Shown: piece by piece, positions 1 to 64,000 of the stretch
Layout: every line of letters begins with the position of its first letter
Position numbering within the stretch: the stretch's first letter is position 1
NCBI GenBank assembly: GCA_022508245.1
Contig: JAFLVO010000002.1
Coordinates: 62,001-126,000, forward strand
Length of the DNA: 64,000 nucleotides
Reading direction: 5' to 3'
DNA from: Clostridiales bacterium
GTDB lineage: Bacteria; Bacillota; Clostridia; Christensenellales; Borkfalkiaceae
Translations under genes and position numbers: made by a program
Notes under the pieces: model-generated
What the model was told of the DNA's origin: nothing
Database searches by the model: none
The model's input: the letters and a program-made list of their open reading frames with translations, nothing else

Positions 1-2
1 CG

Positions 3-341
3 GCAACGCTTATTGCAGCGCTTGGAACGTATTTTGCGGGCAGGTTAATAAAAAATGACATTGCAAGATTTGTAACGGGCGGGCTGTTTCCCGTGCTTGT
101 AAACGCGTTTATAATTCCCATAATAATAGTGTATCTTTGCGGCGACTTGTGCGGGTACGACATTGCTTCTATTGCGTATTGGGTAAACTTCGCGTCGCTT
201 TGCGCAACCGAAGGACTTTGGGTCTATGCCCTCGGCGGAATACTTTATTTCACTATTGCCGCAATGCGAAAAAAGGGTGTATCGGTATTTATTGACGAAG
301 ACGAAAAACAAAAGCCCGAACAGGAAGAGGCACAAGTTTAA
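3..341 (+). CDS. Membrane protein, C-terminal part (5' end outside window)
   Basis: The reading frame is already open at the first bases of the window and runs to a TAA at 339-341, so only the C-terminal 112 or so residues are present. They contain about three hydrophobic segments (around LIAALGTYFAG, NAFIIPIIIVYL and WVYALGGILYFTI), then a short charged tail rich in Glu, Lys and Gln, as expected for an inner-membrane protein ending in the cytosol. The internal ATG at 93 is not a convincing start because similar coding sequence continues upstream of it. The composition resembles small S-component-like transporter subunits, but this is only an impression and I cannot name the family. It is followed by two copies of the dispersed element described at 365 and 481. 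Confidence 0.6.
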   Translation, partial: ATLIAALGTYFAGRLIKNDIARFVTGGLFPVLVNAFIIPIIIVYLCGDLCGYDIASIAYWVNFASLCATEGLWVYALGGILYFTIAAMRKKGVSVFIDEDEKQKPEQEEAQV

Positions 342-364
342 TAAGCTTAAAAATTGTCAAAATT

Positions 365-394
365 GCGTTAATTAAAGCATATATGGGGGCAATT
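365..394 (-). repeat. Dispersed ~30-bp element, copy 1 (reverse)
   Basis: Read on the minus strand this is AATTGCCCCC followed by ATATATGC and then TTAATTAACGC. It lies 24 bases after the stop codon of the upstream + strand gene, with its AT-rich end towards that gene. It shares its poly-C, ATATATG and TAAC blocks with the copies at 481, 3601, 4311, 9611, 25449, 25531, 28335 and 58001. Confidence 0.7.
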
Positions 395-480
395 TAAAAA
401 TAAAAAAGTAAAGTAGAGTAAAAATATCCGTTATGTTCAGTATTAAGCGGACAGCCACAAACAAGAAAAAACGTGTTAGT

Positions 481-504
481 TGCCACATATATAGGGGGTA
501 ATTA
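481..504 (-). repeat. Dispersed element, copy 2 (reverse, TTACCCCC variant)
   Basis: On the minus strand this reads TAATTACCCCC, then TATATATGTGGCA, with CTAAC following at the expected distance. It is about 115 bp from copy 1 in the same orientation. It differs from the main form by A for G before the C-tract and one extra T after it, the same variant as at 25531. Confidence 0.65.
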
Positions 505-506
505 TA

Positions 507-534
507 AAAACCCGTCGCTAAAGCGACGGGTTTT
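507..534 (-). terminator. Rho-independent terminator of pckG
   Basis: The 8-bp stem CCCGTCGC / GCGACGGG has a 4-nt loop and is flanked by A and T runs. On the minus strand it is followed by five T residues, 16 bases beyond the pckG stop codon. It may also act on the + strand. Confidence 0.85.
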
Positions 535-550
535 GCGTTATTTAAAATAA

Positions 551-2359
551 TTATTTGCAGTTCTTTTTAAGGGTTTCAAGGCAGTCCCAAAGCTCCTTGG
601 GGATACGGCTACCTATCGTGCCGTTGTAGTAATTTTCAATCTCTTCGGCTTCCTTTGCCCACTTTGCTTTGTCAACGGTAAGAATTTCTTTGAGTGCGTT
701 TTTGTCGAACTTCTTGCCGGCGCTGATTTCGTAGTCAAGACCCGTGAGGTCGATATCGTCAGCTTTCGGCACATATCCGATAGCCGTTTCCTCTGCGTCG
801 ACCGTGTCGTCGCAGCGCTTTAAAATCCACTCGAGAACACGCATATTGTCGCCGAAGCCGGGCCACATAAAGTTTCCGTCCGCGTCCGCCCTGAACCAGT
901 TTACGTTGAAAATCTTGGGAGGGTTCTTAACTTTTTTGCCCATTTCAATCCAATGAGCAAAATAGTCGCCCATATGATAGCCCGTGAAGGGCTTCATTGC
1001 CATAGGGTCGTGACGGAGAACGCCCGTTGCACCCGTTGCCGCCGCAGTCGTTTCAGAGGACATTGCCGAGCCCACGAACACGCCGTGATTCCAATCTCTC
1101 GACTGATATACGAGGGGGGTGGTAGATGCCCGTCTTCCGCCGAAGATGATTGCCGAGAGGGGAACGCCCTTCTTGGAGTCAAACTCGGGAGAAACGCAGG
1201 GGCAGTTCTTAGCAGGAGCCGTAAAGCGGCTGTTGGGGTGTGCCGCGCAGGTTGATTTGTCCTTTTTGTCGAACTTGTTCCTATCCCACGGCTTACCCGT
1301 CCAGTCGATGCAGTGTTCGGGAAGCTCCTTGGAAAGTCCCTCCCACCAAACCGTCATATCGTCGGTGTTGAGGGCAACATTTGTAAAAATAGTGCCTCTC
1401 TTGGTGGATTCGAGAGCGTTGTAGTTGGAGTGGGAGTTGGTTCCGGGCGCAACGCCGAAGAAACCGTTTTCGGGGTTGACCGCCCAAAGTCTTCCGTCGT
1501 CGCCAACTCTTATCCACGCAATATCGTCGCCCACACACTCAATCTTGTAGCCTTTTTCAAGGTAGTGCTTGGGGGGAATGAGCATTGCAAGGTTGGTCTT
1601 TCCGCAGGCCGAGGGAAACGCCGCCGCAACGTACTTTTTGTCGCCGTTGGGGAAAGTGATGCCCAAAATAAGCATATGCTCTGCCATCCAGCCCTCATTT
1701 TTGCCGAGATAGGAGGCAATTCGAAGAGCAAAGCACTTTTTGCCGAGCAGAACGTTACCGCCGTACGCCGAATTGACGGAAATAATGGTGTTATCCTGCG
1801 GGAAGTGCATAATGTATCTCTTTTCGGCGTCCACGTCGCACTTTGCGTGCAGACCCTTGATAAAGTCGCCATCCTTGCCGAGCGCGTCAAGACACTTTTT
1901 GCCTACACGGGTCATAATGTTCATGTTTAATACTACGTAAATAGAGTCGGTAACTTCAACGCCTATTTTGGCAAAATCGCTACCGACAACGCCCATCGAA
2001 TAGGGAATAACATACATTGTTCTGCCTTTCATAGAGCCGCGGGCGATTTCCTTGCACAGCTCGTATGCCTGACGGGGGTCCATCCAATAGTTGATGGGGC
2101 CCGCATCCTCTCTTTTTTGAGTGCAGATAAAGGTTCTGTCCTCCACGCGTGCAACGTCATTTACTTTCGTGCGGTGAAGATAGCAGTCGGGAAGAAGTTC
2201 CTCGTTGAGTTTAATAAGCTCGCCACTTTTAACAGCCTCCGCTTTGAGCGCCTTAATCTGCTCTTCGCTGCCGTCTATCCACACAATTTGGTCGGGCAGG
2301 GTAAGCGCGGCACTTTCGCGCACGAAATCAAGCACTTTTGCATTTTGGGTCAATGCCAT
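551..2359 (-). CDS. pckG: Phosphoenolpyruvate carboxykinase (GTP)
   Basis: Converts oxaloacetate and GTP into phosphoenolpyruvate, GDP and CO2, reversibly, in the cytosol. The 602 residues match the length of the GTP-dependent class. The P-loop-like kinase motif FPSACGKTN is at 248-256, the metal-binding segment VGDDIAWI at 276-283, and NPENGFFGVAPGTN follows at 295-308. All are hallmarks of the GTP rather than the ATP class. The start is fixed by AAGGAG about 8 bases before the ATG. In anaerobic fermenters the enzyme often runs towards oxaloacetate to save phosphoryl energy; that direction is inference here. It is transcribed alone from a promoter whose start site is covered by a 10-bp inverted repeat (2492-2523), so repression by an unidentified regulator is likely. 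Confidence 0.97.
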   Translation of the reverse strand: MALTQNAKVLDFVRESAALTLPDQIVWIDGSEEQIKALKAEAVKSGELIKLNEELLPDCYLHRTKVNDVARVEDRTFICTQKREDAGPINYWMDPRQAYELCKEIARGSMKGRTMYVIPYSMGVVGSDFAKIGVEVTDSIYVVLNMNIMTRVGKKCLDALGKDGDFIKGLHAKCDVDAEKRYIMHFPQDNTIISVNSAYGGNVLLGKKCFALRIASYLGKNEGWMAEHMLILGITFPNGDKKYVAAAFPSACGKTNLAMLIPPKHYLEKGYKIECVGDDIAWIRVGDDGRLWAVNPENGFFGVAPGTNSHSNYNALESTKRGTIFTNVALNTDDMTVWWEGLSKELPEHCIDWTGKPWDRNKFDKKDKSTCAAHPNSRFTAPAKNCPCVSPEFDSKKGVPLSAIIFGGRRASTTPLVYQSRDWNHGVFVGSAMSSETTAAATGATGVLRHDPMAMKPFTGYHMGDYFAHWIEMGKKVKNPPKIFNVNWFRADADGNFMWPGFGDNMRVLEWILKRCDDTVDAEETAIGYVPKADDIDLTGLDYEISAGKKFDKNALKEILTVDKAKWAKEAEEIENYYNGTIGSRIPKELWDCLETLKKNCK

Positions 2360-2491
2360 TTTAATTATCTCCTTAAAAAGTATTTAATTAACATTATATT
2401 ATAACATAAAAAAATTTGAAAAAATTTTCAAAAAGCAGCTGTCGCTGCCTCATTTTTCTTGCGAAAAACTTTTCTTATGTTTGAATACGGC

Positions 2492-2523
2492 GTGTAAATA
2501 CCCTTGCAAGCAAGTATTTACAC
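2492..2523 (-). promoter_or_regulatory. Operator-like palindrome over the pckG start site
   Basis: Perfect inverted repeat GTGTAAATAC (2492-2501) and GTATTTACAC (2514-2523) with a 12-base spacer that itself contains the palindrome CTTGCAAG. It begins 4 bases downstream of the pckG -10 box and therefore spans the expected transcription start. The rest of the 309-base gap between pckG and the next gene holds only the two divergent promoters and AT-rich sequence. Confidence 0.6.
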
Positions 2524-2527
2524 TTGT

Positions 2528-2556
2528 ATTATAGTCAAAATCGCTAAAAAAAGCAA
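2528..2556 (-). promoter_or_regulatory. pckG promoter
   Basis: On the minus strand, -35 TTGCTT (2551-2556), a 17-base spacer, and a perfect -10 TATAAT (2528-2533). Confidence 0.7.
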
Positions 2557-2668
2557 TTATCTTTCAATGAAATTTTCTTTACACAAATAGTAAGAATTCT
2601 ACAAAAAGTCCGCTTTTTCGCTCCAAATATGAAAGTATAATTTATTAAGGAATAAAAGAAGGGGTATT

Positions 2669-3595
2669 ATGGGCGGTTATTCTAAAAGCATAGCGGTAAT
2701 AAGGGGGCTCAAAGACGGATTTTCTGCCGACGGCGGACAGCTGACAGGAGTTGTGAAGATAGAAAGCTACGGAAGGGCGATAAGAGTTGAGGTTACGAAG
2801 ATAAATTTCGCGCCCTTGAGCGAGGGAAAGTACGTGACGGGCATAACCGACGGAAAAAATACCGTAGTTTTTGAGGGAGATACCTACGAAGGCGACGCCG
2901 AAATAGATACCGGTTGCGGATTTGCAGCGCTCATTTGCTTTATTAACGGTTCGGTTTCGCCCATAGCTGCGGCGGTAAGCGGCAATTATCGGGGCGAGGC
3001 TCTCGGCATAAAGAGCTACATAGAACAGCTTGAGCGGGTAGGTATAAGTTCGCATGATGAACAGACCGAACAAAAATACGAGGATGAAGCTATAGCGGAG
3101 GACAACTATTATGAATACGCGCAAACTGATGAAAGCGGTGACACTGTATGCACGAATTCGCAAAAAGAGGAGAGAACACGCACAGCTGTACCGGATGAAA
3201 AGATTGTTGGCGCTGTCCAGAAGGAAAGCGGTTTAAATAGTAAAAAAACTCTGTCTCACGGCGGGTCGTTCTATGACAAGATGAAAGGAGAGATAGAGGG
3301 GCTGCTTTCCGCATACCCCGCAGAAAGCACGCTCTGTGCGTTGATAGAGGGATCAAAGTGGGTCAAAATTAACTACGGCGACGACAAGTATTATGTGTTC
3401 GGCGTAATATATTCGGGGGGCAATCCCCAATATTTGTGTTACGGCGTGCCGTCCGAAGGGCAAACCAGTCCGCCCGAGAGTATGGCGGGCTTAGCCTCGT
3501 TTGTTCCCGCAAATGCCGACGGAAGCGGAGGCGGATATTGGGTAATGTATCAGGATGCGGCCACGGGCGCAAGTATAAAGATAGACATAGAATAA
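2669..3595 (+). CDS. Uncharacterised two-part protein
   Basis: I do not recognise this 308-residue protein. It has no signal peptide or membrane segment. Residues 1-115 look like a compact globular domain (starting MGGYSKSIAVIRG, with several Gly-rich strands). Residues 120-205 are acidic, rich in Glu, Lys, Asp and Ser, and probably a disordered linker. Residues 206-308 form a second domain with FYDKMKGEIEGLL, SKWVKINYGDDKYYVFGVIY and a C-terminal GGGYWVMYQDAATG stretch. The start follows AAGAAGGGG at good spacing, and a TATAAT at 2636-2641 lies upstream behind a weak -35. It stands alone, divergent from pckG, and ends in a dispersed-element copy and a terminator. A regulatory or envelope-linked role cannot be argued from the sequence. 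Confidence 0.75.
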   Translation: MGGYSKSIAVIRGLKDGFSADGGQLTGVVKIESYGRAIRVEVTKINFAPLSEGKYVTGITDGKNTVVFEGDTYEGDAEIDTGCGFAALICFINGSVSPIAAAVSGNYRGEALGIKSYIEQLERVGISSHDEQTEQKYEDEAIAEDNYYEYAQTDESGDTVCTNSQKEERTRTAVPDEKIVGAVQKESGLNSKKTLSHGGSFYDKMKGEIEGLLSAYPAESTLCALIEGSKWVKINYGDDKYYVFGVIYSGGNPQYLCYGVPSEGQTSPPESMAGLASFVPANADGSGGGYWVMYQDAATGASIKIDIE

Positions 3596-3600
3596 GCCCT

Positions 3601-3627
3601 TAATTAAGTGATATGTCGGGGGCAATT
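3601..3627 (-). repeat. Dispersed element, copy 3 (reverse)
   Basis: Minus strand: AATTGCCCCC, then GACATATCAC, then TTAATTA. It begins 5 bases after the stop codon of the 2669 gene. It is the most diverged intergenic copy, with ACATATCAC in place of ATATATGC. Confidence 0.55.
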
Positions 3628-3642
3628 AAAAAAAATATTAAT

Positions 3643-3665
3643 ACAGCCGCCAAGATGGCGGCTGT
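3643..3665. terminator. Bidirectional terminator between convergent genes
   Basis: Ten-bp stem ACAGCCGCCA / TGGCGGCTGT with loop AGA. It lies between the 2669 gene (+) and the small membrane protein gene (-) and abuts the latter's stop codon. Confidence 0.75.
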
Positions 3666-3874
3666 TATTTCAGACCCTTAAAGGGCTTAAATACAATAAG
3701 AGCATAGATTAAAAAGAGAGCTGACACACCGCATACGGCGTAAAAAGAGCGATAAATAAGGGGCATGCCAAAGCTCAAAAAAAGTGGAAGATCAAAGCCC
3801 GTAAAAGCAAAAACGGCGGCACATATGCCTAAAATAACGAGGTTTGAAGCACATAAATAGCAAGTTAATTTCAT
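3665..3874 (-). CDS. Small membrane protein, DUF378-like
   Basis: This 69-residue protein is almost entirely hydrophobic, with two predicted membrane helices (about residues 8-30 and 42-63) and a short basic end (FKPFKGLK). The arrangement of helix, FTGFDLPLFLSFG turn, YRSFYAVCGVSALFLIYAL second helix is like the DUF378 (YuzA-type) family, whose function is unknown. The resemblance is moderate: the usual NWGL in the first turn is missing. The ATG has no strong ribosome binding site (GGGGC further upstream). It is followed on the same strand by nothing before the terminator, and is preceded by the gene at 3908-4168. Confidence 0.6.
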   Translation of the reverse strand: MKLTCYLCASNLVILGICAAVFAFTGFDLPLFLSFGMPLIYRSFYAVCGVSALFLIYALIVFKPFKGLK

Positions 3875-3907
3875 AAGGTTATTATGCCCCGATTTACGGC
3901 GAATATG

Positions 3908-4168
3908 CTAAACCCTAATGTTTTCAATTACGAGCTTGTCAAATTCGGGCTTCTCGGCAAAGTCGCGCGGTAAAAATCTTACCGTGCCGAATTTTGCGTA
4001 GTTGAAGATGTGGGTCTTCATAAGTATGGGCGTGGCTATATCCAGCCCCTCGCAGATATCCGAAAGATATTTAAAGAACTGCGAATACACGAACTTATCG
4101 TCCCGCTCGTAAGTAATTTGTTTAATTATTTTTTCGCCTATTAAAACTTTACCCCAAATTCTGAACAT
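3908..4168 (-). CDS. Small conserved Clostridia protein of unknown function
   Basis: The 86-residue product begins MFRIWGKVLIGEKIIKQ and ends with a segment containing VRFLPRDF and FDKLVIENI. This matches a small unnamed family I recall from Clostridia (start FRVWGK, middle LDEICxxxDLSxPIWL, end RFxxxxF). Here the corresponding middle reads LSDICEGLDIATPILM. No catalytic motif is apparent. I chose the ATG at 4168: the frame continues 18 bases upstream only to a TTG, and GGAA lies 11 bases before the ATG. It is probably cytosolic. It is transcribed away from the aminotransferase gene. Confidence 0.65.
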   Translation of the reverse strand: MFRIWGKVLIGEKIIKQITYERDDKFVYSQFFKYLSDICEGLDIATPILMKTHIFNYAKFGTVRFLPRDFAEKPEFDKLVIENIRV

Positions 4169-4220
4169 ATAATAATTATATTCCAAAATACAGCGATGCG
4201 CAATAAATTTAAGCAGGATG

Positions 4221-4249
4221 TTGACAATTATGCCGAAAAGCAGTAAAAT
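4221..4249 (+). promoter_or_regulatory. Promoter of the aminotransferase gene
   Basis: TTGACA (4221-4226), 17-base spacer, TAAAAT (4244-4249). The leader of about 80 nt contains the palindrome GACTTTAAAGTC and ends in a dispersed-element copy that runs into the start codon. Confidence 0.75.
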
Positions 4250-4310
4250 TATATTATAAAAACGGACTTTAAAGTCTTAAAAACGAGGGGGAAAAAGAGG
4301 GGTAAAAAAC

Positions 4311-4338
4311 AAATGCCCCCCATATATGGCTTAAATAA
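4311..4338 (+). repeat. Dispersed element, copy 4 (forward), abutting a start codon
   Basis: AAATGCCCCCC, then ATATATGGC, then TTAAATAA, directly joined to the ATG at 4338-4340. No Shine-Dalgarno sequence lies in the normal window; the only purine-rich stretch (GAGGGG) is more than 20 bases upstream. Confidence 0.7.
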
Positions 4339-5501
4339 TGAGAAATTTTGTAAACAAAAAAGTGGCGGAGATGAAGCCGAGCGGCATAAGAAAATTTTTT
4401 GACATATTGCAGACTATGGAGGGAGCAATTTCGCTCGGTGTGGGAGAACCCGATTTTATTACTCCCCAAAACATCTGCGACGCCGCTATACAATCGATAA
4501 GAGAAGGCTATACACAATATACGGGAAACAGGGGATTGCCCGAGCTTCGGGAGAATATTACCCGATATTTGAGTGAGAGATTCGGTGTGGAATACCTGCC
4601 CGAGCAAACCTTAATTACCGTCGGTGCAAGCGAGGCGATAGACCTTGCGATTCGGGCTGTCTGCGAAGACGGGGACGAAATTTTAGTGCCCCAACCCTCC
4701 TTCGTCTCTTATTCTCCCACCGTAGTTTTGGCGGGCGGAGTACCCGTTCCCTTAATCTGTACGGAAGAAAACGGGTTTATTGTGACGCCAGAGGAGATTG
4801 AAAGGGCTGTAACAAAGAAAACCAAGGGCATAATTTTGTCCTACCCCAACAACCCGACAGGCGCAATAATGACGAAGGAGCAGCTTGAAAAAATAGCTCC
4901 TTTGATAGAAAAGTACGACCTGATCGTAATATCCGATGAAATATACGCCGAGCTCACCTACACGGGCAAGCATTTTTCTATTGCCGGACTGCCTGGAATG
5001 AATGAAAGAACTGTATATATAGGTGGTTTTTCAAAGGCGTTCGCTATGACGGGCTGGCGTGTGGGTTTTGTCTGCGCACCCAAAGAAGTGGACGAGGCAA
5101 TGTTTAAAATACACCAATACAGCATAATGTGCGCGCCTCAACCCAGCCAGCGCGCAGCAATTTGCGCACTTAAAGAAGGGTTTAAAGACGGTTTCGCAAG
5201 CGTAGAGGGCATGCGCGCCGAGTACTATCGCCGCGGAAAGTTCCTTGCGGAGTCTATGAATAAAATGGGACTTAAATGTTTCATGCCGCAGGGTGCGTTT
5301 TATATATTTGCAAACGTCGAAAGCACGGGTATGGACGGCGAGGAGTTTGCAAATGCCCTTTTGAACGAGCATAAGGTTGCGGTTGTGCCCGGTTCGGCGT
5401 TCGGGGAAGCGGGCAAGTACTTCGTGCGCTGTTCGTACGCCACCTCCATGGAAAACATCGAAAAGGCCGTTGCAAAGATAGAAAAATTTATCAACAAATA
5501 A
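4338..5501 (+). CDS. PLP-dependent class I/II aminotransferase
   Basis: Transfers an amino group between an amino acid and a 2-oxo acid; the substrate is not evident. Family features across 387 residues: SLGVGEPDF at 32-40, YPNNPTGA at 169-176, VISDEIY at 197-203, and the PLP lysine in GGFSKAFAMTGWRVGF (K233). The length and MKPSGIRKF near residue 12 fit the group that includes PatA and aspartate/aromatic aminotransferases of Firmicutes. The start must be the ATG at 4338 because an in-frame TAA lies two codons upstream. It has no recognisable ribosome binding site, which is unusual beside the strong sites elsewhere in this window. Transcribed alone from the promoter at 4221. Confidence 0.93.
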   Translation: MRNFVNKKVAEMKPSGIRKFFDILQTMEGAISLGVGEPDFITPQNICDAAIQSIREGYTQYTGNRGLPELRENITRYLSERFGVEYLPEQTLITVGASEAIDLAIRAVCEDGDEILVPQPSFVSYSPTVVLAGGVPVPLICTEENGFIVTPEEIERAVTKKTKGIILSYPNNPTGAIMTKEQLEKIAPLIEKYDLIVISDEIYAELTYTGKHFSIAGLPGMNERTVYIGGFSKAFAMTGWRVGFVCAPKEVDEAMFKIHQYSIMCAPQPSQRAAICALKEGFKDGFASVEGMRAEYYRRGKFLAESMNKMGLKCFMPQGAFYIFANVESTGMDGEEFANALLNEHKVAVVPGSAFGEAGKYFVRCSYATSMENIEKAVAKIEKFINK

Positions 5502-5522
5502 CCGAGCTAAAAGTCTATTTCA

Positions 5523-5551
5523 TTGACAAAACGCGGGAAGAATTATATAAT
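5523..5551 (+). promoter_or_regulatory. greA-lysS promoter
   Basis: Perfect consensus: TTGACA (5523-5528), 17-base spacer, TATAAT (5546-5551). Confidence 0.85.
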
Positions 5552-5566
5552 ATAGAAAAAAGATAG

Positions 5567-5604
5567 GTGATTTCGCACAAAAGTCTTTTGCGAAGTCACT
5601 TTTA
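5567..5604 (+). promoter_or_regulatory. Leader hairpin before greA, possible attenuator
   Basis: GTGATTTCGCA (5567-5577) pairs with TGCGAAGTCAC (5589-5599) over 11 bp with one G-U pair, followed by TTTTA. It starts about ten bases after the expected transcription start and ends 28 bases before greA, so it has the layout of a leader terminator. Confidence 0.5.
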
Positions 5605-5627
5605 CTTATATATTTTTGAGGTGAAAA

Positions 5628-6098
5628 ATGGCAGAACGTATTGTAATGACACAAAAGAATTATGAAGATTTGAAAAAGGAATTGGACTATCTCATCAAGG
5701 TAAGGCGTCCCGAAATAACGGACGCTATCGCCGAGGCGCGCAGTCACGGCGATCTCTCCGAGAACGCAGAGTACGACGCGGCGCGCGAAGAACAACGTTC
5801 CAACGAGGGCAAGATTGCCGAGCTTGAATACAAGATAAAAAACGCCGACGTAAGAGACGAAGTTGTTGACAACAGCTACGTGCACCTCGGCAGCGTTGTA
5901 AAGGTTTACGACGAGGATATGGAGGAAGAGCAGGTTTACACCATAACTTCTATAACCGAAGTGGACGTAATGAACGGAAAAATTTCCGTCGAATCGCCCG
6001 TAGGAGGCGCACTTCTCCGCAAAAAAGCGGGAGAAAAGGTCACGGTAAAGTGCCCCGACGGTTCGGAATATTCATTAAAAATAATTTCTATCGGGTAA
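5628..6098 (+). CDS. greA: Transcript cleavage factor GreA
   Basis: Rescues backtracked RNA polymerase by stimulating cleavage of the nascent RNA 3' end. At 156 residues it has standard length. The N-terminal coiled coil (about 1-75) carries the active-tip acidic pair in HGDLSENAEYDAAREEQ near residue 41-57. The C-terminal domain ends with the family's usual GEKVTVKCPDGSEYSLKIISIG. GAGGTG precedes the ATG. It is the first gene of a greA-lysS pair (4-base gap), behind a consensus promoter and a leader hairpin. The E. coli greA leader also ends in early terminators, so autoregulation by GreA is a reasonable idea, not shown here. Confidence 0.97.
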   Translation: MAERIVMTQKNYEDLKKELDYLIKVRRPEITDAIAEARSHGDLSENAEYDAAREEQRSNEGKIAELEYKIKNADVRDEVVDNSYVHLGSVVKVYDEDMEEEQVYTITSITEVDVMNGKISVESPVGGALLRKKAGEKVTVKCPDGSEYSLKIISIG

Positions 6099-6102
6099 TA
6101 TT

Positions 6103-7611
6103 ATGCAAGAAAATAAAGAGCTTAATGCAGCGCAAGAGGAAGAACTGCTTGCCGAACAGGCGCAAATCCGCCGCGAAAAATTAAAAAAACTTACCGAGGA
6201 AGGCAACAACCCCTTCGTAAAGACTTCCTATGCCGTCACGGCACGCTCGGAGGAAATTAAAAACTCCTTTGAGGTGCTTGAGGGCAAAGAGGTCAGTATT
6301 GCAGGAAGACTTATGTCCCGCAGAGTTATGGGCAAGGCTTCTTTTTCGCATATTCAGGACAACGACGGGCTCTTGCAAATTTACGTCCGCCGCGACGACG
6401 TGGGCGAGGACAACTACGCCGCCTTCAAAAAAGATTACGATTTGGGCGACATAGTAGGCGTAAAGGGATACGTGTTCAAGACCCAGACAGGCGAGGTTTC
6501 GGTGCACTGCACGCATATAGAAATGCTTTCAAAGTGTCTTCGTCCACTGCCTGAAAAGCAGCACGGTCTCACCAATCCCGATATCCGCTACCGTCAGCGC
6601 GAGCTTGACCTTATCGTCAATCCCGAAGTCAAAAAGACCTTTGTTCTGCGCTCTAAAATTATAAGCGCAATCCGCGAATATCTCGACAATGCGGGCTTCA
6701 TTGAAGTGGATACCCCTGTTTTGAACACTCTTGAAATAGGAGCGGCGGCAAGACCGTTTAAAACCCACCACAACGCGCTCGATATAGATATGTATCTGAG
6801 AATAGAAACGGAACTCTATTTAAAGAGGCTGGTTGTCGGCGGGTTTGAAAAGGTGTACGAAGTGGGAAGAATTTTCCGCAACGAGGGTATGGACGCATAC
6901 CATAACCCCGAATTTACCTCTGTCGAGACATACATGGCGTACAAAAACTACTTCGAAGTAATGGATTTAGTCGAAGATATGTACTCAAAAATTGCCCAAA
7001 AGGTGTGCGGTTCGACCAAATTTACCTATCAGGGCAAGGAAATAGAGTTCGGCGGCAAGTGGGAAAGGCTGACTATGAAGGAAGCCGTTAAAAAGTACGG
7101 CGGCGTCGATTACGACGAGTGGAAAACCGACGAGGATGCGCGCGAGTGCGCTAAAAAAGCGGGCGTTCAGCTTGAAAACCCCAAAGCAACAAAGGGACAG
7201 GTACTTACGGCGCTGTTTGACGAATTCGTTGAGGACAAGCTTATTCAGCCCACTTTTATATACGACTATCCCGTGGAAAACTCCCCTCTTGCAAAACGCA
7301 AGCCGAGCGACCCCTTATTTACGGAGAGGTTCGAGTACTTTATCTGCGGTCACGAATACGGAAACGCGTTCTCGGAGCTCAACGACCCTATCGACCAGAA
7401 GCAGAGATTTGTTAATCAGGTTGAGGAAAAGCGCAGGCAGGAGCCTAATTGCAATGCTGAAGTAGACGAGGAATACGTAACAGCGCTCGAATACGGTTTG
7501 CCCCCCACAGGCGGACTCGGGTTCGGCGTTGACAGACTTGTAATGCTTTTAACCGACAGCGCAACCATCCGCGACGTGCTTTTATTCCCCACTATGAAAC
7601 CAAAAAAATAA
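6103..7611 (+). CDS. lysS: Lysyl-tRNA synthetase, class II
   Basis: Charges tRNA-Lys with lysine using ATP. The 502-residue protein has an OB-fold anticodon-binding domain (about 55-160, with VSIAGRLMSRRVMGKASFSHI), then the class II catalytic core. Motif 2 is VYEVGRIFRNEGMD near residues 247-260, and motif 3 is GGLGFGVDRLVMLLTD near 468-483. The final segment IRDVLLFPTMKP is characteristic of LysS. It starts 4 bases after greA, without an intervening terminator, so the two are co-transcribed; this pairing is common in Firmicutes. Confidence 0.97.
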   Translation: MQENKELNAAQEEELLAEQAQIRREKLKKLTEEGNNPFVKTSYAVTARSEEIKNSFEVLEGKEVSIAGRLMSRRVMGKASFSHIQDNDGLLQIYVRRDDVGEDNYAAFKKDYDLGDIVGVKGYVFKTQTGEVSVHCTHIEMLSKCLRPLPEKQHGLTNPDIRYRQRELDLIVNPEVKKTFVLRSKIISAIREYLDNAGFIEVDTPVLNTLEIGAAARPFKTHHNALDIDMYLRIETELYLKRLVVGGFEKVYEVGRIFRNEGMDAYHNPEFTSVETYMAYKNYFEVMDLVEDMYSKIAQKVCGSTKFTYQGKEIEFGGKWERLTMKEAVKKYGGVDYDEWKTDEDARECAKKAGVQLENPKATKGQVLTALFDEFVEDKLIQPTFIYDYPVENSPLAKRKPSDPLFTERFEYFICGHEYGNAFSELNDPIDQKQRFVNQVEEKRRQEPNCNAEVDEEYVTALEYGLPPTGGLGFGVDRLVMLLTDSATIRDVLLFPTMKPKK

Positions 7612-7626
7612 AAGGGGAGAGCGGAT

Positions 7627-8967
7627 ATGTACGCTTATCACATTTACTCCCAGTTAAAAAAACAATCGAGGTTGAACAGAAGATTTCATGTTCCCGGGCA
7701 CAAGGCGCACGGAGATTTTAAATCGAAATTCACTATAGCCCCCCTCGATATTACCGAGCTTTCCTATTCGGATAACCTTTTCTGCCCCGACGGAATAATT
7801 GCCGACGCGCAGAGGGATATTGCCGAAATTCTCGGCGCCCGGAAGAGTTATATTCTGACGGACGGTTCCTCATCGGGCGTGCTATCTATGATTTACGCCG
7901 TTAAAGGGAGGGGCACGAAGATTATCGTGCCGAGAAACTGCCATCAGAGCGTGTGGAATGCGTGCAAAATTTTCAATCTTGAACCGGTTATAGTTCAGGG
8001 CGAAAATGTGGACGGACTTATGACGCCACCCCCGCCCGAGCTTATAAAAGAACTTATTGAAAACGATATAACCATAGGAGCGATGATTGTGACCTCTCCC
8101 GACTACTACGGCATGGTCGCTCCGCTCAAAGAATATTCTGAAATTTTAAAGAAAAACAAACGGCTTTTAATTGTGGACGGCGCACACGGCTCGCACCTTG
8201 CTTTTGAGCAAAACAGGCAGGGGTATGCCGGAGTTTACGCAGATATATGGGTGGACGGTGCGCACAAAAGCCTGCCCGTTTTAACGCAGGGCGCGGTTGT
8301 TTCGGTCAACAATAAAGAGCTGATTTCCGAACTCGAAGATGGGCTTAACATTTTCCGCACAACCTCGCCGAGCTATCCCATTATGGCGTCCGTGGAGTAC
8401 GGAATTAAATTTGTAAAAAACAACGAAAAGGTTTTAGCCGACGCAAAAGAGGCTGTAAAAGCTTTCCGCGAAAAGTGTGTTTTGCCCGTTTTACCTTCGG
8501 ACGATTGGACGAAAATAGTAGTAGATTTTTCCGCAAAGGGGATATGTGCGGACAAGGCGGCAAAGAGACTTGAAAAGAAGGGGATTTACGCCGAGCTGTC
8601 AAACGGAAGATATATAATTTTTTACGTGTCGGTTATGACGACAGCGGCTGAACTAAACAGCCTGAACTACGCAATTTCATCCATAGCTTCCAACAAAAAG
8701 CTGAAAGGAACGTATATTCAGCGCCCGTCAATTCCCCAAAACAACCGGACGTTCAGTTTTCAGTACGCGCTCAAAAGAAAGCGCGAGCTTATACCCTTAA
8801 AAAACGCGGCGGGCAGGATGTGCGCGGTAAATGCGGGAATAACCCCGCCCTGTATTCCTGTTGTGGTTGCGGGTGAAATGATAACAAAAGAAGTAATTGA
8901 GGTGCTGTCTGCGGCTGATGATACTTTCGGAATGGCAGACGGCAAAATATGGGTCGTAAAAAAATGA
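7627..8967 (+). CDS. Orn/Lys/Arg-type PLP decarboxylase (YaaO-like)
   Basis: A 446-residue fold-type I PLP enzyme of the Orn/Lys/Arg decarboxylase group. N-terminal FHVPGHKAHGD (20-30) is the family signature, SYILTDGSSSG (74-84) holds the phosphate-binding turn, and the PLP lysine is K214 in VDGAHKSLPVLTQGA. It is slightly shorter than B. subtilis YaaO (about 480 residues). The position immediately before tmk is the same as yaaO in Bacillus, which supports orthology. The actual amino-acid substrate cannot be read from sequence; arginine or lysine are candidates. It starts 15 bases after lysS with GGGGAG as ribosome binding site, and its stop overlaps the tmk start (ATGA), so this is one operon. 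Confidence 0.88.
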   Translation: MYAYHIYSQLKKQSRLNRRFHVPGHKAHGDFKSKFTIAPLDITELSYSDNLFCPDGIIADAQRDIAEILGARKSYILTDGSSSGVLSMIYAVKGRGTKIIVPRNCHQSVWNACKIFNLEPVIVQGENVDGLMTPPPPELIKELIENDITIGAMIVTSPDYYGMVAPLKEYSEILKKNKRLLIVDGAHGSHLAFEQNRQGYAGVYADIWVDGAHKSLPVLTQGAVVSVNNKELISELEDGLNIFRTTSPSYPIMASVEYGIKFVKNNEKVLADAKEAVKAFREKCVLPVLPSDDWTKIVVDFSAKGICADKAAKRLEKKGIYAELSNGRYIIFYVSVMTTAAELNSLNYAISSIASNKKLKGTYIQRPSIPQNNRTFSFQYALKRKRELIPLKNAAGRMCAVNAGITPPCIPVVVAGEMITKEVIEVLSAADDTFGMADGKIWVVKK

Positions 8968-9584
8968 GAGGCAAATTCGTTACCGTAGAGGGGTGTGAAG
9001 GCTCGGGCAAGAGCACACAGCTTAAACTGCTTGCGGAATATCTGACTTCAATCGGCACGGACTTTATTATGACGCGTGAACCGGGCGGAAGCGAGATTTC
9101 AGAGGACATACGCAGGATAATTTTAAACGGAAAATATATGCAGATGTGCGACGAGTGCGAAGCGCTTTTATACGCGGCGTCGAGAGTTCAGCACATAAAA
9201 GAAGTAATAGAGCCCGCACTTGAGAGCGGAAAGTTAGTAATCTGCGACAGATTTGTCGATTCTTCATTTGCCTATCAGGGACACGCAAGGGGACTCGGCG
9301 AGGAATATATTGCCCAAATAAACAATATTGCGCTTGAACAATATTCTCCGGACTTGACTCTCTTTCTCGATATATCTCCAACCGACGCTTTCAACAGAAA
9401 ACACGGCGCGGATCAGGGCGACAGAATAGAGAGAATGGGCATTGAATTCCACGAAAAGGTCTATGCGGGCTACAAGTCGCTTTTAGCAAAATACCCCCGG
9501 ATATGTGCCGTTCAATGCGATGGGAGCAAGTTTCAGACGGCTGAAAACATAAAGTGCATTTTAAAAGAGAAAAATATTATTTAA
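8964..9584 (+). CDS. tmk: Thymidylate kinase
   Basis: Phosphorylates dTMP to dTDP. The 206-residue product begins MRGKFVTVEGCEGSGKSTQ with the P-loop GCEGSGKST, followed by MTREPGGSEISEDIR (the DRX/REPGG dTMP-binding segment) and ICDRFVDSSFAYQGHARGLG (catalytic DR motif). I chose the ATG at 8964, which overlaps the previous stop in ATGA; the frame also offers an ATG at 8949, but coupling and the family start favour 8964. It is followed not by yaaQ and yaaR but by a dispersed-element copy and holB. Confidence 0.95.
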   Translation: MRGKFVTVEGCEGSGKSTQLKLLAEYLTSIGTDFIMTREPGGSEISEDIRRIILNGKYMQMCDECEALLYAASRVQHIKEVIEPALESGKLVICDRFVDSSFAYQGHARGLGEEYIAQINNIALEQYSPDLTLFLDISPTDAFNRKHGADQGDRIERMGIEFHEKVYAGYKSLLAKYPRICAVQCDGSKFQTAENIKCILKEKNII

Positions 9585-9610
9585 AACGCTGAAAACTACC
9601 GAAAAAAACA

Positions 9611-9643
9611 CAATTGCCCCCACAATATGCCTCAAATAACGCA
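9611..9643 (+). repeat. Dispersed element, copy 5 (forward) before holB
   Basis: CAATTGCCCCC, then ACAATATGC, then CTCAAATAACGCA. It sits in the 76-base gap between tmk and holB, 17 bases before the holB ATG. It interrupts what is otherwise a tightly packed operon. Confidence 0.7.
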
Positions 9644-9660
9644 TATTTTGCAAAATTAAA

Positions 9661-10569
9661 ATGGAAAAACTGATAAAGAGTACAACCGCATACAGAATAC
9701 TGTCGGGCGACAAGCAGGGAGGCAAGCTTTCCCATGCGTATATGCTGCACTTTGAAGATGCAAAAAACATGCGCGATACGTTAAAGCTCTTTGCCCTCGA
9801 GTTTTTCGGTGCGGAAAAGGATAGCACGCTTTGTCACAGAATTTTAAACGAAAGCTATCCCGATTTAAGGGTATACCCCGAAATCGGCAAGAAATTTATG
9901 GCGGACGGCGCGGCGGAAATTATTGAGGACAGCGCACTCCGCCCCGTAGAGGGAGATAAAAAGCTGTATATAATCTGCGGGTTCGACAGTGCATCCGCGC
10001 TCATACAGAACAAGCTTTTAAAGTCATTGGAGGAGCCTCTTGAAGGTATTCATTATCTTCTGGGTGTTACTTCGCTTGCGCCCGTGCTTGACACGGTAAA
10101 ATCACGCGTAAAGCTCTTGGAGATACCCCCCTTTTCCGAGAGGGAAATTTTTGAAGCGCTTGAAAGAAAGGGTCACAGCGAGCTCAATAGTGAGGCGGCA
10201 GCGAGCGCAAACGGATGTCTCGGTGCGGCGGAAAATATTGTTGAGGGCGGTTGGTATTCGGAAATTAGAGCCGCAGCCGAGAAAATTTGTTTTACAACAC
10301 AAGTTGGTGACGTGGGGCAAATTGCCGCAGAATTTGGAGATACTAAATATAAGACGGAGCTGCTCTCCGAAATGCAGAGACTGTATTTCACGGCTTTGAC
10401 GGAGGGTGGCAGGCTTGCGGGAGTCTTAAAAAAACCCGCGCTTATATTTGCGCTTGAAAAGCTGAACAGCGCAAACGCAGACGTCAGGTTCAACGCCTTT
10501 TTCCAGGGGCTGCTGTACGATTTTATGCTTGGCGTCATAGAGGAGAACGATAAATGGCAGAAATTATAG
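9661..10569 (+). CDS. holB: DNA polymerase III subunit delta'
   Basis: Clamp-loader subunit of the replicative polymerase. Its 302 residues start with a RuvB/AAA-like fold: LSHAYMLHFEDAKN near 22-35, and SALIQNKLLKSLEEPLEGIHYLLGVTS near 118-145. The latter carries the NxLLKxLEEP signature of delta' and gamma/tau proteins. As usual for delta', it lacks a good Walker A motif. Placement between tmk and ricT matches other Firmicutes. The ATG has no Shine-Dalgarno sequence; the dispersed element lies just upstream. The 3' end overlaps ricT by 16 bases. Confidence 0.92.
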   Translation: MEKLIKSTTAYRILSGDKQGGKLSHAYMLHFEDAKNMRDTLKLFALEFFGAEKDSTLCHRILNESYPDLRVYPEIGKKFMADGAAEIIEDSALRPVEGDKKLYIICGFDSASALIQNKLLKSLEEPLEGIHYLLGVTSLAPVLDTVKSRVKLLEIPPFSEREIFEALERKGHSELNSEAAASANGCLGAAENIVEGGWYSEIRAAAEKICFTTQVGDVGQIAAEFGDTKYKTELLSEMQRLYFTALTEGGRLAGVLKKPALIFALEKLNSANADVRFNAFFQGLLYDFMLGVIEENDKWQKL

Positions 10570-11420
10570 GAGTAACCTTTAAAGAGGGCGGCAAGGTCTA
10601 TTACTTCGCCCCCGGTAAGGGCAATTATAAACAGGGCAAGGGCGTAATTGTAGAGACCTCGCGCGGGGTGGAGTACGCAACAGTTGTTATTCCACGCTCG
10701 GAAGTGAGCGACGACAAGCTTGTACTTCCCTTAAAGCCCGTTATTCGCATTGCAAACGAAAGGGATGAGGCAACTCACCGCAAAAACATTGAAAAAAAGG
10801 ACGAGGCGATGGCTACCGTCCGCGAAAAAATAGAAAAGCACGGCTTGAATATGAAGCTCATCGACTGTGAATTTGCGTTTGACGGAGCAAAAGCCGTATT
10901 TTACTATTCCGCACCGCAGAGGGTGGACTTCCGCGAGCTCGTAAAGGAGCTTTCCTCCACTTTCCGCATGAGAATCGAGTTGAGGCAGGTGGGAATACGC
11001 GACGAAATCAAAATTCTCGGCGGGCTTGCCCCCTGCGGCAGGGAGTGCTGCTGTTCAAGCTGTATGCCCGATATTAAAAAGGTTTCCATAAAAATGGCAA
11101 AAAATCAGGGTCTTTCCTTGAACCCCGGAAAAATTTCGGGTCTTTGCGGCAGACTTATGTGCTGTCTTTCCTATGAAAACGACTACTACGCCGAAGCTTA
11201 TAAGCGCGTTCCCAAGATTGGCAGCGAAGTAACCTCGCCCGAAGGCAAGGGCACGGTTGTAAACGTTAATATGCTCAAAATGCTCGTGCGGGTCAGAATA
11301 GAGGACGCGGCAAAGGACAGTATCGTCTATAAAGATTTTCCCTTGACCGAGCTCAAATTCAAAAAACCCGCCCAGCCCGCCAAGGAAGAAGAGGACGAAG
11401 CGGAAACTGACGAGCAGTAA
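10554..11420 (+). CDS. ricT: PSP1-domain iron-sulfur protein RicT
   Basis: Member of the PSP1/YaaT family, which in Bacillus forms the RicA-RicF-RicT complex with Fe-S clusters and promotes RNase Y-dependent RNA maturation. The 288 residues include the PSP1 domain (about 40-150). A cysteine-rich segment PCGRECCCSSCMPD lies around 160-173, and ISGLCGRLMCCLSYEND around 193-209. These cysteines are the probable cluster ligands. A Glu/Asp-rich tail (EEEDEAETDEQ) ends the protein. It starts inside holB and is probably translationally coupled. No ricA or ricF is seen in this window. Confidence 0.92.
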   Translation: MAEIIGVTFKEGGKVYYFAPGKGNYKQGKGVIVETSRGVEYATVVIPRSEVSDDKLVLPLKPVIRIANERDEATHRKNIEKKDEAMATVREKIEKHGLNMKLIDCEFAFDGAKAVFYYSAPQRVDFRELVKELSSTFRMRIELRQVGIRDEIKILGGLAPCGRECCCSSCMPDIKKVSIKMAKNQGLSLNPGKISGLCGRLMCCLSYENDYYAEAYKRVPKIGSEVTSPEGKGTVVNVNMLKMLVRVRIEDAAKDSIVYKDFPLTELKFKKPAQPAKEEEDEAETDEQ

Positions 11421-11466
11421 TTAAAGACTTACAATGCGGCTAATTTAAAAATTTTAATTCAACCAC

Positions 11467-11495
11467 TTTACAGAACGGTAAAGCTGTGATATAAT
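11467..11495 (+). promoter_or_regulatory. Ferredoxin promoter
   Basis: TTTACA (11467-11472), 17-base spacer, TATAAT (11490-11495). The leader carries GCGCC and GGCGC arms around 11506-11537 that could pair. Confidence 0.75.
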
Positions 11496-11563
11496 ATATC
11501 AACAAGCGCCATAGGGTTGAATGCCCGTTGCGGCGCAGTACGTATTAAAAATGGAGGAAGATT

Positions 11564-11734
11564 ATGGCACACAAAATTTCTGACGAGTGCGTAAGCTGCG
11601 GCGCATGCGCAGGCACTTGCCCCGTTGAAGCAATTTCCGAAGGTCCCGACAAGTACGTTGTTGATCCCGACGTTTGCATTGACTGCGGCGCTTGCGAGGA
11701 TGCTTGCCCTACGGGTGCAATTCACGCTGACTAA
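11564..11734 (+). CDS. 2[4Fe-4S] ferredoxin
   Basis: A 56-residue clostridial-type ferredoxin, read directly from the sequence: MAHKISDECVSCGACAG and so on to GAIHAD. Two classic cluster motifs are present, C9-x2-C12-x2-C15-x3-C19-P and C38-x2-C41-x2-C44-x3-C48-P, each giving three ligands to one cluster and one to the other. It is a soluble low-potential electron carrier, the expected partner of the [FeFe] hydrogenase at 46.8-51 kb and of pyruvate:ferredoxin oxidoreductase. GGAGG lies 8 bases before the ATG. It has its own promoter and terminator and sits where B. subtilis has yabA, inside the ricT-trmN-rsmI order. Confidence 0.97.
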   Translation: MAHKISDECVSCGACAGTCPVEAISEGPDKYVVDPDVCIDCGACEDACPTGAIHAD

Positions 11735-11748
11735 TCAAAAAGGCGAGA

Positions 11749-11773
11749 AAGCGGAGGGGAACTCCGCTTTTTT
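11749..11773 (+). terminator. Ferredoxin terminator
   Basis: AAGCGGAG / CTCCGCTT stem around GGGAA, followed by six T residues. Confidence 0.85.
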
Positions 11774-11849
11774 GCTATAACCGGATAATTTCACGCTTTC
11801 GGATTTGGAATTATTCGTTTTACTTAGTAAAATCAGGCTAAGGTGTGTT

Positions 11850-12524
11850 TTGGTTGAGATTAAAGAGGGCGAGGTTTTAGAAGAGTTTTACCTCGATAAA
11901 AAGATAATACAAAACGTGAATTTGTACCGTTTCACTTCAGACAGCATTTTGCTGTCCAGATTTGCGCGTGCAAAATACGGCGACAACGTTGCCGATTTCT
12001 GCTCGGGAAGCGGGGTGGTCGGATTTCATTTTTTGTGTCTGCATCCCGAAATAAGCAGTCTGACACTTTTTGAAATGCAAAAAGAGCTTGCCGATATGTC
12101 AAGACGCACGGCGCAGCTCAACTCGTTTAACTGTGAAATATTCTGCACACGGTTGCAGGATATAGGAAGCGAGTTCAACGACAGATTTTCGCTCGTTTTG
12201 TGCAATCCTCCGTACGAACGTGGCGGGTTTGAAAACGCTGTCTATGAAAAGGCGGTATGCAGAAAGGAAATAACTCTTACCCTCCCCGAAATAATAGACG
12301 TCGCCTTTTATAAACTCAAATTCGGCGGAAGGGTGGCGCTTTTGAACCGTGCGGACAGAGCGGCGGAACTCATATTTCTCTTGAAAAAGAGAGGACTTGA
12401 GCCCAAGCGTATTCAATTTGTAAGCGGCGCCGAGGGGGACAAACCCTATATAATAATGGTCGAGGCGGTCAAGGGCGGCAAAGAGGGAGTGGAAGTGCTC
12501 CCCACGCTCGTCAACGGGAGGTAA
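11850..12524 (+). CDS. tRNA1(Val) adenine-N6 methyltransferase family (YabB/TrmN6-like)
   Basis: SAM-dependent methyltransferase with the N6-adenine signature NPPY in LVLCNPPYERGG and a Rossmann SAM-binding motif VADFCSGSGVVGF. It belongs to the TrmN6/YabB family that modifies A37 of tRNA-Val. The N-terminal segment YRFTSDSILLSRFARA corresponds to the family's FrFsxDaxLLaxF block. I favour the TTG at 11850 because AAGG lies about 8 bases upstream and the family begins there; the frame extends to a TTG at 11805. It starts after the ferredoxin terminator and ends one base before rsmI, as in Bacillus. Confidence 0.87.
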   Translation: MVEIKEGEVLEEFYLDKKIIQNVNLYRFTSDSILLSRFARAKYGDNVADFCSGSGVVGFHFLCLHPEISSLTLFEMQKELADMSRRTAQLNSFNCEIFCTRLQDIGSEFNDRFSLVLCNPPYERGGFENAVYEKAVCRKEITLTLPEIIDVAFYKLKFGGRVALLNRADRAAELIFLLKKRGLEPKRIQFVSGAEGDKPYIIMVEAVKGGKEGVEVLPTLVNGR

Positions 12525-12525
12525 A

Positions 12526-13329
12526 ATGGTCTACTTTGTGGCAACACCCATAGGTAATTTAAAGGATATCACTCTGCGCGCGCTCGAGGTTCTGCGCTCT
12601 GTAGACGTAATCTACTGCGAGGATACCCGACACTCAATGGTTCTGCTCAATGCATACGATATAAAAAAGCCCTTAAAGGCATGCCATAAATTCAATGAAA
12701 AAGAGGCGGCAGAAAAAATAATTGATGACGCCGCTCAAGGGAGAGCGGTTGCCGTAATTTCGGATGCGGGGATGCCCGTAATTTCCGATCCCGGCAACAT
12801 AGTATGCGGGGAACTCAAAAAAGCGGGCGTGGAATACACGGTTATCCCCGGTGCGAACGCCGCGCTCTCCGCACTCATTTTATCGGGGCTGCCGTGCGAT
12901 AAATTTACCTTTTTAGGCTTCCTTCCCGACAAAGCAGGAGCACGAAAAGAGCTATTAAACAAGTTCAAAGCAGTTCAGTCAACCCTCGTCTTTCACGTCG
13001 CTCCGCAGGACATTGCCCCCCACATATGCTCGATCTACGAGGTTTTCGGCAACCGAAAAGCTTGCGCTGTAAGGGAGATAACCAAGCTGCACGAGGAGGC
13101 AATTCCCTTTATGCTTGCAGACGGATTTGAAGGGGAAAACAGAGGGGAGTTCGTGCTCGTTGTCGAGGGCGCGAAAGAGGAGGAAAACCCCCTGTGCAAA
13201 TTGAGCGAAAAAGAGCATATACTCCACTATATGTCGGGGGGAATGAGCAAAAAGGACGCCGTAAAGCAGGCGGCAAAGGACAGGGGCGTTCCCAAGAGCG
13301 AGCTGTACGGCTACTCGATTGATTTGTAA
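12526..13329 (+). CDS. rsmI: 16S rRNA 2'-O-methyltransferase RsmI
   Basis: Methylates the ribose of C1402 of 16S rRNA. The 267-residue protein begins MVYFVATPIGNLKDITLRALEVL, the family signature (VxTPIGNLxDixxRA). It then has CEDTRHS near 31-37 and AVISDAGMPVISDPG near 76-90. The usual FYESPHR motif is replaced by FHVAPQD, a variant I believe occurs in some Clostridia. Strong GGGAGG ribosome binding site. A stretch at 13012-13039 resembles the dispersed element but codes for DIAPHICSIYE without disturbing length. Confidence 0.95.
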   Translation: MVYFVATPIGNLKDITLRALEVLRSVDVIYCEDTRHSMVLLNAYDIKKPLKACHKFNEKEAAEKIIDDAAQGRAVAVISDAGMPVISDPGNIVCGELKKAGVEYTVIPGANAALSALILSGLPCDKFTFLGFLPDKAGARKELLNKFKAVQSTLVFHVAPQDIAPHICSIYEVFGNRKACAVREITKLHEEAIPFMLADGFEGENRGEFVLVVEGAKEEENPLCKLSEKEHILHYMSGGMSKKDAVKQAAKDRGVPKSELYGYSIDL

Positions 13330-13351
13330 GCAAACTCATGAGGAAATATAT

Positions 13352-14371
13352 ATGAAAAAGAAAGATAAAAAGACTGATGAATTTCCCGTCGAAAAAATGA
13401 CGATATACGAGTACGAAGAAAAGTACGTCAAGCGCGAAAACACCAAGGGAGCAACCTTTCTCCTTCGCGCGTTTTCAGTGTTTATAGGCTTGTTCTTCGT
13501 GTGGTGTCTGTTTTCAATCTCCAAAGAGATTTGGGAAATCAACGAATACGCAGGCTACGGTGCGGCGGGAGTTTCGGTAATTATTTTTATAGTGTTTTAC
13601 ATAGTGCCCGTTGTCAAAGTTTTGAAATCCGACTATTTCGTGACAAACGTAAACTATAAGACGGCGGCAAAGGCAAAGCGCAAGAACAAAGCTTTAAGGC
13701 GTCAGATTGCCGAAAAAATCGTGGATGTCTGCGACAACGTAGCAGGAGTCGGCTGGTACGACGATAAGATAGTAGCGCAACTAAAGAAAGGAGTAAGGAC
13801 TAAGGACGATAAAATTATTAAGGAACAGCTTACAAACCTTTATACGGGCTCGGTAAAGGCAAGCGCAAAAGAGATTATATTTAAATGTTCTTTAAAATCG
13901 GCGGCTTACTCCGCCCTTTCGCAGAGCAACAAGACGGACGCAATGCTCGTTGCGGTGGTCAATTTGCAAATGATAAAGGACATTGTGTTTTTGTACGGCT
14001 TCCGTCCGTCGGACGCCAAACTCGTTAAAATTTTCGGCGCGGTACTTCGCAACTCGTTCGTTGCCTACGGGCTCGGCGGTATGAAAATAGGCAATGGAAT
14101 CGCTCGCACTATGGGTGACGCCGTCAGGGGTATTCCCATTCTCGGTACAGCAATTTCCGTGCTTGTGGACAGCTCGGTGCAGGGCTTGACGAACGGAACG
14201 CTCACTGCGGTTATCGGCTTTCAGACCATTAAATATCTGAATACGGAATACAAGCTGCAAAACATTCTGGACGGCGTTGAAGTCCTCGGAACGGAGCAGG
14301 AGTTTTCGGAAACGTGTGAAGAGCTCGAAAAGGAGCTTAAAAAGAACAAAAAACTCGCCAAAACGGGTTGA
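13352..14371 (+). CDS. DUF697-like membrane protein
   Basis: A 339-residue protein with two membrane helices near residues 34-56 and 64-86, then a cytosolic alpha-helical region. The C-terminal half (NLQMIKDIVFLYGFRPSD, GDAVRGIPILGTAISVLVDS, TAVIGFQTIKYL) has the DUF697/YcjF-type pattern of helices around an xxP[IL]xG turn. The function of such proteins is not established; some are fused to Era-like GTPases, but no GTPase domain is present here. The ATG at 13352 has GAGGAAA upstream; the frame reaches back into rsmI but the earlier start lacks support. Probably co-transcribed with rsmI (22-base gap). Confidence 0.7.
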   Translation: MKKKDKKTDEFPVEKMTIYEYEEKYVKRENTKGATFLLRAFSVFIGLFFVWCLFSISKEIWEINEYAGYGAAGVSVIIFIVFYIVPVVKVLKSDYFVTNVNYKTAAKAKRKNKALRRQIAEKIVDVCDNVAGVGWYDDKIVAQLKKGVRTKDDKIIKEQLTNLYTGSVKASAKEIIFKCSLKSAAYSALSQSNKTDAMLVAVVNLQMIKDIVFLYGFRPSDAKLVKIFGAVLRNSFVAYGLGGMKIGNGIARTMGDAVRGIPILGTAISVLVDSSVQGLTNGTLTAVIGFQTIKYLNTEYKLQNILDGVEVLGTEQEFSETCEELEKELKKNKKLAKTG

Positions 14372-14388
14372 TATAATAAAGTTGATGA

Positions 14389-14422
14389 AAAGCGCGTTGC
14401 GACAACATTCGCAACGCGCTTT
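14389..14422 (+). terminator. Terminator of the ricT-region operon
   Basis: Fourteen-bp stem AAAGCGCGTTGCGA / TCGCAACGCGCTTT with loop CAACAT. The T tract after it is short. Confidence 0.75.
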
Positions 14423-14477
14423 GCTTAATTTTCCACGTATTCGATTATATCGCTCACAATAAAATAAAGCCGGATTA

Positions 14478-14506
14478 TTGACAATAGTCATAAATCAGAC
14501 TATAAT
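14478..14506 (+). promoter_or_regulatory. Promoter of the 14535 gene
   Basis: TTGACA (14478-14483), 17-base spacer, TATAAT (14501-14506). Confidence 0.85.
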
Positions 14507-14534
14507 TTTAATATATCACGAAGGGAGGAAGGAC

Positions 14535-14900
14535 ATGAATAAGTTCACGTTAATTTTGGGGGAGACAAGTGCCTATTTGCCGGGCGGCAAATGGACGGAG
14601 TATGAAGCGGAGGTATCCGACGGGAAAATGATTTGCACGCCCAAAAAAGACGCCGAAAAAAGCTATGAAATCAGTCTTTCGGAATTTCAAACGGCAGAAT
14701 TCGGCATAGGCAGCGGAAATCTTTGGTTACAGTGCAAGCTGACAAGGGGATGTTTGGTTTTCTGTTCTCCGAGAAAGAGTTGGAAATCAGAAGAAGCCAC
14801 GAAATTGATTGACGCTATAAACAGCGTATGTCCGATAAAGGATATGAAGGCGTATAAACAATACACCGGACCGTTTTTCTTTATTCACATGTTTAAATAA
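14535..14900 (+). CDS. Small uncharacterised cytosolic protein
   Basis: A 121-residue protein beginning MNKFTLILGETSAYLPGGKW. It has no signal sequence or membrane segment. The pattern of short beta strands (WTEYEAEVSDGKMICTP, YEISLSEFQTAEFGIG, NLWLQCKLTRGCLVFCSP) followed by a helix (SEEATKLIDAINSV) is like a small PH-type or bacterial PH-like domain, but this is only shape recognition. The strong consensus promoter and GGAGGAAGG ribosome binding site suggest it is well expressed. It stands alone and is convergent with mnmA. I cannot assign a function. Confidence 0.75.
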   Translation: MNKFTLILGETSAYLPGGKWTEYEAEVSDGKMICTPKKDAEKSYEISLSEFQTAEFGIGSGNLWLQCKLTRGCLVFCSPRKSWKSEEATKLIDAINSVCPIKDMKAYKQYTGPFFFIHMFK

Positions 14901-14915
14901 GATTGCAATAAAATT

Positions 14916-14943
14916 AAGCCCGACGGCAACAGCCGTCGGGCTT
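14916..14943. terminator. Bidirectional terminator between the 14535 gene and mnmA
   Basis: Twelve-bp stem AAGCCCGACGGC / GCCGTCGGGCTT with loop AACA, flanked by TTAA on both sides. Confidence 0.85.
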
Positions 14944-14949
14944 TAATTA

Positions 14950-16026
14950 TCAATATATAACCTTGTCTATAACGCCGCCGCCGAGGCAAGCGGTTTCGTC
15001 GTAGAATACCGCGTATTGCCCTTCGGTTACGGCGCGCTGAGGCTCGGAAAATTCAACTCTTGCCCCGCCGTCCGTTAAGTAAAGTTTCACGGGCTGTTCG
15101 GGTTGTCTGTATCTGAATTTTGCGGTGCAATTTAGCGTTAATTGAGGCATATATCCTATCCAATTTATGTTGGACACCTCGCATGCCTTGGAATATAGAG
15201 GGCTTTCGTCGCCGTGTGAAACATATAAAATGTTGTTCTGTAAATCTTTTTTCACGACGAACCATCTGCCTTCTTCGCCGCGTACGCCACCTAAATCAAG
15301 CCCTTTGCGCTGACCTATTGTGTAGTACATAAGACCTATATGTTCGCCGACTATTTTGTTATCGAGCGTTCTTATCTCGCCCGACTGCGCGGGGAGATAA
15401 TTTTGCAAAAATTTACGGAAGTTTCGCTCGCCGATAAAGCAGATGCCCGTGGAGTCCTTTTTGCCCGCCGTGGCAAGATTGTTCTCGAGCGCAATTTTTC
15501 TGACTTCCGACTTGTCGAGGACGGCAAGCGGGAATATTACGTTTTTAAGCTGTTCCTCGCGCACCTGATTTAAAAAATAGGTCTGATCCTTGCCGCTATC
15601 TTTTGCTTTTAAAAGTCGGGTTGTTCCGTCTTTATGTTCAATACCGCAGTAGTGACCCGTAGCAATATAGTCCGCGCCCATGCTCATGGCGTACTCGCGG
15701 AAGGGCCCGAACTTTATCTCGCGGTTGCACAAAACGTCGGGATTGGGAGTTCTGCCCGCTTTGTATTCCGAAAGGAAGTAAGAAAAAACCCGCTCGCGGT
15801 ACTGCTCGGCAAAGTTTACCGAGTAGTAGGGGATATCCAGTGCGGCACAAACTCTTCTGACGTCGGCATAGTCGCCGTCAGCCGTGCACGCACCGTCCGT
15901 ATCGTCCTCTTCCCAGTTCATCATAAAAAGACCTATTACGTTGTAACCCTGCCGTTTAAGAAGATATGCTGCGACCGAAGAATCTACTCCTCCGCTCATA
16001 CCCACGACAACCGTTTTCTGCGACAT
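14950..16026 (-). CDS. mnmA: tRNA-specific 2-thiouridylase MnmA
   Basis: Thiolates U34 of tRNAs for Lys, Glu and Gln. The 358 residues start [23 protein letters not shown] with the PP-loop SGGVDSS. The catalytic cysteines lie in [13 protein letters not shown] and [16 protein letters not shown]. Length and order are standard. AGAGGA precedes the ATG. A segment at 15135-15166 (codons for [12 protein letters not shown]) resembles the dispersed element in its flanks but not its C-tract. It is convergent with the 14535 gene; the sulfur donor desulfurase is not in the window. Confidence 0.96.
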
Positions 16027-16077
16027 TTTTTCCTCTTTTTAAGAAATTAAAATAATTATATCACGGTTAAATACTAT

Positions 16078-16105
16078 TTGCAAATATTTTGAATTATGGT
16101 ATAAT
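16078..16105 (+). promoter_or_regulatory. tRNA-Arg promoter
   Basis: TTGCAA (16078-16083), 16-base spacer, TATAAT (16100-16105), 20 bases before the mature tRNA. Confidence 0.8.
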
Positions 16106-16125
16106 GATAGCGCTTAATTAAAGTT

Positions 16126-16201
16126 GTACCCGTAGTCTAACCGGATAAAACAATGGCCTCCGACGCCATAGTTGTGGGTTCGAGCCCCGCCGGGTGCACC
16201 A
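16126..16201 (+). tRNA. tRNA-Arg (anticodon CCG), CCA encoded
   Basis: A 76-nt cloverleaf. Acceptor stem GTACCCG / CGGGTGC (one G-U pair), anticodon stem ATGGC / GCCAT around loop CTCCGAC giving anticodon CCG (codon CGG), T arm GTGGG-TTCGAGC-CCCGC, discriminator A and encoded CCA at 16199-16201. The D arm is weak (GTCT / AAAC) but of normal size. The open frame that reads through this tRNA is a shadow and is not annotated. Confidence 0.95.
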
Positions 16202-16238
16202 AAAGGGGGCGCGCCACGTTTGTGGCGCGCCCCCTTTT
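16201..16238 (+). terminator. tRNA terminator with 17-bp stem
   Basis: AAAAGGGGGCGCGCCAC pairs perfectly with GTGGCGCGCCCCCTTTT around GTTT. The stem begins within the CCA end, so termination occurs directly after the tRNA. Confidence 0.88.
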
Positions 16239-16358
16239 GGTAAACTCGGTAACGGCACAAACACTTAGTTCGCGCGAGGAAACGAAGATGCCGCTGCCTT
16301 GCGCTTTAGCGCAAAGCCCCGCAAAGGTCTGCTCAAAATCAACTGTTGTGCGAAAGGT

Positions 16359-16388
16359 CAAACGCAAGAAAAAGACGGTCAGATTAAC
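16359..16388 (+). repeat. ~30-bp imperfect direct repeat, left copy
   Basis: Matches 18648-18678 with about 25 of 31 aligned positions, including the identical 13-mer CGGTCAGATTAAC. The two copies bracket the lipoprotein gene 16493-18475. The rest of 16241-16440 holds no gene I can support. Confidence 0.45.
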
Positions 16389-16443
16389 TCCAACCGTCAT
16401 AGATTGCTTGCGTTGCTCCGCGATATTGCAATTTAACGTGCAT

Positions 16444-16482
16444 AAAAAGAGGTGATTTTCACATTAAAAACCACCTCTTTTT
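16444..16482. terminator. Terminator of the large lipoprotein gene
   Basis: AAAAAGAGGTG / CACCTCTTTTT stem around a 17-nt loop that adds a TTTT/AAAA pairing. It lies just beyond the stop codon of the minus-strand lipoprotein gene. Confidence 0.75.
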
Positions 16483-16492
16483 ATTTTGTTTT

Positions 16493-18475
16493 TTAATCTG
16501 TTGCTCTGAATTTAAACGTAACTTCTTTAACGCGATCGGCAATATCGCTATGGACGAAATGGGATTCGAATACAAGCACGCAGGTTATCTCGTCTTGAGG
16601 AGCACTGCCCAATGTCGCTTCGTCACTGAGTGCCCATCTGCCACCGTTGCTATCAATCATATACACTTTCCATTCGCCGAGTTTGGTTCTGAGTGTGGGG
16701 TATAGCTTAAAAAACTCCGAGATTGTTGCTGTTTTAGGCTCTTCTATGACTTGCCCTTCCTCAATGGGGCAGGTTATCTGTCCCGTATACTTTTTGATAT
16801 CAAGATTTTCTGCAAACCAATCTATATTCTTGTAATGGTCGGCACCCGTTGCGGTAATTTTGAGCAGAAGCCGCCCGTAGTTACGCATTACCTCGTCCTT
16901 GAATGCGCTTACGGTAATGACGATATAGTCGTTTTTGCTGTCATTTTCGATTGTAACCGTAGCGTCAACCTTCGTTTCGGCCTTAGTTCCGTTTGAATAT
17001 TCATATTCCGGCAACACCGAGGCTTGAAGCGAGCCCGCTACGTAGGGGCTAATGTTGGTATTTGGATCGTAGGAATCAGTGCCCTGCTCTAACTTTATTC
17101 TTACCTGAAGGTTCTCGTCAATCGTATGTTCGCCGGATATGACTACAAATGAAGTACGACCTTCAATGGTGTACGTAACCTGTCTGTCTGCGGTGTCCGT
17201 CGTATCGGACCAGTCCTCAACAGACCAGAAGAAGTTGACCTTATCCAAAAGTTCGATTACATAGAGGTACTCACCCTCGTCTGTAAATTTGCCCAAATAC
17301 GCCTTGCCGGAAGGGTCGCTCTCGCCTATGGTTACAGGTTGAGAATTGCGGGTGACCTGAATGTAGGGTCTATTCCAATCTGTGACATGGGTCAATATTA
17401 CGTCGTGCTCGTCGCCGTCGTACGTTGTCCATACCGAGTCAAGCTCTGGTATATCGACACGCCCCTTTGATATGTTAATCGTTACCGCATTGGTTAGAAC
17501 GAATTCGTTGTAACAATCGCTTTCGTCGGCAACGAATTTAATCGAAACCACCGTGCCGTCGTTGTTGCTGTCTAATTGCATTGTAGGCACCGCCCATTCC
17601 CAGCTTCCGTATACGTCGTTTCCGTTTGCGTCAACTAAAGCATACGGCAGACCGTAGATATTATTGATTATATCGACGTCCGCAAGCGTTATCTTACCCG
17701 TTTTCCCGGGTTGGGTGCTGCCGTACGTATAGCTGGCGCTGAGCGCACCGACCTCGGTCGAGGGGGCAACATTGCCCTTTGTTATCGTAACCGACTTGAA
17801 ATTCGAGTTGAACTCATTGGCATAAGACTTATTCACGTATGCGAAAAGGTAGTACGTACCGGGCTTGGCGGTGAGCGCATTATAGGACTCACTGTTTTGT
17901 TTGAGCTTTTCGGCAAAATCGGCGGCGTACCGGATTTGATTGTACTTTTCCGGGGTAATGTAGTAAAGCGTATAATCCGTGACTGCAGCACCGCCTTCGG
18001 TAACGGTTACTTCGGGCTGCGCCTTATATTGCCAGGACGTTGCGTCCAAATCTAACACGTAGGGAGAGGCGTCGGCAGAAGTGACGATTTTAAAGGTTGC
18101 ACTGACGATGTAATTTTTGTAGGAATACGTCAAGGTATATTGCCCCACGCTGTAAGTGGTAGGCAGCGAGGAAATCGTGTCGTAGTCATGAGTATAGCTG
18201 ACGGTTACACCTTCGGCATCCTTGGCAAGCTCGCTATAGGAATTGTCAGAATATTTGGCGACAAGCTTGTAAGCGTTCAAACCCGGCGTGCCGCCGTAGA
18301 CGATATTGCCCATATCGTATTCCGTATATTCTTTACCGTCAATATCGACTATTACTAGTCCCGTCAGAGTCTTTCCGTCTTCACCGCCTCCGCCGCCTCC
18401 GCAAGCGACAAGAGCGAATGCGCAGGTCATGGCGCATGCGAGTGCAAGAATAATGAGGGTGAGTTTCTTTTTCAT
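16493..18475 (-). CDS. Large secreted lipoprotein with Ig/MBG-like repeats
   Basis: A 660-residue lipoprotein: basic N terminus, hydrophobic segment and lipobox LVAC with C25 as the acylated residue, followed by a Gly6 linker. The mature part is beta-rich and repetitive. Segments such as LTGLVIVDIDGKEYTEYD and DLDATSWQYKAQPEVTVTEGG, and the several KGxVxxP-type linkers between units, look like bacterial Ig-like or MBG-type domains. No catalytic motif is seen. It is presumably anchored outside the membrane and may bind a surface ligand. It stands alone; upstream is a 459-base gap with a stray terminator and the serC promoter. An imperfect 30-bp direct repeat flanks it. Confidence 0.75.
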   Translation of the reverse strand: MKKKLTLIILALACAMTCAFALVACGGGGGGEDGKTLTGLVIVDIDGKEYTEYDMGNIVYGGTPGLNAYKLVAKYSDNSYSELAKDAEGVTVSYTHDYDTISSLPTTYSVGQYTLTYSYKNYIVSATFKIVTSADASPYVLDLDATSWQYKAQPEVTVTEGGAAVTDYTLYYITPEKYNQIRYAADFAEKLKQNSESYNALTAKPGTYYLFAYVNKSYANEFNSNFKSVTITKGNVAPSTEVGALSASYTYGSTQPGKTGKITLADVDIINNIYGLPYALVDANGNDVYGSWEWAVPTMQLDSNNDGTVVSIKFVADESDCYNEFVLTNAVTINISKGRVDIPELDSVWTTYDGDEHDVILTHVTDWNRPYIQVTRNSQPVTIGESDPSGKAYLGKFTDEGEYLYVIELLDKVNFFWSVEDWSDTTDTADRQVTYTIEGRTSFVVISGEHTIDENLQVRIKLEQGTDSYDPNTNISPYVAGSLQASVLPEYEYSNGTKAETKVDATVTIENDSKNDYIVITVSAFKDEVMRNYGRLLLKITATGADHYKNIDWFAENLDIKKYTGQITCPIEEGQVIEEPKTATISEFFKLYPTLRTKLGEWKVYMIDSNGGRWALSDEATLGSAPQDEITCVLVFESHFVHSDIADRVKEVTFKFRATD

Positions 18476-18647
18476 ATTTAACCTCCATAATTTTAAAACT
18501 TATAAAAAGCATGGCGTAGATAATCAGCCATTATCAGTATATCACTTTTATAAACAAATTATTGTCAAAAAACGAAAGGCAACTGATAAACTACTGTTAA
18601 CGCTCCCATTATACCACACCCCAAGCCCATTTTCAAGGAAAATTGCA

Positions 18648-18678
18648 CCAACGCAATAAAAATGTCGGTCAGATTAAC
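18648..18678 (+). repeat. ~30-bp imperfect direct repeat, right copy
   Basis: Partner of 16359-16388, same orientation, about 2.3 kb apart. The surrounding gap 18476-18934 also holds the orphan terminator at 18727 and the serC promoter and leader; I see no gene in it. Confidence 0.45.
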
Positions 18679-18726
18679 GGTGGATTTAATGACCAAAGAG
18701 TATTAAGCAATAATTAACATCAAAAA

Positions 18727-18756
18727 AACAGACCTTTCGCAAAGAAGGGCTGTTTT
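18727..18756. terminator. Orphan terminator-like hairpin
   Basis: AACAG-A-CCTT / AAGG-G-CTGTT stem around TCGCAAAG, flanked by A7 and T6. No gene on the + strand ends here, so it may mark an unseen small transcript or protect serC from upstream reading. Confidence 0.55.
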
Positions 18757-18819
18757 TTGTCGGACCAAATTGTGTAAAAAGTACAATTCATGAAAAAATC
18801 AAACAAGAAGTTTTAAATG

Positions 18820-18848
18820 TTGACAACGGTATTTGTCTATGGTATATT
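18820..18848 (+). promoter_or_regulatory. serC-serA promoter and leader
   Basis: TTGACA (18820-18825), 17-base spacer, TATATT (18843-18848). The 80-base leader contains TGATAAA/TTTATCA arms and an ACGTTCA (18883) / TGAACGT (18913) inverted pair ahead of the AAGGAG site. Confidence 0.7.
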
Positions 18849-18934
18849 TATAAGGAATGATAAATATAAGTTTTATCATAAAAACGTTCATTAAAACAAA
18901 AAAAATACAACCGTGAACGTAAAGGAGACGAAAT

Positions 18935-20023
18935 ATGTCAGATGGAAGAATTTACAACTTTTCCGCGGGTCCCGCAGTGCTTCCCGAGGAGGTTCTGCGC
19001 GAGGCAGCAGCGGAGATGATGAACTACAGGGGTTGCGGCATGTCCGTAATGGAGATGAGCCACCGCTCCAAGATGTTCGACGACATTATCAATGAGACTG
19101 AGCAGGATTTGAGAGAGCTTTTAAAGGTTCCCGCAAACTACAAAATTCTGTTCCTGCAGGGCGGCGCAACGCAGCAGTTTGCAGCAGTTCCCATGAACCT
19201 CATGAAAAAGGGCGTTGCCGACTACATTATTACCGGCCGCTGGGCAAAGAAGGCGTACGAAGAGGCACAGCTCTACGGAAAAGCAAACAAAATTGCTTCA
19301 TCCGAGGATAAGAATTTCACATATATCCCCGACTGCTCCGATTTGCCTATAAGCAAGGACGCAGACTACGTATATATCTGCGAGAACAACACCATCTACG
19401 GCACGAAGTTCTGGCAGCTTCCCAACACCAAGGGCAAGCTTCTCGTCTCCGACGTTTCGTCCTGCTTCCTGTCCGAGCCCATCGACATTGAAAAATACGG
19501 CGTCGTTTACGGCGGCGTTCAGAAAAATATCGGACCTGCAGGTATGGTTATATCCATCATCCGTGAGGATTTGATTTCGGACGAAGTGTTCCCCGGAACG
19601 CCCACCATGCTCAAGTGGAAGACGCAGGCAGACGAAAGATCCATGTACAACACCCCCAACTGCTACTGCATTTATATCTGCGGCAAGGTATTCAAGTGGA
19701 TAAAGAACATGGGCGGACTCGAGGCAATGAAGGCTCACAACGAAAAGAAGGCGAAGATTCTCTACGACTATCTCGACGAGAGCAAATTGTTCCGCGGCAC
19801 GGTTGTAAAGAAAGACCGTTCGCTTATGAACGTTCCTTTCGTAATCGGCGATGACACAAAGGAAAAGAAGTTTATTGCCGAGGCTAAGGCTGCGGGATTT
19901 GAGAACCTTAAGGGCCACAAGAGCGTAGGCGGTATGCGCGCAAGTATTTACAACGCTATGCCCATCGAGGGTGTTAAAGCGCTCGTAGAGTTTATGGCGA
20001 AATTCGAAAAGGAAAATAAATAA
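18935..20023 (+). CDS. serC: Phosphoserine aminotransferase
   Basis: Second step of serine synthesis, 3-phosphohydroxypyruvate plus glutamate to phosphoserine, also used in pyridoxal phosphate synthesis. The 362 residues begin MSDGRIYNFSAGPAVLPEEV, the family signature. LFLQGGATQQFAAVPMNL is at 73-90 and the PLP lysine is K197 in YGGVQKNIGPAG. AAGGAG precedes the ATG. serA follows after 19 bases, so the pair is an operon for serine biosynthesis; serB is not in the window. Confidence 0.97.
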   Translation: MSDGRIYNFSAGPAVLPEEVLREAAAEMMNYRGCGMSVMEMSHRSKMFDDIINETEQDLRELLKVPANYKILFLQGGATQQFAAVPMNLMKKGVADYIITGRWAKKAYEEAQLYGKANKIASSEDKNFTYIPDCSDLPISKDADYVYICENNTIYGTKFWQLPNTKGKLLVSDVSSCFLSEPIDIEKYGVVYGGVQKNIGPAGMVISIIREDLISDEVFPGTPTMLKWKTQADERSMYNTPNCYCIYICGKVFKWIKNMGGLEAMKAHNEKKAKILYDYLDESKLFRGTVVKKDRSLMNVPFVIGDDTKEKKFIAEAKAAGFENLKGHKSVGGMRASIYNAMPIEGVKALVEFMAKFEKENK

Positions 20024-20042
20024 TTATAAAGAGGAAAAGAGT

Positions 20043-20948
20043 ATGTATCGCATTTTATCGACAGACGGTATGGCCAAAAGCGCCGTTCAGAAATTAAAAG
20101 ACCTCGGCTATGAAGTAGTTGAGGAGTTCTACGAGCCCGAAGTTCTTGCCGAAAAAGTAAAGGAATTCGACGCGCTTGTTGTGCGTTCGGCAACCAAGGT
20201 TCGCGAACCCATTATAGACGCAGCGGCATCGGCAGGCAAGCTTAAAATAATTATCCGCGGCGGCGTAGGTGTGGACAATATCGACGTAGCTTATGCAAAA
20301 GAAAAGGGAATAGCCGTTGCAAACACCCCCAACGCAAGCAGCGCTTCCGTTGCAGAGCTTGCAATTACGCACATGCTTGCGCTTGCGCGTTTCGTTTCAA
20401 TTGCAAACGTCACTATGAGAAACGGACAGTGGGAGAAGAAAGCGTATAAGGGCGTTGAGCTTACGGGCAAGACCCTCGGCGTATTCGGCATGGGCAGAAT
20501 AGGCAGAGAGACCGCAAAGCGCGCAGAGGCGCTCGGTATGAAGGTAATTTATACAGACGCATATCCCGTTTCAGGCGTTTCTTACGAAAAGGTTGAGCAA
20601 GACGAGCTTTTGAAAAGAGCGGATTTCATAACCTTCCACATTCCCGCAATAAAGGGTCAGCCCCCCATTGTCAACAAAGAATTTTTGGCAAAGATGAAGG
20701 ACGGCGCGTACCTTATCAATACGGCAAGGGGCGCACTCGTTGACGAAGAAGCGCTTTGCGACGCACTCGACAGCGGCAAGCTTGCGGGCGCGGGACTTGA
20801 CGTATATAACGAAGAGCCCAGCAAGAACGAGCGTCTTTTGCACCATCCGAAGGTCTCCATGACGCCCCATATCGGCGGCACCACCAAGGAAGCCCAGGAC
20901 CGCATAGGCGAGGAAATCGTCGAGATTATCAAAAACACTTTAAAGTAA
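20043..20948 (+). CDS. serA: D-3-phosphoglycerate dehydrogenase, short form
   Basis: First step of serine synthesis, NAD-dependent oxidation of 3-phosphoglycerate. At 301 residues it is the short type without the ACT or intervening domains, so feedback inhibition through an ACT domain is not expected. The NAD-binding motif GKTLGVFGMGRIGRETA is around 140-156, and the catalytic residues are Arg in NTARGALVDEEAL, Glu in DVYNEEPSKNERLL and His in VSMTPHIGGTTKEAQ. Co-transcribed with serC. It ends at the first copy of the 73-bp direct repeat, which supplies its terminator. Confidence 0.96.
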   Translation: MYRILSTDGMAKSAVQKLKDLGYEVVEEFYEPEVLAEKVKEFDALVVRSATKVREPIIDAAASAGKLKIIIRGGVGVDNIDVAYAKEKGIAVANTPNASSASVAELAITHMLALARFVSIANVTMRNGQWEKKAYKGVELTGKTLGVFGMGRIGRETAKRAEALGMKVIYTDAYPVSGVSYEKVEQDELLKRADFITFHIPAIKGQPPIVNKEFLAKMKDGAYLINTARGALVDEEALCDALDSGKLAGAGLDVYNEEPSKNERLLHHPKVSMTPHIGGTTKEAQDRIGEEIVEIIKNTLK

Positions 20949-20957
20949 AATACAAAA

Positions 20958-21030
20958 AAAACAAAACAGCGGCAATCGCCGCTGTTTTTTTATGTGAATT
21001 TTTTGAGGTAGGTTAAATCCAAACTCCACT
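20958..21030 (+). repeat. 73-bp direct repeat, left copy (terminator plus HNH 3' remnant)
   Basis: Identical to 23107-23179 except at 21023/23172 (A/G). It contains the terminator stem AACAGCGGC / GCCGCTGTT with a long T tract and, on the minus strand, the last 13 codons of the HNH gene (WSLDLTYLKKFT-stop; the one difference falls in these codons). It is therefore a duplicated piece of an older serA-terminator-HNH junction, marking the left border of the defence cassette. Confidence 0.92.
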
Positions 21031-21114
21031 TTAGGATAATAATTTTTTAAAGAGTAATAAACAATACACAAAAAAATATTTTATATTATTTATTGAGAAA
21101 ATATCTCAAAAATG

Positions 21115-21142
21115 TTTACAAATTTTTTAAATAGTGTATAAT
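21115..21142 (+). promoter_or_regulatory. Defence-cassette promoter
   Basis: TTTACA (21115-21120), 16-base spacer, TATAAT (21137-21142) preceded by TG. It makes the possible upstream start at 21134 impossible as a translated codon. Confidence 0.75.
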
Positions 21143-21163
21143 ATATGGAAAAGGAGACAAATT

Positions 21164-22366
21164 ATGTTGTGCCAATATTCAGTTAAAAATTTCAAGAGCA
21201 TAAAAGAAGAAGTTACCTTCGATATGCAAGCAACCTCTATTAAAGAGCATGAAGATAGGGTTATAGTATGCGCAGACGGTGAAAAATTTCTTCCTATAGC
21301 GTCCATTTATGGGCCCAACGGCGGAGGAAAATCGAATTTGTTGGAATCTCTGTTCACGCTGAGAGCAAAAATAATGCGCCCCATATTCGCTACTAAAAAC
21401 GAAAAATTCAAAGACATTAGAAATATTATTTACCCGTATATGTTTTCACAAGAAAATGCACCAACCGAGTTCGAAATTTTTTTCAGGACAGAAATTTCAG
21501 AATATAGGTATTTTATTTCGATATGCAAAGAGACTGTAGTTAAAGAGACGTTGGATCAGATAAAATTTGATACAAGGCGCAAGTCTGAAATTTTTAGCCG
21601 CGAAGACAGCAAAATTATATTAAAGGGCGTTGTCAGCAATTTAAAGGTACCTGAAATTTCTTCATCAATTCCACTTTTGTCTTATTTATATATACTTTAT
21701 AGTAGTAATGAAACAATTAAAGATGTAGTTAAATGGTTTGAACACGATTTAATTGTTTTGAATTATGACAATTCTCTTTTTGAAAGAAACATATTAGCTT
21801 TATCAGACGAATACAAAGACTTGAAGCTGCAAATTCTTCAGGAAATGGATATTGATATCGTAAATTACAGAATTGAAAAAACAGGGGAGAACACAATACA
21901 GATACTCACGGTGCATAATGTTGATGGACACGAGGCTGAAATTGATTTTTATGACGAGTCGAGTGGAACTCGTAAAATTTTCGGCATGCTGACTTTTATT
22001 ATAGATAGTATATTAAACGGAAAAACATTGGTTGTTGACGAGATGGATGCAAAAATACATCCGTCTTTGCTTGAATACATTATTTGTTTGTTTAATAATT
22101 TTGAAATTAATAAACGTAACGCGCAACTAATCATTACTTCACACGATTTAACAACAATGAACAGTGAGCTGTTTAGACGCGATGAGATTTGGTTTGTCGC
22201 AAAAGGCAACGAACAGAATTCTCAGTTATATTCTCTGGTTGAATTCAAAAAAAACGGAAAAAAAGTTCGTAATGATGCGAGATTTGATAAGCAGTATTTA
22301 GAGGGCAAATACGGCGCCGATCCATATCTTAAAAAAATTATTAACTGGGAGGAAATCAGTGCCTAA
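21164..22366 (+). CDS. AAA/ABC-type ATPase, AbiLi/RloA-like
   Basis: A 400-residue ATPase of the OLD/AAA15-like group seen in phage-defence loci. Walker A is GPNGGGKS at 50-57, directly after the family's N-terminal strand MLCQYSVKNFKSIKEEVTF. The ABC-like signature SSGTRK is at 266-271, Walker B LVVDEMD at 289-295 and the switch histidine ITSHDL at 324-329. Such proteins pair with a RloB/AbiLii partner; in lactococcal AbiL both are needed for abortive infection. AAGGAG precedes the ATG at 21164. The stop overlaps the partner's start by 8 bases. Codon use is AT-richer than in neighbouring genes, consistent with transfer. Confidence 0.9.
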   Translation: MLCQYSVKNFKSIKEEVTFDMQATSIKEHEDRVIVCADGEKFLPIASIYGPNGGGKSNLLESLFTLRAKIMRPIFATKNEKFKDIRNIIYPYMFSQENAPTEFEIFFRTEISEYRYFISICKETVVKETLDQIKFDTRRKSEIFSREDSKIILKGVVSNLKVPEISSSIPLLSYLYILYSSNETIKDVVKWFEHDLIVLNYDNSLFERNILALSDEYKDLKLQILQEMDIDIVNYRIEKTGENTIQILTVHNVDGHEAEIDFYDESSGTRKIFGMLTFIIDSILNGKTLVVDEMDAKIHPSLLEYIICLFNNFEINKRNAQLIITSHDLTTMNSELFRRDEIWFVAKGNEQNSQLYSLVEFKKNGKKVRNDARFDKQYLEGKYGADPYLKKIINWEEISA

Positions 22367-23051
22367 TCATAATGCAAAAAACGAATGGAGAAAAAAACGT
22401 AAAGAAGAATATAGGGATTTAAGAGACAATCAGTATTATATCTTTTGCGAAGGGGAAAAAACAGAGCCTAATTATTTTAAATCTTTTAAAAAATCAATAG
22501 AACATAATGCAATTTATAAAGATATGGTGCTTATTGAAATTGATGGATTAGGTGAAAGCCCCAAAGGAGTTCTCAAAACCGCGGAGGATTTTGTTAAAGA
22601 TCACAATGTTAAAAAAGGACAAATCTGGTGTGTTTTCGATAAAGACGACTTTACGGCAGATAATTTTGACGGCACTATAAGTAAGATAAGCGAATTAAAC
22701 AAAAAGAGCAGTAGCGTGAAGTATTTTGCCGCTTGGAGCAATCAGTGTATAGAGATTTGGTTTTTGCTTCATTTTAGTGACTACATAGCGGACAACCACC
22801 GCAAAGAATACATAAAGGCGTTGAACGCCTTTATGAAGAAATGGGGGAAAAAGTATATGAAAAACGATGCGGGGATCTTTGAATTTTTGTTGGAACACGG
22901 AGATCCCAAACAAGCAATAAAATTTGCAAAAAGAAAAACTAAAAGCGAAAAAAAGCCTCCATCACAAATTGCTCCCGGGACCAATGTTTTTGCATTAGTT
23001 GAAGAATTAGCAAAATATTTACCGCAAAACGAGCAGGAGAAATTTATTTAG
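22359..23051 (+). CDS. RloB/AbiLii-like TOPRIM protein
   Basis: A 230-residue RloB-family protein with a GTG start inside the end of the ATPase gene, preceded by GGGAGG. The fold is TOPRIM-like: FCEGEKTEPNYF (29-40) supplies the first acidic residue, VFDKDDF (92-98) the DxD pair, and SNQCIEIWFLLHF (127-139) is the RloB signature block. It is presumed to be the effector of the pair, possibly a nuclease acting on RNA or DNA. The Lys-rich tail before NVFALVEELAKYL may contact nucleic acid. Stops 55 bases before the right repeat. Confidence 0.9.
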   Translation: MPNHNAKNEWRKKRKEEYRDLRDNQYYIFCEGEKTEPNYFKSFKKSIEHNAIYKDMVLIEIDGLGESPKGVLKTAEDFVKDHNVKKGQIWCVFDKDDFTADNFDGTISKISELNKKSSSVKYFAAWSNQCIEIWFLLHFSDYIADNHRKEYIKALNAFMKKWGKKYMKNDAGIFEFLLEHGDPKQAIKFAKRKTKSEKKPPSQIAPGTNVFALVEELAKYLPQNEQEKFI

Positions 23052-23106
23052 TTTTATGTTAAAGTATAGAAGCAAAGTTGACTGCGCAAAAAATTAATGC
23101 GCACAT

Positions 23107-23179
23107 AAAACAAAACAGCGGCAATCGCCGCTGTTTTTTTATGTGAATTTTTTGAGGTAGGTTAAATCCAAGCTCCACT
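23107..23179 (+). repeat. 73-bp direct repeat, right copy
   Basis: Functional copy: the last 13 codons of the HNH gene on the minus strand and a terminator serving both the defence pair and HNH. See 20958-21030. Confidence 0.92.
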
Positions 23180-23567
23180 CGGGTATTTTGTTGCGACGTA
23201 TGTGCGCGGCGTTCGCCTCGCCGAGCGCCTTTCTGTATTCGGCGTACGTGCAGCCGTTTACCTTCATAAAATGCGCCGCCGCGCGCTCCTCTCTGCCTAA
23301 AAGCTGGGTTCTGCCTATGTGAATAACTTCGTGGCAGGCACGGCAGACGGCAACCACGTCGGATAACTTTTGAACACAGGCGCTTTCATCGTATTCCCAC
23401 CGCTCGTGCGCCTCGAGCCTTGCAGTCTTTGCTCCGCAAATCATACACCTGCCGCCTGCGCGGGCATACGCCTCTTTGCGCACCACGTCCCACTGCGCGG
23501 GTGAGAGAATACTTCTTAAATTCGAGTACCAGCAGCTTTCCGGTACAAGCTCGAAGTTGAGTTTCAT
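23139..23567 (-). CDS. HNH-type zinc-motif protein
   Basis: A 142-residue protein with a treble-clef HNH arrangement: CMICG, then LEAHERWEYDE (containing the HE pair), then VVAVCRACHEVIHIG. The four cysteines would bind zinc and the histidines act on nucleic acid, as in HNH endonucleases. A C-terminal helical part (YAEYRKALGEANAAHIRR) follows. The ATG at 23567 gives the family start MKLNFELVP; it has no Shine-Dalgarno sequence and lies only 6 bases past the -10 box, suggesting leaderless translation. Base composition is like the chromosome, not like the cassette, so it predates the insertion. Whether it cuts DNA is not known. Confidence 0.8.
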   Translation of the reverse strand: MKLNFELVPESCWYSNLRSILSPAQWDVVRKEAYARAGGRCMICGAKTARLEAHERWEYDESACVQKLSDVVAVCRACHEVIHIGRTQLLGREERAAAHFMKVNGCTYAEYRKALGEANAAHIRRNKIPEWSLDLTYLKKFT

Positions 23568-23573
23568 GCTGAA

Positions 23574-23602
23574 AGTATAACAAATTTTCCCAAAAATTTC
23601 AA
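23574..23602 (-). promoter_or_regulatory. HNH promoter, leaderless layout
   Basis: Minus strand: TTGAAA (23597-23602), 17-base spacer, TATACT (23574-23579). Only 6 bases separate the -10 box from the ATG. Confidence 0.65.
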
Positions 23603-23610
23603 CCAAAACC

Positions 23611-23663
23611 TTGACGGCGGTAAATTTTTGATATAGAATTAAATTGATATCAAAAAGATATCA
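23611..23663 (+). promoter_or_regulatory. SPFH gene promoter with inverted repeat at the start site
   Basis: TTGACG (23611-23616), 17-base spacer, TAGAAT (23634-23639). The perfect inverted repeat TGATATC-AAAAA-GATATCA (23645-23663) begins at about +1, an operator-like position. Confidence 0.6.
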
Positions 23664-23680
23664 TAAAAGGAGTAATAAAA

Positions 23681-24619
23681 ATGGATAAAATTCAGGAAAA
23701 GCAGTTAAAAGGCATAAACGGCTGGATAATGGTGGCTGTCGTTCTGGTTTTACTGATTGGCGGGACGGTAGCTATGTGCGTTGGCTTTGCCCTCGTGGGC
23801 GGGGATGACATCCCCGAAAACCCGATATTTTTTGTTTTGGCTGGTGCGGGCTGCGTAATTCTTATTGCCGGAGGCATAATGATAAACGGCTTTAAGATAA
23901 TTGCCCCTAACGAGGCGGCGGTGTTGACGCTGTTCGGCAAATATCACGGAACGCTCAAAAATGACGGGTTCTATTTTGTAAACCCCTTCTGCAAGACGGT
24001 CAATCCCGCTTCGCCATTCGAAAAGCTCGGCAAAAAGATAAGCCTTAAAGCCATGACCTTGAATAACGACAAGCAAAAAGTAAACGATGAAGAGGGCAAC
24101 CCCATTGAAATAAGCGTGGTGGTAATCTGGAGAATTAAAGACACGGCAAAGGCGGTTTTTGCCGTTGACAACTATATGACCTTCATTTCCACGCAGTGCG
24201 ATTCGGCAATTAGACAGGTGGCAAGGCAATACCCCTACGACGTCAGCGACAACGGTGACGAAAAATCTCTTCGGGGTTCTTCGCAGGAGATTGCCGACGT
24301 GCTTCAAGCCGAGCTTCAGGAGCGAGTGAACACCGCGGGCATTGAAATTATGGACGCAAGAATCAACAATCTTGCATACGCCACCGAAATTGCGGCGGCA
24401 ATGCTTCAGCGTCAGCAGGCGGCGGCAATTATCGCGGCAAGACAGAAGATTGTCGACGGTGCCGTTTCTATGGTGGAGATGGCGCTCACAAAGCTGTCCG
24501 AAAACAACATAGTAGAGCTTGACGACGAACGCAAGGCGCAGATGGTTTCCAACCTTTTGGTAGTTCTCTGCGGCAATCGTGACGCTCAACCCATAGTAAA
24601 CAGCGGAAGTATTTATTGA
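23681..24619 (+). CDS. SPFH/band-7 domain membrane protein
   Basis: A 312-residue stomatin/prohibitin-type protein. Two N-terminal membrane helices (about 15-38 and 47-70) precede the SPFH domain (about 72-255), recognisable from [31 protein letters not shown]. The Ala/Gln-rich helix [25 protein letters not shown] promotes oligomer rings. SPFH proteins organise membrane microdomains; no specific partner protease (NfeD) is nearby. The next gene encodes a small ribbon-helix-helix protein beginning 5 bases downstream, a pairing I have seen in other Firmicutes but whose meaning is unknown to me. AAAGGAG precedes the ATG. Confidence 0.9.
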
Positions 24620-24624
24620 TATAC

Positions 24625-24822
24625 ATGGAAAAGGATAAGAGCGCGAAAAAACAAATTCCTTTAAGAATTTCGGATAGCTTATATGCGGAACTCGAACGCT
24701 GGGCGACAGACGAGTTCCGCTCTGTCAACGGGCAGATAGAGTATCTTCTCACGGAGTGCGTCAAAAGCAGGCGAAAGGTAAAAAAGAACTTGACGGACAT
24801 ATGGGAAGAGGATAAAATATAA
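24625..24822 (+). CDS. Arc-like ribbon-helix-helix protein
   Basis: A 65-residue protein: Lys-rich start [20 protein letters not shown], then a helix-turn-helix pair ([30 protein letters not shown]). The LRIS strand followed by two helices and a [10 protein letters not shown] second helix is the Arc/MetJ ribbon-helix-helix pattern, which normally binds DNA as a dimer. It may control its own operon through the inverted repeat at 23645-23663, or act with the SPFH protein; both are inference. The ATG at 24625 lies 5 bases past the SPFH stop, so translation is probably coupled. Confidence 0.8.
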
Positions 24823-24839
24823 TTGCACGCAGGTCTTAT

Positions 24840-25454
24840 ATGGAAGAATTGAACGCGGAAAAAATTAAAAAATTAAAGCGCGGAGAGGCTGTCGGAACGA
24901 CGGCAACTATTGTTTGCTGTGTAATTTTGGCGGCGTTTATCGTGTGCTTTGCGATAGCGCAGACCAAGGATATATATATGCTCCGTATGATTTCCATAAT
25001 TTTACTGCCCATACTTTTGTTGCTGGCTATCGGGGTCTCGGCGTACTGCAATTTAAAATTCGGCAGAGAGCTAAATGCAATAATAAAAAATCACGTAAAA
25101 ACAGTGCTAATAGAAAACGCTCAGCTCATGCACCCGGACCGCAACGTGCTGTCCTTCGGTATTACGGTAAAAGAAAAAGACGCGGAAATTAAGGTGGGCA
25201 ACTTTAAAGAGAGCATAAAGTTTGATTTTTCGGCGTTCGGAAAGCTTTCGCCGATGAAAAAATCGGCAGTGGCGGAGGCAATCGCAGAGAGACTGAACAT
25301 TACCTTTTGCCGTATGCGCGACAGGGGCGTGCACTATAATTCGGTTTCCTACTTCCGTGTAAACGATAATCTAAAGAACGGAAAGGTAATCTATATTATA
25401 GAAAACGGACAACCCGACAAGCGGGCGTATAAAACATATTTGAAAAGCAATTAA
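24840..25454 (+). CDS. Uncharacterised two-helix membrane protein
   Basis: A 204-residue protein: short basic cytosolic N terminus (KIKKLKRGEAVG), two membrane helices (about 20-42 and 49-70), then a 130-residue soluble domain with alternating strands (VLSFGITVKEKDAEIKVGNF, SIKFDFSAFGKLSPMKKSAVAEAIAERL, KVIYIIENG). I do not recognise the soluble domain. It lies 17 bases after the ribbon-helix-helix gene and is probably in the same operon as the SPFH protein. Its stop codon is the TAA inside a forward copy of the dispersed element. Confidence 0.7.
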   Translation: MEELNAEKIKKLKRGEAVGTTATIVCCVILAAFIVCFAIAQTKDIYMLRMISIILLPILLLLAIGVSAYCNLKFGRELNAIIKNHVKTVLIENAQLMHPDRNVLSFGITVKEKDAEIKVGNFKESIKFDFSAFGKLSPMKKSAVAEAIAERLNITFCRMRDRGVHYNSVSYFRVNDNLKNGKVIYIIENGQPDKRAYKTYLKSN

Positions 25455-25480
25455 CCCCGATATATGCCGCAAATAACGCA
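25449..25480 (+). repeat. Dispersed element, copy 6 (forward), overlapping a stop codon
   Basis: AATTAACCCC, then GATATATGC, then CGCAAATAACGCA. The TAA at 25452-25454 is the stop codon of the preceding gene. Together with the reverse copy at 25531 it forms an inverted pair about 108 bp from end to end. Confidence 0.65.
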
Positions 25481-25530
25481 GGTTTTAGTATTATTGCGCT
25501 CTTTTTGGAAGATATTATTAAAAATAGCCG

Positions 25531-25556
25531 TAATCGTGGCATATATAGGGGGTAAC
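25531..25556 (-). repeat. Dispersed element, copy 7 (reverse, TTACCCCC variant)
   Basis: Minus strand: GTTACCCCC, then TATATATGCC, then ACGATTA. Inverted relative to copy 6; the ends could pair as terminal inverted repeats of a tiny unit. Confidence 0.6.
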
Positions 25557-25621
25557 AGGAAAAAACATCAAGCATCGGAAGTTTTTTGAATAACCTTATT
25601 GTTTTTGGCAATACTCATAGT

Positions 25622-25768
25622 ATGAGTAAAAGAAAAAGCAAAAAAATAATTGAGGACGTTTACGAAAACTGTGTCAGCGCGAACGATTGCACGGGTGTTT
25701 TTCAGGTGGTAACACTCGATCCCGAGGAGATAAAAAAATTTCACGAAATGTACAATGAAATTGACTAA
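25622..25768 (+). CDS. 48-residue uncharacterised protein
   Basis: Begins MSKRKSKKIIEDVYENC and ends EIKKFHEMYNEID. It is strongly charged, with a basic first third and an acidic last third, no membrane segment and two cysteines (YENCVSANDC). No family recognised. The ATG at 25622 lacks a clear ribosome binding site (the frame extends 36 bases upstream), so its status as a real gene rests on its size, codon pattern and the good terminator just after it. Confidence 0.45.
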   Translation: MSKRKSKKIIEDVYENCVSANDCTGVFQVVTLDPEEIKKFHEMYNEID

Positions 25769-25787
25769 AACGGTGTCAAAAACGAAC

Positions 25788-25817
25788 AAAACAGAGGCAA
25801 AAAATGCCTCTGTTTTT
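25788..25817. terminator. Terminator before nrdD
   Basis: Twelve-bp stem AAAACAGAGGCA / TGCCTCTGTTTT around an A-rich loop, followed by T residues. Confidence 0.85.
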
Positions 25818-25860
25818 GTTTTAACAGCTTTTTTGTGCATTTTGTTCGTTATTATCACAT

Positions 25861-25944
25861 ACCATATATGGTTATGCCGTTAAAAAATAACATACAAGAT
25901 GTTGTGGTTCAAGACTTGACTTTGAAAATTTATGGTATTATACT
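25861..25944 (+). promoter_or_regulatory. nrdD promoter with NrdR-like palindrome
   Basis: TTGACT (25916-25921), 17-base spacer, TATACT (25939-25944). Upstream are the perfect palindrome ACCATATATGGT (25861-25872) and a weaker ACAT-ACAAG-ATGT (25890-25902), about one NrdR box-pair spacing apart. NrdR boxes normally read ACACWATATATWGTGT, so the match is partial. The leader to nrdD is about 105 bases. Confidence 0.5.
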
Positions 25945-26056
25945 AAATCTTACTTTCGTTTGTTTGGGATTTATGTCGGAACTTGACGAAAAGACTCGAT
26001 TAAGCTCTCCTCGACAAAACCGAAACAGACTTTTGTTGGTAAAGGTAGGTAGAGAT

Positions 26057-28183
26057 ATGAAAGTAGTAAAGCGTGACGGAACGACTTGCGAATTCGACAG
26101 AAAAAAGATTGAGGTTGCTATTGCAAAGGCAAATCTTGCAATAGACCCCGAGGACAGAATTTCCGATGAGCAGATCAGCGCTATCGTGGACGATATTGCG
26201 TCGCGCCACAGACCCCGCCTGCTCGTTGAAGATATTCAGGATATGGTCGAAGAAAAGTTGATGGAAATGCAGAGATATCAACTTATGAAGGCGTACATAA
26301 TTTACCGTTACGAGCGCGCGCTCATTAGAAAAGCGAACACCACGGACGAGAGCATACTTTCGCTTATCAGAAACTCAAATAAGGACGTAATGGAGGAAAA
26401 CTCCAACAAAAACGCGCGCACTGCAGCCACCCAGCGCGACCTTATTGCCGGCGAAGTGTCAAAAGACCTTACCCGCCGTATTCTTCTGCCTGAGAACATT
26501 TCCAAAGCGCACGAGGAGGGGGCAATTCACTTCCACGATGCTGACTATTTCCTGCAACCCATATTCAATTGCTGTCTTATAAATATCAAGGACATGCTCG
26601 AAAACGGAACGGTAATGAACGGCAAAATGATAGAAAGCCCCAAGTCCTTCCAGACCGCCTGCACCATAACTACGCAGATTATTGCGTCCTGCGCATCCTC
26701 GCAGTACGGCGGGCAGTCGGTAAATATCGGGCACCTCGGCAAATACCTTCGCCGTACCAAAGAGAAGTACGAAAGACAGCTCAAAGAGGAGTTCGGTGCA
26801 TCCTTGACAGAGGAAACCAGGCAACGCTTTTTGACTATGCGCATAAAAGAGGCGCTCAAGTCGGGCGTTCAGACTATACAGTATCAGATTAACACCCTCA
26901 TGACCACAAACGGACAATCCCCCTTCGTTACCCTCTTCTTGTATCTCGACGAAAAAGACGAGTACATTGAAGAAAACGCAATGATTATTGAGGAAATTCT
27001 CCGTCAGCGCTACGAGGGTATAAAGAACGAAAAGGGAGTTTACGTGACCCCCGCGTTCCCCAAGCTTATCTACGTTTTGGACGAAAACAACTGCTTAAAA
27101 GGCGGAAAGTACGACTATCTTACAAAGCTTGCCGTAAAATGCTCATCCAAGCGCCTCTACCCCGATTACATTTCGGCAAAGAAAATGCGCGAGCACTACG
27201 AGGGCAACGTGTTCTCGCCCATGGGCTGCCGCTCTTTCCTATCCCCTTGGAAGGACGAAGACGGCAACTACAAGTTCGAAGGGCGTTTCAATCAGGGCGT
27301 TGTTTCCTTAAATCTTCCCCAAATAGGTATTCTTTCAAAGGGGGATGAAAAGAAGTTCTGGGAAATTCTCGATGAGAGGCTGGACTTGTGCTTTGAGGCT
27401 CTAATGTGCCGTCACAACGCGCTTATGGGTGTTACGAGCGACGTATCTCCCGTGCATTGGCAGTACGGTGCAATCGCCCGTCTGCAGCCCGGCGAAAAGA
27501 TCGATAAATACCTTTTGAACGGCTATTCCACCATTTCACTCGGCTATATCGGTATATACGAGGCAACCAAGCTCGTCAAAGGCGTTTCGCACACCACCCC
27601 CGAGGGATTGGAGTTTGCGCTCAAGATTATGAATACCATGCGCGCCCGCTGCAACAAATGGAAGAAGGAAACGGGGCTGGGTTTCGGACTCTACGGCACC
27701 CCCGCAGAATCGCTTTGCTATCGCTTCGCCCGCATAGACAGACAGCGCTTCGGCACTATAAAAGACGTTACAGACAAGGGCTACTACACCAACAGCTATC
27801 ACGTGGACGTCCGCGAGAATATAGACGCGTTCTCCAAATTCAAGTTTGAAAGCCAATTCCAGACAATTTCTTCTGGCGGCGCAATTTCCTACGTTGAAAT
27901 ACCCAATATGCGCCACAACCTCGATGCTCTGGAGTCGGTCGTCAAATTTATCTACGACAATATTCAGTACGCCGAGTTCAACACCAAGTCGGACTACTGC
28001 CACGTCTGCGGTTTCGACGGCGAAATTATTATAAACGACGACAACGAGTGGGAATGCCCCGTCTGCCACAACAAGGACCAGAGGAAGATGAACGTAACCC
28101 GCAGAACGTGCGGCTATCTCGGCGAGAACTTCTGGAATGTGGGTAAGACGAAGGAAATTAAGGCGCGCGTATTACACCTATAA
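26057..28183 (+). CDS. nrdD: Anaerobic ribonucleoside-triphosphate reductase
   Basis: Class III reductase that makes deoxynucleotides with a glycyl radical under anaerobic conditions. The 708 residues begin MKVVKRDGTTCEFDRKKIEVAI, an ATP-cone allosteric domain (about 1-95). The catalytic barrel follows, then a zinc site CHVCGF and CPVCHN near 650-675. The glycyl-radical segment TRRTCGYLGENFWNVGKTKEI lies near the C terminus. The ATG at 26057 is the family start; the frame extends upstream through the promoter and leader, which cannot be translated from this transcript. nrdG follows after 190 bases that include a dispersed-element copy. Confidence 0.96.
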   Translation: MKVVKRDGTTCEFDRKKIEVAIAKANLAIDPEDRISDEQISAIVDDIASRHRPRLLVEDIQDMVEEKLMEMQRYQLMKAYIIYRYERALIRKANTTDESILSLIRNSNKDVMEENSNKNARTAATQRDLIAGEVSKDLTRRILLPENISKAHEEGAIHFHDADYFLQPIFNCCLINIKDMLENGTVMNGKMIESPKSFQTACTITTQIIASCASSQYGGQSVNIGHLGKYLRRTKEKYERQLKEEFGASLTEETRQRFLTMRIKEALKSGVQTIQYQINTLMTTNGQSPFVTLFLYLDEKDEYIEENAMIIEEILRQRYEGIKNEKGVYVTPAFPKLIYVLDENNCLKGGKYDYLTKLAVKCSSKRLYPDYISAKKMREHYEGNVFSPMGCRSFLSPWKDEDGNYKFEGRFNQGVVSLNLPQIGILSKGDEKKFWEILDERLDLCFEALMCRHNALMGVTSDVSPVHWQYGAIARLQPGEKIDKYLLNGYSTISLGYIGIYEATKLVKGVSHTTPEGLEFALKIMNTMRARCNKWKKETGLGFGLYGTPAESLCYRFARIDRQRFGTIKDVTDKGYYTNSYHVDVRENIDAFSKFKFESQFQTISSGGAISYVEIPNMRHNLDALESVVKFIYDNIQYAEFNTKSDYCHVCGFDGEIIINDDNEWECPVCHNKDQRKMNVTRRTCGYLGENFWNVGKTKEIKARVLHL

Positions 28184-28334
28184 GCTCCCGCTGCGGCACA
28201 TATATGCTGCGCAATACTTTGTTGAACTCCGCTTTTCTCGGGTCACTTACGAAAAAGTAAGCTCCCCTCAAAAATGCTCGTTCGCCTCGTCTTGCTTGCA
28301 TCTATGCACCGTCATTAAATAAGGGCATTTTTAT

Positions 28335-28363
28335 AATTGCCCCCCAAATATGCCTTAAATAAC
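28335..28363 (+). repeat. Dispersed element, copy 8 (forward) before nrdG
   Basis: AATTGCCCCCC, then AAATATGCC, then TTAAATAAC, 9 bases before the nrdG ATG. A degraded look-alike (CACATATATGCTGCGCAATA) lies at about 28197-28216, between nrdD and this copy. Confidence 0.7.
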
Positions 28364-28372
28364 AGTGTTTTT

Positions 28373-28906
28373 ATGAACTATGCCACTATAAAAAAATACG
28401 ATATTGCCAACGGGCCGGGGGTCAGAGTTACGCTGTACGTAAGCGGTTGCCGCAATCACTGCAAAAACTGCTTCAATCCCGAAACGTGGGACTTCAACTT
28501 CGGAAAGCCCTTTACCCAAGAGGTGGAGGACGAAATCATAAAGGCGATGGAGCCAGACTACATAGAGGGCTTTACACTCCTTGGCGGCGACCCGTTCGAA
28601 CCCGAAAATCAGGTTGCTCTCGTACCCTTTTTGGAGAGGCTCAAAAAGATATACCCAGACAAGTCCTTTTGGTGCTTTACGGGCTACGACTACGAGGCGG
28701 AGCTACTCACGGGCAAGCAGGGCGATCTTGATGACGTGATTAAAATTTTAAACTGCCTCGACGTGCTTGTGGACGGCAGATTCGTTGAAAATCTCAAGGA
28801 TTTGAATTTGAGATTCCGCGGCTCGTCAAATCAGAGAATAATTCTTGTAAAACCGTCGCTTGAGCAGGACGAGCTGATACTTTGGGACGGGAAAACGAAA
28901 GTGTAA
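28373..28906 (+). CDS. nrdG: Anaerobic RNR activating protein (radical SAM)
   Basis: Generates the glycyl radical on NrdD using a [4Fe-4S] cluster and S-adenosylmethionine. The 177 residues contain the cluster motif in SGCRNHCKNCFNPETW (CxxxCxxC), the GGDPF motif in FTLLGGDPFEPENQ and a C-terminal GSSNQRIILVKPSL. Placement after nrdD is standard. The ATG at 28373 has no Shine-Dalgarno sequence; only the dispersed element and GTGTTTTT precede it. A TTG further upstream in frame lies within the element and is not a likely start. Confidence 0.95.
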   Translation: MNYATIKKYDIANGPGVRVTLYVSGCRNHCKNCFNPETWDFNFGKPFTQEVEDEIIKAMEPDYIEGFTLLGGDPFEPENQVALVPFLERLKKIYPDKSFWCFTGYDYEAELLTGKQGDLDDVIKILNCLDVLVDGRFVENLKDLNLRFRGSSNQRIILVKPSLEQDELILWDGKTKV

Positions 28907-28937
28907 GTTTTGACCTTCTAAACTTATAGGTAAAAAT

Positions 28938-29375
28938 ATGCAGGTTGCAATTAAAAAATTGAGTGAAAAGGCTATTTTGCCCTCATATGAAAGCGAATGC
29001 GCTGCCGGTGCGGACTTATACGCCTGTCTAGACAGGGAAATTACTATAAACCCGCATGAAACGGTGCTTATTCCCACGGGAATTGCCATGGAGCTGCCTC
29101 AAGGCTATGCGGGACTCATCTATGCGAGGAGCGGACTCGCAACCAAGAAGGGACTTGCTCCCGCAAACAAGGTGGGTGTAATTGACAGCGACTACCGCGG
29201 CGAGGTCAAGGTTGCCCTGCACAATCACTCGAATACTCCCCAAGCGGTATCGTCGGGAGAGCGGGTTGCACAGCTTGTGATAACACCCTACCTGACGGCA
29301 AAGTTTGTAGAAAGGAACGAGCTCTCTCAAACGGTGCGCGGCGCGGGCGGCTTCGGCTCCACCGGCAGTAAATAA
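28938..29375 (+). CDS. dut: dUTP diphosphatase
   Basis: Hydrolyses dUTP to dUMP and diphosphate, keeping uracil out of DNA and feeding thymidylate synthesis. The 145 residues carry all five trimeric dUTPase motifs: AGADLYA, RSGLATKKGLA, GVIDSDYRGEV, GERVAQLVI and the C-terminal RGAGGFGSTG. It is 31 bases after nrdG, giving a nucleotide-metabolism cluster of nrdD, nrdG and dut. Terminator follows. Confidence 0.97.
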   Translation: MQVAIKKLSEKAILPSYESECAAGADLYACLDREITINPHETVLIPTGIAMELPQGYAGLIYARSGLATKKGLAPANKVGVIDSDYRGEVKVALHNHSNTPQAVSSGERVAQLVITPYLTAKFVERNELSQTVRGAGGFGSTGSK

Positions 29376-29387
29376 TTACCATAATGC

Positions 29388-29414
29388 AAAAGACGCTTTT
29401 GAAGCGTCTTTTTT
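29388..29414 (+). terminator. dut terminator
   Basis: AAAAGACGCTT / AAGCGTCTTTT stem with loop TTG, then TT. Confidence 0.88.
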
Positions 29415-29424
29415 GGTATTATGC

Positions 29425-29454
29425 TTGACGGTTTAATTGAAATTATGGTACTAT
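29425..29454 (+). promoter_or_regulatory. ROK kinase promoter
   Basis: TTGACG (29425-29430), 18-base spacer, TACTAT (29449-29454). Confidence 0.6.
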
Positions 29455-29490
29455 TTATAAAAATTAAAAGGGCTATAAGGAGCGGTAAGA

Positions 29491-30423
29491 ATGAAGCTTT
29501 ATATGGGTTTGGACGTCGGAGGAACTTTAATTAAGGGCATAATTACAGACGAAAACGGGCAAATCGTAATAGAGGGGGATATCCCCACCGTCGGCGGAGA
29601 GGGGCTTGCCGAAAGTATTGAAGCGCTTGCGGACAGACTTGTTCTCGGTGCAAACAAGGTATATTCTGCGCTCTCGGGCATAGGCGTGTGCTGCCCCGGA
29701 CTTATAGATACCCCAAGCGGCAAGGTTATTTTTGCGGGCAACCTCAATTTAAAAAACTATCCTCTTGGAAAAATTTTAGAGGAAAAATTCGGCGTTCCCG
29801 TAAAGGTATGCAACGATGCAAATGCCGCGGCTCTCGGAGAAGCCAAATTCGGCGCGGGCAAGAACTATTCGGACAGCGTGTTCGTGACGCTCGGAACGGG
29901 CGTCGGCGGCGGTATTGTTATAGGCGGCAAACTGTTTGAAGGCAACAAATCGGCGGGTGCGGAGATCGGTCATATGGTAATTGACAGGGGCGGTCCCAAA
30001 TGCACCTGCGGACGGCGCGGGTGCTTTGAGGTTTACTGCTCGGCGCGTGCTCTCACGGAAAAGACCAAAGCCGAAATGGAGGATGACACCTCCTCGGATA
30101 TGTGGAAAAATTATTCCTACGAAACGGCGGACGCAAGAACGGCGTTCGAGTACATGGACACCGACCGTACAGCGAAAAAGGTCGTGGATTGGTACATAAA
30201 CCGCCTTGCCTGCGGACTTATAAATTTGGCAAATATTTTCCGCCCGCAGGCGATAATGCTTGGCGGCGGTGTTTCGGCACAGGGCACACGGCTGACCGCA
30301 CCCTTGCAGAAAATTTTGGATAAAGAACTCTTCGGCGGTACTTCCTACGCCCCCGTAGAGATAAAATGCGCGTCGCTCGGCAACCGCGCCGGCTCTTTGG
30401 GTGCCGCAGCCTTAAACATGTAA
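29491..30423 (+). CDS. ROK-family sugar kinase, glucokinase-like
   Basis: Phosphorylates a hexose with ATP; glucose is the best guess. The 310-residue protein starts MKLYMGLDVGGTLIKG (phosphate-binding DxGGT). It has VCNDANAAALGEAKFGAG with the catalytic Asp, TLGTGVGGGIVIGG, GAEIGHMVID and the zinc motif CTCGRRGCFEVYCS. That set is typical of Firmicutes glucokinase GlcK. There is no N-terminal helix-turn-helix, so it is an enzyme and not a ROK repressor. GGAG precedes the ATG. rex follows 61 bases downstream. Confidence 0.92.
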   Translation: MKLYMGLDVGGTLIKGIITDENGQIVIEGDIPTVGGEGLAESIEALADRLVLGANKVYSALSGIGVCCPGLIDTPSGKVIFAGNLNLKNYPLGKILEEKFGVPVKVCNDANAAALGEAKFGAGKNYSDSVFVTLGTGVGGGIVIGGKLFEGNKSAGAEIGHMVIDRGGPKCTCGRRGCFEVYCSARALTEKTKAEMEDDTSSDMWKNYSYETADARTAFEYMDTDRTAKKVVDWYINRLACGLINLANIFRPQAIMLGGGVSAQGTRLTAPLQKILDKELFGGTSYAPVEIKCASLGNRAGSLGAAALNM

Positions 30424-30484
30424 AAATGTTCACAAAGTTTGCTTTCTGCTCTGTGCAATCAATTTTTTGTGAAAGGAATATATT

Positions 30485-31102
30485 ATGACGGATATCTCGG
30501 TAACCTGTCTGCAAAGACTCCCCATATACTTAAATTATTTAAAGACGCTCGATGGCGACGGATTTATCTCCTCGGGCGCAATTGCGCGTGCGCTGGGTAT
30601 GGGAGAGGTGCTCGTAAGAAAAGATCTTGCCTATACGGCGGCGCAGGGAAAATCGCGCGTCGGCTATAAAAAGAGCGAGCTTATTTCCGCACTCGAAGAT
30701 TTTTTGGGCTGTAACAACAAAGAAAACGCAGTCCTTATCGGGGCGGGCGGAATCGGAAGCGCGCTTTTGGCATACGGCGGGTTTAAAAATTACGGAATCG
30801 AGCTGGCTGCCGCGTTCGACAGCGACGATAAAAAAGTCGGCACGGAAATTTCGGGCAAGCCTGTCTTTTCCATGAGCCAATTGAAAGAAAAAATCAAAGA
30901 GCTCGGCGCGTCTCTTGCCGTAATCTGCGTTCCCGCAAGCGTGGCGCAAACGGTTGCGGACGAACTCTGCACCTGCGGCGTTAAGGCAATTTTGAATTTT
31001 GCGCCTGTACTACTCCGCGTTAAAGACGGCGTAACGGTAAGAAATATAGACGTCGCCGCTAACCTTGCAATCCTATCAAGTATTAGCGTTCACAAAAATT
31101 GA
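30485..31102 (+). CDS. rex: Redox-sensing transcriptional repressor Rex
   Basis: Senses the NADH/NAD+ ratio and represses fermentation, hydrogenase and respiration genes. The 205 residues have an N-terminal winged helix (1-75: CLQRLPIYLNYLKTL, ISSGAIARALGMGEVLVRKDLAY, GKSRVGYKK) and a Rossmann domain with GAGGIGSALLAYGGF around 83-97. The second Gly-rich position is G where many Rex proteins have N (GAGNLG). Likely targets here are the hydrogenase operon and possibly itself: inverted TTCACAAA (30429-30436) and TTTGTGAA (30466-30473) flank its leader, but they are too far apart for one classical operator. Confidence 0.95.
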   Translation: MTDISVTCLQRLPIYLNYLKTLDGDGFISSGAIARALGMGEVLVRKDLAYTAAQGKSRVGYKKSELISALEDFLGCNNKENAVLIGAGGIGSALLAYGGFKNYGIELAAAFDSDDKKVGTEISGKPVFSMSQLKEKIKELGASLAVICVPASVAQTVADELCTCGVKAILNFAPVLLRVKDGVTVRNIDVAANLAILSSISVHKN

Positions 31103-31142
31103 AAGCGCGGAATAGATTTTAATTTGTGTGAATTAGTTTCGT

Positions 31143-34100
31143 ATGAAAAAACTCTTTTCAACAATTATAAAACAGAAAGTAGCAATAATTCTTGCCGTGG
31201 TGTTTATAATCGCTTTCGGCATTTTTTCCACGCTGCAGATGCCAATTAATCTGCTTCCCGATATCAACGTGCCCATGGTCTGCGTGCAGATAATCTATCC
31301 CGGCGCAAACGCAAGCTCGGTTGAAAAGGACGTCACAAAAAAGGTTGAGGACGGACTTTCGTCCATCAGCGGTGTAACAGGTGTAAACAGCTATTCATAC
31401 GACAATCTTTCGGCCGTGGTGCTGTCCTTTGACTACGGCACAGATACGAACAGCAAAAAGTCGGACATTTCAAGTAAGCTCGACGGGCTGGATTTGCCCG
31501 ACGGAATTACCCGCTCGGTCTACGATATCGACTTAAACGCCGAGGCTCTTGCCGTGCTGTCAATAACCTCAAGCGAGGGCGAGAGCGACGATGAAAAGTT
31601 AAAAAACGCATACTCGTCCGCAGAGGAGCTTGCCTCCAAAATCCGCGCAATAGACGGCGTTGAAAGCGTCGAATTAAAGGGCGGAGCGCAGACCTCCTAC
31701 GTAATAAGACCTTACGGCGGGTTGGAGCTGATTGCACCCCTAATCGTGCAAGCGTTTTCGTACGGCGAACTCGATATACCTCTCGGCAATATTTCTTCGG
31801 TAGGCGGGAATATACAAATCCGCAACAACACGGACGTTAAAAAAGATGAAGATATCAAAAATATGCCCGTAGCTCTGCCGTCGTCGATTGTGACACTTCT
31901 GACCTCGGTGAAGAGCATAATGCGCTACTACGAAAACAGCACGCAAGAGGAGCTTGAAACTCTGAAAAAAGACCTCGACGGCGGGGTTTTGGACATTCTT
32001 CGAAAAATAGGCGGAATGGAAGCCGACGAACTCGACAACATTGCCGAACTCCGCACCTATATGAATATAGCGGAAAACTTTACCGCCGGGCAGCTTAAAA
32101 ATTTTAAAACCTCGCGTTTTTATAACGATATCTACGAGGCGGTAACAAACGAACCCGCTGAAGTGGGCGGCGAGAGAACGCCTAAAACGGACGAGGAGCT
32201 TCAGGATATTGTAGATGAGCTTTCGGAAAGATATCCGCTTTTTTCGCAGTATCTGACGGTCGATATGCTGAAAGTCGTGAGTAAGAACAAGCTCGGGGAT
32301 ATAATTGCTTTCCGCGAGTGGCTTGAAGAGACTGAGGAATATAAGACGGCAAACGAAAACGGCGAGTATTACGAATTTAATGACCGCGACTACATAAAGC
32401 TTGCCCGCGATATGGGGCTTTACGAAGAAAAAGTCGAGGACGACAAAATTTTGAAAGAGGTCGACTTTGCGAAAAAAACCTCGGCGGCGGGGCTTACCCG
32501 GATTGCGAACAAAAAGCGGGACGCCGAAGAGGAAGGCGAAGAATACGACCCCACGGACGAGGAATGCGCCCTGCTGTTTACGGGTACGGACCTCTCTGCG
32601 GAGCACCCCATAGTAATGTCGCCTACCTTTATGGCGTTCGTCCGCAGCCCCAATTACGAGAGCAATATAAAAACGCTCATCGATATGAGGGGAGAGGACA
32701 AAGAGCTTTCCGCAGAGCAATTCTATACTGTTTATTCAGCCCTCGATTTGAGCGGAGTGTTTGAGTTTACTCTCTCAAATGAGCTTTTCGGCTTTATTCT
32801 TAATTCCGATTTTACAAATCTCAATCCGGGCGGCGAATACGTTGCAAGGGTAGATGATATTGCCGAAATCGGAAAAGAGGACGAATTTACTTCGTACGTC
32901 TATTTCGGAGGCGGCAGGGCGGAGATTGTAAAAGGCGTAATTCTCGAGGTCTACAAGTCAAACGGTGCGAACTCGTCGGCGGTGGTAGACGAGGTCAAGT
33001 CGATATATTCTTCGTTTTTGAAGGACGGTCATTCGGGTACGGCAATAAAGCTACTTGACGACCAGTCGGAGTTTATTTCGGACAGTATTTCAAACGTGCT
33101 TGTAAGTATGCTTATAGGCGGTGCGCTCGCCGTACTCGTAATATTCATATTCCTGAAAAAGGTGCGCACGTCTGTAATTATAGCAATAACAATGCCTCTT
33201 TCGGTGCTTGCCTCGCTCATCTGTCTGTATTTAATGGGCATAACCTTGAATATGGTTTCGCTCGGCGGGCTTGCGGTCGGGATAGGCATGCTGGTTGACA
33301 ACAGTATAGTCGTAATAGAGAGCATAACCAAGCACCGCGAGTGCGACAAAACCGCCTTTGAGGCGGCGGTGGACGGCGCGGTCGAGGTCGGCGGCGCGCT
33401 CTTCGGTTCCACCTTAACTACCGTGTGCGTGTTCATACCCATAATTTTTTCGGGCGGGCTTACGGGCGAAATATTTACCGACCTGTCCTGGGCGGTAATA
33501 TTCTCGCTTACTTTCTCGCTCATTGTCTCCGTAACGGTAATTCCTACGCTGTACGCGCTCGTGTGCGCAGATAAAAAGCAAATGCTTAAAGGCGGAAGGC
33601 TTTCAAAAGACCTGAATACGGAGGCGGTTGCGGAAGAAACAGCCGAACAGCCCCCCGCGACCGCAGCTGCCGAACCCGAAAGGGATAAAAAACCCAAAAA
33701 ATTAAGTAAAGCGCGCGAGTTTTTCAATGGCTTGAAGGAGCCCAAGGTTATGGGTGCGGTATCGGGCTTTTACGGAAAAATTCTTCCAAAGGTTTTAAAT
33801 AAAAAACTCATAACAATACTTGTGGCCGTTGCCGTGTTCGGCGCAAGCATAGGACTTTTATTTTTGACGGGAACGGAATTTCTGCCCTCTATCGACAAGG
33901 GACAGATAGAAATTAATATGACCTACGACAACACGGGCAAACAGCTTTATGAAATTCAAACGGACGTAAAGAATTTTGCCAATGCAGTGTGCGAAAATAT
34001 AGACAACGTGGAATACGTCTCTATAAGCGTGGGCAAGAACGGACTTTTGGCGCTTACGGATACGGGCATTATAAAGGTACAGCTTAAAACAAACAAAAAC

Positions 34101-35300
34101 ACTCAAAAGACGGTGGAAAAAATCCGCGCGCTTGCAAAGAGCGAGGAGCACAGACCAGTAGGCAAGGTCGCAGTCAGCGAGATAGACGGAGTGGTTGCCT
34201 CGCTTATGTCTGGCGCCTCGGATTTGGCAGTTACTGTAGTTGGCGAGAACGGCGAAACGCTTGCAAAAATTGCCAAAGAAATAACCGAAAAACTCGAACG
34301 TAACGGTTTTGAAAGTGTAACAACCAGCATCGAAAGCGACGCGGTTGAGTACGATATAGCCTTTGACCGTATGAAGATGGCGGAGCTCGGGCTCGACTAT
34401 CAGACGACGGTTTTGACATTGAGGATAGGAATTGCCTCGTACACTGCATGCAGTGTAACGATAGACGGCGAAGAATACAACCTTAACGTCCGCTTTGAAA
34501 AGGATACGATAGCAAGTGAGGAAGATTTAAAAAGCTTTGTGGTCGGCGCGGACAGTAATGGAAAAGCCGTAAAGCTTGAAGATATTATAATCGAATTTAA
34601 AGAAATATCCACGGCTACCTGTATCCGTCGAACGGACGGAAAACAGATGGTCTCGGTTTCGGGTGTTCTGCCTGGCGTAGATACGGGCACAGCGGGCAAA
34701 AAAATGCAGGCTCTTGCAAAAGAAGTGCTTTCAAATAAAGATTACGCGGGATACACCTTCGAGGAGAGCGGCATAACGAGCTATTTAAACGACGCCTTTG
34801 GGGGACTGGTCGTCGCGCTTATAATTTCCTTCTTCCTTTTATACGCCGTAATGGCGGTGCAGTTCGGCTCGTTTATAAAACCTTTAATTATAATGGCAAG
34901 TATACCGTTCAGCTTTACCGGCGGGTTCATAGCCCTCGTAATTACGGGAACGAGTTTAAACGTCGTATCGTTTATAGGGCTTATAATGCTCATGGGCGTG
35001 GTGGTCAACAACGCAATTGTTATGCTTGAAAAAATCAAACAGCTTCACGAAGAGGGAATGAACCACTACGACGCCGTTCGCGAAGCCTGCAAGACAAGAC
35101 TTCGCCCCATACTTATGACAACGCTCACTACAATACTTGCGCTCATACCCCTTGCAATAGGCGTGGGCAAGGGCAGCGAGCTTATGCAGCCACTCGGGAT
35201 TGTCGTTATCGGCGGACTTTTAATAGGAACACTCGTAACCCTCGTGCTTGTTCCCGCGGTCTACTGCGCCGTTCACCGCCTTTCCGGCAACGAGAAATAA
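31143..35300 (+). CDS. RND-family efflux transporter, very large form
   Basis: A 1385-residue RND (AcrB/HAE-like) transporter, longer than the usual 1000-1060. The start MKKLFSTIIKQKVAIILAVVFI, LQMPINLLPDINVP and YPGANASSVEKDV are family hallmarks. Twelve membrane helices are expected; GIGMLVDNSIVVIESITKHR carries the TM4 Asp (second position Asn, common in Firmicutes), and MGVVVNNAIVMLEKIKQLHEEG is the TM10 counterpart. Extra length comes mainly from about 300 residues inserted in the first porter domain (roughly 250-560), rich in charged helices, plus a Lys/Pro/Ala linker near 825-860. No membrane-fusion partner or outer-membrane channel is adjacent, as expected for a monoderm. Substrate unknown. 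Confidence 0.92.
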   Translation: MKKLFSTIIKQKVAIILAVVFIIAFGIFSTLQMPINLLPDINVPMVCVQIIYPGANASSVEKDVTKKVEDGLSSISGVTGVNSYSYDNLSAVVLSFDYGTDTNSKKSDISSKLDGLDLPDGITRSVYDIDLNAEALAVLSITSSEGESDDEKLKNAYSSAEELASKIRAIDGVESVELKGGAQTSYVIRPYGGLELIAPLIVQAFSYGELDIPLGNISSVGGNIQIRNNTDVKKDEDIKNMPVALPSSIVTLLTSVKSIMRYYENSTQEELETLKKDLDGGVLDILRKIGGMEADELDNIAELRTYMNIAENFTAGQLKNFKTSRFYNDIYEAVTNEPAEVGGERTPKTDEELQDIVDELSERYPLFSQYLTVDMLKVVSKNKLGDIIAFREWLEETEEYKTANENGEYYEFNDRDYIKLARDMGLYEEKVEDDKILKEVDFAKKTSAAGLTRIANKKRDAEEEGEEYDPTDEECALLFTGTDLSAEHPIVMSPTFMAFVRSPNYESNIKTLIDMRGEDKELSAEQFYTVYSALDLSGVFEFTLSNELFGFILNSDFTNLNPGGEYVARVDDIAEIGKEDEFTSYVYFGGGRAEIVKGVILEVYKSNGANSSAVVDEVKSIYSSFLKDGHSGTAIKLLDDQSEFISDSISNVLVSMLIGGALAVLVIFIFLKKVRTSVIIAITMPLSVLASLICLYLMGITLNMVSLGGLAVGIGMLVDNSIVVIESITKHRECDKTAFEAAVDGAVEVGGALFGSTLTTVCVFIPIIFSGGLTGEIFTDLSWAVIFSLTFSLIVSVTVIPTLYALVCADKKQMLKGGRLSKDLNTEAVAEETAEQPPATAAAEPERDKKPKKLSKAREFFNGLKEPKVMGAVSGFYGKILPKVLNKKLITILVAVAVFGASIGLLFLTGTEFLPSIDKGQIEINMTYDNTGKQLYEIQTDVKNFANAVCENIDNVEYVSISVGKNGLLALTDTGIIKVQLKTNKNTQKTVEKIRALAKSEEHRPVGKVAVSEIDGVVASLMSGASDLAVTVVGENGETLAKIAKEITEKLERNGFESVTTSIESDAVEYDIAFDRMKMAELGLDYQTTVLTLRIGIASYTACSVTIDGEEYNLNVRFEKDTIASEEDLKSFVVGADSNGKAVKLEDIIIEFKEISTATCIRRTDGKQMVSVSGVLPGVDTGTAGKKMQALAKEVLSNKDYAGYTFEESGITSYLNDAFGGLVVALIISFFLLYAVMAVQFGSFIKPLIIMASIPFSFTGGFIALVITGTSLNVVSFIGLIMLMGVVVNNAIVMLEKIKQLHEEGMNHYDAVREACKTRLRPILMTTLTTILALIPLAIGVGKGSELMQPLGIVVIGGLLIGTLVTLVLVPAVYCAVHRLSGNEK

Positions 35301-35325
35301 CTCCCCAAAATTAAAACATTAAGTT

Positions 35326-35361
35326 AAAATGAGCTTTCCTTTAAGGGGAGCTCATTTTTTT
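35326..35361 (+). terminator. Terminator after the RND gene
   Basis: AAAATGAGCT / AGCTCATTTT, extended by TTCC / GGGG around TTTAA, followed by T7. Confidence 0.82.
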
Positions 35362-35386
35362 GTGCGCTGAAAATATATTTAATAAT

Positions 35387-36880
35387 ATGAAAAGAGATAA
35401 ATTTACATCTAAAAAGGGGTTTGTACTCGCAAGCATAGGAGCGGCGGTGGGGCTGGGGAACGCGCTCCGTTTCCCCGGGCTTTGCGCAAGATACGGAGGC
35501 GGTGCGTATATGCTCGTCTATCTTATTGCGCTCGTTGCTTTGGGCGTTCCTCTTTTAAATGCGGAAATCGCCCTCGGCAGAAGGTATAAAAGCGGTGCTC
35601 CTGGCTGTATGGAAAGGCTAAAAAGCGGCGGGGGCAGGCTCGGCTGGTCTGCGGGCGTAAATTCGGTGTTTACGGCTATAATTTATGCCGGGCTCGCGGG
35701 CTGGATAATTACTATGGTCTTTCAAATAGTTCCGCTTTCTCTAAACGCCCATTCCGTTAGCGAGCAGGATACGGCAAACTATTTTTTCAGCGAAATCATA
35801 AACGCCCGACCCGATTTTTCGATATCGTCGATATCTTTTTTCGTGCTCGTTGCAATTTTCACGGCGTGGGTTTTAATTTTTGTATGCCTGAAGGGCGGAG
35901 CAAAGGGCATCTCCAAAGCCGCACAGTTTACAGTAATAATACCCGTAATTTTATTTTCGGCAATGGCAATAAGGGGGCTTTTTTACTCCAATTCCGGGGT
36001 TGCGCTTGCAAAGCTGTTCACCCCCGACTTTTCCTGCCTGTTAAACCCCATAATGTGGTTAAGCGCGCTCGGTCAGGTTTTTTTCTCGCTGTCGGTTGCC
36101 GTGGGAATAATGCCCGCATACGGCAGCTATCTTCCCGAGGGCACTAATATCTTCTCGTGCTCGCTTTTGATTGCTGCAGCCGACTTTTTTGTGTCCATTT
36201 TGTCGTCGGTAGTGCTGTTTACAACCCTCTACGGATGCGGACTCGAAGCGTTTATAGGCGAATCGGGCATAATCACCGCGTTTAAAGTCTATCCCGTGGC
36301 GATAACGAAGCTTTTCGGTGCAAACACCTCGCTAAACGCAGTTGTCGGAGTTCTTTTTTACCTCTCGCTTGCAATGATGGCGGTGCAGGCGGCGGTGTCC
36401 ATGCTCGAAGCCTTTTTAAATCCCTTTTTGGAATATACGGGAAAAAGCCGAACGAAGCTTTCCCTGTCGGTATGCGGTTTGGGGGCAATTTTCGGCTTAT
36501 TCTTCGCAACGGACGGGGCGGTTACGGCAGTCAACCTCTCGGATAAGTTCGTAAATTTCTATAACGTGCTCATTCTCGCCATAGCCGAGTGCCTCATTAT
36601 CGGCACAAGCGGGCAGGCAAAGTCCCTCGCAAGCGAAATAAACAGGTTTACGAAAAGGCTTAAAATGCCACTAATGCCCTTCGAAATTTCGGTAGTATTT
36701 TTGAGCCCTGTCATTTTGATCTCCCTCACGCTGTGCGAAATCGTAAACATTGTTCTGTTCGGATTGGGCGCGCCGCTCTGGGCGCAGATAGCCTTCGGCT
36801 GGTCGCTGAGCGCGGTTGTTATTTTGTCGGGTTTTGCCGTAAATTTCAATTTCGGCAAAAGAAGCTATAAACCGACTTAA
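35387..36880 (+). CDS. Sodium:neurotransmitter symporter (SNF) family transporter
   Basis: A 497-residue Na+-coupled transporter with about 11-12 helices. The first block KKGFVLASIGAAVGLGNALRFPGLCARYGGGAY is the family signature (usually GLGNxWRFPYxxxxNGGGAF) with NALRFPG replacing NVWRFPY. Bacterial members (LeuT, MhsT) carry amino acids; the substrate here is unknown. The ATG at 35387 gives the family start MKRDKFTSKKGF but has no Shine-Dalgarno sequence. The longer frame begins with a TTG at 35360 inside the terminator tail and is unlikely. No consensus promoter is visible in the 26 bases between terminator and start. Confidence 0.9.
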   Translation: MKRDKFTSKKGFVLASIGAAVGLGNALRFPGLCARYGGGAYMLVYLIALVALGVPLLNAEIALGRRYKSGAPGCMERLKSGGGRLGWSAGVNSVFTAIIYAGLAGWIITMVFQIVPLSLNAHSVSEQDTANYFFSEIINARPDFSISSISFFVLVAIFTAWVLIFVCLKGGAKGISKAAQFTVIIPVILFSAMAIRGLFYSNSGVALAKLFTPDFSCLLNPIMWLSALGQVFFSLSVAVGIMPAYGSYLPEGTNIFSCSLLIAAADFFVSILSSVVLFTTLYGCGLEAFIGESGIITAFKVYPVAITKLFGANTSLNAVVGVLFYLSLAMMAVQAAVSMLEAFLNPFLEYTGKSRTKLSLSVCGLGAIFGLFFATDGAVTAVNLSDKFVNFYNVLILAIAECLIIGTSGQAKSLASEINRFTKRLKMPLMPFEISVVFLSPVILISLTLCEIVNIVLFGLGAPLWAQIAFGWSLSAVVILSGFAVNFNFGKRSYKPT

Positions 36881-36908
36881 AACGTCAGAATTCCAACGCA
36901 TTTTAAAA

Positions 36909-36937
36909 TTGACTTAAATTTGCCCGACCTTTATACT
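36909..36937 (+). promoter_or_regulatory. Glycosyltransferase promoter, very short leader
   Basis: TTGACT (36909-36914), 17-base spacer, TATACT (36932-36937), only 11 bases before the ATG at 36949, leaving an expected leader of about 5 nt. Confidence 0.7.
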
Positions 36938-36948
36938 TTGGGGCAACT

Positions 36949-38232
36949 ATGTCAATTAAAATTGCTCTTTCTATCTACTTGGCGGTCGCGCTGATTTCAA
37001 TAATTATATATATACCCAAGATAAGACAGTTCTTTTATATGAACACCCGCCCGGAGCACAAAATTGCAAAAAACAACCGTAAGCTCTCGCTCGTAATTCC
37101 CGCAAGAGACGAGAGCGGGGTTATAGGCGACCTCTTTAAATCGATAGAGAGCCAGACTTACCCCAAAGAGTTTTACAATATAACGGTAATCGTAAAGGAC
37201 AGTGACGACCCCACGGTTGAAATGGCGGAAGAGTACGGGGCGAACGTTCTGGTCGTTTCGGAGCAGAAGTGCAAGGGCGACGCCCTGGACGGATATTTCA
37301 AGAGCCTTAAAGCCGGAGAGTTTGAAGGTTACGACGCGTTCGTAATTGTGGACGCCGACGCCCTGCTGACCCCCGAATACCTCGAAGAGCTGAACAACGC
37401 CCTCGAATATAACTGTCAGATTTTCCTCTCGCGCAAGCTGATAAAAAACTTTCTCGGCGGTAGAAAACAGCGCTCGATATACACCAAGTGTTCGGCGCTC
37501 ACTTACGCGCAGATAGATGACCTTGCCAATATCTACCGTACCCAAAAGGCTATTCCCGTAAATATGTGCGGGCAGGGCATGATGCTCAAACGCGAGGCGG
37601 TAAAGCTTTTGGGCGGTTGGCCGTACAGAACGCTCACCGAGGACTACGAGCTTAAAATGGACTGCTTTTTAAAGGGCTTTACCTCTATGTACTACCCCTA
37701 CGCCGTATTGTATACAGAGGAGCCCCTATCCCGCAGAGACGACTACGCTCGCAGGGTGCGCTGGCTTACGGGCTTTTCGCAGTGCGACAGAAAATACAAA
37801 AAGCAGATTAAAAGAAAAGCCAAAGCCTACGGAGCCGCGACGGAGGGGGAGAGGGAATACTTTTACTCGCTTGTGCCCCTCATTGCATTTATTATAAATA
37901 CGGTAATTGCAATGCTTGCGGGTGCGGGGCTTGCCGTCTTTTACGCCCTTTCCAACAGCGGGCTTTGGATAGAAAGCTTGCTATATTTGACCCTTTTGCC
38001 GTTCGGGGTTATCTATTTACTTCTTTTAATCTATTCGATAATGTGCCTTTGGGCTATGCGCGACGCGTTCAAGGGAATACCCACTGCAGAAAAAATTTCA
38101 ACCGTGCTGTTTGCTCCGTTCTACCTCTTGGAATATTTTCCCATATTTATAAATAGCCGCAAAAGAGCGAGAAGCGAGCAGGCGTGGCAACCCGTTCATC
38201 GCGTAAGCTACGAAAGCCTTCCAACTCCTTAA
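36949..38232 (+). CDS. Membrane glycosyltransferase, GT2 family
   Basis: A processive-type GT-A enzyme of 427 residues. One N-terminal membrane helix (about 5-24) is followed by the catalytic domain, with SLVIPARDESGVI (47-59), the UDP/metal motif VDADALL (134-140), TEDYEL (230-235) and RRVRW (268-272, the QxxRW position). Two or more C-terminal helices (about 305-330 and 342-370) follow. It resembles BcsA/NodC-like and cell-wall glycan synthases; the sugar and acceptor are unknown. It has its own promoter with a nearly absent leader, and GGGG just before the ATG is the only candidate ribosome binding site. Confidence 0.88.
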   Translation: MSIKIALSIYLAVALISIIIYIPKIRQFFYMNTRPEHKIAKNNRKLSLVIPARDESGVIGDLFKSIESQTYPKEFYNITVIVKDSDDPTVEMAEEYGANVLVVSEQKCKGDALDGYFKSLKAGEFEGYDAFVIVDADALLTPEYLEELNNALEYNCQIFLSRKLIKNFLGGRKQRSIYTKCSALTYAQIDDLANIYRTQKAIPVNMCGQGMMLKREAVKLLGGWPYRTLTEDYELKMDCFLKGFTSMYYPYAVLYTEEPLSRRDDYARRVRWLTGFSQCDRKYKKQIKRKAKAYGAATEGEREYFYSLVPLIAFIINTVIAMLAGAGLAVFYALSNSGLWIESLLYLTLLPFGVIYLLLLIYSIMCLWAMRDAFKGIPTAEKISTVLFAPFYLLEYFPIFINSRKRARSEQAWQPVHRVSYESLPTP

Positions 38233-38245
38233 AAAAACAATTTCA

Positions 38246-38266
38246 GCCCCCTTTGCGGGGTTTTTT
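38246..38266 (+). terminator. Glycosyltransferase terminator
   Basis: CCCC / GGGG short stem (CCCCCTTTGCGGGG) followed by T6 just after the stop codon. Confidence 0.7.
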
Positions 38267-38305
38267 CTTTATTTAATCGACCGATGTCGAAAGGTGGTAA
38301 ATATG

Positions 38306-38330
38306 GAAATATTTGTTTCATAAATATTTC
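38306..38330 (+). promoter_or_regulatory. Inverted repeat upstream of the giant surface protein promoter
   Basis: GAAATATTT-GTTTCAT-AAATATTTC, 9-bp arms and 7-base spacer. It ends 29 bases before the -35 box, an activator-like or distal operator position. Confidence 0.5.
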
Positions 38331-38359
38331 ACAAAAGTTGAGATTTCGGTAATATTTTA

Positions 38360-38389
38360 TTGACTTGTAATAAATTTTTGTGATAAAAT
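38360..38389 (+). promoter_or_regulatory. Promoter of the giant surface protein
   Basis: TTGACT (38360-38365), 18-base spacer, TAAAAT (38384-38389), with a leader of about 80 bases to an AAGGAGG site. Confidence 0.65.
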
Positions 38390-38477
38390 GCACCTCGTAT
38401 AAATATGTACAATAACTGTAGTGTAACTTTGGTTGCGTGCATAATTTATAGGCAATAAACATAAGGAGGCTATTTTA

Positions 38478-41400
38478 ATGAGAAAGGGCTTGCAAAGAAA
38501 TTCAATTTTAGCAGTCTTACTCGCTATGTTCCTGGCTTTCAGCATAGCGGGCTTCGCAGTACTGTCCGCGGGCTTTAATGTAGCGGCAGACGATGAAGAC
38601 ACAAGCAAGTGGGACGGCGACCTCATTGCCGCAGGTTGGGGCAATGAAGGCAACGGTAAGGTAACGCCGGGTGAAAGCGATTACAAGGTTACTTATGTAG
38701 AGGGCAACGAGGGTAAAGTCCAATCTATCGAAATCGGTACCGCGGCAGCGTTCGCATATTTTGCGCACGAGGTTTACGTTGATACCGCCCATAATCTGGA
38801 CGGCGCAACGGTCAAACTTACAACCGATATCGACTTACAGAATCATATGTGGATACCCATCGGTCAGACGGCAAGGGGTAGCAGTTTGAGTATCAGATTT
38901 ACCGGAACCTTTGACGGTGGTAAGCATACGATATCCAATTTTAACTCCGGCAAGTTTATGGACAATGTCAAGCACAAATCTGCAAATAATTTTTATGTAG
39001 AATATTCGAGGGACGACGGACAAAAGGCGGAAATACCGCTTAATGTTAAGACAAACGATAACTTTGACAGCACTCACCCCGAATCACACGAATATTCGTA
39101 CGGTTTATTTGCTGCAGTGCAGGATATTGTTATTAAAGATTTAAATTTAGAAAACGTAAATCTGTCGTTGAAATCTTTTAACTTTACGCATAAAGACAAC
39201 GAGTCGGTTGGCGGAGTTTCAACCGATTACCTTGCGCAAGATACGTGTTCGCATGATGGGGATAGCGCAGGTGCAACCAGAGAGCTTGCTCCCGGCAGCG
39301 TGGGCACGTTAATAGCTTATGCGAGGGGCGCAGTGACCATGGAAAATTGCACCGTAGGTTCCAAGGGGGATAAAATGTCTTTGACCGTCAAAGGAACCAA
39401 CGGCTCACTCGGCGGTTTAATAGGCAGAGTTTATGCGTACGGTGCGGATGCTTCTGCTGCCAATTATCAAGACATTAAAATAACCGGTTGTAACAATTAC
39501 CTGGACATTGACGTGAATCATAACGGTTCTGTAGGCAGTGATAACGTCGGCGGTATCCTCGGATACACCGGAAACAGTAAAAAAGGACTTGATATAGAAA
39601 ATTGTATTAACTACGGAAATATTACCGGCGGTTCTTCCATCGGCGGTATTACCAGTATGTTCTACAGTAATGCCAGTGCGCCTGCACATAAAAATATTAT
39701 AAAAAATTGCGATAATTACGGCAACATTATTTCCAAAAACGCAACGTTGGTCGGTGGTATTTCCAACACAAACGGTTGGTGCGCTACTACATATGAGATT
39801 ATCGGTAACAACAATTACGGCAACATAGGCGGTCAAAAGCTTGTCGGCGGTATAATGGGTCACTTTTATGATAACGGTGCCGTTACGGTAATAGCAACCA
39901 ACAACTTTAATTATGGCGACATATATAGCTATGGTGTTGACGGCGAATCTTTTAATAACAATACTTCCACGGCTGCCTCTGCCGGCGGATATATCGGTTA
40001 CTTCAACTTCGGTACCGCTGCCACGGTAACTTATTCCGGCGGTAACCTCGGTACAGTATACGGAGTGGCAACTAAGGTAGACAGCGCTATCGGTAATAAA
40101 CCTACAACGTTTACGAAACAGTACTTTGTGGATGTAGGTTCTGTTAAAAAATACTCTGACCCGTCGCAGGTTCCCGAAGTACCTACAGAACACTCTCCCA
40201 ATTCACGTCCTTCTTATAAAACCACATCGAGCAACGGTTTTATATTGGATAGTACGGAAAAAATCATTTTGGGTCTTGACGGCGATACGGCGGTGAAAGA
40301 CGGAACGCTGACGATTCCCGGAACCGCTGAAACAATAGGCTTTGCGGCATTTGCGGGACATGATGAAATTAAAACAATTGCATTCCAAGGCAACAATATT
40401 AAAAAAATCGATGACTTTGCTTTTGCGGGCACGGGAATAACCTCGCTTGAATTGCCTGCAACTATTGAAACAGTCGGAAACTGTGCTTTTGGCGGTATCT
40501 CAACTTTAAACTACGTTACGCTTCCCGAAAATGCAAATGATATTTCGCTCGGCAAAGGCGTGTTTACCGGAACGAGGGAGAATAACGCTTCCGTTGCACA
40601 GGGCGCATATCTTATTGCTACGGGCAATAATCAGTACAAACTGTTGGCGGCAAACAGCGGACTGGCGGCTTGCGGCGGCGTATTGACGTATAAGGTAACG
40701 ATTAAGTATTACGTAAACAACCAGGAAGAGGGTTCGCCCGAAGAAAGATTATACCGTCAGGATTACAAGGTAACGTATAATGACGGAAAGTGGGCAATGA
40801 ATGATGCCATATCGAGCGTAGGCCCCGGAACGTACAATTGGCACAACAGTTCGTATGAAGGTATAATTGCTCAAATCAGCGACATAACCAAACTGCTTTC
40901 ATTGTTAGAAGACGAAACGATTGAATTGAATGCATACATTCAATCGGAAGACGGCAGTAAAGTATTTATCCCCCGCTTGGGAATCGTCTACGATGCAAAT
41001 AAGTCGTACACCGTAAACGAGCTCAATCCTCTTTTGTATACCACGAGTGATTTCATAACGGGCGATATGACGGTAACTATCGAGAAGTACGTACCGTTCG
41101 TAACAGGTGGAGAAGAGGGAACCCCTACGGTCATTCACAATGCCGGTGTGTACACTATAAAGGTCGTAGACCATAGCGATAGCAATGCAACTTATGAGTT
41201 TGATATTACTATCGAACGCGCAACCTTGGACCTTGCAGATGTTGCAAACCTTCAGTGGTACGTAACTCAAATAGGCGAAAACGGCGCAAATATCGAGCTT
41301 ACCACCGAAACGCTGTATATCTATGAATACAGCAACGGAAACGGCGTATATCCTTCGACCGAACCCCTTACCGCAGTGCAGATTTCAAATCTCGGACTCA

Positions 41401-43679
41401 AGAACGGATATACCAGAGAAATAGTTCAATACTCGGTAGTGCGTAACCGTAACGCGCAAATCACCATTGAATTAGTAAGTGATGCCTACACGGCTACGTT
41501 TACGGCCAATACCGGTACGACCGTTGGCAAATATACTGCTCAAGCTACTCTTAAAACCGTCAACTATTCGTTTACGGTCGGCAACGTCAGCAGCCTGCGC
41601 GGAATGACGATTTCGCTTACGAACGACAATACGGCAACCGTCAAGAAAGACTGGTACATAGTAGACATCAGCAACTGGCTTACCAACGGAAGCGGCGAAG
41701 ACTACGCTTTAACCGGCCTCAAGTTCGGTAGCGTAAGCGTTTCTGCACCCGTGCCCTATTACGGCGGCACCTCCGCAGAGATGACCATGACGCTTTCCAT
41801 TTATGATAATTCAAGCGCAAGCTATGTTAACGTAGGTCAGGCAAACACAAGCATAAGCAATTTCAGTCAGTATATCAACAGCGTAATGCCCGCCGGTAAC
41901 TACCGTTTGGTTATTACGGTCGGAGGCGTTACGACTACCGAGACCGACGGTTCCGAAACTTATCACAACGGTTTCGCAGAAACGATAGATTTCACGGTAG
42001 AAAAGGCTAAGCTTCCTGATCTTACCGAAATTCACAACCTGCTTAAGGACGGAGAAGGCTTCTCGATTGAAATTGCAAGCGAAGGCGACAACACGCTTTA
42101 CGATGAAACAACCGATGCGGCTATAAAAGCTTGGCTTGCTAATCTCTCAATCGATTTAAGCGGCACAATTTGGCAGGGCACCAATTATTACAGCACAAGC
42201 TACGCAATAGAGTTCAACCTCTTGCGCGCGCAGTCGGACGAGTACAGCGCAACTGTCAATACCTCAAAGCCCGACACATACACCGTATATTACAAAATTT
42301 CAGCGCTCAACTATTACAGCAGTATAGAAAATCTTGAGGCAGGCGACTCGCGGTTCAATTATAAGTTCACACTCATCAAGATTCAGCCTATGAATGCTCC
42401 CGAGTTCAGCGTTGCCGACTTGAAATATACGGGCAGCAAGGTTCAGCCTGCAATCGCCGATAACGCATTGTATGAAATCAACTGGAACGACAGCGAGTAC
42501 GTAACCGGCGGCGAGCACACCGTTTCGTTCACTTTGTACGACTCCGTTCACTATCGTTGGATTGAAAGCGAAGGCGTAGAGGTCGACGGCGCAACTGTAA
42601 CGGTAACCTATACCGTAGCAAAGGCGACGAACGGCTTTACCGTTTCGCTCAACATGCTCGGCTGGAGCTATGAAACACACGGCGAGGCAAACAACATTCG
42701 CGCAATACTCATATTCGGTGCAGCTGCGGACATTCACTTCAGTGTTATTAAGGAAGGCGAAAGCACAGCGGTTGAAGGACTTAGCGACTTTGGTATTGAT
42801 GCAAACGGCGCAGTGAGCGAAGCAATCGCAGCTCTTTTGAACGGCCTTTCCGCAGGCAGCTACACGCTACACGCTTCGGTAGCCGGCACGGTTAACTATG
42901 AAGGATTTACCGACGAAGTAGGCTTTGTCGTAAGCAAGGCAATAAACTCCTGGGCGGACGGTGATAAAGACCTTCAGCTTCCCAACTGGGTAGTCGGAAA
43001 ATATAACGCCGAAGAAACTCCCATAGTTGTCAATGCCGCACACGGCGACGTTAACATTATAATAACCGACATCGACGGCAACGAATATTATAACTCAGTA
43101 ACGGGCTTAAACAAGCTCAACGACTGCAAGGTTGGTAAATACCTGCTCAAAGCATGGGTTGACGAGACGGATAACTACGCAGCGCTTGCAGAAAGAACAT
43201 TCACAATCGAAGTATTCAAAGCACCCGGACTTCCTTGGTGGGCAACCCTTCTTATCGCGGTAGGCGCACTTGCATTGGCAGCGCTTATACTCTTCATTCT
43301 TTGGAAGAAGGGCGTATTCCAGATTCTTACCGAAAAGCTTACCGTCGCAATCCGCACCCGTGCGAGCATAGAGGCAACCATAGCTTCCGTCCGCGCAGCA
43401 AAGATGATGGAAGAAGGCAGACAGTCCGTTGCAGAAGCTAAACGCCGCGAGAGACTGGAGCAATTGCGCAAGAAGGCTCAAGAGGAGCGCGAAATGTCCC
43501 CTGAAGAGCGCGCAGCTAAATTAGAGGCTAAAGCTCAGGCAGACGCCGAAAAGGCAGAAAAACTCCGCAAGCGCAGTGAATCGGCTCAAAGAAGAGCAGA
43601 AAAAGTACGCAGTCAGAGTGGCAACACCGCAGAAGGTGCAGACGAAACCTCCAACCCCGAAACTCCGACGGAAGAATAA
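38478..43679 (+). CDS. Giant BspA-like surface protein with cytosolic coiled-coil tail
   Basis: A 1733-residue protein. Signal peptide 1-36 (AFSIAGFAVLSAG). Residues about 300-530 form beta-helix/GLUG-like repeats (NVGGILGYTG, SIGGITSMF, LVGGISNTNG, LVGGIMGHFY, each followed by NYGNI or NYGDI). Residues about 590-690 are LRR_5/BspA-type repeats (TIPGTAETIGFAAFAGHDEI, KKIDDFAFAGTGITSLELP). About 700-1580 hold repeated Ig/MBG-like units. A membrane helix follows (1587-1609, starting WWATLLIAVG), then a 124-residue Lys/Glu/Arg/Ala-rich tail predicted as coiled coil. There is no LPxTG signal; anchoring is by the helix. The charged cytosolic tail is unusual for a surface adhesin and suggests inside-outside linkage. 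The small coiled-coil gene 43 bases downstream is a likely partner. Strong AAGGAGG site. Confidence 0.85.
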   Translation: MRKGLQRNSILAVLLAMFLAFSIAGFAVLSAGFNVAADDEDTSKWDGDLIAAGWGNEGNGKVTPGESDYKVTYVEGNEGKVQSIEIGTAAAFAYFAHEVYVDTAHNLDGATVKLTTDIDLQNHMWIPIGQTARGSSLSIRFTGTFDGGKHTISNFNSGKFMDNVKHKSANNFYVEYSRDDGQKAEIPLNVKTNDNFDSTHPESHEYSYGLFAAVQDIVIKDLNLENVNLSLKSFNFTHKDNESVGGVSTDYLAQDTCSHDGDSAGATRELAPGSVGTLIAYARGAVTMENCTVGSKGDKMSLTVKGTNGSLGGLIGRVYAYGADASAANYQDIKITGCNNYLDIDVNHNGSVGSDNVGGILGYTGNSKKGLDIENCINYGNITGGSSIGGITSMFYSNASAPAHKNIIKNCDNYGNIISKNATLVGGISNTNGWCATTYEIIGNNNYGNIGGQKLVGGIMGHFYDNGAVTVIATNNFNYGDIYSYGVDGESFNNNTSTAASAGGYIGYFNFGTAATVTYSGGNLGTVYGVATKVDSAIGNKPTTFTKQYFVDVGSVKKYSDPSQVPEVPTEHSPNSRPSYKTTSSNGFILDSTEKIILGLDGDTAVKDGTLTIPGTAETIGFAAFAGHDEIKTIAFQGNNIKKIDDFAFAGTGITSLELPATIETVGNCAFGGISTLNYVTLPENANDISLGKGVFTGTRENNASVAQGAYLIATGNNQYKLLAANSGLAACGGVLTYKVTIKYYVNNQEEGSPEERLYRQDYKVTYNDGKWAMNDAISSVGPGTYNWHNSSYEGIIAQISDITKLLSLLEDETIELNAYIQSEDGSKVFIPRLGIVYDANKSYTVNELNPLLYTTSDFITGDMTVTIEKYVPFVTGGEEGTPTVIHNAGVYTIKVVDHSDSNATYEFDITIERATLDLADVANLQWYVTQIGENGANIELTTETLYIYEYSNGNGVYPSTEPLTAVQISNLGLKNGYTREIVQYSVVRNRNAQITIELVSDAYTATFTANTGTTVGKYTAQATLKTVNYSFTVGNVSSLRGMTISLTNDNTATVKKDWYIVDISNWLTNGSGEDYALTGLKFGSVSVSAPVPYYGGTSAEMTMTLSIYDNSSASYVNVGQANTSISNFSQYINSVMPAGNYRLVITVGGVTTTETDGSETYHNGFAETIDFTVEKAKLPDLTEIHNLLKDGEGFSIEIASEGDNTLYDETTDAAIKAWLANLSIDLSGTIWQGTNYYSTSYAIEFNLLRAQSDEYSATVNTSKPDTYTVYYKISALNYYSSIENLEAGDSRFNYKFTLIKIQPMNAPEFSVADLKYTGSKVQPAIADNALYEINWNDSEYVTGGEHTVSFTLYDSVHYRWIESEGVEVDGATVTVTYTVAKATNGFTVSLNMLGWSYETHGEANNIRAILIFGAAADIHFSVIKEGESTAVEGLSDFGIDANGAVSEAIAALLNGLSAGSYTLHASVAGTVNYEGFTDEVGFVVSKAINSWADGDKDLQLPNWVVGKYNAEETPIVVNAAHGDVNIIITDIDGNEYYNSVTGLNKLNDCKVGKYLLKAWVDETDNYAALAERTFTIEVFKAPGLPWWATLLIAVGALALAALILFILWKKGVFQILTEKLTVAIRTRASIEATIASVRAAKMMEEGRQSVAEAKRRERLEQLRKKAQEEREMSPEERAAKLEAKAQADAEKAEKLRKRSESAQRRAEKVRSQSGNTAEGADETSNPETPTEE

Positions 43680-43722
43680 TCCGCGGTAAGCATACAAAAA
43701 ATAATAAAAGGAGATAACGAAA

Positions 43723-43950
43723 ATGTCATTAAAGAAAGATTTGGCAAAGGAAATCGGGCTTCTTGAAAAAGAGATGAGCGCACTTGAAAGCAAGCGTTCG
43801 CGTTCTATGGCAGCGCTTATGGAGGCGCTCATAAGCAGAAGAGACCCCGACGAGTCGGAGATGCAGTTCTTCCGCCAGTACTCCGCCGAGATAGAAATCA
43901 AGCGCCAAAAGCTCATCGATTTGACGGTACGCTTAAAGCACCTGATATAA
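43723..43950 (+). CDS. Small coiled-coil protein, partner candidate of the surface protein
   Basis: A 75-residue, nearly all-helical protein with a heptad-like pattern: MSLKKDLAKEIGLLEKEMSALESKRSRSM and EIEIKRQKLIDLTVRLKHLI, separated by SRRDPDESEMQFF. It is highly charged and has no membrane segment. It has a strong AAAGGAG site and no terminator separates it from the surface-protein gene, so the two are co-transcribed. By position and composition it may bind the cytosolic coiled-coil tail; this is inference. A shared terminator follows. Confidence 0.75.
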   Translation: MSLKKDLAKEIGLLEKEMSALESKRSRSMAALMEALISRRDPDESEMQFFRQYSAEIEIKRQKLIDLTVRLKHLI

Positions 43951-44018
43951 CGGCACCACAAGGGCAAGTAATTTAAGGCTGAAAAACAGAAAAACACGGC
44001 CTATAAACAAAAACAATA

Positions 44019-44047
44019 AAAACTCACGGCAAACGCCGTGAGTTTTT
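44019..44047. terminator. Terminator of the surface-protein operon
   Basis: AACTCACGGC / GCCGTGAGTT stem around AAAC, followed by T residues. Confidence 0.87.
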
Positions 44048-44098
44048 TGTGTGAATAAAAAAATTTAAATTTTAGCCTTTGTGATAATAAAGGCTTTC

Positions 44099-44305
44099 CT
44101 AAAAGGTAACCAACCCTAAAAGGTAATCAACGCTGACGTTGAAAAAGTCGGATATCTTTACCAAATTAGGCGCCGTTGGCTCACTGCGGTCTGTTTCCCA
44201 ATAACACACCACGGCGGGACTGACGTCTAACAGCTCTGCAAGCTTGCCCTGACTTATTCCCTTTTCCGTTCGTAATTCTTTTAATCTTTCCGCAAATATT
44301 TTCAT
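44099..44305 (-). CDS. XRE-family transcriptional regulator, 68 residues
   Basis: A compact Cro/CI-type repressor: MKIFAERLKELRTEKGISQGKLAELLDVSPAVVCYWETDRSEPTAPNLVKISDFF is a complete five-helix XRE domain, with recognition helix SPAVVCYWE. The short tail VSVDYLLGLVTF ends the protein. Its last codons lie in a 17-bp tandem duplication (44098-44131), which shifts frame and produces the LVTF end. The ATG at 44305 is preferred; a TTG two codons upstream is the alternative, and neither has a Shine-Dalgarno sequence. It is divergent from the collagen-like lipoprotein gene. The shared intergenic region holds a perfect palindrome filling that gene's promoter spacer, plus a half-similar site near its own start, so it probably represses both. 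Confidence 0.88.
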   Translation of the reverse strand: MKIFAERLKELRTEKGISQGKLAELLDVSPAVVCYWETDRSEPTAPNLVKISDFFNVSVDYLLGLVTF

Positions 44306-44321
44306 AGTCAAATTTTATTAA

Positions 44322-44366
44322 ATATATTGAGCAAATACTTGACTACTCAATATATTGAGTGATAAT
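44322..44366 (+). promoter_or_regulatory. Collagen-like gene promoter with palindromic operator in the spacer
   Basis: TTGACT (44339-44344) and GATAAT (44361-44366) are separated by exactly the 16-bp perfect palindrome ACTCAATATATTGAGT (44345-44360). A second partial copy, AAATATATTGAGCA, lies at 44322-44335, close to the divergent XRE start. Confidence 0.8.
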
Positions 44367-44402
44367 ATACTATTACAGTGTGTAAAAAGGAGAAATAAAA
44401 TA

Positions 44403-45629
44403 ATGAAAAAGAAAAAGATTTTTGCGGCGCTTGCGTTGAGCGCATGTATGGCACTCGGCACGATGAGCGTTGCAGCTTGTTCGCCCAACAAAGGCAACAA
44501 TGGTAGCGGAAACACAGGCGACACCGTTGACAAAAGTATTATGCGAGTTTACGAGGCTTATGCCAAAGCAGCCGCAGCAAACGGCGATGATGTTATGGAC
44601 TACGAAGAGTGGTATGCAGACTTGCTTGCAAATGCCAAGGGCGAAAAGGGAGATAAAGGCGACAAAGGCGATACCGGTGCAACCGGAGCGCAGGGCGAAA
44701 AAGGTGACAAAGGAGACGACGGCGAAAAGGGCGAAGACGGAGCGGCAGGTAAGGACGGAAATACCTGGCTTGTAGGTACAACCGCACCCACCGCAACCGA
44801 CGGTAAGGACGGAGACCTCTATCTTGACTATACCACTTGGAACGTCTATCACAAGGAAAGCGGCGTATGGGTATTGCTTGGCAATATTAAAGGTGACAAA
44901 GGTGACAAGGGCGACAAGGGCGACAAGGGAGATAAAGGCGACAGTGGCTCACAGGGCGAAGTCGGCGAAAATGTAATAAAGGATTTCGGCTCGGTAACGG
45001 TCCCTGCAAATGATGGTACAAATGACGGTACATATGATTTAGACCTTACGGGCGTTGAGGCGGGTACATATTATCTTGTTGCAGAAACTTCCGTAACCCC
45101 TGCAAGCGGTATTCTTTCTTCCACTACCGATAATTATAAATATGATATGTATGCTCCGATAAAAGGCGAGTACAAAAGCGCTATAATAGTTAAAGAGGAG
45201 ACTACAACTCAAACAACGCTTACTAATTCCTCCGCATCGGAATTAACGGCAAGCGTAAAACTTGTTGAGTATGTTGCACCCGTTATAAAGGCGGGCGAAG
45301 AAATAGACGTACCTATGATGTATACGGGAGCTCAGCGCTATATGCCTGTACAATTAGATGCGGCATTACTTGGCAAAACGGTAAAGGTCACTATTAAATT
45401 CCCCGAAGTCTCTAAAGCTCCCGGCGTAATTTATCCGAAAGCAAGCACTAGTGCAGGGTATGCGTCATTTGGCGCTTGGAACACAACTTCTGATAAGATA
45501 GGAACGGGAATATATAGTAAAGAACTCGATTTAAGCAAAATGGGAGAAGAAACCTCCGTTGCTTTCAGAAGTCAAGATGCCAATACAGAATTTAACGCAA
45601 CTGTAAAATTTGAAATCGTAGAATCATAA
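44403..45629 (+). CDS. Collagen-like lipoprotein
   Basis: A 408-residue surface lipoprotein. Signal with lipobox VAAC (C26), then a short helical region. Gly-X-Y stretches of about 40 residues (79-119, GEKGDKGDKGDTGATGAQ pattern) and about 25 residues (162-187, mostly GDK repeats) are separated by a Trp/Tyr-rich module (GNTWLVGTTAPTATDGKDGDLYLDY and VYHKESGVWVLLG) commonly found beside bacterial collagen repeats. The C-terminal 210 residues are beta-rich and may be a trimerising or binding domain. Such proteins form triple helices on the cell surface. AAGGAG lies before the ATG. Expression is likely controlled by the divergent XRE protein. Confidence 0.88.
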   Translation: MKKKKIFAALALSACMALGTMSVAACSPNKGNNGSGNTGDTVDKSIMRVYEAYAKAAAANGDDVMDYEEWYADLLANAKGEKGDKGDKGDTGATGAQGEKGDKGDDGEKGEDGAAGKDGNTWLVGTTAPTATDGKDGDLYLDYTTWNVYHKESGVWVLLGNIKGDKGDKGDKGDKGDKGDSGSQGEVGENVIKDFGSVTVPANDGTNDGTYDLDLTGVEAGTYYLVAETSVTPASGILSSTTDNYKYDMYAPIKGEYKSAIIVKEETTTQTTLTNSSASELTASVKLVEYVAPVIKAGEEIDVPMMYTGAQRYMPVQLDAALLGKTVKVTIKFPEVSKAPGVIYPKASTSAGYASFGAWNTTSDKIGTGIYSKELDLSKMGEETSVAFRSQDANTEFNATVKFEIVES

Positions 45630-45660
45630 CGCATTTATACAACCGGCTACACAACATGTC

Positions 45661-45702
45661 GGCGGCGAGGGAATTTAAAGCCTTTTTTCAGACCTCGCCG
45701 CC
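45661..45702 (+). terminator. GC-rich hairpin after the lipoprotein gene
   Basis: GGCGGCGAGG / CCTCGCCGCC with a 22-nt loop and no T tract; possibly a 3' stabilising structure before the terminator at 45724. Confidence 0.45.
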
Positions 45703-45723
45703 AAATTTATATTCATATGCTAC

Positions 45724-45756
45724 AAAAAGCGGAGAGGGAAAGCCTCTCCGCTTTTT
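45724..45756. terminator. Bidirectional terminator
   Basis: Fourteen-bp stem AAAAAGCGGAGAGG / CCTCTCCGCTTTTT around GAAAG. It lies between the convergent lipoprotein and acyltransferase genes. Confidence 0.9.
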
Positions 45757-45820
45757 ACTTATGATTTGACGATACACTCGCGAATCAAAGGAGTAGCCTG
45801 TTTATACGCTTTGGCGCAAT

Positions 45821-46642
45821 TCATATTTTGGTCAGATATTCGAGTTTTTTGTTGTATGCGGTTTCGTATTTTTCTTTCCAGCGCGCCTCGGCGTCGCATT
45901 TCATCTTTTCAATGCGCTGTCTTTTTGGAAAGCTTTCGTCGGCGTACACGGGTTTTAAAATATTTATTCTCAATCTTTTAATTGCCCCTCTTTTGCTCTT
46001 TTCAAAGGTGCAGAAAACGGGGATAACGGGCACGCCGAATTTAACGGCGTAGTAAAAGGCTCCGTCCAGCATCGGGCGGGGCTTTTGGTACGCCGTCCAC
46101 ATCGCCTTCTCGGGATAGAAATTTATTATCTTTCCCCTTTTCAAAAGGCGTTCCATTTCGGCGTTCAAATTCTTCATAGCGCTGAAGTTTTCACTGAACG
46201 GAAGCATTCCGCCGTGCCGGATAATATGCCCCCCCAAGCCTTTTTTATTGTTTTGTTGGGTCATGGTATGGTAGGAGCGGTAATGCCCCACCGCCTGCCG
46301 CACGAATAGAGTGTCGAGGTAATTTATATGGTTGCAGACACACAGAGCTCCTTTCTTTTTAAGCTCTTTAAGGTTTTCCCTGCCCGTAACCTTTGCGCCG
46401 AACCCCACCTTTAAAACGATGGGAGAGAATAAAAATAAGACAGTCCGCCAAAACCCCACGATTAAGCTTTCGGGGAATTTACGGCGGTATTTAAAGCTCC
46501 CGTCCGGCACGCTCCATTTTTTGCCAAACGGTATGTAGTCGTAGCCGAATTTTGCGCGCTCCTCGAGCGCCCGCTGTATGCCGTCCCGCTTTTCGCAAAA
46601 GGAACGCCTGTTTTTTGTGGAATTTCCGCCCATACCGGACAT
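45821..46642 (-). CDS. PlsC-family acyltransferase
   Basis: A phospholipid or glycolipid acyltransferase of the PlsC fold, 273 residues from the chosen ATG. The catalytic motif is CNHINYLDT (variant of HxxxxD with N before H), the substrate-binding block FYPEKAMW stands where others have FPEGTRS, and AVKFGVPVIPVF is the fourth motif. A hydrophobic helix near residues 40-58 (FWRTVLFLFSPIVL) may anchor it. The EGT-to-EKA change suggests a substrate other than plain lysophosphatidate. Start is uncertain (ATG at 46642 or 46633; TTG at 46678); none has a good ribosome binding site. A minus-strand promoter TTGCAG-17-TATATT lies about 50 bases upstream (46689-46717). Confidence 0.82.
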   Translation of the reverse strand: MSGMGGNSTKNRRSFCEKRDGIQRALEERAKFGYDYIPFGKKWSVPDGSFKYRRKFPESLIVGFWRTVLFLFSPIVLKVGFGAKVTGRENLKELKKKGALCVCNHINYLDTLFVRQAVGHYRSYHTMTQQNNKKGLGGHIIRHGGMLPFSENFSAMKNLNAEMERLLKRGKIINFYPEKAMWTAYQKPRPMLDGAFYYAVKFGVPVIPVFCTFEKSKRGAIKRLRINILKPVYADESFPKRQRIEKMKCDAEARWKEKYETAYNKKLEYLTKI

Positions 46643-46765
46643 TTTACAGCAGGCTTTAATGGTAAAAATTGTGAACAAATGTCGGAAAATATAATTTCTA
46701 AAATTTTACACTGCAAAATTTAAAAATAATTGTCGAAAACGTTTTATTTTTCTTATCATAGCTGT

Positions 46766-46771
46766 TATAAT
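46766..46771 (+). promoter_or_regulatory. -10 box of the hydrogenase operon promoter
   Basis: TATAAT at 46766-46771; the -35 region (TTTATT at 46743-46748, 17-base spacing) is poor, so activation or a different factor may be involved. No clear Rex operator was found nearby. Confidence 0.5.
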
Positions 46772-46808
46772 AAATACAGAAATATCGAATTGTCGCCGAA
46801 AGGTAAAA

Positions 46809-46847
46809 ATGGCATTCGGTAAAATCAAAAACAGGAGTATGAAATGA
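46809..46847 (+). CDS. Possible 12-codon leader peptide before hydC
   Basis: ATG GCA TTC through AAA TGA encodes MAFGKIKNRSMK; the TGA overlaps the hydC start in ATGA. AAAGG lies 6 bases before the ATG. It would couple translation of hydC to that of the leader. The internal AGGAG at 46832 is also the hydC ribosome binding site. Speculative because of its size. Confidence 0.3.
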   Translation: MAFGKIKNRSMK

Positions 46848-47332
46848 CACAAAATTTATTTGACGGTACAGCCGAGCAGATGAATGAGCTCTTGTCCTGC
46901 ATAGAAAAGCACAAGGGCGAGAAGGGCGCGCTCATACCCGTATTGCACGAGGCACAGGGCATTTACGGTTATCTGCCTGTCGAGGTGCAGACGGTTATAG
47001 CCGAAGGGCTTAATATCCCTCTTTCCGAGGTCTACGGCGTTGCCACCTTTTATTCACAATTTACGCTCTTGCCCAAGGGCAAACACCAGATAAGCGTGTG
47101 CCTCGGCACGGCGTGCTACGTAAAGGGCTCCGACAAGGTGCTTGAAGCAATCGAGCGCGAGCTGCACATCTCTTGCGGAGAGTGCACCCCCGACAGAATG
47201 TTTTCGATTGATTCCTGCCGCTGCGTCGGCGCGTGCGGACTTGCGCCCGTCATGATTATTGACGGCGAAGTTTACGGCAGGCTCACTCCTGCAGACATCA
47301 AGGGTATTCTTGATAAGCACTTACACGATTAA
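46844..47332 (+). CDS. hydC: Hydrogenase subunit HydC, NuoE-like [2Fe-2S] protein
   Basis: A 162-residue thioredoxin-like ferredoxin of the NuoE/HydC family. The cluster ligands are in SVCLGTACYVKG (two Cys) and DSCRCVGACGLAP (further Cys, with SIDSCRCVGACG the family signature). The N-terminal helix bundle contains LIPVLHEAQGIYGYLP and VYGVATFYSQFTLLP. It passes electrons within a trimeric NAD-dependent, ferredoxin-linked [FeFe] hydrogenase. First gene of hydC-hydB-hydA with AGGAG as binding site. Confidence 0.93.
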   Translation: MTQNLFDGTAEQMNELLSCIEKHKGEKGALIPVLHEAQGIYGYLPVEVQTVIAEGLNIPLSEVYGVATFYSQFTLLPKGKHQISVCLGTACYVKGSDKVLEAIERELHISCGECTPDRMFSIDSCRCVGACGLAPVMIIDGEVYGRLTPADIKGILDKHLHD

Positions 47333-47343
47333 GGGGGGGAGAT

Positions 47344-49236
47344 ATGACAATTCAGGAACTCAATAAAATTGCGCAACAGGGCGCAGATTTAATCAACGTA
47401 AGAAGAATAGTCCGCGAGCAGGCTGAAAAGCTCGCGGGAAACACGGGCTACAGAAAGCAGGTGCTTGTCTGCGGCGGTACGGGTTGTACGTCGTCGCACT
47501 CGTTAAAGGTAATCGAGCAGCTTGAAAAGAGCTTTAAAGAGCTTGGCATAGACGATATTTTAATCGTTAAGACGGGCTGCTTCGGTCTGTGCGCACTCGG
47601 TCCCATTATGATAGTATATCCCGAGGGTGCATTCTACTCGCAGATGACCCCCGAACACGCCAAAACGGTGTGCGAAAAGCACCTTGTAAAGGGCGGAGAG
47701 GTCGTTAAAGAGCTTCTCTATAAAGAAACCGTTCACGCAGACGGAAGCGTTATTCCCTTCTCTGAAATTCCCTTCTACAAGCACCAGATGAGAATTGCGC
47801 TCCGCAACTGCGGCGTTATTGCGGCTGAAAGCATTGACGAAGCTATCGCGGCGGGCGACTATTCGGCGCTTGCAAAGGTGCTCACCGAAATGACCCCCGA
47901 CGATGTTATAAACGAAGTGCTCGCTTCGGGGCTTCGTGGCAGAGGCGGCGCAGGCTTCCCCACCGGCAGAAAGTGGGCGTTTGCAAAGGCCTCACAGGGC
48001 GACATTAAGTACGTTTGCTGTAACGCCGACGAGGGCGACCCCGGCGCATTCATGGACAGGTCGGTTCTCGAGGGCGACCCGCATTGCGTACTTGAAGCAA
48101 TGACTATAGCAGGCTATGCAATCGGCGCTCATCAGGGCTATATCTACGTCCGCGCCGAGTACCCTATAGCAGTTGACAGACTTAAAATAGCATTGAAGCA
48201 GGCACATGAATACGGCTTGCTCGGCAAAAATATTCTCGGAAGCGGTTTCGATTTCGATATTGATATCCGCCTCGGAGCGGGCGCGTTCGTCTGCGGCGAA
48301 GAGACTGCGCTTATGACGAGTATCGAAGGACACAGAGGCGAACCCCGTCCCCGTCCTCCTTTCCCTGCAGTAAAGGGTCTTTTCGAAAAACCCACCATTT
48401 TGAACAACGTTGAAACGTGGGCGAACATTAACCCGATTATCACCAAGGGCGCGAAGTGGTTCTCGTCAATCGGTACCGAAAAGAGCAAGGGCACCAAGGT
48501 GTTCGCGGTCGGCGGCAAAATCAACAACGTCGGACTTGTGGAAGTTCCCATGGGTACTACGCTGAACACAATAATATACGAAATAGGCGGCGGAATCCCC
48601 GGCGGCAAGGCGTTCAAGGCTGCGCAGACGGGCGGTCCCTCGGGCGGCTGTATTCCCGCTAAACACATAGATATACAGATGGACTTCGACAATCTCGTTG
48701 CAATCGGCTCCATGATGGGCTCGGGCGGTCTTATCGTCATGGACGAGGACACCTGTATGGTTGATATTGCCAAGTTCTATCTTGAATTTACCGCGGACGA
48801 AAGCTGCGGCAAGTGCACTCCCTGCCGTATCGGCACAAAGAGGCTTTTAGAGACTCTTACAAAGATTTGCGACGGCAAGGGTGAACCCGAGGACCTTGAA
48901 AAAATCAAGGACATCGCAGAGCAGATGAAGTCATCTTCTCTCTGCGCTTTGGGACAGTCTGCGCCCAACCCCGTACTCTCTGCTATGGAGCATTTCGGTG
49001 ACGAGTATAAGGGGCACATCTATGATAAGACGTGCGCGGCGGGCGTATGCAAATCACTCCTCAATTACTATATCCAACCCGACGTATGCAAAGGCTGTAC
49101 GCTCTGCAAGAGAAACTGCCCTGCAAACGCAATTTCGGGCGAGGTCAAGAGTGCGCACGTGATAGACACCAAAAAGTGCATTAAGTGCGGACAGTGTATA
49201 CAGCATTGCAGATTTAATGCAATCGTCAAGAAGTGA
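47344..49236 (+). CDS. hydB: Hydrogenase subunit HydB, NuoF-like flavoprotein
   Basis: The 630-residue NAD(H)/FMN-binding subunit. Residues about 35-125 are a thioredoxin-like [2Fe-2S] domain ([21 protein letters not shown]). The NuoF core has [16 protein letters not shown] (NADH), [14 protein letters not shown] (FMN) and [35 protein letters not shown] binds a [4Fe-4S] cluster. The C terminus adds two ferredoxin-type clusters ([16 protein letters not shown] and [16 protein letters not shown]). This domain order is that of bifurcating HydB subunits. It starts 11 bases after hydC, with GGGGGGAG as binding site. Confidence 0.95.
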
Positions 49237-49247
49237 GAGGTGGAATA

Positions 49248-50963
49248 ATGATAAATTTGAAAATAAACGGCATTGCTGTCAGCGTGCCCGAAGGTTCTAC
49301 AATACTTGATGCGGCAAAGCTCGCGGGCATCAGAATTCCCACGCTCTGCTACCTTAAAGACGTACAGTGCGTAGGCTCCTGCCGTATGTGCCTCGTCGAG
49401 GCTACGGGAGCAAGAGGCTTGGTTGCAGCTTGCGTATATCCCGTTTCCGAGGGCATGGAAGTCCGCACCAATACCCCTAAGGTAAGAAAATCAAGAAAAA
49501 CCACGGTTGAGCTCATACTTTCAACCCACAAGAAAAAGTGCTTGAGCTGCGTCCGTTCAATGAACTGCGAACTTCAGAAGCTCGCGCTTGAATACAACGC
49601 AGAAGAAGACAGGTTCGGCACGGACCACGACTTAAAGCCCATCGACGATTTGTCGGCTTCGGTCGTAAGAGATAACAGCAAGTGCGTTATGTGTACCCGT
49701 TGCGTTGCCGCCTGCGACAAGCAGACGATAGGCGCAATCGGACCCAAGAACAGAGGCTATGCAAAGGTAATAGGTTCTCCCTATGATGTGCCCCTTGCAG
49801 TTACTTCATGCGTAAACTGCGGACAGTGCGTAGTTGCCTGCCCCGTAGGCGCACTCTATGAAAAGAGCTCCGTTGCCGACGTTTGGGGCGCAATAGTTGA
49901 CCCGACCAAGCACGTAGTGTTCTTCACCGCACCCTCTGTAAGGGCAACCCTCGGCGAGGCGTTCGGTCTTCCCGTAGGCACCAACGTAGAGGGCAAGATG
50001 GTAACGGCAATAAAACAGCTCGGCGATATCAAGTGCTTTGATATGGACAACACGGCAGACCTCACTATAATGGAGGAGGCAACCGAGCTTTTGACGAGAA
50101 TTCAAAAGGGCGGAAAGCTTCCCATGTTCACAAGCTGCTGCCCCGGCTGGATAAAGTTTGCAGAGCATTACTATCCCGAGCTTTTACCCAACCTTTCAAC
50201 CTGCAAGTCCCCTCAGGAGATGTTTTCGGCATTGCTCAAAACATACTACTGCGAGAAAAACGGCATAAAGCCCGAAGATTTGTACGTTGTATCGGTAATT
50301 CCCTGCACGGCTAAAAAGTTCGAGGTTACGCGCGACGAGCTCGGTCACTACACCGACGCGGCGCTTACCACCCGCGAGCTTGCTAAGATGATTAAGGAAG
50401 CAGGCATAGACTTTGCAAATATTCCCGACAGCGAATACGATTTGCCTTTCGGCGAAGCAAGTGGCGCAGGCGCAATATTCGGCGCAACGGGCGGCGTTAT
50501 GGAGGCGGCTTTGAGAACTGCTGCATATAAGCTCGGCGGAAGCGGCGCACCTATCGAGTTCAAAGAGGTTCGCGGCACGCAGGGCGTCAAAGAGGCAGAA
50601 TACAAGGTTGGCAAGGCTACCGTCAAGGTTGCGGTTGCAAGCGGTCTTGACAACGCGAGAAAGGTTATAGAGGCGGTCAAGAGCGGCGAAAAGGACTATA
50701 CCTTCATAGAAATTATGGCTTGCCCCGGCGGCTGTATAAACGGCGGCGGTCAGCCCTACGTTCACGACGAAATCAGAAACAACGTGGACTTGAAGGCACT
50801 CCGCGCACAGGCTCTCTACAACTACGATAAAGAGAGAAAGGTTCGTTGCTCGCACGACACTCCCGCAGTGGAGATTCTCTACAAGGAGTTCTTCGGCGAA
50901 CCCAATTCGCACAAGTCGCACGAGTTGTTACATACAACATATGAAAAAAGACCTAAGTACTAA
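49248..50963 (+). CDS. hydA: [FeFe] hydrogenase catalytic subunit HydA
   Basis: The 571-residue catalytic subunit producing or consuming H2. Domain order: [2Fe-2S] plant-type (CYLKDVQCVGSCRMC, 34-48), His-Cys3 [4Fe-4S] (HKKKCLSCVRSMNC, 94-107), two ferredoxin-like clusters (CVMCTRCVAAC, 146-156; CVNCGQCVVACP, 188-199), then the H-cluster domain. H-cluster motifs: TSCCPGW (295-301), IPCTAKKFE (351-359) and MACPGGCINGGGQP (490-503). The second has Ile where nearly all known enzymes have Met (MPCxxKxxE). The start is the ATG at 49248 after GAGAGGTGG; the hydB stop lies just before. Probably forms HydABC with the two upstream genes and uses the clostridial ferredoxin. Confidence 0.96.
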   Translation: MINLKINGIAVSVPEGSTILDAAKLAGIRIPTLCYLKDVQCVGSCRMCLVEATGARGLVAACVYPVSEGMEVRTNTPKVRKSRKTTVELILSTHKKKCLSCVRSMNCELQKLALEYNAEEDRFGTDHDLKPIDDLSASVVRDNSKCVMCTRCVAACDKQTIGAIGPKNRGYAKVIGSPYDVPLAVTSCVNCGQCVVACPVGALYEKSSVADVWGAIVDPTKHVVFFTAPSVRATLGEAFGLPVGTNVEGKMVTAIKQLGDIKCFDMDNTADLTIMEEATELLTRIQKGGKLPMFTSCCPGWIKFAEHYYPELLPNLSTCKSPQEMFSALLKTYYCEKNGIKPEDLYVVSVIPCTAKKFEVTRDELGHYTDAALTTRELAKMIKEAGIDFANIPDSEYDLPFGEASGAGAIFGATGGVMEAALRTAAYKLGGSGAPIEFKEVRGTQGVKEAEYKVGKATVKVAVASGLDNARKVIEAVKSGEKDYTFIEIMACPGGCINGGGQPYVHDEIRNNVDLKALRAQALYNYDKERKVRCSHDTPAVEILYKEFFGEPNSHKSHELLHTTYEKRPKY

Positions 50964-50975
50964 TTAAAAATTTTA

Positions 50976-51003
50976 AAGCGCGGCTGCCACGGCAGCCGCG
51001 CTT
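50976..51003 (+). terminator. Hydrogenase operon terminator
   Basis: AAGCGCGGCTGCC / GGCAGCCGCGCTT stem with a very small loop, followed by a T-rich stretch. Confidence 0.85.
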
Positions 51004-51033
51004 ATTTTATATCCACAAATTTAAAATTAGATA

Positions 51034-51062
51034 TTGAATATTGATGATTGCCGTGATATAAT
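51034..51062 (+). promoter_or_regulatory. HIT gene promoter
   Basis: TTGAAT (51034-51039), 17-base spacer, TATAAT (51057-51062). Confidence 0.78.
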
Positions 51063-51098
51063 TATATAGGTTAAATTTACAACACAGGGGAGTAAACA

Positions 51099-51518
51099 AT
51101 GAAAGACAACAACTGCGGCTACTGCGTTCACGGCGAACCGCTTGCAAAATTCGGCATCTATATCTGCGATTTGTCGGTAAGTCAGCTCATACTTTTCAAA
51201 GAGCAGTCAAAGCCCGGCAGATGTATAGTTGCTTATAAGGACCATGTAAGCGAAATAGTCGATATATCGGATGAAGAGAGAAACGCATTTTTTGCGGACG
51301 TAAACAGAGCAGCCAAGGCAATTCATAAAGTATTCAAGCCCGACAAATTAAACTACGGCGCATACGGCGACACGGGCTGTCATCTTCATATGCACCTCTG
51401 CCCCAAATACAAGGGCGGCGACGAGTGGGGCGGTACCTTCACAATGAACCCGCAAAAGGTCTACCTTTCGGACGAAGAATATAAAGATATGATAGAAAAA
51501 ATAAAAGCTGCGCTTTGA
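51099..51518 (+). CDS. HIT-family nucleotide hydrolase
   Basis: A 139-residue histidine-triad protein. The triad is H95-x-H97-x-H99 in CHLHMHLCPKYKGG, with the conserved GAYGDTGCHLHMHL strand before it. HIT proteins cleave phosphoramidates or dinucleoside polyphosphates such as AMP-NH2 or Ap4A; which one applies here is unknown. An N-terminal CGYC pair could bind metal. Co-transcribed with the GltD-like gene 18 bases downstream, and behind its own promoter. Confidence 0.92.
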   Translation: MKDNNCGYCVHGEPLAKFGIYICDLSVSQLILFKEQSKPGRCIVAYKDHVSEIVDISDEERNAFFADVNRAAKAIHKVFKPDKLNYGAYGDTGCHLHMHLCPKYKGGDEWGGTFTMNPQKVYLSDEEYKDMIEKIKAAL

Positions 51519-51536
51519 TTTTCGGAGAGGTAGAAA

Positions 51537-52763
51537 ATGGCACATAACGTAATTGCAGAAGCCAAGAGATGTTTAAACTGTAAAAACCCCATGTGCAGAA
51601 AGGGCTGTCCAATAAACACGCCCATTCCCACCATGATTTCAGAGTTTTTGAACGGAAACATCCGCGAGGCGGGCAAGATGCTCTTCGACAACAACCCGCT
51701 TTCGGCGGTGTGTTCGCTCGTATGCAACCACGCCAACCAGTGCCAGGGACATTGCGTGCGCGGAATTAAGGGCGAACCTGTGCAGATAAGCGCTATCGAG
51801 CACTTCATTTCGTCCAATTATCTGGACTGCCTCGAAGTAGAAAAGGCTCCATCCAACGGCATAAAGGTTGCCGTTGTCGGCTCGGGACCTGCGGGCATTA
51901 CCATTTCAATCAAAATGGCACAGCTTGGGTACGACGTAACGGTGTTCGAATCCAAGACAAGAATAGGCGGCGTTTTAAGGTATGGCATACCCGAATTCCG
52001 CCTGCCCAAGGCAATCGTAGACCGCTACGAAAAGCTGATGAGAAAGCTTGGCGTAAAAATCAAATTCAACATAACTATCGGCAAGGCGTTCGGCGTTGAG
52101 GAGCTCTTCCGCGACGGTTTTAAAGCCGTTTCAATAGGAACGGGCGTTACCTGGCCCATTGCGCTAAATATAAAGGGCGAAACGTTGGGGCACGTTCACT
52201 ACGGCGTGCACTATCTTGAAAAGCCCGACGTCTACTACCTCGGCGAAAGCCTTATAATTATCGGCGCTGGGAATGTTGCAATGGACGTTGCAAGAACGGC
52301 TTTAAGAAGGGGCGTGCGCGACGTCAAAATTCTTGTCCGCAGCGATATGTACGCCGCAAGCGTGGAGGAGAAAGAGTACGCAGAGATAGAGGGTGCGCAA
52401 TTTATTTACAATAAGCAGCCCGTTGAAATTACGGACGACGGCGTTATTTTTGCCGAGACAGTCTGCGACGAAAACCACAACGTAATACAGGTTACCGACA
52501 AGCAGGAGCTTATAAAAGCCGATTCGGTCATGATTTGTATCTCGCAGAGACCTTCAAATTTAATTTTAACGCAGACGGCGGGGCTAGAAGTCAACGAAAG
52601 GGGACTTGCCAAAATCAACGAGGACGGCTCAACCTCGCGTGAGGGCGTGTTCGCTTCGGGCGACGTAGTGCGCGGAGCAAAGACGGTAGTGGAGGCGGCT
52701 GAAACCTCTAAACGCGTCGCTATGACTATGGATAAATACTTAAAACGTTTACCTAAATACTAA
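51537..52763 (+). CDS. GltD-like NAD(P)H-dependent oxidoreductase
   Basis: A 408-residue FAD/Fe-S protein of the glutamate synthase small-subunit type. The N terminus has the cluster cysteines CLNCKNPMCRKGCPINTPIP, then further Cys in VCNHANQCQGHCVRG. The FAD-binding GSGPAGITISIKMAQLG is around 115-131, the NAD(P)-binding GAGNVAMDVARTALRRG around 242-258, and GVFASGDVVRGAKTVVEA near 365. No glutamate synthase large subunit is adjacent, so it may instead act as an electron-transfer subunit (NfnB/SudA-like) or with an unlinked partner. GGAGAGG precedes the ATG; 34 bases separate it from hppA. Confidence 0.88.
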   Translation: MAHNVIAEAKRCLNCKNPMCRKGCPINTPIPTMISEFLNGNIREAGKMLFDNNPLSAVCSLVCNHANQCQGHCVRGIKGEPVQISAIEHFISSNYLDCLEVEKAPSNGIKVAVVGSGPAGITISIKMAQLGYDVTVFESKTRIGGVLRYGIPEFRLPKAIVDRYEKLMRKLGVKIKFNITIGKAFGVEELFRDGFKAVSIGTGVTWPIALNIKGETLGHVHYGVHYLEKPDVYYLGESLIIIGAGNVAMDVARTALRRGVRDVKILVRSDMYAASVEEKEYAEIEGAQFIYNKQPVEITDDGVIFAETVCDENHNVIQVTDKQELIKADSVMICISQRPSNLILTQTAGLEVNERGLAKINEDGSTSREGVFASGDVVRGAKTVVEAAETSKRVAMTMDKYLKRLPKY

Positions 52764-52797
52764 ATATAACATATAATAAAAAACATTAGGAGGAATT

Positions 52798-54987
52798 ATG
52801 GAAAATCTGTTAATCATAATTGCGGGTATAGCCGTTGTGCTTGCCGTAGCTTATGCGATTTTCAACTACTTCAGTGTCAAAAAGCTTGAAGAAGGCACTG
52901 AAAAAATGGGTGAAATCGCGGGCGCAATACGAATAGGCGCGAACGCGTTTATCCGCTACGAATACAAGCTCGTTGCCATTATCGGTTCGGTAATTGCCGT
53001 CGTCGTTCTGGTCGTAATAAGCTGGCAGGCGGCGTGTGCGTTCGTTTTAGGCGCAGTTATGAGTGCGCTTGCGGGCTGGGTCGGAATGAAGATAGCAACC
53101 TATGCCAACGTTCGCGTAACCAACAAGGCGCGCGAGAGCAAGGATTTGGGCAAGACGCTTAAAGTTGCTTTCAAGGGCGGCTCGGTTATGGGTCTGTGTG
53201 TTGCGGGTTTCGCGCTCCTCGGCATAGTTATAGTCTATCTCGTATTCGGACTTGCCGCAGGACAGATTGAAAACATTGCAAAAGGCGTTCACGAAAAGAA
53301 CTTTATAGGTCTTGAAACCTCGTTTACGATGACCCTTTCGGGCTATGCGCTCGGCTGTTCGATAATCGCAATGTTCAACCGCGTGGGCGGCGGTATCTAC
53401 ACCAAAGCCGCGGATATGGGCGCAGACCTCGTAGGTAAAACCGAGGTGCACATTCCCGAGGACGACCCCAGAAACCCCGCCACAATCGCCGATAACGTAG
53501 GCGACAACGTTGGCGACGTTGCGGGCTTGGGTAGCGACCTTTTGGAAAGCTACGTCGGCGCAATTCTCTCCGCCGTAATTCTTGCGGGCGAGCTGTTTAT
53601 GAACCTTTTGGAGTTTGGAAACGCTCAATTTTTAAAAACTCTTCTATTATTCCCCATAGTTTTTGCAGGCTGCGGACTTCTTGCCTGCATAATAGGAATT
53701 TCCTACATAGTTTTAAAACCCCGACTATCCAAAAATGTGCATATGGAGCTGAATATAGCAACCTGGATATCGGCAGGAGTTACTGTTGGCGTTGGCTGTC
53801 TTTTAAGCTGGCTGATGTTTAAAGATTTCAAAGAAGTTGCAAACGAAACATTTAAGCTCGACGGAATTAAATTCGTTGCGGGCGAGTTCAGCCCCTGGCT
53901 TGCGTCCGTCTGCGGAATTGTAGCGGGCATTGTTATAGGAATTATTTCCGAGTACTATACAAGCTACGACTACAAGCCCACGAAAAAGATTTCTCACTCC
54001 TCCAAAGAGGGTTCTGCGCTGACGATAACTCAGGGTCTTGCAAACGGCATGATAAGCTGTATGCTTCCCGTAGTTGTGCTTGCGGCGGCTATTTTCGGCG
54101 CGTATGCAATTGCAGGTCTGTACGGAATTTCGTGTGCGGCGTTCGGTATGCTCTCATTCGTGGCGGCAACCGTTTCGGTGGACACTTACGGACCTATTTC
54201 GGACAACGCCGGCGGCATTGCCGAGATGAGTGAACTCGGCGAGGACGTGCGCGGCATTACCGACAAGCTTGACAGCGTGGGCAACACCACGGCGGCTATC
54301 GGCAAGGGCTTTGCAATAGGCAGTGCGGCGTTTGCGGCGCTCTCGCTTATGACTTCGTACCTCTTTGCGTTCGCAAAAATAGACGTAATAGAGGAGCTTG
54401 TATTAAACCTTATGAAGCCCCTCACGCTGTGCGGTGCGCTGTGTGGCGGCGCTTTGCCTTTCTTCTTCTCGGGAATGCTCATTGAAGCTGTTGCAAAGGC
54501 GGCAAGAAAGATGGTGGACGAGGTTCGCCGTCAGTTCCACGACATACCCGGTATTTTGGAGGGCACAGCTAAACCCGACTACAAGACCTGTATCGAAATT
54601 TCCTCGCAGGGCGCACTTAAAGAAATGCGCGTACCCTGCATATTCTGTATTCTGTTCCCCTTGGTTACGGGCTTTATCTTCGGACCCGAATTTGTCGGCG
54701 GCGTGCTGATTGGCGCAACTATTTCGGCAATTATGCTTGCGCTCTTCTGCGGCAACGCGGGCGGCGCGTGGGATAACGCCAAAAAGTACATAGAGGCAGG
54801 CGGAGTAGAGGGAGAGAAAAAGGGTACTCCCGCGCACGACGCGTCTGTTGTCGGCGACACCGTGGGCGACCCCCTCAAAGATACGGTAGGACCTTCGCTC
54901 GACATACTTATTAAAATAATGTCAACCATATCCCTGGTTGCGGTGGTACTGTTCGGACAGTTCAACCTCTTCGGACTGTTTATGTAA
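52798..54987 (+). CDS. hppA: Membrane-bound pyrophosphatase, K+-dependent type
   Basis: Couples hydrolysis of pyrophosphate to Na+ or H+ export. The 729-residue protein has about 16 membrane helices. Conserved motifs: DDPRNPATIADNVGDNVGDVAGLGSDLLESY around 220-250 and DTYGPISDNAGGIAEMSEL around 462-480. VGDTVGDPLKDTVGPSLDIL near 685-704 is the C-terminal Asp cluster. GNTTAAIGKGFAIGSAAF has Ala at the K+-dependence position (Lys in K+-independent enzymes), so this one needs K+. Whether it pumps Na+ or protons cannot be settled by eye. AGGAGG binding site. Confidence 0.96.
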   Translation: MENLLIIIAGIAVVLAVAYAIFNYFSVKKLEEGTEKMGEIAGAIRIGANAFIRYEYKLVAIIGSVIAVVVLVVISWQAACAFVLGAVMSALAGWVGMKIATYANVRVTNKARESKDLGKTLKVAFKGGSVMGLCVAGFALLGIVIVYLVFGLAAGQIENIAKGVHEKNFIGLETSFTMTLSGYALGCSIIAMFNRVGGGIYTKAADMGADLVGKTEVHIPEDDPRNPATIADNVGDNVGDVAGLGSDLLESYVGAILSAVILAGELFMNLLEFGNAQFLKTLLLFPIVFAGCGLLACIIGISYIVLKPRLSKNVHMELNIATWISAGVTVGVGCLLSWLMFKDFKEVANETFKLDGIKFVAGEFSPWLASVCGIVAGIVIGIISEYYTSYDYKPTKKISHSSKEGSALTITQGLANGMISCMLPVVVLAAAIFGAYAIAGLYGISCAAFGMLSFVAATVSVDTYGPISDNAGGIAEMSELGEDVRGITDKLDSVGNTTAAIGKGFAIGSAAFAALSLMTSYLFAFAKIDVIEELVLNLMKPLTLCGALCGGALPFFFSGMLIEAVAKAARKMVDEVRRQFHDIPGILEGTAKPDYKTCIEISSQGALKEMRVPCIFCILFPLVTGFIFGPEFVGGVLIGATISAIMLALFCGNAGGAWDNAKKYIEAGGVEGEKKGTPAHDASVVGDTVGDPLKDTVGPSLDILIKIMSTISLVAVVLFGQFNLFGLFM

Positions 54988-55003
54988 ATAATCCTTTAAA
55001 TAA

Positions 55004-55035
55004 AAAAGCTCTCGGGCAACTGCCCGAGAGCTTTT
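55004..55035. terminator. Bidirectional terminator after hppA
   Basis: AAAAGCTCTCGGGCA / TGCCCGAGAGCTTTT stem, long and GC-rich, between convergent genes. Confidence 0.9.
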
Positions 55036-55042
55036 AATTATA

Positions 55043-56614
55043 TCAGATTTTGTAAGATAACTTTTTTCGTTTTGTAAGATAAATTACGGAGCATACCGCC
55101 AAAGCCACGCAGGTTATTATCGTAAAGCAGAACCAGGCAAGTTGATTAATGTGATAATGCACCGAGTGATACAAACCGTATTCGCCCGTAGAATAATTTT
55201 TACCCACGTAGTCTCCGCTGGAATAACGTATCAGAAATGAGTAGTAAAACGTATACTGTTTTTCCCCGTTTTCATCCATCCAGAAGTCTTTATAATTTAT
55301 GTGTGTCGGTAAATACAACACATAATCGAAATTTTCATAAGTTTTATCATGGTAAACTTTAACGATTGTTCCCCAGGCAACGTTTTCATAGCATTCATAC
55401 GTTTCACCCGTTTCTTCCAGCACCTCTTCATGTTTATACATTATTCTATACGGTGTGTAAAGGTCGTTTGCGTCATACCAGTCCGTAGCTCCGTAAAAAC
55501 CGTTGCCGAGATCTGACCACAAGTATTCGCCATACCAAATCTGCGGAAACTGCAAAACGAACTTATTTGACGGCAAGTCGAATTCTTTTACCGTTTCGTC
55601 GTCTAAAATCAGGGTTTGGGATAGCTCTCTGAATTTTTCAAAGTCCTTCGTATGCGTTTCCGTTGCCTCGTTACCGGGAATCCACATGGGGTTGAGCACG
55701 TCAATGGATACGAAACTGAAAACTATTGCAACTATCAAAAACGGCGCAACGATACTTGAACAGATTATGCTCAACTTGCGGAACAGCTTTTTGTTTTTCT
55801 TATGCGTTGAAAGCTGCGTCTCGTCGCCGTAGTTTTTAACGGATAAAAGAGCAGAGCATATTCCCCAAATCAAATAGGAAAGTCCGATTACTGCCGATGC
55901 GCAAATAAAGCCTATAAAAATAGGCGTTCTGTCGATGTGCACGCTTACATCCATTAAGCTGATAGTATATACACCGCCCTTTACAATTAAAAATATAAGG
56001 GTTGCAATTGAAAACGCCAGATAGGGCAGGGAAAAGAGGGTTAAAGAAAGCGAATTTTTGTGTTTTACGCACAGCGCAAGCGAATTTGCCTTTTTAGTTA
56101 ACTCTTCGTCGGAATTTTCGGCTGAATTGCCGTCTATAAGCCCTTCCGCAAGCAGGGTGGTAGATTCAAAAAAGATTAAAAGTATGGTCATAGTGACGGC
56201 TCCGCAAAAGCCGACTATCGAAAGCAGTATTCCGACCCACGACGCAATTGAAGTGTATGTCAAAAACGCAAAGCCGAGTATATTTAAAATTATGGAAAGC
56301 AGCCCAAACGCGGTAAATATTAAATGCTTGACCGAAAACTTGCCGTAATTTTTCCTCGTCAATAAATGCCTTGATTTTTCGGAAATTTGCGCCTGCTCGT
56401 TGCTTTTTATCCGTTCGCCTCTCAAAATTTCGTCTACAGTAACTTCGTACAGGTCGGCAATCGCCGGCAGAGTAAGGGCGTCGGGGGTTGTTCTGTCCGT
56501 TTCCCACGACGACAAAGTTTTATTGGAAATATTTAATTTGTCCGCAACTTCCTCTTGCGTCAATCCCTTTGCCTTCCTCAGCGTGGCAAGAAATTTTCCG
56601 ATAGTTTGTTTCAC
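55043..56614 (-). CDS. Membrane-bound XRE-type regulator/sensor
   Basis: A 523-residue protein with an N-terminal XRE domain (about 5-62: TIGKFLATLRKAKGLTQEEVADKLNISNKTLSSWETDR), then several membrane helices (about 97-120, 127-152, 190-215, 225-260 and 290-312). An outer-facing domain follows (about 318-490, rich in Trp and Tyr: FPQIWYGEYLWSDLGNGFYGATDWYD, DYVLYLPTHINYKDFWMDENG), then a final helix (about 494-515). Such DNA-binding proteins with extracytoplasmic domains occur in Firmicutes and are thought to sense envelope or external signals; ligand unknown. AGGAG precedes the ATG. It stands alone, so its target is likely itself or an unlinked gene. Confidence 0.85.
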   Translation of the reverse strand: MKQTIGKFLATLRKAKGLTQEEVADKLNISNKTLSSWETDRTTPDALTLPAIADLYEVTVDEILRGERIKSNEQAQISEKSRHLLTRKNYGKFSVKHLIFTAFGLLSIILNILGFAFLTYTSIASWVGILLSIVGFCGAVTMTILLIFFESTTLLAEGLIDGNSAENSDEELTKKANSLALCVKHKNSLSLTLFSLPYLAFSIATLIFLIVKGGVYTISLMDVSVHIDRTPIFIGFICASAVIGLSYLIWGICSALLSVKNYGDETQLSTHKKNKKLFRKLSIICSSIVAPFLIVAIVFSFVSIDVLNPMWIPGNEATETHTKDFEKFRELSQTLILDDETVKEFDLPSNKFVLQFPQIWYGEYLWSDLGNGFYGATDWYDANDLYTPYRIMYKHEEVLEETGETYECYENVAWGTIVKVYHDKTYENFDYVLYLPTHINYKDFWMDENGEKQYTFYYSFLIRYSSGDYVGKNYSTGEYGLYHSVHYHINQLAWFCFTIITCVALAVCSVIYLTKRKKLSYKI

Positions 56615-56768
56615 TTTTCTCTCCTATAAATGAGTTTTATTACAGTCAACTGCGCTTTTTACGGTTATATTCTACAATAAGACGAACTATATTTCAACGA
56701 AAAGGTGTAGAAAAAGCTCTATAAATCATAGATTTTTGTGGAAATTGATTTGAATTTTCCATATAAAA

Positions 56769-56794
56769 GCGCCCGCACCTTTAAGTGCGGGCGC
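56769..56794 (-). terminator. Terminator of the KDG kinase gene
   Basis: GCGCCCGCAC / GTGCGGGCGC stem around CTTTAA, with T4 on the minus strand. Confidence 0.82.
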
Positions 56795-56810
56795 ATAAAT
56801 TTAAAACCTA

Positions 56811-57845
56811 TTATCTGCGGATTTCGTATTCCTGATTCATAAGCTTCATAATAGACGATTCGTCGTCGGTAATGTTGAAGTCGCCGTGCATGGTGTGTTT
56901 GATAACCGAGGAAGCAACTGCAAAATTTACTATATCATCGGGAGGCATCTGGCGCATTATGGCGTAAATCATACCGCTTGCAAAAGCGTCGCCGCCGCCC
57001 ACGCGGTCTAAGATATTAAATCTGAAGGTACGGCTCTCGTAGGTTTCGCCGTCGTACCACATAAAGGCTTTAAGGCTGTTCTCACTGCCCGAGTGAACGT
57101 AGCGCACGTGTCTGCCTATTGCCTTGAAGTTGTAGCGCTTATGCAGTTCTCTGAAAATTCTGTCCTGCTCCTTGTAGGTGGGGTTCATGGAAAGCCCGTC
57201 TTTCATATCCTTGCCGCTCTCGTCGCGAAGATTTATGGGCTCAATGCCGAAGAGTACGTCAACGTATGGCAGATACTCCGTAATGCAGTCGCGCGCCTCC
57301 TGCCAGCCCCACAGAGCCGAGCGGAAGTTGCAGTCAAAGCTGACGGTAAGTCCAAGCTCTTTCGCGGCTTTAAGCGCGTTTGTTATAAGCACGCGGCAGT
57401 TTTTAGAAAGCGCGGGGGTAATTCCCGAAAGGTGAAGCCACGTGAATTTTTCCAATATCGCCTTAAAGTCCACCTTAGAGAAATCGTATGTTGCAAAGGA
57501 GGAGTCCTTTCTGTCGTAGGTTACTTTGGACGAGCGCACGCCGAAGCCCTCTTCAAGGAAGTAAATGCCCATTCTGCCCTTGTCGGAATAGATACAGGGC
57601 GAGCAATGAACGTCGTTACTTCTGAGATAACGGATAGCCGCCTTGCCTATTGAGGAGTCGGGCACGACGGTAAAGTAAGAGCTATCCACGCCGAGGTTGG
57701 AAAGGGATGCCGCAACGTTAGCCTCTGCACCGCCGTAGGTTACTTTAAACTCGTCTGTCGTTCTTATCTTCTCGTAGTTAGGGGGGGAAAGGCGCAAGAG
57801 CAATTCACCCATCGTAATAAATCTGATATCTTTAACAGATGCCAT
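56811..57845 (-). CDS. kdgK: PfkB-family carbohydrate kinase, KDG kinase-like
   Basis: A 344-residue ribokinase-fold enzyme, most like 2-keto-3-deoxygluconate kinase. It starts with ITMGELLLRLSPPNYEKI; VTYGGAEANVAASLSNLGVDSSYFTVVP is the substrate/PfkB signature 1. DRVGGGDAFASGMIYAI is the second signature with the catalytic Asp (GGGD rather than GAGD). KDG kinase is part of pectin and uronate breakdown, but no other genes of that path are here, so the substrate is open. A minus-strand TATAAT (57880-57885) lies upstream, with GGGAGA before the ATG. Confidence 0.85.
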   Translation of the reverse strand: MASVKDIRFITMGELLLRLSPPNYEKIRTTDEFKVTYGGAEANVAASLSNLGVDSSYFTVVPDSSIGKAAIRYLRSNDVHCSPCIYSDKGRMGIYFLEEGFGVRSSKVTYDRKDSSFATYDFSKVDFKAILEKFTWLHLSGITPALSKNCRVLITNALKAAKELGLTVSFDCNFRSALWGWQEARDCITEYLPYVDVLFGIEPINLRDESGKDMKDGLSMNPTYKEQDRIFRELHKRYNFKAIGRHVRYVHSGSENSLKAFMWYDGETYESRTFRFNILDRVGGGDAFASGMIYAIMRQMPPDDIVNFAVASSVIKHTMHGDFNITDDESSIMKLMNQEYEIRR

Positions 57846-57923
57846 AAATTTTCTCCCTATTTATGTACTGTATATATTATAACACTCATTTATTTGTTTG
57901 TACATACCCCTTTTTAAAATTCG

Positions 57924-57952
57924 TTGCAAAATTTTTAATTTTTTGATATTAT
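57924..57952 (+). promoter_or_regulatory. Promoter of the 2-hydroxyacid dehydrogenase gene
   Basis: TTGCAA (57924-57929), 17-base spacer, TATTAT (57947-57952). The dispersed element at 58001 lies in the resulting leader of about 95 bases. Confidence 0.65.
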
Positions 57953-58000
57953 GGAGTAAACAAGCGGGCATGTGTCAATGTCCGAAAGGGCGCAAATTTT

Positions 58001-58030
58001 CAATTGCCCCCCATATATGCTTGAAATAAC
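58001..58030 (+). repeat. Dispersed element, copy 9 (forward) in a 5' leader
   Basis: CAATTGCCCCCC, then ATATATGCT, then TGAAATAAC, 23 bases before the ATG. The clearest full-length copy. Confidence 0.75.
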
Positions 58031-58053
58031 TTAAATTCAGGAGATTTTTATAA

Positions 58054-58995
58054 ATGAAAATTGCGATAAACACAAGCGGGCTAGGAGGTAATGTAGATTT
58101 ATCCGAATTTGAAAAATTCGGCGAGACGGTATACTTTGCGGATATAGAGAGGGAGGAGCTTTTTAGTCTTGCTGCCGACTGCGACGCGATGATAATAAAC
58201 AAAATCGTGGTGAACGAGGAGCTTCTTGCCGCCTGTCCCAAATTAAAATACGTGGGGGTATTTGCAACGGGCTACAACGTTGTGGATATAGAGGCGTGCA
58301 GGAAGAGAGGAATTACCGTTACAAACGTTCCCGGATATTCCACTAACGCCGTCGCCCAGCTCGCGTTTGCCCTGCTTTTAAATTTCCTCGGTGCAATAGA
58401 TAAATACACTGCCTCCGTCGCGGCGGGAGATTGGGTAAAGAGCAAATGCTTTACCTATACTCCATATCCTACGTACGAGCTGCACGGCAAGACCTTCGGA
58501 ATTTACGGGTACGGCAATATCGGAAAGGCGGTTGCAAAAATTGCCGACGCTTTCGGGGCAAACGTAATAATTTGTACAAGAACGCAACCTAAAAACTGCC
58601 CGTACCCTCTTGTCTCACAGGAAGAGCTTTTTAAAACAAGCGATATAATTTCGCTGCACTGTCCGCTGACGGACGTGACCTCAAACCTCATAAACGAGCA
58701 CACTCTCTCGCTTATGAAAAGGAGTGCGGTGTTAATAAATACCGCGCGGGGCGGTCTTGTGGACGAGGCGGCACTTGCTAAGGCTCTGAACAGCGGCAGG
58801 ATTGCAGGCGCGTGTGCTGATACGGTTACGGTCGAGCCCATGAAGGCGGATAATCCCCTTCTTCACGCAAAAAACTGCTATATTACTCCGCATATCGCTT
58901 GGACGGCAACGGAGGCAAAGGAAAGACTTGTCAAAATTGCCGCCGAAAACCTTAAGGCGTTTTTAGACGGTAATCCCCAAAACGTAGTCAGCTAA
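58054..58995 (+). CDS. D-isomer-specific 2-hydroxyacid dehydrogenase
   Basis: A 313-residue NAD(P)-dependent dehydrogenase. Substrate domain with GVFATGYNVVDIEACRKRG around 68-86, Rossmann motif FGIYGYGNIGKAVA around 149-162. Catalytic Arg is in NTARGGLVDEAAL, Glu in DTVTVEPMKADNPLL and His in CYITPHIAWTATEAKERL. The family includes glycerate, hydroxypyruvate and lactate dehydrogenases; the PHIAWxxxEAR end and overall length best fit glycerate/hydroxypyruvate reductase. It is distinct from the serA gene at 20 kb. AGGAG precedes the ATG. Placement after the KDG kinase (divergent) may link both to sugar-acid metabolism. Confidence 0.93.
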   Translation: MKIAINTSGLGGNVDLSEFEKFGETVYFADIEREELFSLAADCDAMIINKIVVNEELLAACPKLKYVGVFATGYNVVDIEACRKRGITVTNVPGYSTNAVAQLAFALLLNFLGAIDKYTASVAAGDWVKSKCFTYTPYPTYELHGKTFGIYGYGNIGKAVAKIADAFGANVIICTRTQPKNCPYPLVSQEELFKTSDIISLHCPLTDVTSNLINEHTLSLMKRSAVLINTARGGLVDEAALAKALNSGRIAGACADTVTVEPMKADNPLLHAKNCYITPHIAWTATEAKERLVKIAAENLKAFLDGNPQNVVS

Positions 58996-59004
58996 AAAAC
59001 TAAT

Positions 59005-59032
59005 AGCCCCGACCGCAACAGCGGTCGGGGCT
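59005..59032. terminator. Bidirectional terminator
   Basis: AGCCCCGACCGC / GCGGTCGGGGCT stem around AACA, between convergent genes. Confidence 0.87.
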
Positions 59033-59063
59033 GTAAATTTTACTGCTCTTAAAGCGGTTACGA

Positions 59064-59708
59064 TCAACGAACTCCGTCCCACTCGTCCAAAAATTCGGCT
59101 ACGTAGGCTTTCATATACTCGTCTCTTTGTTGCGCTATCTCTTTTGCCGCATCAGTGTTCATCATGCCCCTCAACAAAAACAGTTTTTCGTAAAAGTGAT
59201 TCAAAGTTGTTGAAACGTGATTGCGGTATTCGTCCGCATTCATATTCATGGCGGGCTTAATATCAGGGTCGTGAATAACTCTGTTGTGGTTGCCACCGTA
59301 CGCAAACGCCCTCGCAATACCTATTGCACCGATCGCGTCAAGCCTGTCGGCGTCCTGCACGCACTTGCCCTCAATAGTTTTTGGCACGACGGAGTCGGTT
59401 CCCTTAAAGGAAATTTCGCTTATAATATCGCAGATTGTCTTTATCATTTCAGGCGAAACGCCGTGCTCCCTCAAAAAACCTACAGCCCTGTCCTTGTGTT
59501 TATGCGTTTGGGGCGAAAGCTTTATATCGTCCACGTCGTGCAAAAGCGCCGCAAGCTGAACGGTCAAAAGATGAGCGTTTTCCTTAATCGCAATTTTTGT
59601 TGCGGTGTTGTAGACCCTCAACGTGTGAAAGTAGTCGTGCCCGCTGTGGTCGTCCTCAAAAATATTCCTGACAAAGCAAATTGCGCCGTCAATTATCGCG
59701 TTATCCAT
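59064..59708 (-). CDS. HD-domain phosphohydrolase
   Basis: A 214-residue HD hydrolase, YedJ-like. Motifs: HSGHDYFHTLRVYNTA (first His with metal-binding context), LAALLHDVDDIKL (the HD pair), ICDIISEISFKG, and GKCVQDADRLDAIGAIGIARAFAYGG (final Asp). These belong to metal-dependent phosphohydrolases acting on nucleotides or similar compounds; the substrate is unknown. The ATG at 59708 is chosen for GAGGTG 8 bases upstream and the start MDNAIIDGAICFV. It is the second gene downstream on the strand after the lipoprotein and its terminator. Confidence 0.9.
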   Translation of the reverse strand: MDNAIIDGAICFVRNIFEDDHSGHDYFHTLRVYNTATKIAIKENAHLLTVQLAALLHDVDDIKLSPQTHKHKDRAVGFLREHGVSPEMIKTICDIISEISFKGTDSVVPKTIEGKCVQDADRLDAIGAIGIARAFAYGGNHNRVIHDPDIKPAMNMNADEYRNHVSTTLNHFYEKLFLLRGMMNTDAAKEIAQQRDEYMKAYVAEFLDEWDGVR

Positions 59709-59754
59709 ATTACACCTCACATTTTCAACTATTTAATAAAAGACTCTAAAAAAC

Positions 59755-59785
59755 AAGAACAACGGGTTTTGCCCGCTGTTCTTTT
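59755..59785 (-). terminator. Terminator of the 59805 lipoprotein gene
   Basis: AAGAACA-A-CGGG / CCCG-CT-GTTCTT stem around TTTTG, between the lipoprotein and HD genes. Confidence 0.75.
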
Positions 59786-59804
59786 AAGTCGGCTTTACTT
59801 GAAA

Positions 59805-60914
59805 TTACTTATCCCAAAGGGTTGAAGTTACATTCTGAAGAGTATATTCCAGCGTACCCAGATTGAATACTATCGGCACCGAAATTTTAAGCAGGGTAGC
59901 TCGGCCGACGTTGTTGCGCTTATTTTCAACCTTTGCAAACCAATATGTCTGCGAAACACCCTGAAGCTGTCTGTTGGTCTTAACCGAAACGGCAGTTGTA
60001 TTCAGTCCGTCGCCTATGTTTGCCTCGTTTTCGTCGGGTATATACAGCCCCTTATTCTGCAACGCCGTTGCGATTTCGCCCTTTTTCGCACCCAAAGAGG
60101 TAGAGGGTGAGCTCAGAGTAAACGAATCTATTCCGTTTAATGGCGTGTACAGCTCGATTGTCTGGTCAAACCCGCTTCCGATGAGGGCGCGAAGCACAAT
60201 GTCAAGCGAGGTCACGTCAAAGAGCGAATTGGATGTACCGCCCACGCCTCGGCTCTTCGTGCTGTTTTTATTGTTGATGTTGTTCGTAATTTGGGAAATT
60301 GCAGATTTCCCGTTGTACGAGTAGAATGTTTCATACGCCTCGTCGCAGAGCGTGTAGCAATCGGAAAGCTTTTTAGCCTGCAATGTTGCGGGTGCGGGGC
60401 TCTTTATAACCTGCTTTGAATAGAGGGGGCGAAGCTCGTCCTCAACCGACAAAAAGTAACATTCCGTAGTTATTTTCGATTCAAGAGAGCCGCTCTCATC
60501 GGAGCCGCACTTGTAGGTTACGTTTGCCGAAAATTCGGTGTGGTAGTAGTAGGAAATAATATTCTTGCCCTCGTAGCTGCTCTTGTGGTCTTCGTGGATG
60601 AGAGCGTCGTCATTGAATTTTTTTGCATAGAACTCGGTGGTATAGATACCGTTTTCGTATTTTACCGAGTAGGTATCGTTCCCTACGGAAGGTTTTTTGA
60701 ATTCTACGCCGTAGGTAATTATTTCCTTATACTCTTCTTTATCGGTAACACCATCTGTAAACGTGGGCTGAATATTTTTGTAGCCCGTGTAGGTATACCA
60801 ATTCGAAGCAAGCGGAGAAACGTTTTTACTCGTACCGTTGCAGCTTGAACAGCCAGCCATAAAAACACAGCTTGCGGCAAGTGTTACGGCTATAATGCCA
60901 AGTCCCTTTCTCAT
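59805..60914 (-). CDS. Secreted lipoprotein of unknown function
   Basis: A 369-residue lipoprotein: MRKGLGIIAVTLAASCVFMAGC with C22 as the acylated residue. The mature part begins with a Ser/Asn linker, then strands and an acidic centre. It has no recognised domain or enzyme motif. VTLRALIGSGFDQ-like helices around 245-260 and repeated TYKCGSDESG and ITTECYFLSVEDELRPLY strands suggest a globular beta-rich fold. Stands alone with its own terminator; I see no strong promoter match in the 147-base gap to addB. Presumably envelope-associated. Confidence 0.78.
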   Translation of the reverse strand: MRKGLGIIAVTLAASCVFMAGCSSCNGTSKNVSPLASNWYTYTGYKNIQPTFTDGVTDKEEYKEIITYGVEFKKPSVGNDTYSVKYENGIYTTEFYAKKFNDDALIHEDHKSSYEGKNIISYYYHTEFSANVTYKCGSDESGSLESKITTECYFLSVEDELRPLYSKQVIKSPAPATLQAKKLSDCYTLCDEAYETFYSYNGKSAISQITNNINNKNSTKSRGVGGTSNSLFDVTSLDIVLRALIGSGFDQTIELYTPLNGIDSFTLSSPSTSLGAKKGEIATALQNKGLYIPDENEANIGDGLNTTAVSVKTNRQLQGVSQTYWFAKVENKRNNVGRATLLKISVPIVFNLGTLEYTLQNVTSTLWDK

Positions 60915-61061
60915 AAATTAATCCTTATAACCAAAATTTAACCTTAATTTCCCGCCCATTATATCATATATTTTTAAAATTGTAAAACTTTTCAATATAA
61001 AATACCCAAAAACCGATAAGATTATGGTATTATATAGGTAAGAATTCGGTGGTGCATAAGT

Positions 61062-64000
61062 ATGATAAAAGCTTATAGCTGTGTTGCTCTTTGGGCGGCG
61101 CTCGACAAACTTAAAGATATAATTTCATATAACGAGCAAAAGGGACAAAAGACGGTGATTTTCTGTGAGGACAGGCTCTCGCTTGCCGCAGAACGCACGG
61201 TCTGTGCGGCAGTCGGCGGAAGTATTCTGACGTCGGTTTACACCTTTGCAAGGTTTTTATCTTCCGAAAAAGGGAAAAATCCCAATCTTTTGTCAAGTCA
61301 GGGCTCGGCAATGGCTGTCCGCAAGCTCATAGACGAGAATAAGGACAAGCTAACCCTTTTTAAAAAGCTTTCGGCAGCTTCGGCGGCGCAGTCGGTGTAC
61401 GATACGATAGCTCTTTTATATTCCTCGCGCATAACGGCGGAGCAAACTGCGCGCGCCGCGGAGCGCGGTGGAATACTCGGCGGAAAGCTTAAAGATATCG
61501 CCGTAATTTACTCGGCGTACGAAAAATACCTTGCAGAAAGCGGCAAAGAGGACAGAAACGGCTATCTTGCCAAATTAGGTAAGGTAATAGAGGAGAGCGG
61601 GAAGATAAAGGGCAACGCCGTCGTGTTTTTAGGATTTCAGGCTTTAACTACCGCGGCCGTGGAGTGCGCCCGCTCGGCGTTTTCGGTTGCGGCGGACGTG
61701 TACGGCGTGTTCGTGGGCGGAGCGGAGGATTTGTACGTCAACGAGGCGTGCACTAAATTTACACTCGCCGCAAAGGACTTCGGCGGGGCAGAGCTTGAAA
61801 GCGTCGGCGGGTCACTCAACCCCGAAGCCGAAATTTTGAGAAGGCACATATTTAACCCCGAAAGCTTTTATGAAAAAGCAGTTCCCTGCCAAAGTATTCA
61901 TCTTATCGAGGCCGCGGACGGGCAGGACGAGCTGGAATTTATAGCGGCACGGATTAAAAAACACGTGGAAGAGGACGGGGAGAGATATGCAAAAATTTCC
62001 GTCATGCTGCCCAATATTGATAGCGGCGTGCGCGCTCTTTCGCGCGTGTTCTCGGCGTATAAAATTCCCTTTTATGCCGACAGAAGATTTTCTCTTGCGG
62101 AACATCCTCTGTGCTCGTTTATAATCAACTATCTTCTTTGCGTGCTGTCCGGTTGCAGACCGCAGGATGTGGATGCGGTAATTTCTTCCCCCTATTTCCC
62201 CGCAAAAACTGAGGAAAAGGATGTATTCAGGAACTATGCTCTGCGCCTTGCAAATTGGCGCGGAGGGGTAAAAAAACAGCCCTCAGACGAAATATTTGAA
62301 AACTTTAAATTTGATAAAGAGGTGGTTGAAAGGGTAAGAAAAACCTTTTTGGACGGGCTTTCAAAAATTGACAAAAATCGCGTTAATTCGGGCATATGTG
62401 GGGGTCTACGTGAACTTTTGACCCTTTTTGACGTGCAAAACAGGCTTGAAGAGATAGCTAAAAATTTCAAGGATGAAAAGCCTATGGAGTCGCAGTTCTG
62501 TCTGAGGGCGTTCGATAGCGTGAACGCCGTTATAGACGAGGCGGAGGGTCTTGCCGGCGAAGTGCCCTTAAGCGAATTTATAAAGATACTTAAAAGCGGT
62601 TTTTCCGCAATGAAAATTTCCTTAATTCCCCCCAAGGCGGACGCCGTATTCGTGGGGGATATCGCGGCAACCGCCAATACGGGCAGCAACGTGGTTTTTG
62701 CGGCGCGTCTTACTTCGGATATACCTGCCACCAGCGCGGACACCGCCCTTTTAACTGACAGAGATATTGCTATGCTTGAAGAAATCGATTTGGATATATC
62801 CCCGAAAATCGGGCAGGTAAACGCCCGCAGAAGGGAGACGTGTGCGCTCAATATCTGCTCGTTCAGAAAGAATTTATATCTGTCCTATCCCGCGAATTTA
62901 GACGGCGAGGAATGTAGCGCAAGTGAGATTATATCATACGCCTCGGCAATTTTTCTGGCACCCTCGGGCAATAAGCTTTCGCCCGTAACAACTCAAAAAA
63001 TCGAGCGCTCGTTCAAGGCGGCGCCCTACTATTGCAGCGAACCTCTGCCCGCCATAAAGAGGCTGCAGAAGTTCAGACAGAACGCGGAAGCTTCGGCAAT
63101 TTACGAGGTCTTGAAAAATCACAATCTTCAAAACGCGGCAGAGCGCGGGCTTAAAAAACGCGTTCGCCGCCCAATTACCTGCGGCAAACGACTGTATCTA
63201 AACTACGGAAGCTTATCGCCCACCGCGCTTGAAAATTACTTTTCATGCCCCTATTTGGGCTTTATGCGTCAGGGGCTCAAGGTCAAGGAGCGGGAGGAAG
63301 GATGCGTACGCCCCATTGACACGGGCAACTTTATTCACGCCGTGCTTCAGGATGTAGCGGCGGAATTGACTTCTATAGAAAGCGACGAAAAGCTCCGCGA
63401 GGTGGCGGAGGACATAGCAAGGAAAAAGCTTGAAAAGCCGCCCTATTCCTCTCTCACGCAGACAAAGAGCGGGCAGTACACGGCGGACGTGCTCGTCGGC
63501 GAGGCTGTAGAGGTTTCGTCGGGCATGTACGAACAGCTTGCAAACTCCCGGTTCAGGGTTCTTTCTGCCGAGAGCAAGTGTGAAATCGAGCTTACGGACG
63601 GAATAAAGCTATTCGGGCGCATAGACAGAGTGGACGAGAGCGGAGATATGGTCAGAATTATAGACTACAAGACGGGCACGGTTGACGCCTCTGCGCCCCT
63701 TTATTACACGGGTCTAAAGCTACAGCTTCCGCTGTATCTTTCGGCGGTGTCGAAAGGCAAAAGGGCGGCAGGAGCGTACTACTTCCCCGCGGCGGTGGAG
63801 TATACCGATAAAAAGGACGGCGTTTTCCGCTTACAGGGCTTTATGGACGGCAGTGAAGAAGTTGTCTGCGCCTCGGACAAAACTGTTTCGCATGGCGAAA
63901 AAAGCCGCTACGTAAACGCCTACTTAAACGGCAGGTCAGTGGAGAGCTCTATGCCAAGCGAGCAATTTGCCGACTTTATTGCCTATTCGCGGTTGGTTGC
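61062..64000 (+). CDS. addB: AddB/RexB-type helicase-nuclease subunit, 3' end outside window
   Basis: About 979 residues are visible and the frame is open to the window's end. The N terminus is helicase-like (MIKAYSCVALWAALDKLKDII, a degenerate Walker region typical of AddB). The C-terminal part carries the PD-(D/E)xK nuclease motif in FGRIDRVDESGDMVRIIDYKTGT, with the GxxIDRxD and IDYKTG elements of AddB/RecB-type nucleases, then LQLPLYLSAV. One Cys of the Fe-S site is present in YFSCPYLGFM; the other three would be after the window. With AddA it repairs double-strand breaks. Start chosen at the ATG at 61062 (GGTGGTG upstream). At 62380-62407 the coding sequence resembles the dispersed element. 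Confidence 0.9.
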   Translation, partial: MIKAYSCVALWAALDKLKDIISYNEQKGQKTVIFCEDRLSLAAERTVCAAVGGSILTSVYTFARFLSSEKGKNPNLLSSQGSAMAVRKLIDENKDKLTLFKKLSAASAAQSVYDTIALLYSSRITAEQTARAAERGGILGGKLKDIAVIYSAYEKYLAESGKEDRNGYLAKLGKVIEESGKIKGNAVVFLGFQALTTAAVECARSAFSVAADVYGVFVGGAEDLYVNEACTKFTLAAKDFGGAELESVGGSLNPEAEILRRHIFNPESFYEKAVPCQSIHLIEAADGQDELEFIAARIKKHVEEDGERYAKISVMLPNIDSGVRALSRVFSAYKIPFYADRRFSLAEHPLCSFIINYLLCVLSGCRPQDVDAVISSPYFPAKTEEKDVFRNYALRLANWRGGVKKQPSDEIFENFKFDKEVVERVRKTFLDGLSKIDKNRVNSGICGGLRELLTLFDVQNRLEEIAKNFKDEKPMESQFCLRAFDSVNAVIDEAEGLAGEVPLSEFIKILKSGFSAMKISLIPPKADAVFVGDIAATANTGSNVVFAARLTSDIPATSADTALLTDRDIAMLEEIDLDISPKIGQVNARRRETCALNICSFRKNLYLSYPANLDGEECSASEIISYASAIFLAPSGNKLSPVTTQKIERSFKAAPYYCSEPLPAIKRLQKFRQNAEASAIYEVLKNHNLQNAAERGLKKRVRRPITCGKRLYLNYGSLSPTALENYFSCPYLGFMRQGLKVKEREEGCVRPIDTGNFIHAVLQDVAAELTSIESDEKLREVAEDIARKKLEKPPYSSLTQTKSGQYTADVLVGEAVEVSSGMYEQLANSRFRVLSAESKCEIELTDGIKLFGRIDRVDESGDMVRIIDYKTGTVDASAPLYYTGLKLQLPLYLSAVSKGKRAAGAYYFPAAVEYTDKKDGVFRLQGFMDGSEEVVCASDKTVSHGEKSRYVNAYLNGRSVESSMPSEQFADFIAYSRLV

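Follow-up and report, generated by a model that had tools for sequence, protein, structure and literature searches.

A strongly specified, asymmetric 37-bp motif, set in approximately 245 bp of DNA with phased A/T-rich flanks, is dispersed through the genome of this Clostridiales bacterium. We judge it nearly an even chance that each site is a genus-specific address at which a putative protein complex wraps those 245 bp, for chromosome architecture. The motif itself is confirmed and lies far above chance level. A 37-bp matrix found 171 sites above 16 bits in 1,101,122 bases scanned of the 1.66-Mb draft genome, compared to 1 site when the same bases were read backwards; the 171 include C3:30320, a weak match that overlaps a stronger site. 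The exact pattern CCCCYATATATGC occurred 20 times genome-wide and its reversed pattern 0 times. A loose 15-mer with 3 mismatches allowed gave 234 matches compared to 185, and this small excess indicates that short patterns are insufficient to define the motif. The consensus is AATTGCCCCCnAnATATGCCnnAAWTAACGCnnTTTT, in which no terminal inverted repeat was visible. Overall, 92 sites were on the (+) strand and 79 on the (-) strand, and the density was 1 per 6.4 kb of sampled DNA.

An earlier note on this DNA had reported nine copies of a shorter element and left it to a genome-wide scan whether they exceeded chance. The counts above place the motif well beyond it, and each of the nine positions fell inside, or 1 nt off, a matrix site. 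The existence of the motif was correctly recognized, but the consensus given was too short. Nor did the nine copies form a complete set, as the window (the whole 64-kb stretch analyzed) holds 15 sites above 16 bits, and the six extra sites were all classed within ORFs (Table 1). The nine copies noted earlier are strong ones.

Table 1. Matrix sites above 16 bits in the 64-kb window.
Feature	Score (bits)	Position	Strand	Context
Site	39.1	359..395	-	Convergent spacer adjoining pckA
Site	35.6	467..503	-	Same spacer as 359..395, tandem with it (108 nt)
Weak site	18.2	3389..3425	-	In an ORF
Site	34.9	3591..3627	-	Overlaps stop of ORF 2669-3595
Site	22.9	3810..3846	+	Classed in an ORF; retained in HAN108 (23.4 bits)
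Site	35.8	4311..4347	+	Overlaps start of ORF 4338-5501
Site	44.4	9612..9648	+	tmk/holB spacer
Site	30.4	13011..13047	+	In ORF 12526-13329
Site	22.0	13209..13245	-	In ORF 12526-13329
Site	27.1	15129..15165	-	In ORF 14950-16026(-)
Site	42.9	25449..25485	+	Overlaps stop of ORF 24840-25454
Site	28.0	25521..25557	-	72 nt from site 25449..25485, opposite orientation; sole such pair at 40-130 nt
Site	43.1	28335..28371	+	Directly 5' of nrdG; called TTG start wrongly covers site
Site	38.5	58002..58038	+	Precedes ORF 58054-58995; rare divergent class
Site	35.9	62374..62410	-	Classed in an ORF

A/T content outside the core was phase-locked to the sites from about -119 to +125. Around the 171 sites, the period was 11.70 bp in the left flank (bootstrap 11.60-11.80) and 11.75 bp in the right flank (11.65-11.95), and the amplitudes were 0.058 and 0.034, respectively, compared to null maxima of 0.016 and 0.013. 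The same phasing was present around 122 sites at loci of other species (periods 11.70 and 11.85). When the 165 isolated sites of a set of 290 were used, every 35-base window from -119 to +125 beat all 200 shuffles, and the phase drifted along the left flank, so that 11.7 bp is an average. All four score classes, from 16-22 bits upward, shared one phase (168 of the 171 sites, those with complete flanks); phasing was not significant for matches of 10-16 bits (n = 20). It was at noise level around two sets of weak matches (102 and 172) distant from sites, as well as around 124 matches in the reversed sequence, and DNA more than 5 kb from sites had a weak 10.1-bp peak only. Mirror symmetry of the flanks was real (0.73 compared to a null maximum of 0.56), with symmetry centers at 9.5, 15 and 20.5 indistinguishable. 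The A-tract periodicity of bacterial genomes, in the part of that literature available to us, likewise phases AA/TT near 11 bp; in contrast, the phasing described here is locked to a specific core, extends about 120 bp per side, and is absent from DNA away from sites.

Neighboring sites 40-130 nt apart had the same orientation in 19 of 20 cases (p 4e-5), and their same-orientation distances stepped near 11 bp (p 0.005; 20 distances, one of which is the sum of two others). The flanks of tandem copies were barely more similar than random flanks, and tandem duplication as the origin of close pairs was rejected because these flanks are unlike each other.

We infer wrapping of the DNA by protein, its handedness and its architectural role from sequence. 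A trans-acting protein complex of the genus would recognize the asymmetric core and wrap or bend the DNA on both sides through A/T-rich faces every 11.7 bp. As these faces recur at more than the 10.5-bp helical repeat, DNA bent in this way would follow a right-handed path with about 102 bp per superhelical turn, the sense that stores positive toroidal supercoils or suits negative plectonemic ones. The sites lie mostly clear of promoters, at 3' ends and in convergent spacers, yet also within genes, and their patches spare the terminus region. Its likely role would be chromosome architecture, setting where supercoils are held or loops begin. A fuller version is possible, and we hold it only tentatively: a sequence-addressed nucleoprotein particle of the genus' own, whose complex reads the core and positions about 245 bp in a right-handed wrap at some 100-200 addresses. 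The positioning code would lie in the DNA, even inside genes, and would have arisen in a single genus, several of whose lineages then lost it or let it weaken. A literature search returned no title or abstract opening describing such a site, which is no proof of absence; searches with four motif 10- to 15-mers gave unrelated titles among the matches listed.

Among 199 genomes from the order, scanned under strict filters with up to 25 candidates scored in each, 3 matched the motif at E<=1e-4, and all three belong to this genus. Several species of this uncultured genus carry approximately 100 copies each, and some lineages have few or no sites. High copy numbers are lower bounds, because the other scans scored at most 150 or 121 candidates per genome. 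With respect to genes, convergent spacers were the richest class (26 sites, 15.8 per 10 kb) and divergent spacers the poorest (4 of 62 spacer sites, 1.7 per 10 kb), a 9-fold difference in density. A position directly before genes, as the earlier note had it, is thus not typical.

This placement also bears on the leading rival, which we nonetheless consider unlikely, namely that DNA gyrase acts here at sites of exceptional strength and sequence specificity, of the Mu strong gyrase site/BIME-2 type, which set supercoil entry, mainly downstream of transcription units. PMC6379681 describes the E. coli gyrase motif as a center from -16 to +19 with two 47-bp flanks in which G+C varies with a 10.75-bp period; the minor grooves of A/T stretches face the protein, and sites are enriched downstream of active operons. 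PMC12324340 gives periodic GC within 120 bp for every gyrase tested and core preferences of -4G, -2A, +6T and +8C. The E. coli and Mu sites share with ours a center of about 36 bp (37 bp here), helical phasing on both sides (although period and extent differ), and an excess at 3' ends of genes, here seen in convergent spacers. In addition, all 14 genus genomes examined had GyrA with a GyrA-box-like motif. However, the core here is strongly specified, asymmetric and not palindromic, without palindromic cleavage preferences; at most two of the four preferred bases reached 50% or more in any register on either strand. The phased region is about 245 bp with a period of 11.7 bp, compared to 130 bp and 10.75 bp, and at E<=1e-4 the motif was seen in one genus alone, whereas the enzyme is also present in the site-poor genomes G006 and G013 and in site-free genomes of other genera. 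Topoisomerase A matches numbered exactly two in 12 of 16 genus genomes, three in G007 and G013 (partly fragments), and one in G001 and G010; gyrase paralogs were rejected as a cause of site number, as these counts had no clear link with it. On the wrapping reading, the sites would act much as a strong gyrase site does, yet they fail the gyrase core test.

Along the chromosome, the sites were clustered. Hundreds of copies per genome had been predicted if distribution were uniform; the order of magnitude stands, but the copies are spread very unevenly, with a variance/mean of 3.36 per 10 kb and 62 of 106 10-kb bins empty when 23 were expected. Contig C1 at 420-810 kb, around the terminus, had 0 sites in 200 kb sampled (31 expected), and sites of two relatives map beside genes of the site-free C1:740-745 kb. 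Site-free sampled regions carry core genes such as mutL, dnaB and pfkA. Among 30 proteins tested from beside strong sites, most were housekeeping and sporulation proteins, and 20 proteins from site-free stretches also included core genes; a division between core and accessory genes was therefore rejected as the sole cause of the patches.

A DNA-uptake signal, analogous to USS of Pasteurellaceae or DUS of Neisseriaceae, would label DNA of the cell's own kind for natural transformation, and its copies would multiply through uptake-biased recombination; on this distribution we regard it as rather improbable. Like those signals, the sites are dispersed in both orientations, lie in genes and spacers, and are lineage-specific, confined to one genus and few or missing in some of its lineages. 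ComEC, the only competence gene sought, was found in 22 of 25 genomes, including this one; a further point in favor is that the A/T tracts of Haemophilus USS are helically phased. Known USS/DUS density is roughly 1 per kb, whereas the sites here are sparser, clustered rather than even, and absent from the sampled terminus region and from regions that hold core genes. ComEC also occurs in site-poor and other-genus genomes, the 37-bp core with its long phased flanks sets these sites apart, and we know of no counterpart to a phased region of 245 bp.

The lack of sites in the sampled terminus region and the clusters would also suit a nucleoid-occlusion or polar-anchoring address, analogous to those of Noc, SlmA or RacA and bound by a sequence-specific protein without wrapping, and sporulation genes are present in the organism (yunB, cwlD, spoVT, spoVB, sigE and sigG by best NCBIfam match, some below cut-off). 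Like matS, SlmA, Noc and RacA sites, ours number on the order of 100 with a regional distribution. We give this explanation a still smaller chance than uptake. Noc/SlmA/RacA/MatP-type sites are short palindromes, whereas the core here is asymmetric; the sites appear to form patches rather than one domain, the sampled terminus region of the draft genome being site-free and distribution elsewhere patchy; and the extended phased flanks are unaccounted for. This genome has one ParB_N protein and no Noc-like paralog. Across the genomes compared, ParB_N counts did not track site number, and ParB paralogs were rejected as its cause. ParB and the GC-skew flip place the origin near C10:50 kb, and no site lay left of 59.8 kb on C10, leaving about 59 kb left of and around parB without sites, with many sites to the right. 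An origin-domain site was rejected on this asymmetry, which is not that of a simple origin domain. The strand bias relative to replication that the earlier note proposed to look for was absent (the C1 sites, which share one side of the skew flip, divide into 28 (+) and 28 (-)), ruling out a replication-oriented site such as Chi, KOPS or SRS.

Up to 105 of the 171 sites were inside ORFs (56 antisense, 49 sense), so the copies are not generally intergenic as first described. These counts are upper bounds because the gene caller takes the longest start, which wrongly places site 28335 in nrdG and C3:30309 in a 51-aa ORF. A transcriptional or mRNA-leader cis signal, suggested by window copies at 9612, 28335 and 58002 that precede starts, is contradicted by antisense sites as frequent as sense ones and by the convergent excess and divergent scarcity, and we think it very improbable. 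In the window, one tRNA alone reached Rfam thresholds, and an RNA element was rejected.

Some in-gene sites are kept between species, a partial conservation in place. Among 22 in-gene pairs, a site above 20 bits was kept in 13 and absent in 9, several of which had low protein identity. The kept pairs stem largely from loci retrieved for bearing the motif, in some cases the same site as the one compared (at ligA in L082 and in the gene preceding sigE in L088). Only the ligA comparison, with loci fetched by protein, is therefore unbiased. There, LigA similarity brought in 29 genus genomes, our own (G000) included, and the antisense site exceeded 20 bits in 12 of them; 3 of 30 rows had no value (G016, G018 and G046), and the alignment map missed a 25.5-bit site that G042 has in the usual position. 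The ligA site was also present in HAN108, was retained down to 66.6% protein identity, and was absent from the site-rich G002, G003 and G015. The broader HAN108 comparison covered 18 of 141 sites above 22 bits in 72.6 kb of alignable DNA, excluding the sites that fetched those loci. For 9 coding sites, identity was 277/288 in cores and 949/1080 in flanks (p 1e-5). Core conservation was weak for 9 spacer sites (informative positions 0.879, uninformative 0.744, flanks 0.839). Spacer sites turned over fast between relatives; the spoVT-spoVB spacer has 3 copies in G000 and none in G004 and G009, and some site-bearing spacers are much longer than their counterparts.

Those long spacers, together with short, dispersed copies frequent in convergent spacers as in REP/BIME, ERIC and MITE repeats, are what a tiny non-autonomous mobile repeat has in its favor, and we find it scarcely credible, as the empty-site comparison showed no indel at 21 of 22 in-gene places whether the site was kept or absent (in-gene sites differ from relatives by substitutions, the picture at spacer copies being less clear), tandem flanks are not homologous, neither hairpin nor terminal repeats were seen, and the strict pattern was not found in viral contigs. 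Of the earlier options, a protein-binding site, be it for nucleoid, segregation or uptake, survives; the mobile unit, contradicted for in-gene sites, and the mRNA-leader signal do not.

Bacterial chromosome architecture is usually ascribed to proteins of little sequence specificity. If the gyrase explanation were true, we would know of no gyrase address with higher sequence specificity, and an uptake signal would be the first in Clostridia known to us. For the wrapping address that we favor, the coupling of an 11.7-bp period to one fixed core is a physical prediction open to measurement. Because the signal is strong, can be counted and carries its own bending pattern, the protein, the wrapping, its handedness and any effects of missing sites on supercoiling and loops are directly testable in this genus.

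A 37-bp asymmetric motif matrix was refined on 54 stretches (1,101,122 bases) of G000, the draft metagenome-assembled genome (1,658,536 bases in 17 contigs) in which the window occupies contig C10, 62001-126000. The matrix found 171 sites above 16 bits, compared to 1 in the same sequence reversed, and all nine copies that the earlier note had placed in the window were recovered at their positions. The consensus of the 171 sites is AATTGCCCCCnAnATATGCCnnAAWTAACGCnnTTTT, in which T15 (169 of 171), A16 (170) and T17 (170) are nearly invariant. The C-run was mostly G in 18 of the 171 sites, 16 of which lay in ORFs; part of what is read may therefore be G/C content rather than base identity.

When the sites were aligned, A/T content oscillated beyond the edges of the matrix. 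The best period was 11.70 bp in the left flank (5-95% bootstrap 11.60-11.80) and 11.75 bp in the right (11.65-11.95), with amplitudes of 0.058 and 0.034, where the null reached at most 0.016 and 0.013; AA and TT were phased, and TA hardly so. The 124 isolated sites alone gave 11.65 and 11.80 bp. An independent set of 122 sites at loci of other species, with G000 and its close relative HAN108 left out, gave 11.70 and 11.85 bp, and its flank profile correlated with that of G000 at 0.76 (left) and 0.53 (right). At distances above 5 kb from any site, only a weak 10.1-bp peak was present. For 165 isolated sites among 290, the signal in each 35-base window between -119 and +125 was higher than in any of 200 shuffles; farther out, to -189 and +195, windows were just over the 95% level, and past these limits none was clearly above it. 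The phase drifted along the left flank, so 11.7 bp is an average. Amplitude and phase were common to all score classes from 16-22 bits up, the right flank of that lowest class being over the 95% level but below the null maximum. There was no significant phasing at 20 matches of 10-16 bits, and the flank signal was at noise level for weak matches remote from sites (102 and 172) and for 124 matches in reversed sequence. Because the flanks were not used in finding the sites, the phasing is further support for the weaker intragenic sites.

By simple gene calls, which make the ORF count an upper bound, at most 105 of the 171 sites were in ORFs (56 antisense and 49 sense, all frames represented), with 53 assigned to spacers and 13 to edges. 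The best 34 sites (at least 38 bits) were distributed as 24 spacer, 5 edge and 5 ORF. Counted by site centre, there were 15.8 sites per 10 kb in convergent spacers (excess, p 9e-7), 5.9 and 3.4 in the two tandem classes, 1.7 in divergent spacers (deficit, p 0.001) and 1.1 in coding sequence. Twenty neighboring pairs lay 40-130 nt apart, 19 of them in the same orientation, with distances clustering at 65-69, 77-78 and 88-89 (steps of about 11 bp, p 0.005); distances of 41, 46 and 92 fit less well. Flank comparison of close tandem copies found no shared flanks.

Sites were strongly patchy along the chromosome (variance/mean 3.36 compared to a null maximum of 1.75) and had no strand bias (28/28 on contig C1). 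The table lists landmarks, site-free stretches and other features encountered.

Coordinates of landmarks and features in the window and on contigs of G000
Location	Feature	Observation
Window 20942-21030 and 23091-23179	89-nt direct repeat, 91% identical	Carries the same hairpin-plus-T-run sequence after two neighboring genes
Window 28.4-58.0 kb	No site in matrix scan	
Window 31143-35300 and 38478-43679	Very large ORFs	Near ORF 44355-45629
Window 44355-45629	ORF; looks like a collagen-like G-x-y protein	9-nt-period DNA repeats at 44629-44969
C1:195001-215000 (stretch L169)	GC 0.346, GC skew +0.16; perhaps an acquired island	Neighboring stretches GC about 0.46; called genes all on one strand; no sites
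C1:405.9 kb	Last C1 site	
C1:420-810 kb	0 sites in 200 kb sampled; 31 expected	Single weak match, C1:496850 (E 0.16), in whole-genome model scan
C1:560-600 kb	GC skew and gene direction flip	Taken as terminus
C10:49.8 kb (49815)	parB	At the opposite GC-skew flip
C10:59.8 kb	First C10 site	No site to its left in whole-genome model scan; skew sampling covers all but 2 kb of that part
C11:26707-26808 (L236)	34-residue copy of SpoVT N-terminus, 97% identical	Away from the spoVT locus
C11:100001-139552 (L136-L137)	Called genes all +; may be highly expressed operons	GC skew negative or zero, GC about 0.495; one site, at edge
C13:35062	dnaA	Not on the contig that carries parB and the GC-skew flip taken as the likely origin, from which it is separated by about 85 kb or more

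Turnover of spacer sites is fast. Three sites lie 3' of spoVT in G000, one in G003, a weak one in G015 and a borderline one in G001; the remaining 12 of 16 genomes have none there. Within 420 nt downstream of ftsY, sites were found in 5 of 28 genomes (G000, G004, G005, G008 and G009). The pcrA-ligA site has one orientation in G000, HAN108, G003 and G015 and the opposite one in G004 and G009, which indicates that orientation relative to genes is irrelevant. In stretches from two other species (L117 and L120), sites adjoin genes whose G000 counterparts sit in site-free C1:740-745 kb; the site-free region is thus not fixed in the genus.

For 16 sites in genes, 21 of 22 comparisons with relatives had no indel at the site, the exception being a 41%-identical pair. 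A site above 20 bits was kept in 13 comparisons and not in 9, most kept pairs being biased by loci fetched by motif. The ligA comparison, with loci fetched by protein, is unbiased: of 29 genus genomes including G000, 12 had an antisense site above 20 bits at identical codons, with protein identity among these carriers ranging from 100% to 66.6%. HAN108 has it as well (45.0 bits), and in G042 a site at the usual place was missed by the alignment map. Among 8 genomes that hold no more than five copies in total, the ligA site scored under 16 bits in 6. However, site-rich G002, G003 and G015 also lack it, so in only part of the genus does its quality track the number of copies in the genome. The pattern is suggestive, though not proof, of a single trans-acting factor that site-poor lineages have lost or altered. 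G000 and HAN108 are 90.6% identical over 72.6 kb; at nine coding sites, identity was 277/288 in the core compared to 949/1080 in 60 bases each side (p 1e-5), whereas the core/flank contrast was small at nine spacer sites.

Model matches at E<=0.01 were present in 24 of 41 genomes: 23 of 25 genus members including G000, with 1 to at least 113 matches each (lower bounds), and 1 of 16 other genomes of the order (a single match, E 0.006). A search of 199 genomes of the order at E<=1e-4 gave matches in 3, all of them among the 5 genus members drawn; the 8 genomes from other genera of the family had none, nor did the remaining 186. An exact 25-base pattern occurred in 29 stretches of the species-genome collection, all from uncultured Clostridia/Clostridiales MAGs, and in no viral contigs.

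A specific asymmetric core embedded in about 245 bp with an A/T-rich segment in each turn has the pattern of protein-bent DNA, of which gyrase is the best-studied case. Its motif is described as a central part and two 47-bp flanks with a 10.75-bp period, the A/T minor groove facing the protein (PMC6379681); periodic GC in all gyrases tested, and palindromic core preferences, are reported in PMC12324340, and wrapping is discussed in PMC12393610. The layout is common to both, yet we consider it unlikely that these are gyrase sites: the asymmetric core matches at most 2 of 4 palindromic preferences in any register, the 11.7-bp period and length of about 245 bp do not correspond to those of gyrase, and the enzyme is also present in site-poor and site-free genomes. 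The GyrA-box-like motif varies in the genus (QHRGGMG, QNRGGKG and QNRGGMG; stretches L195 and L186-L201), and in these stretches the variant had no evident link to site number. An uptake signal (USS/DUS) is less probable still, and a site for occlusion or anchoring the least probable of the three.

We tentatively favor a putative dedicated, genus-specific wrapping complex. Geometrically, in DNA with a 10.5-bp helical repeat, bends spaced 11.7 bp apart would each be rotated by 41 degrees, and the resulting path would be right-handed, with about 102 bp per turn. Such a complex may have a role in chromosome architecture.
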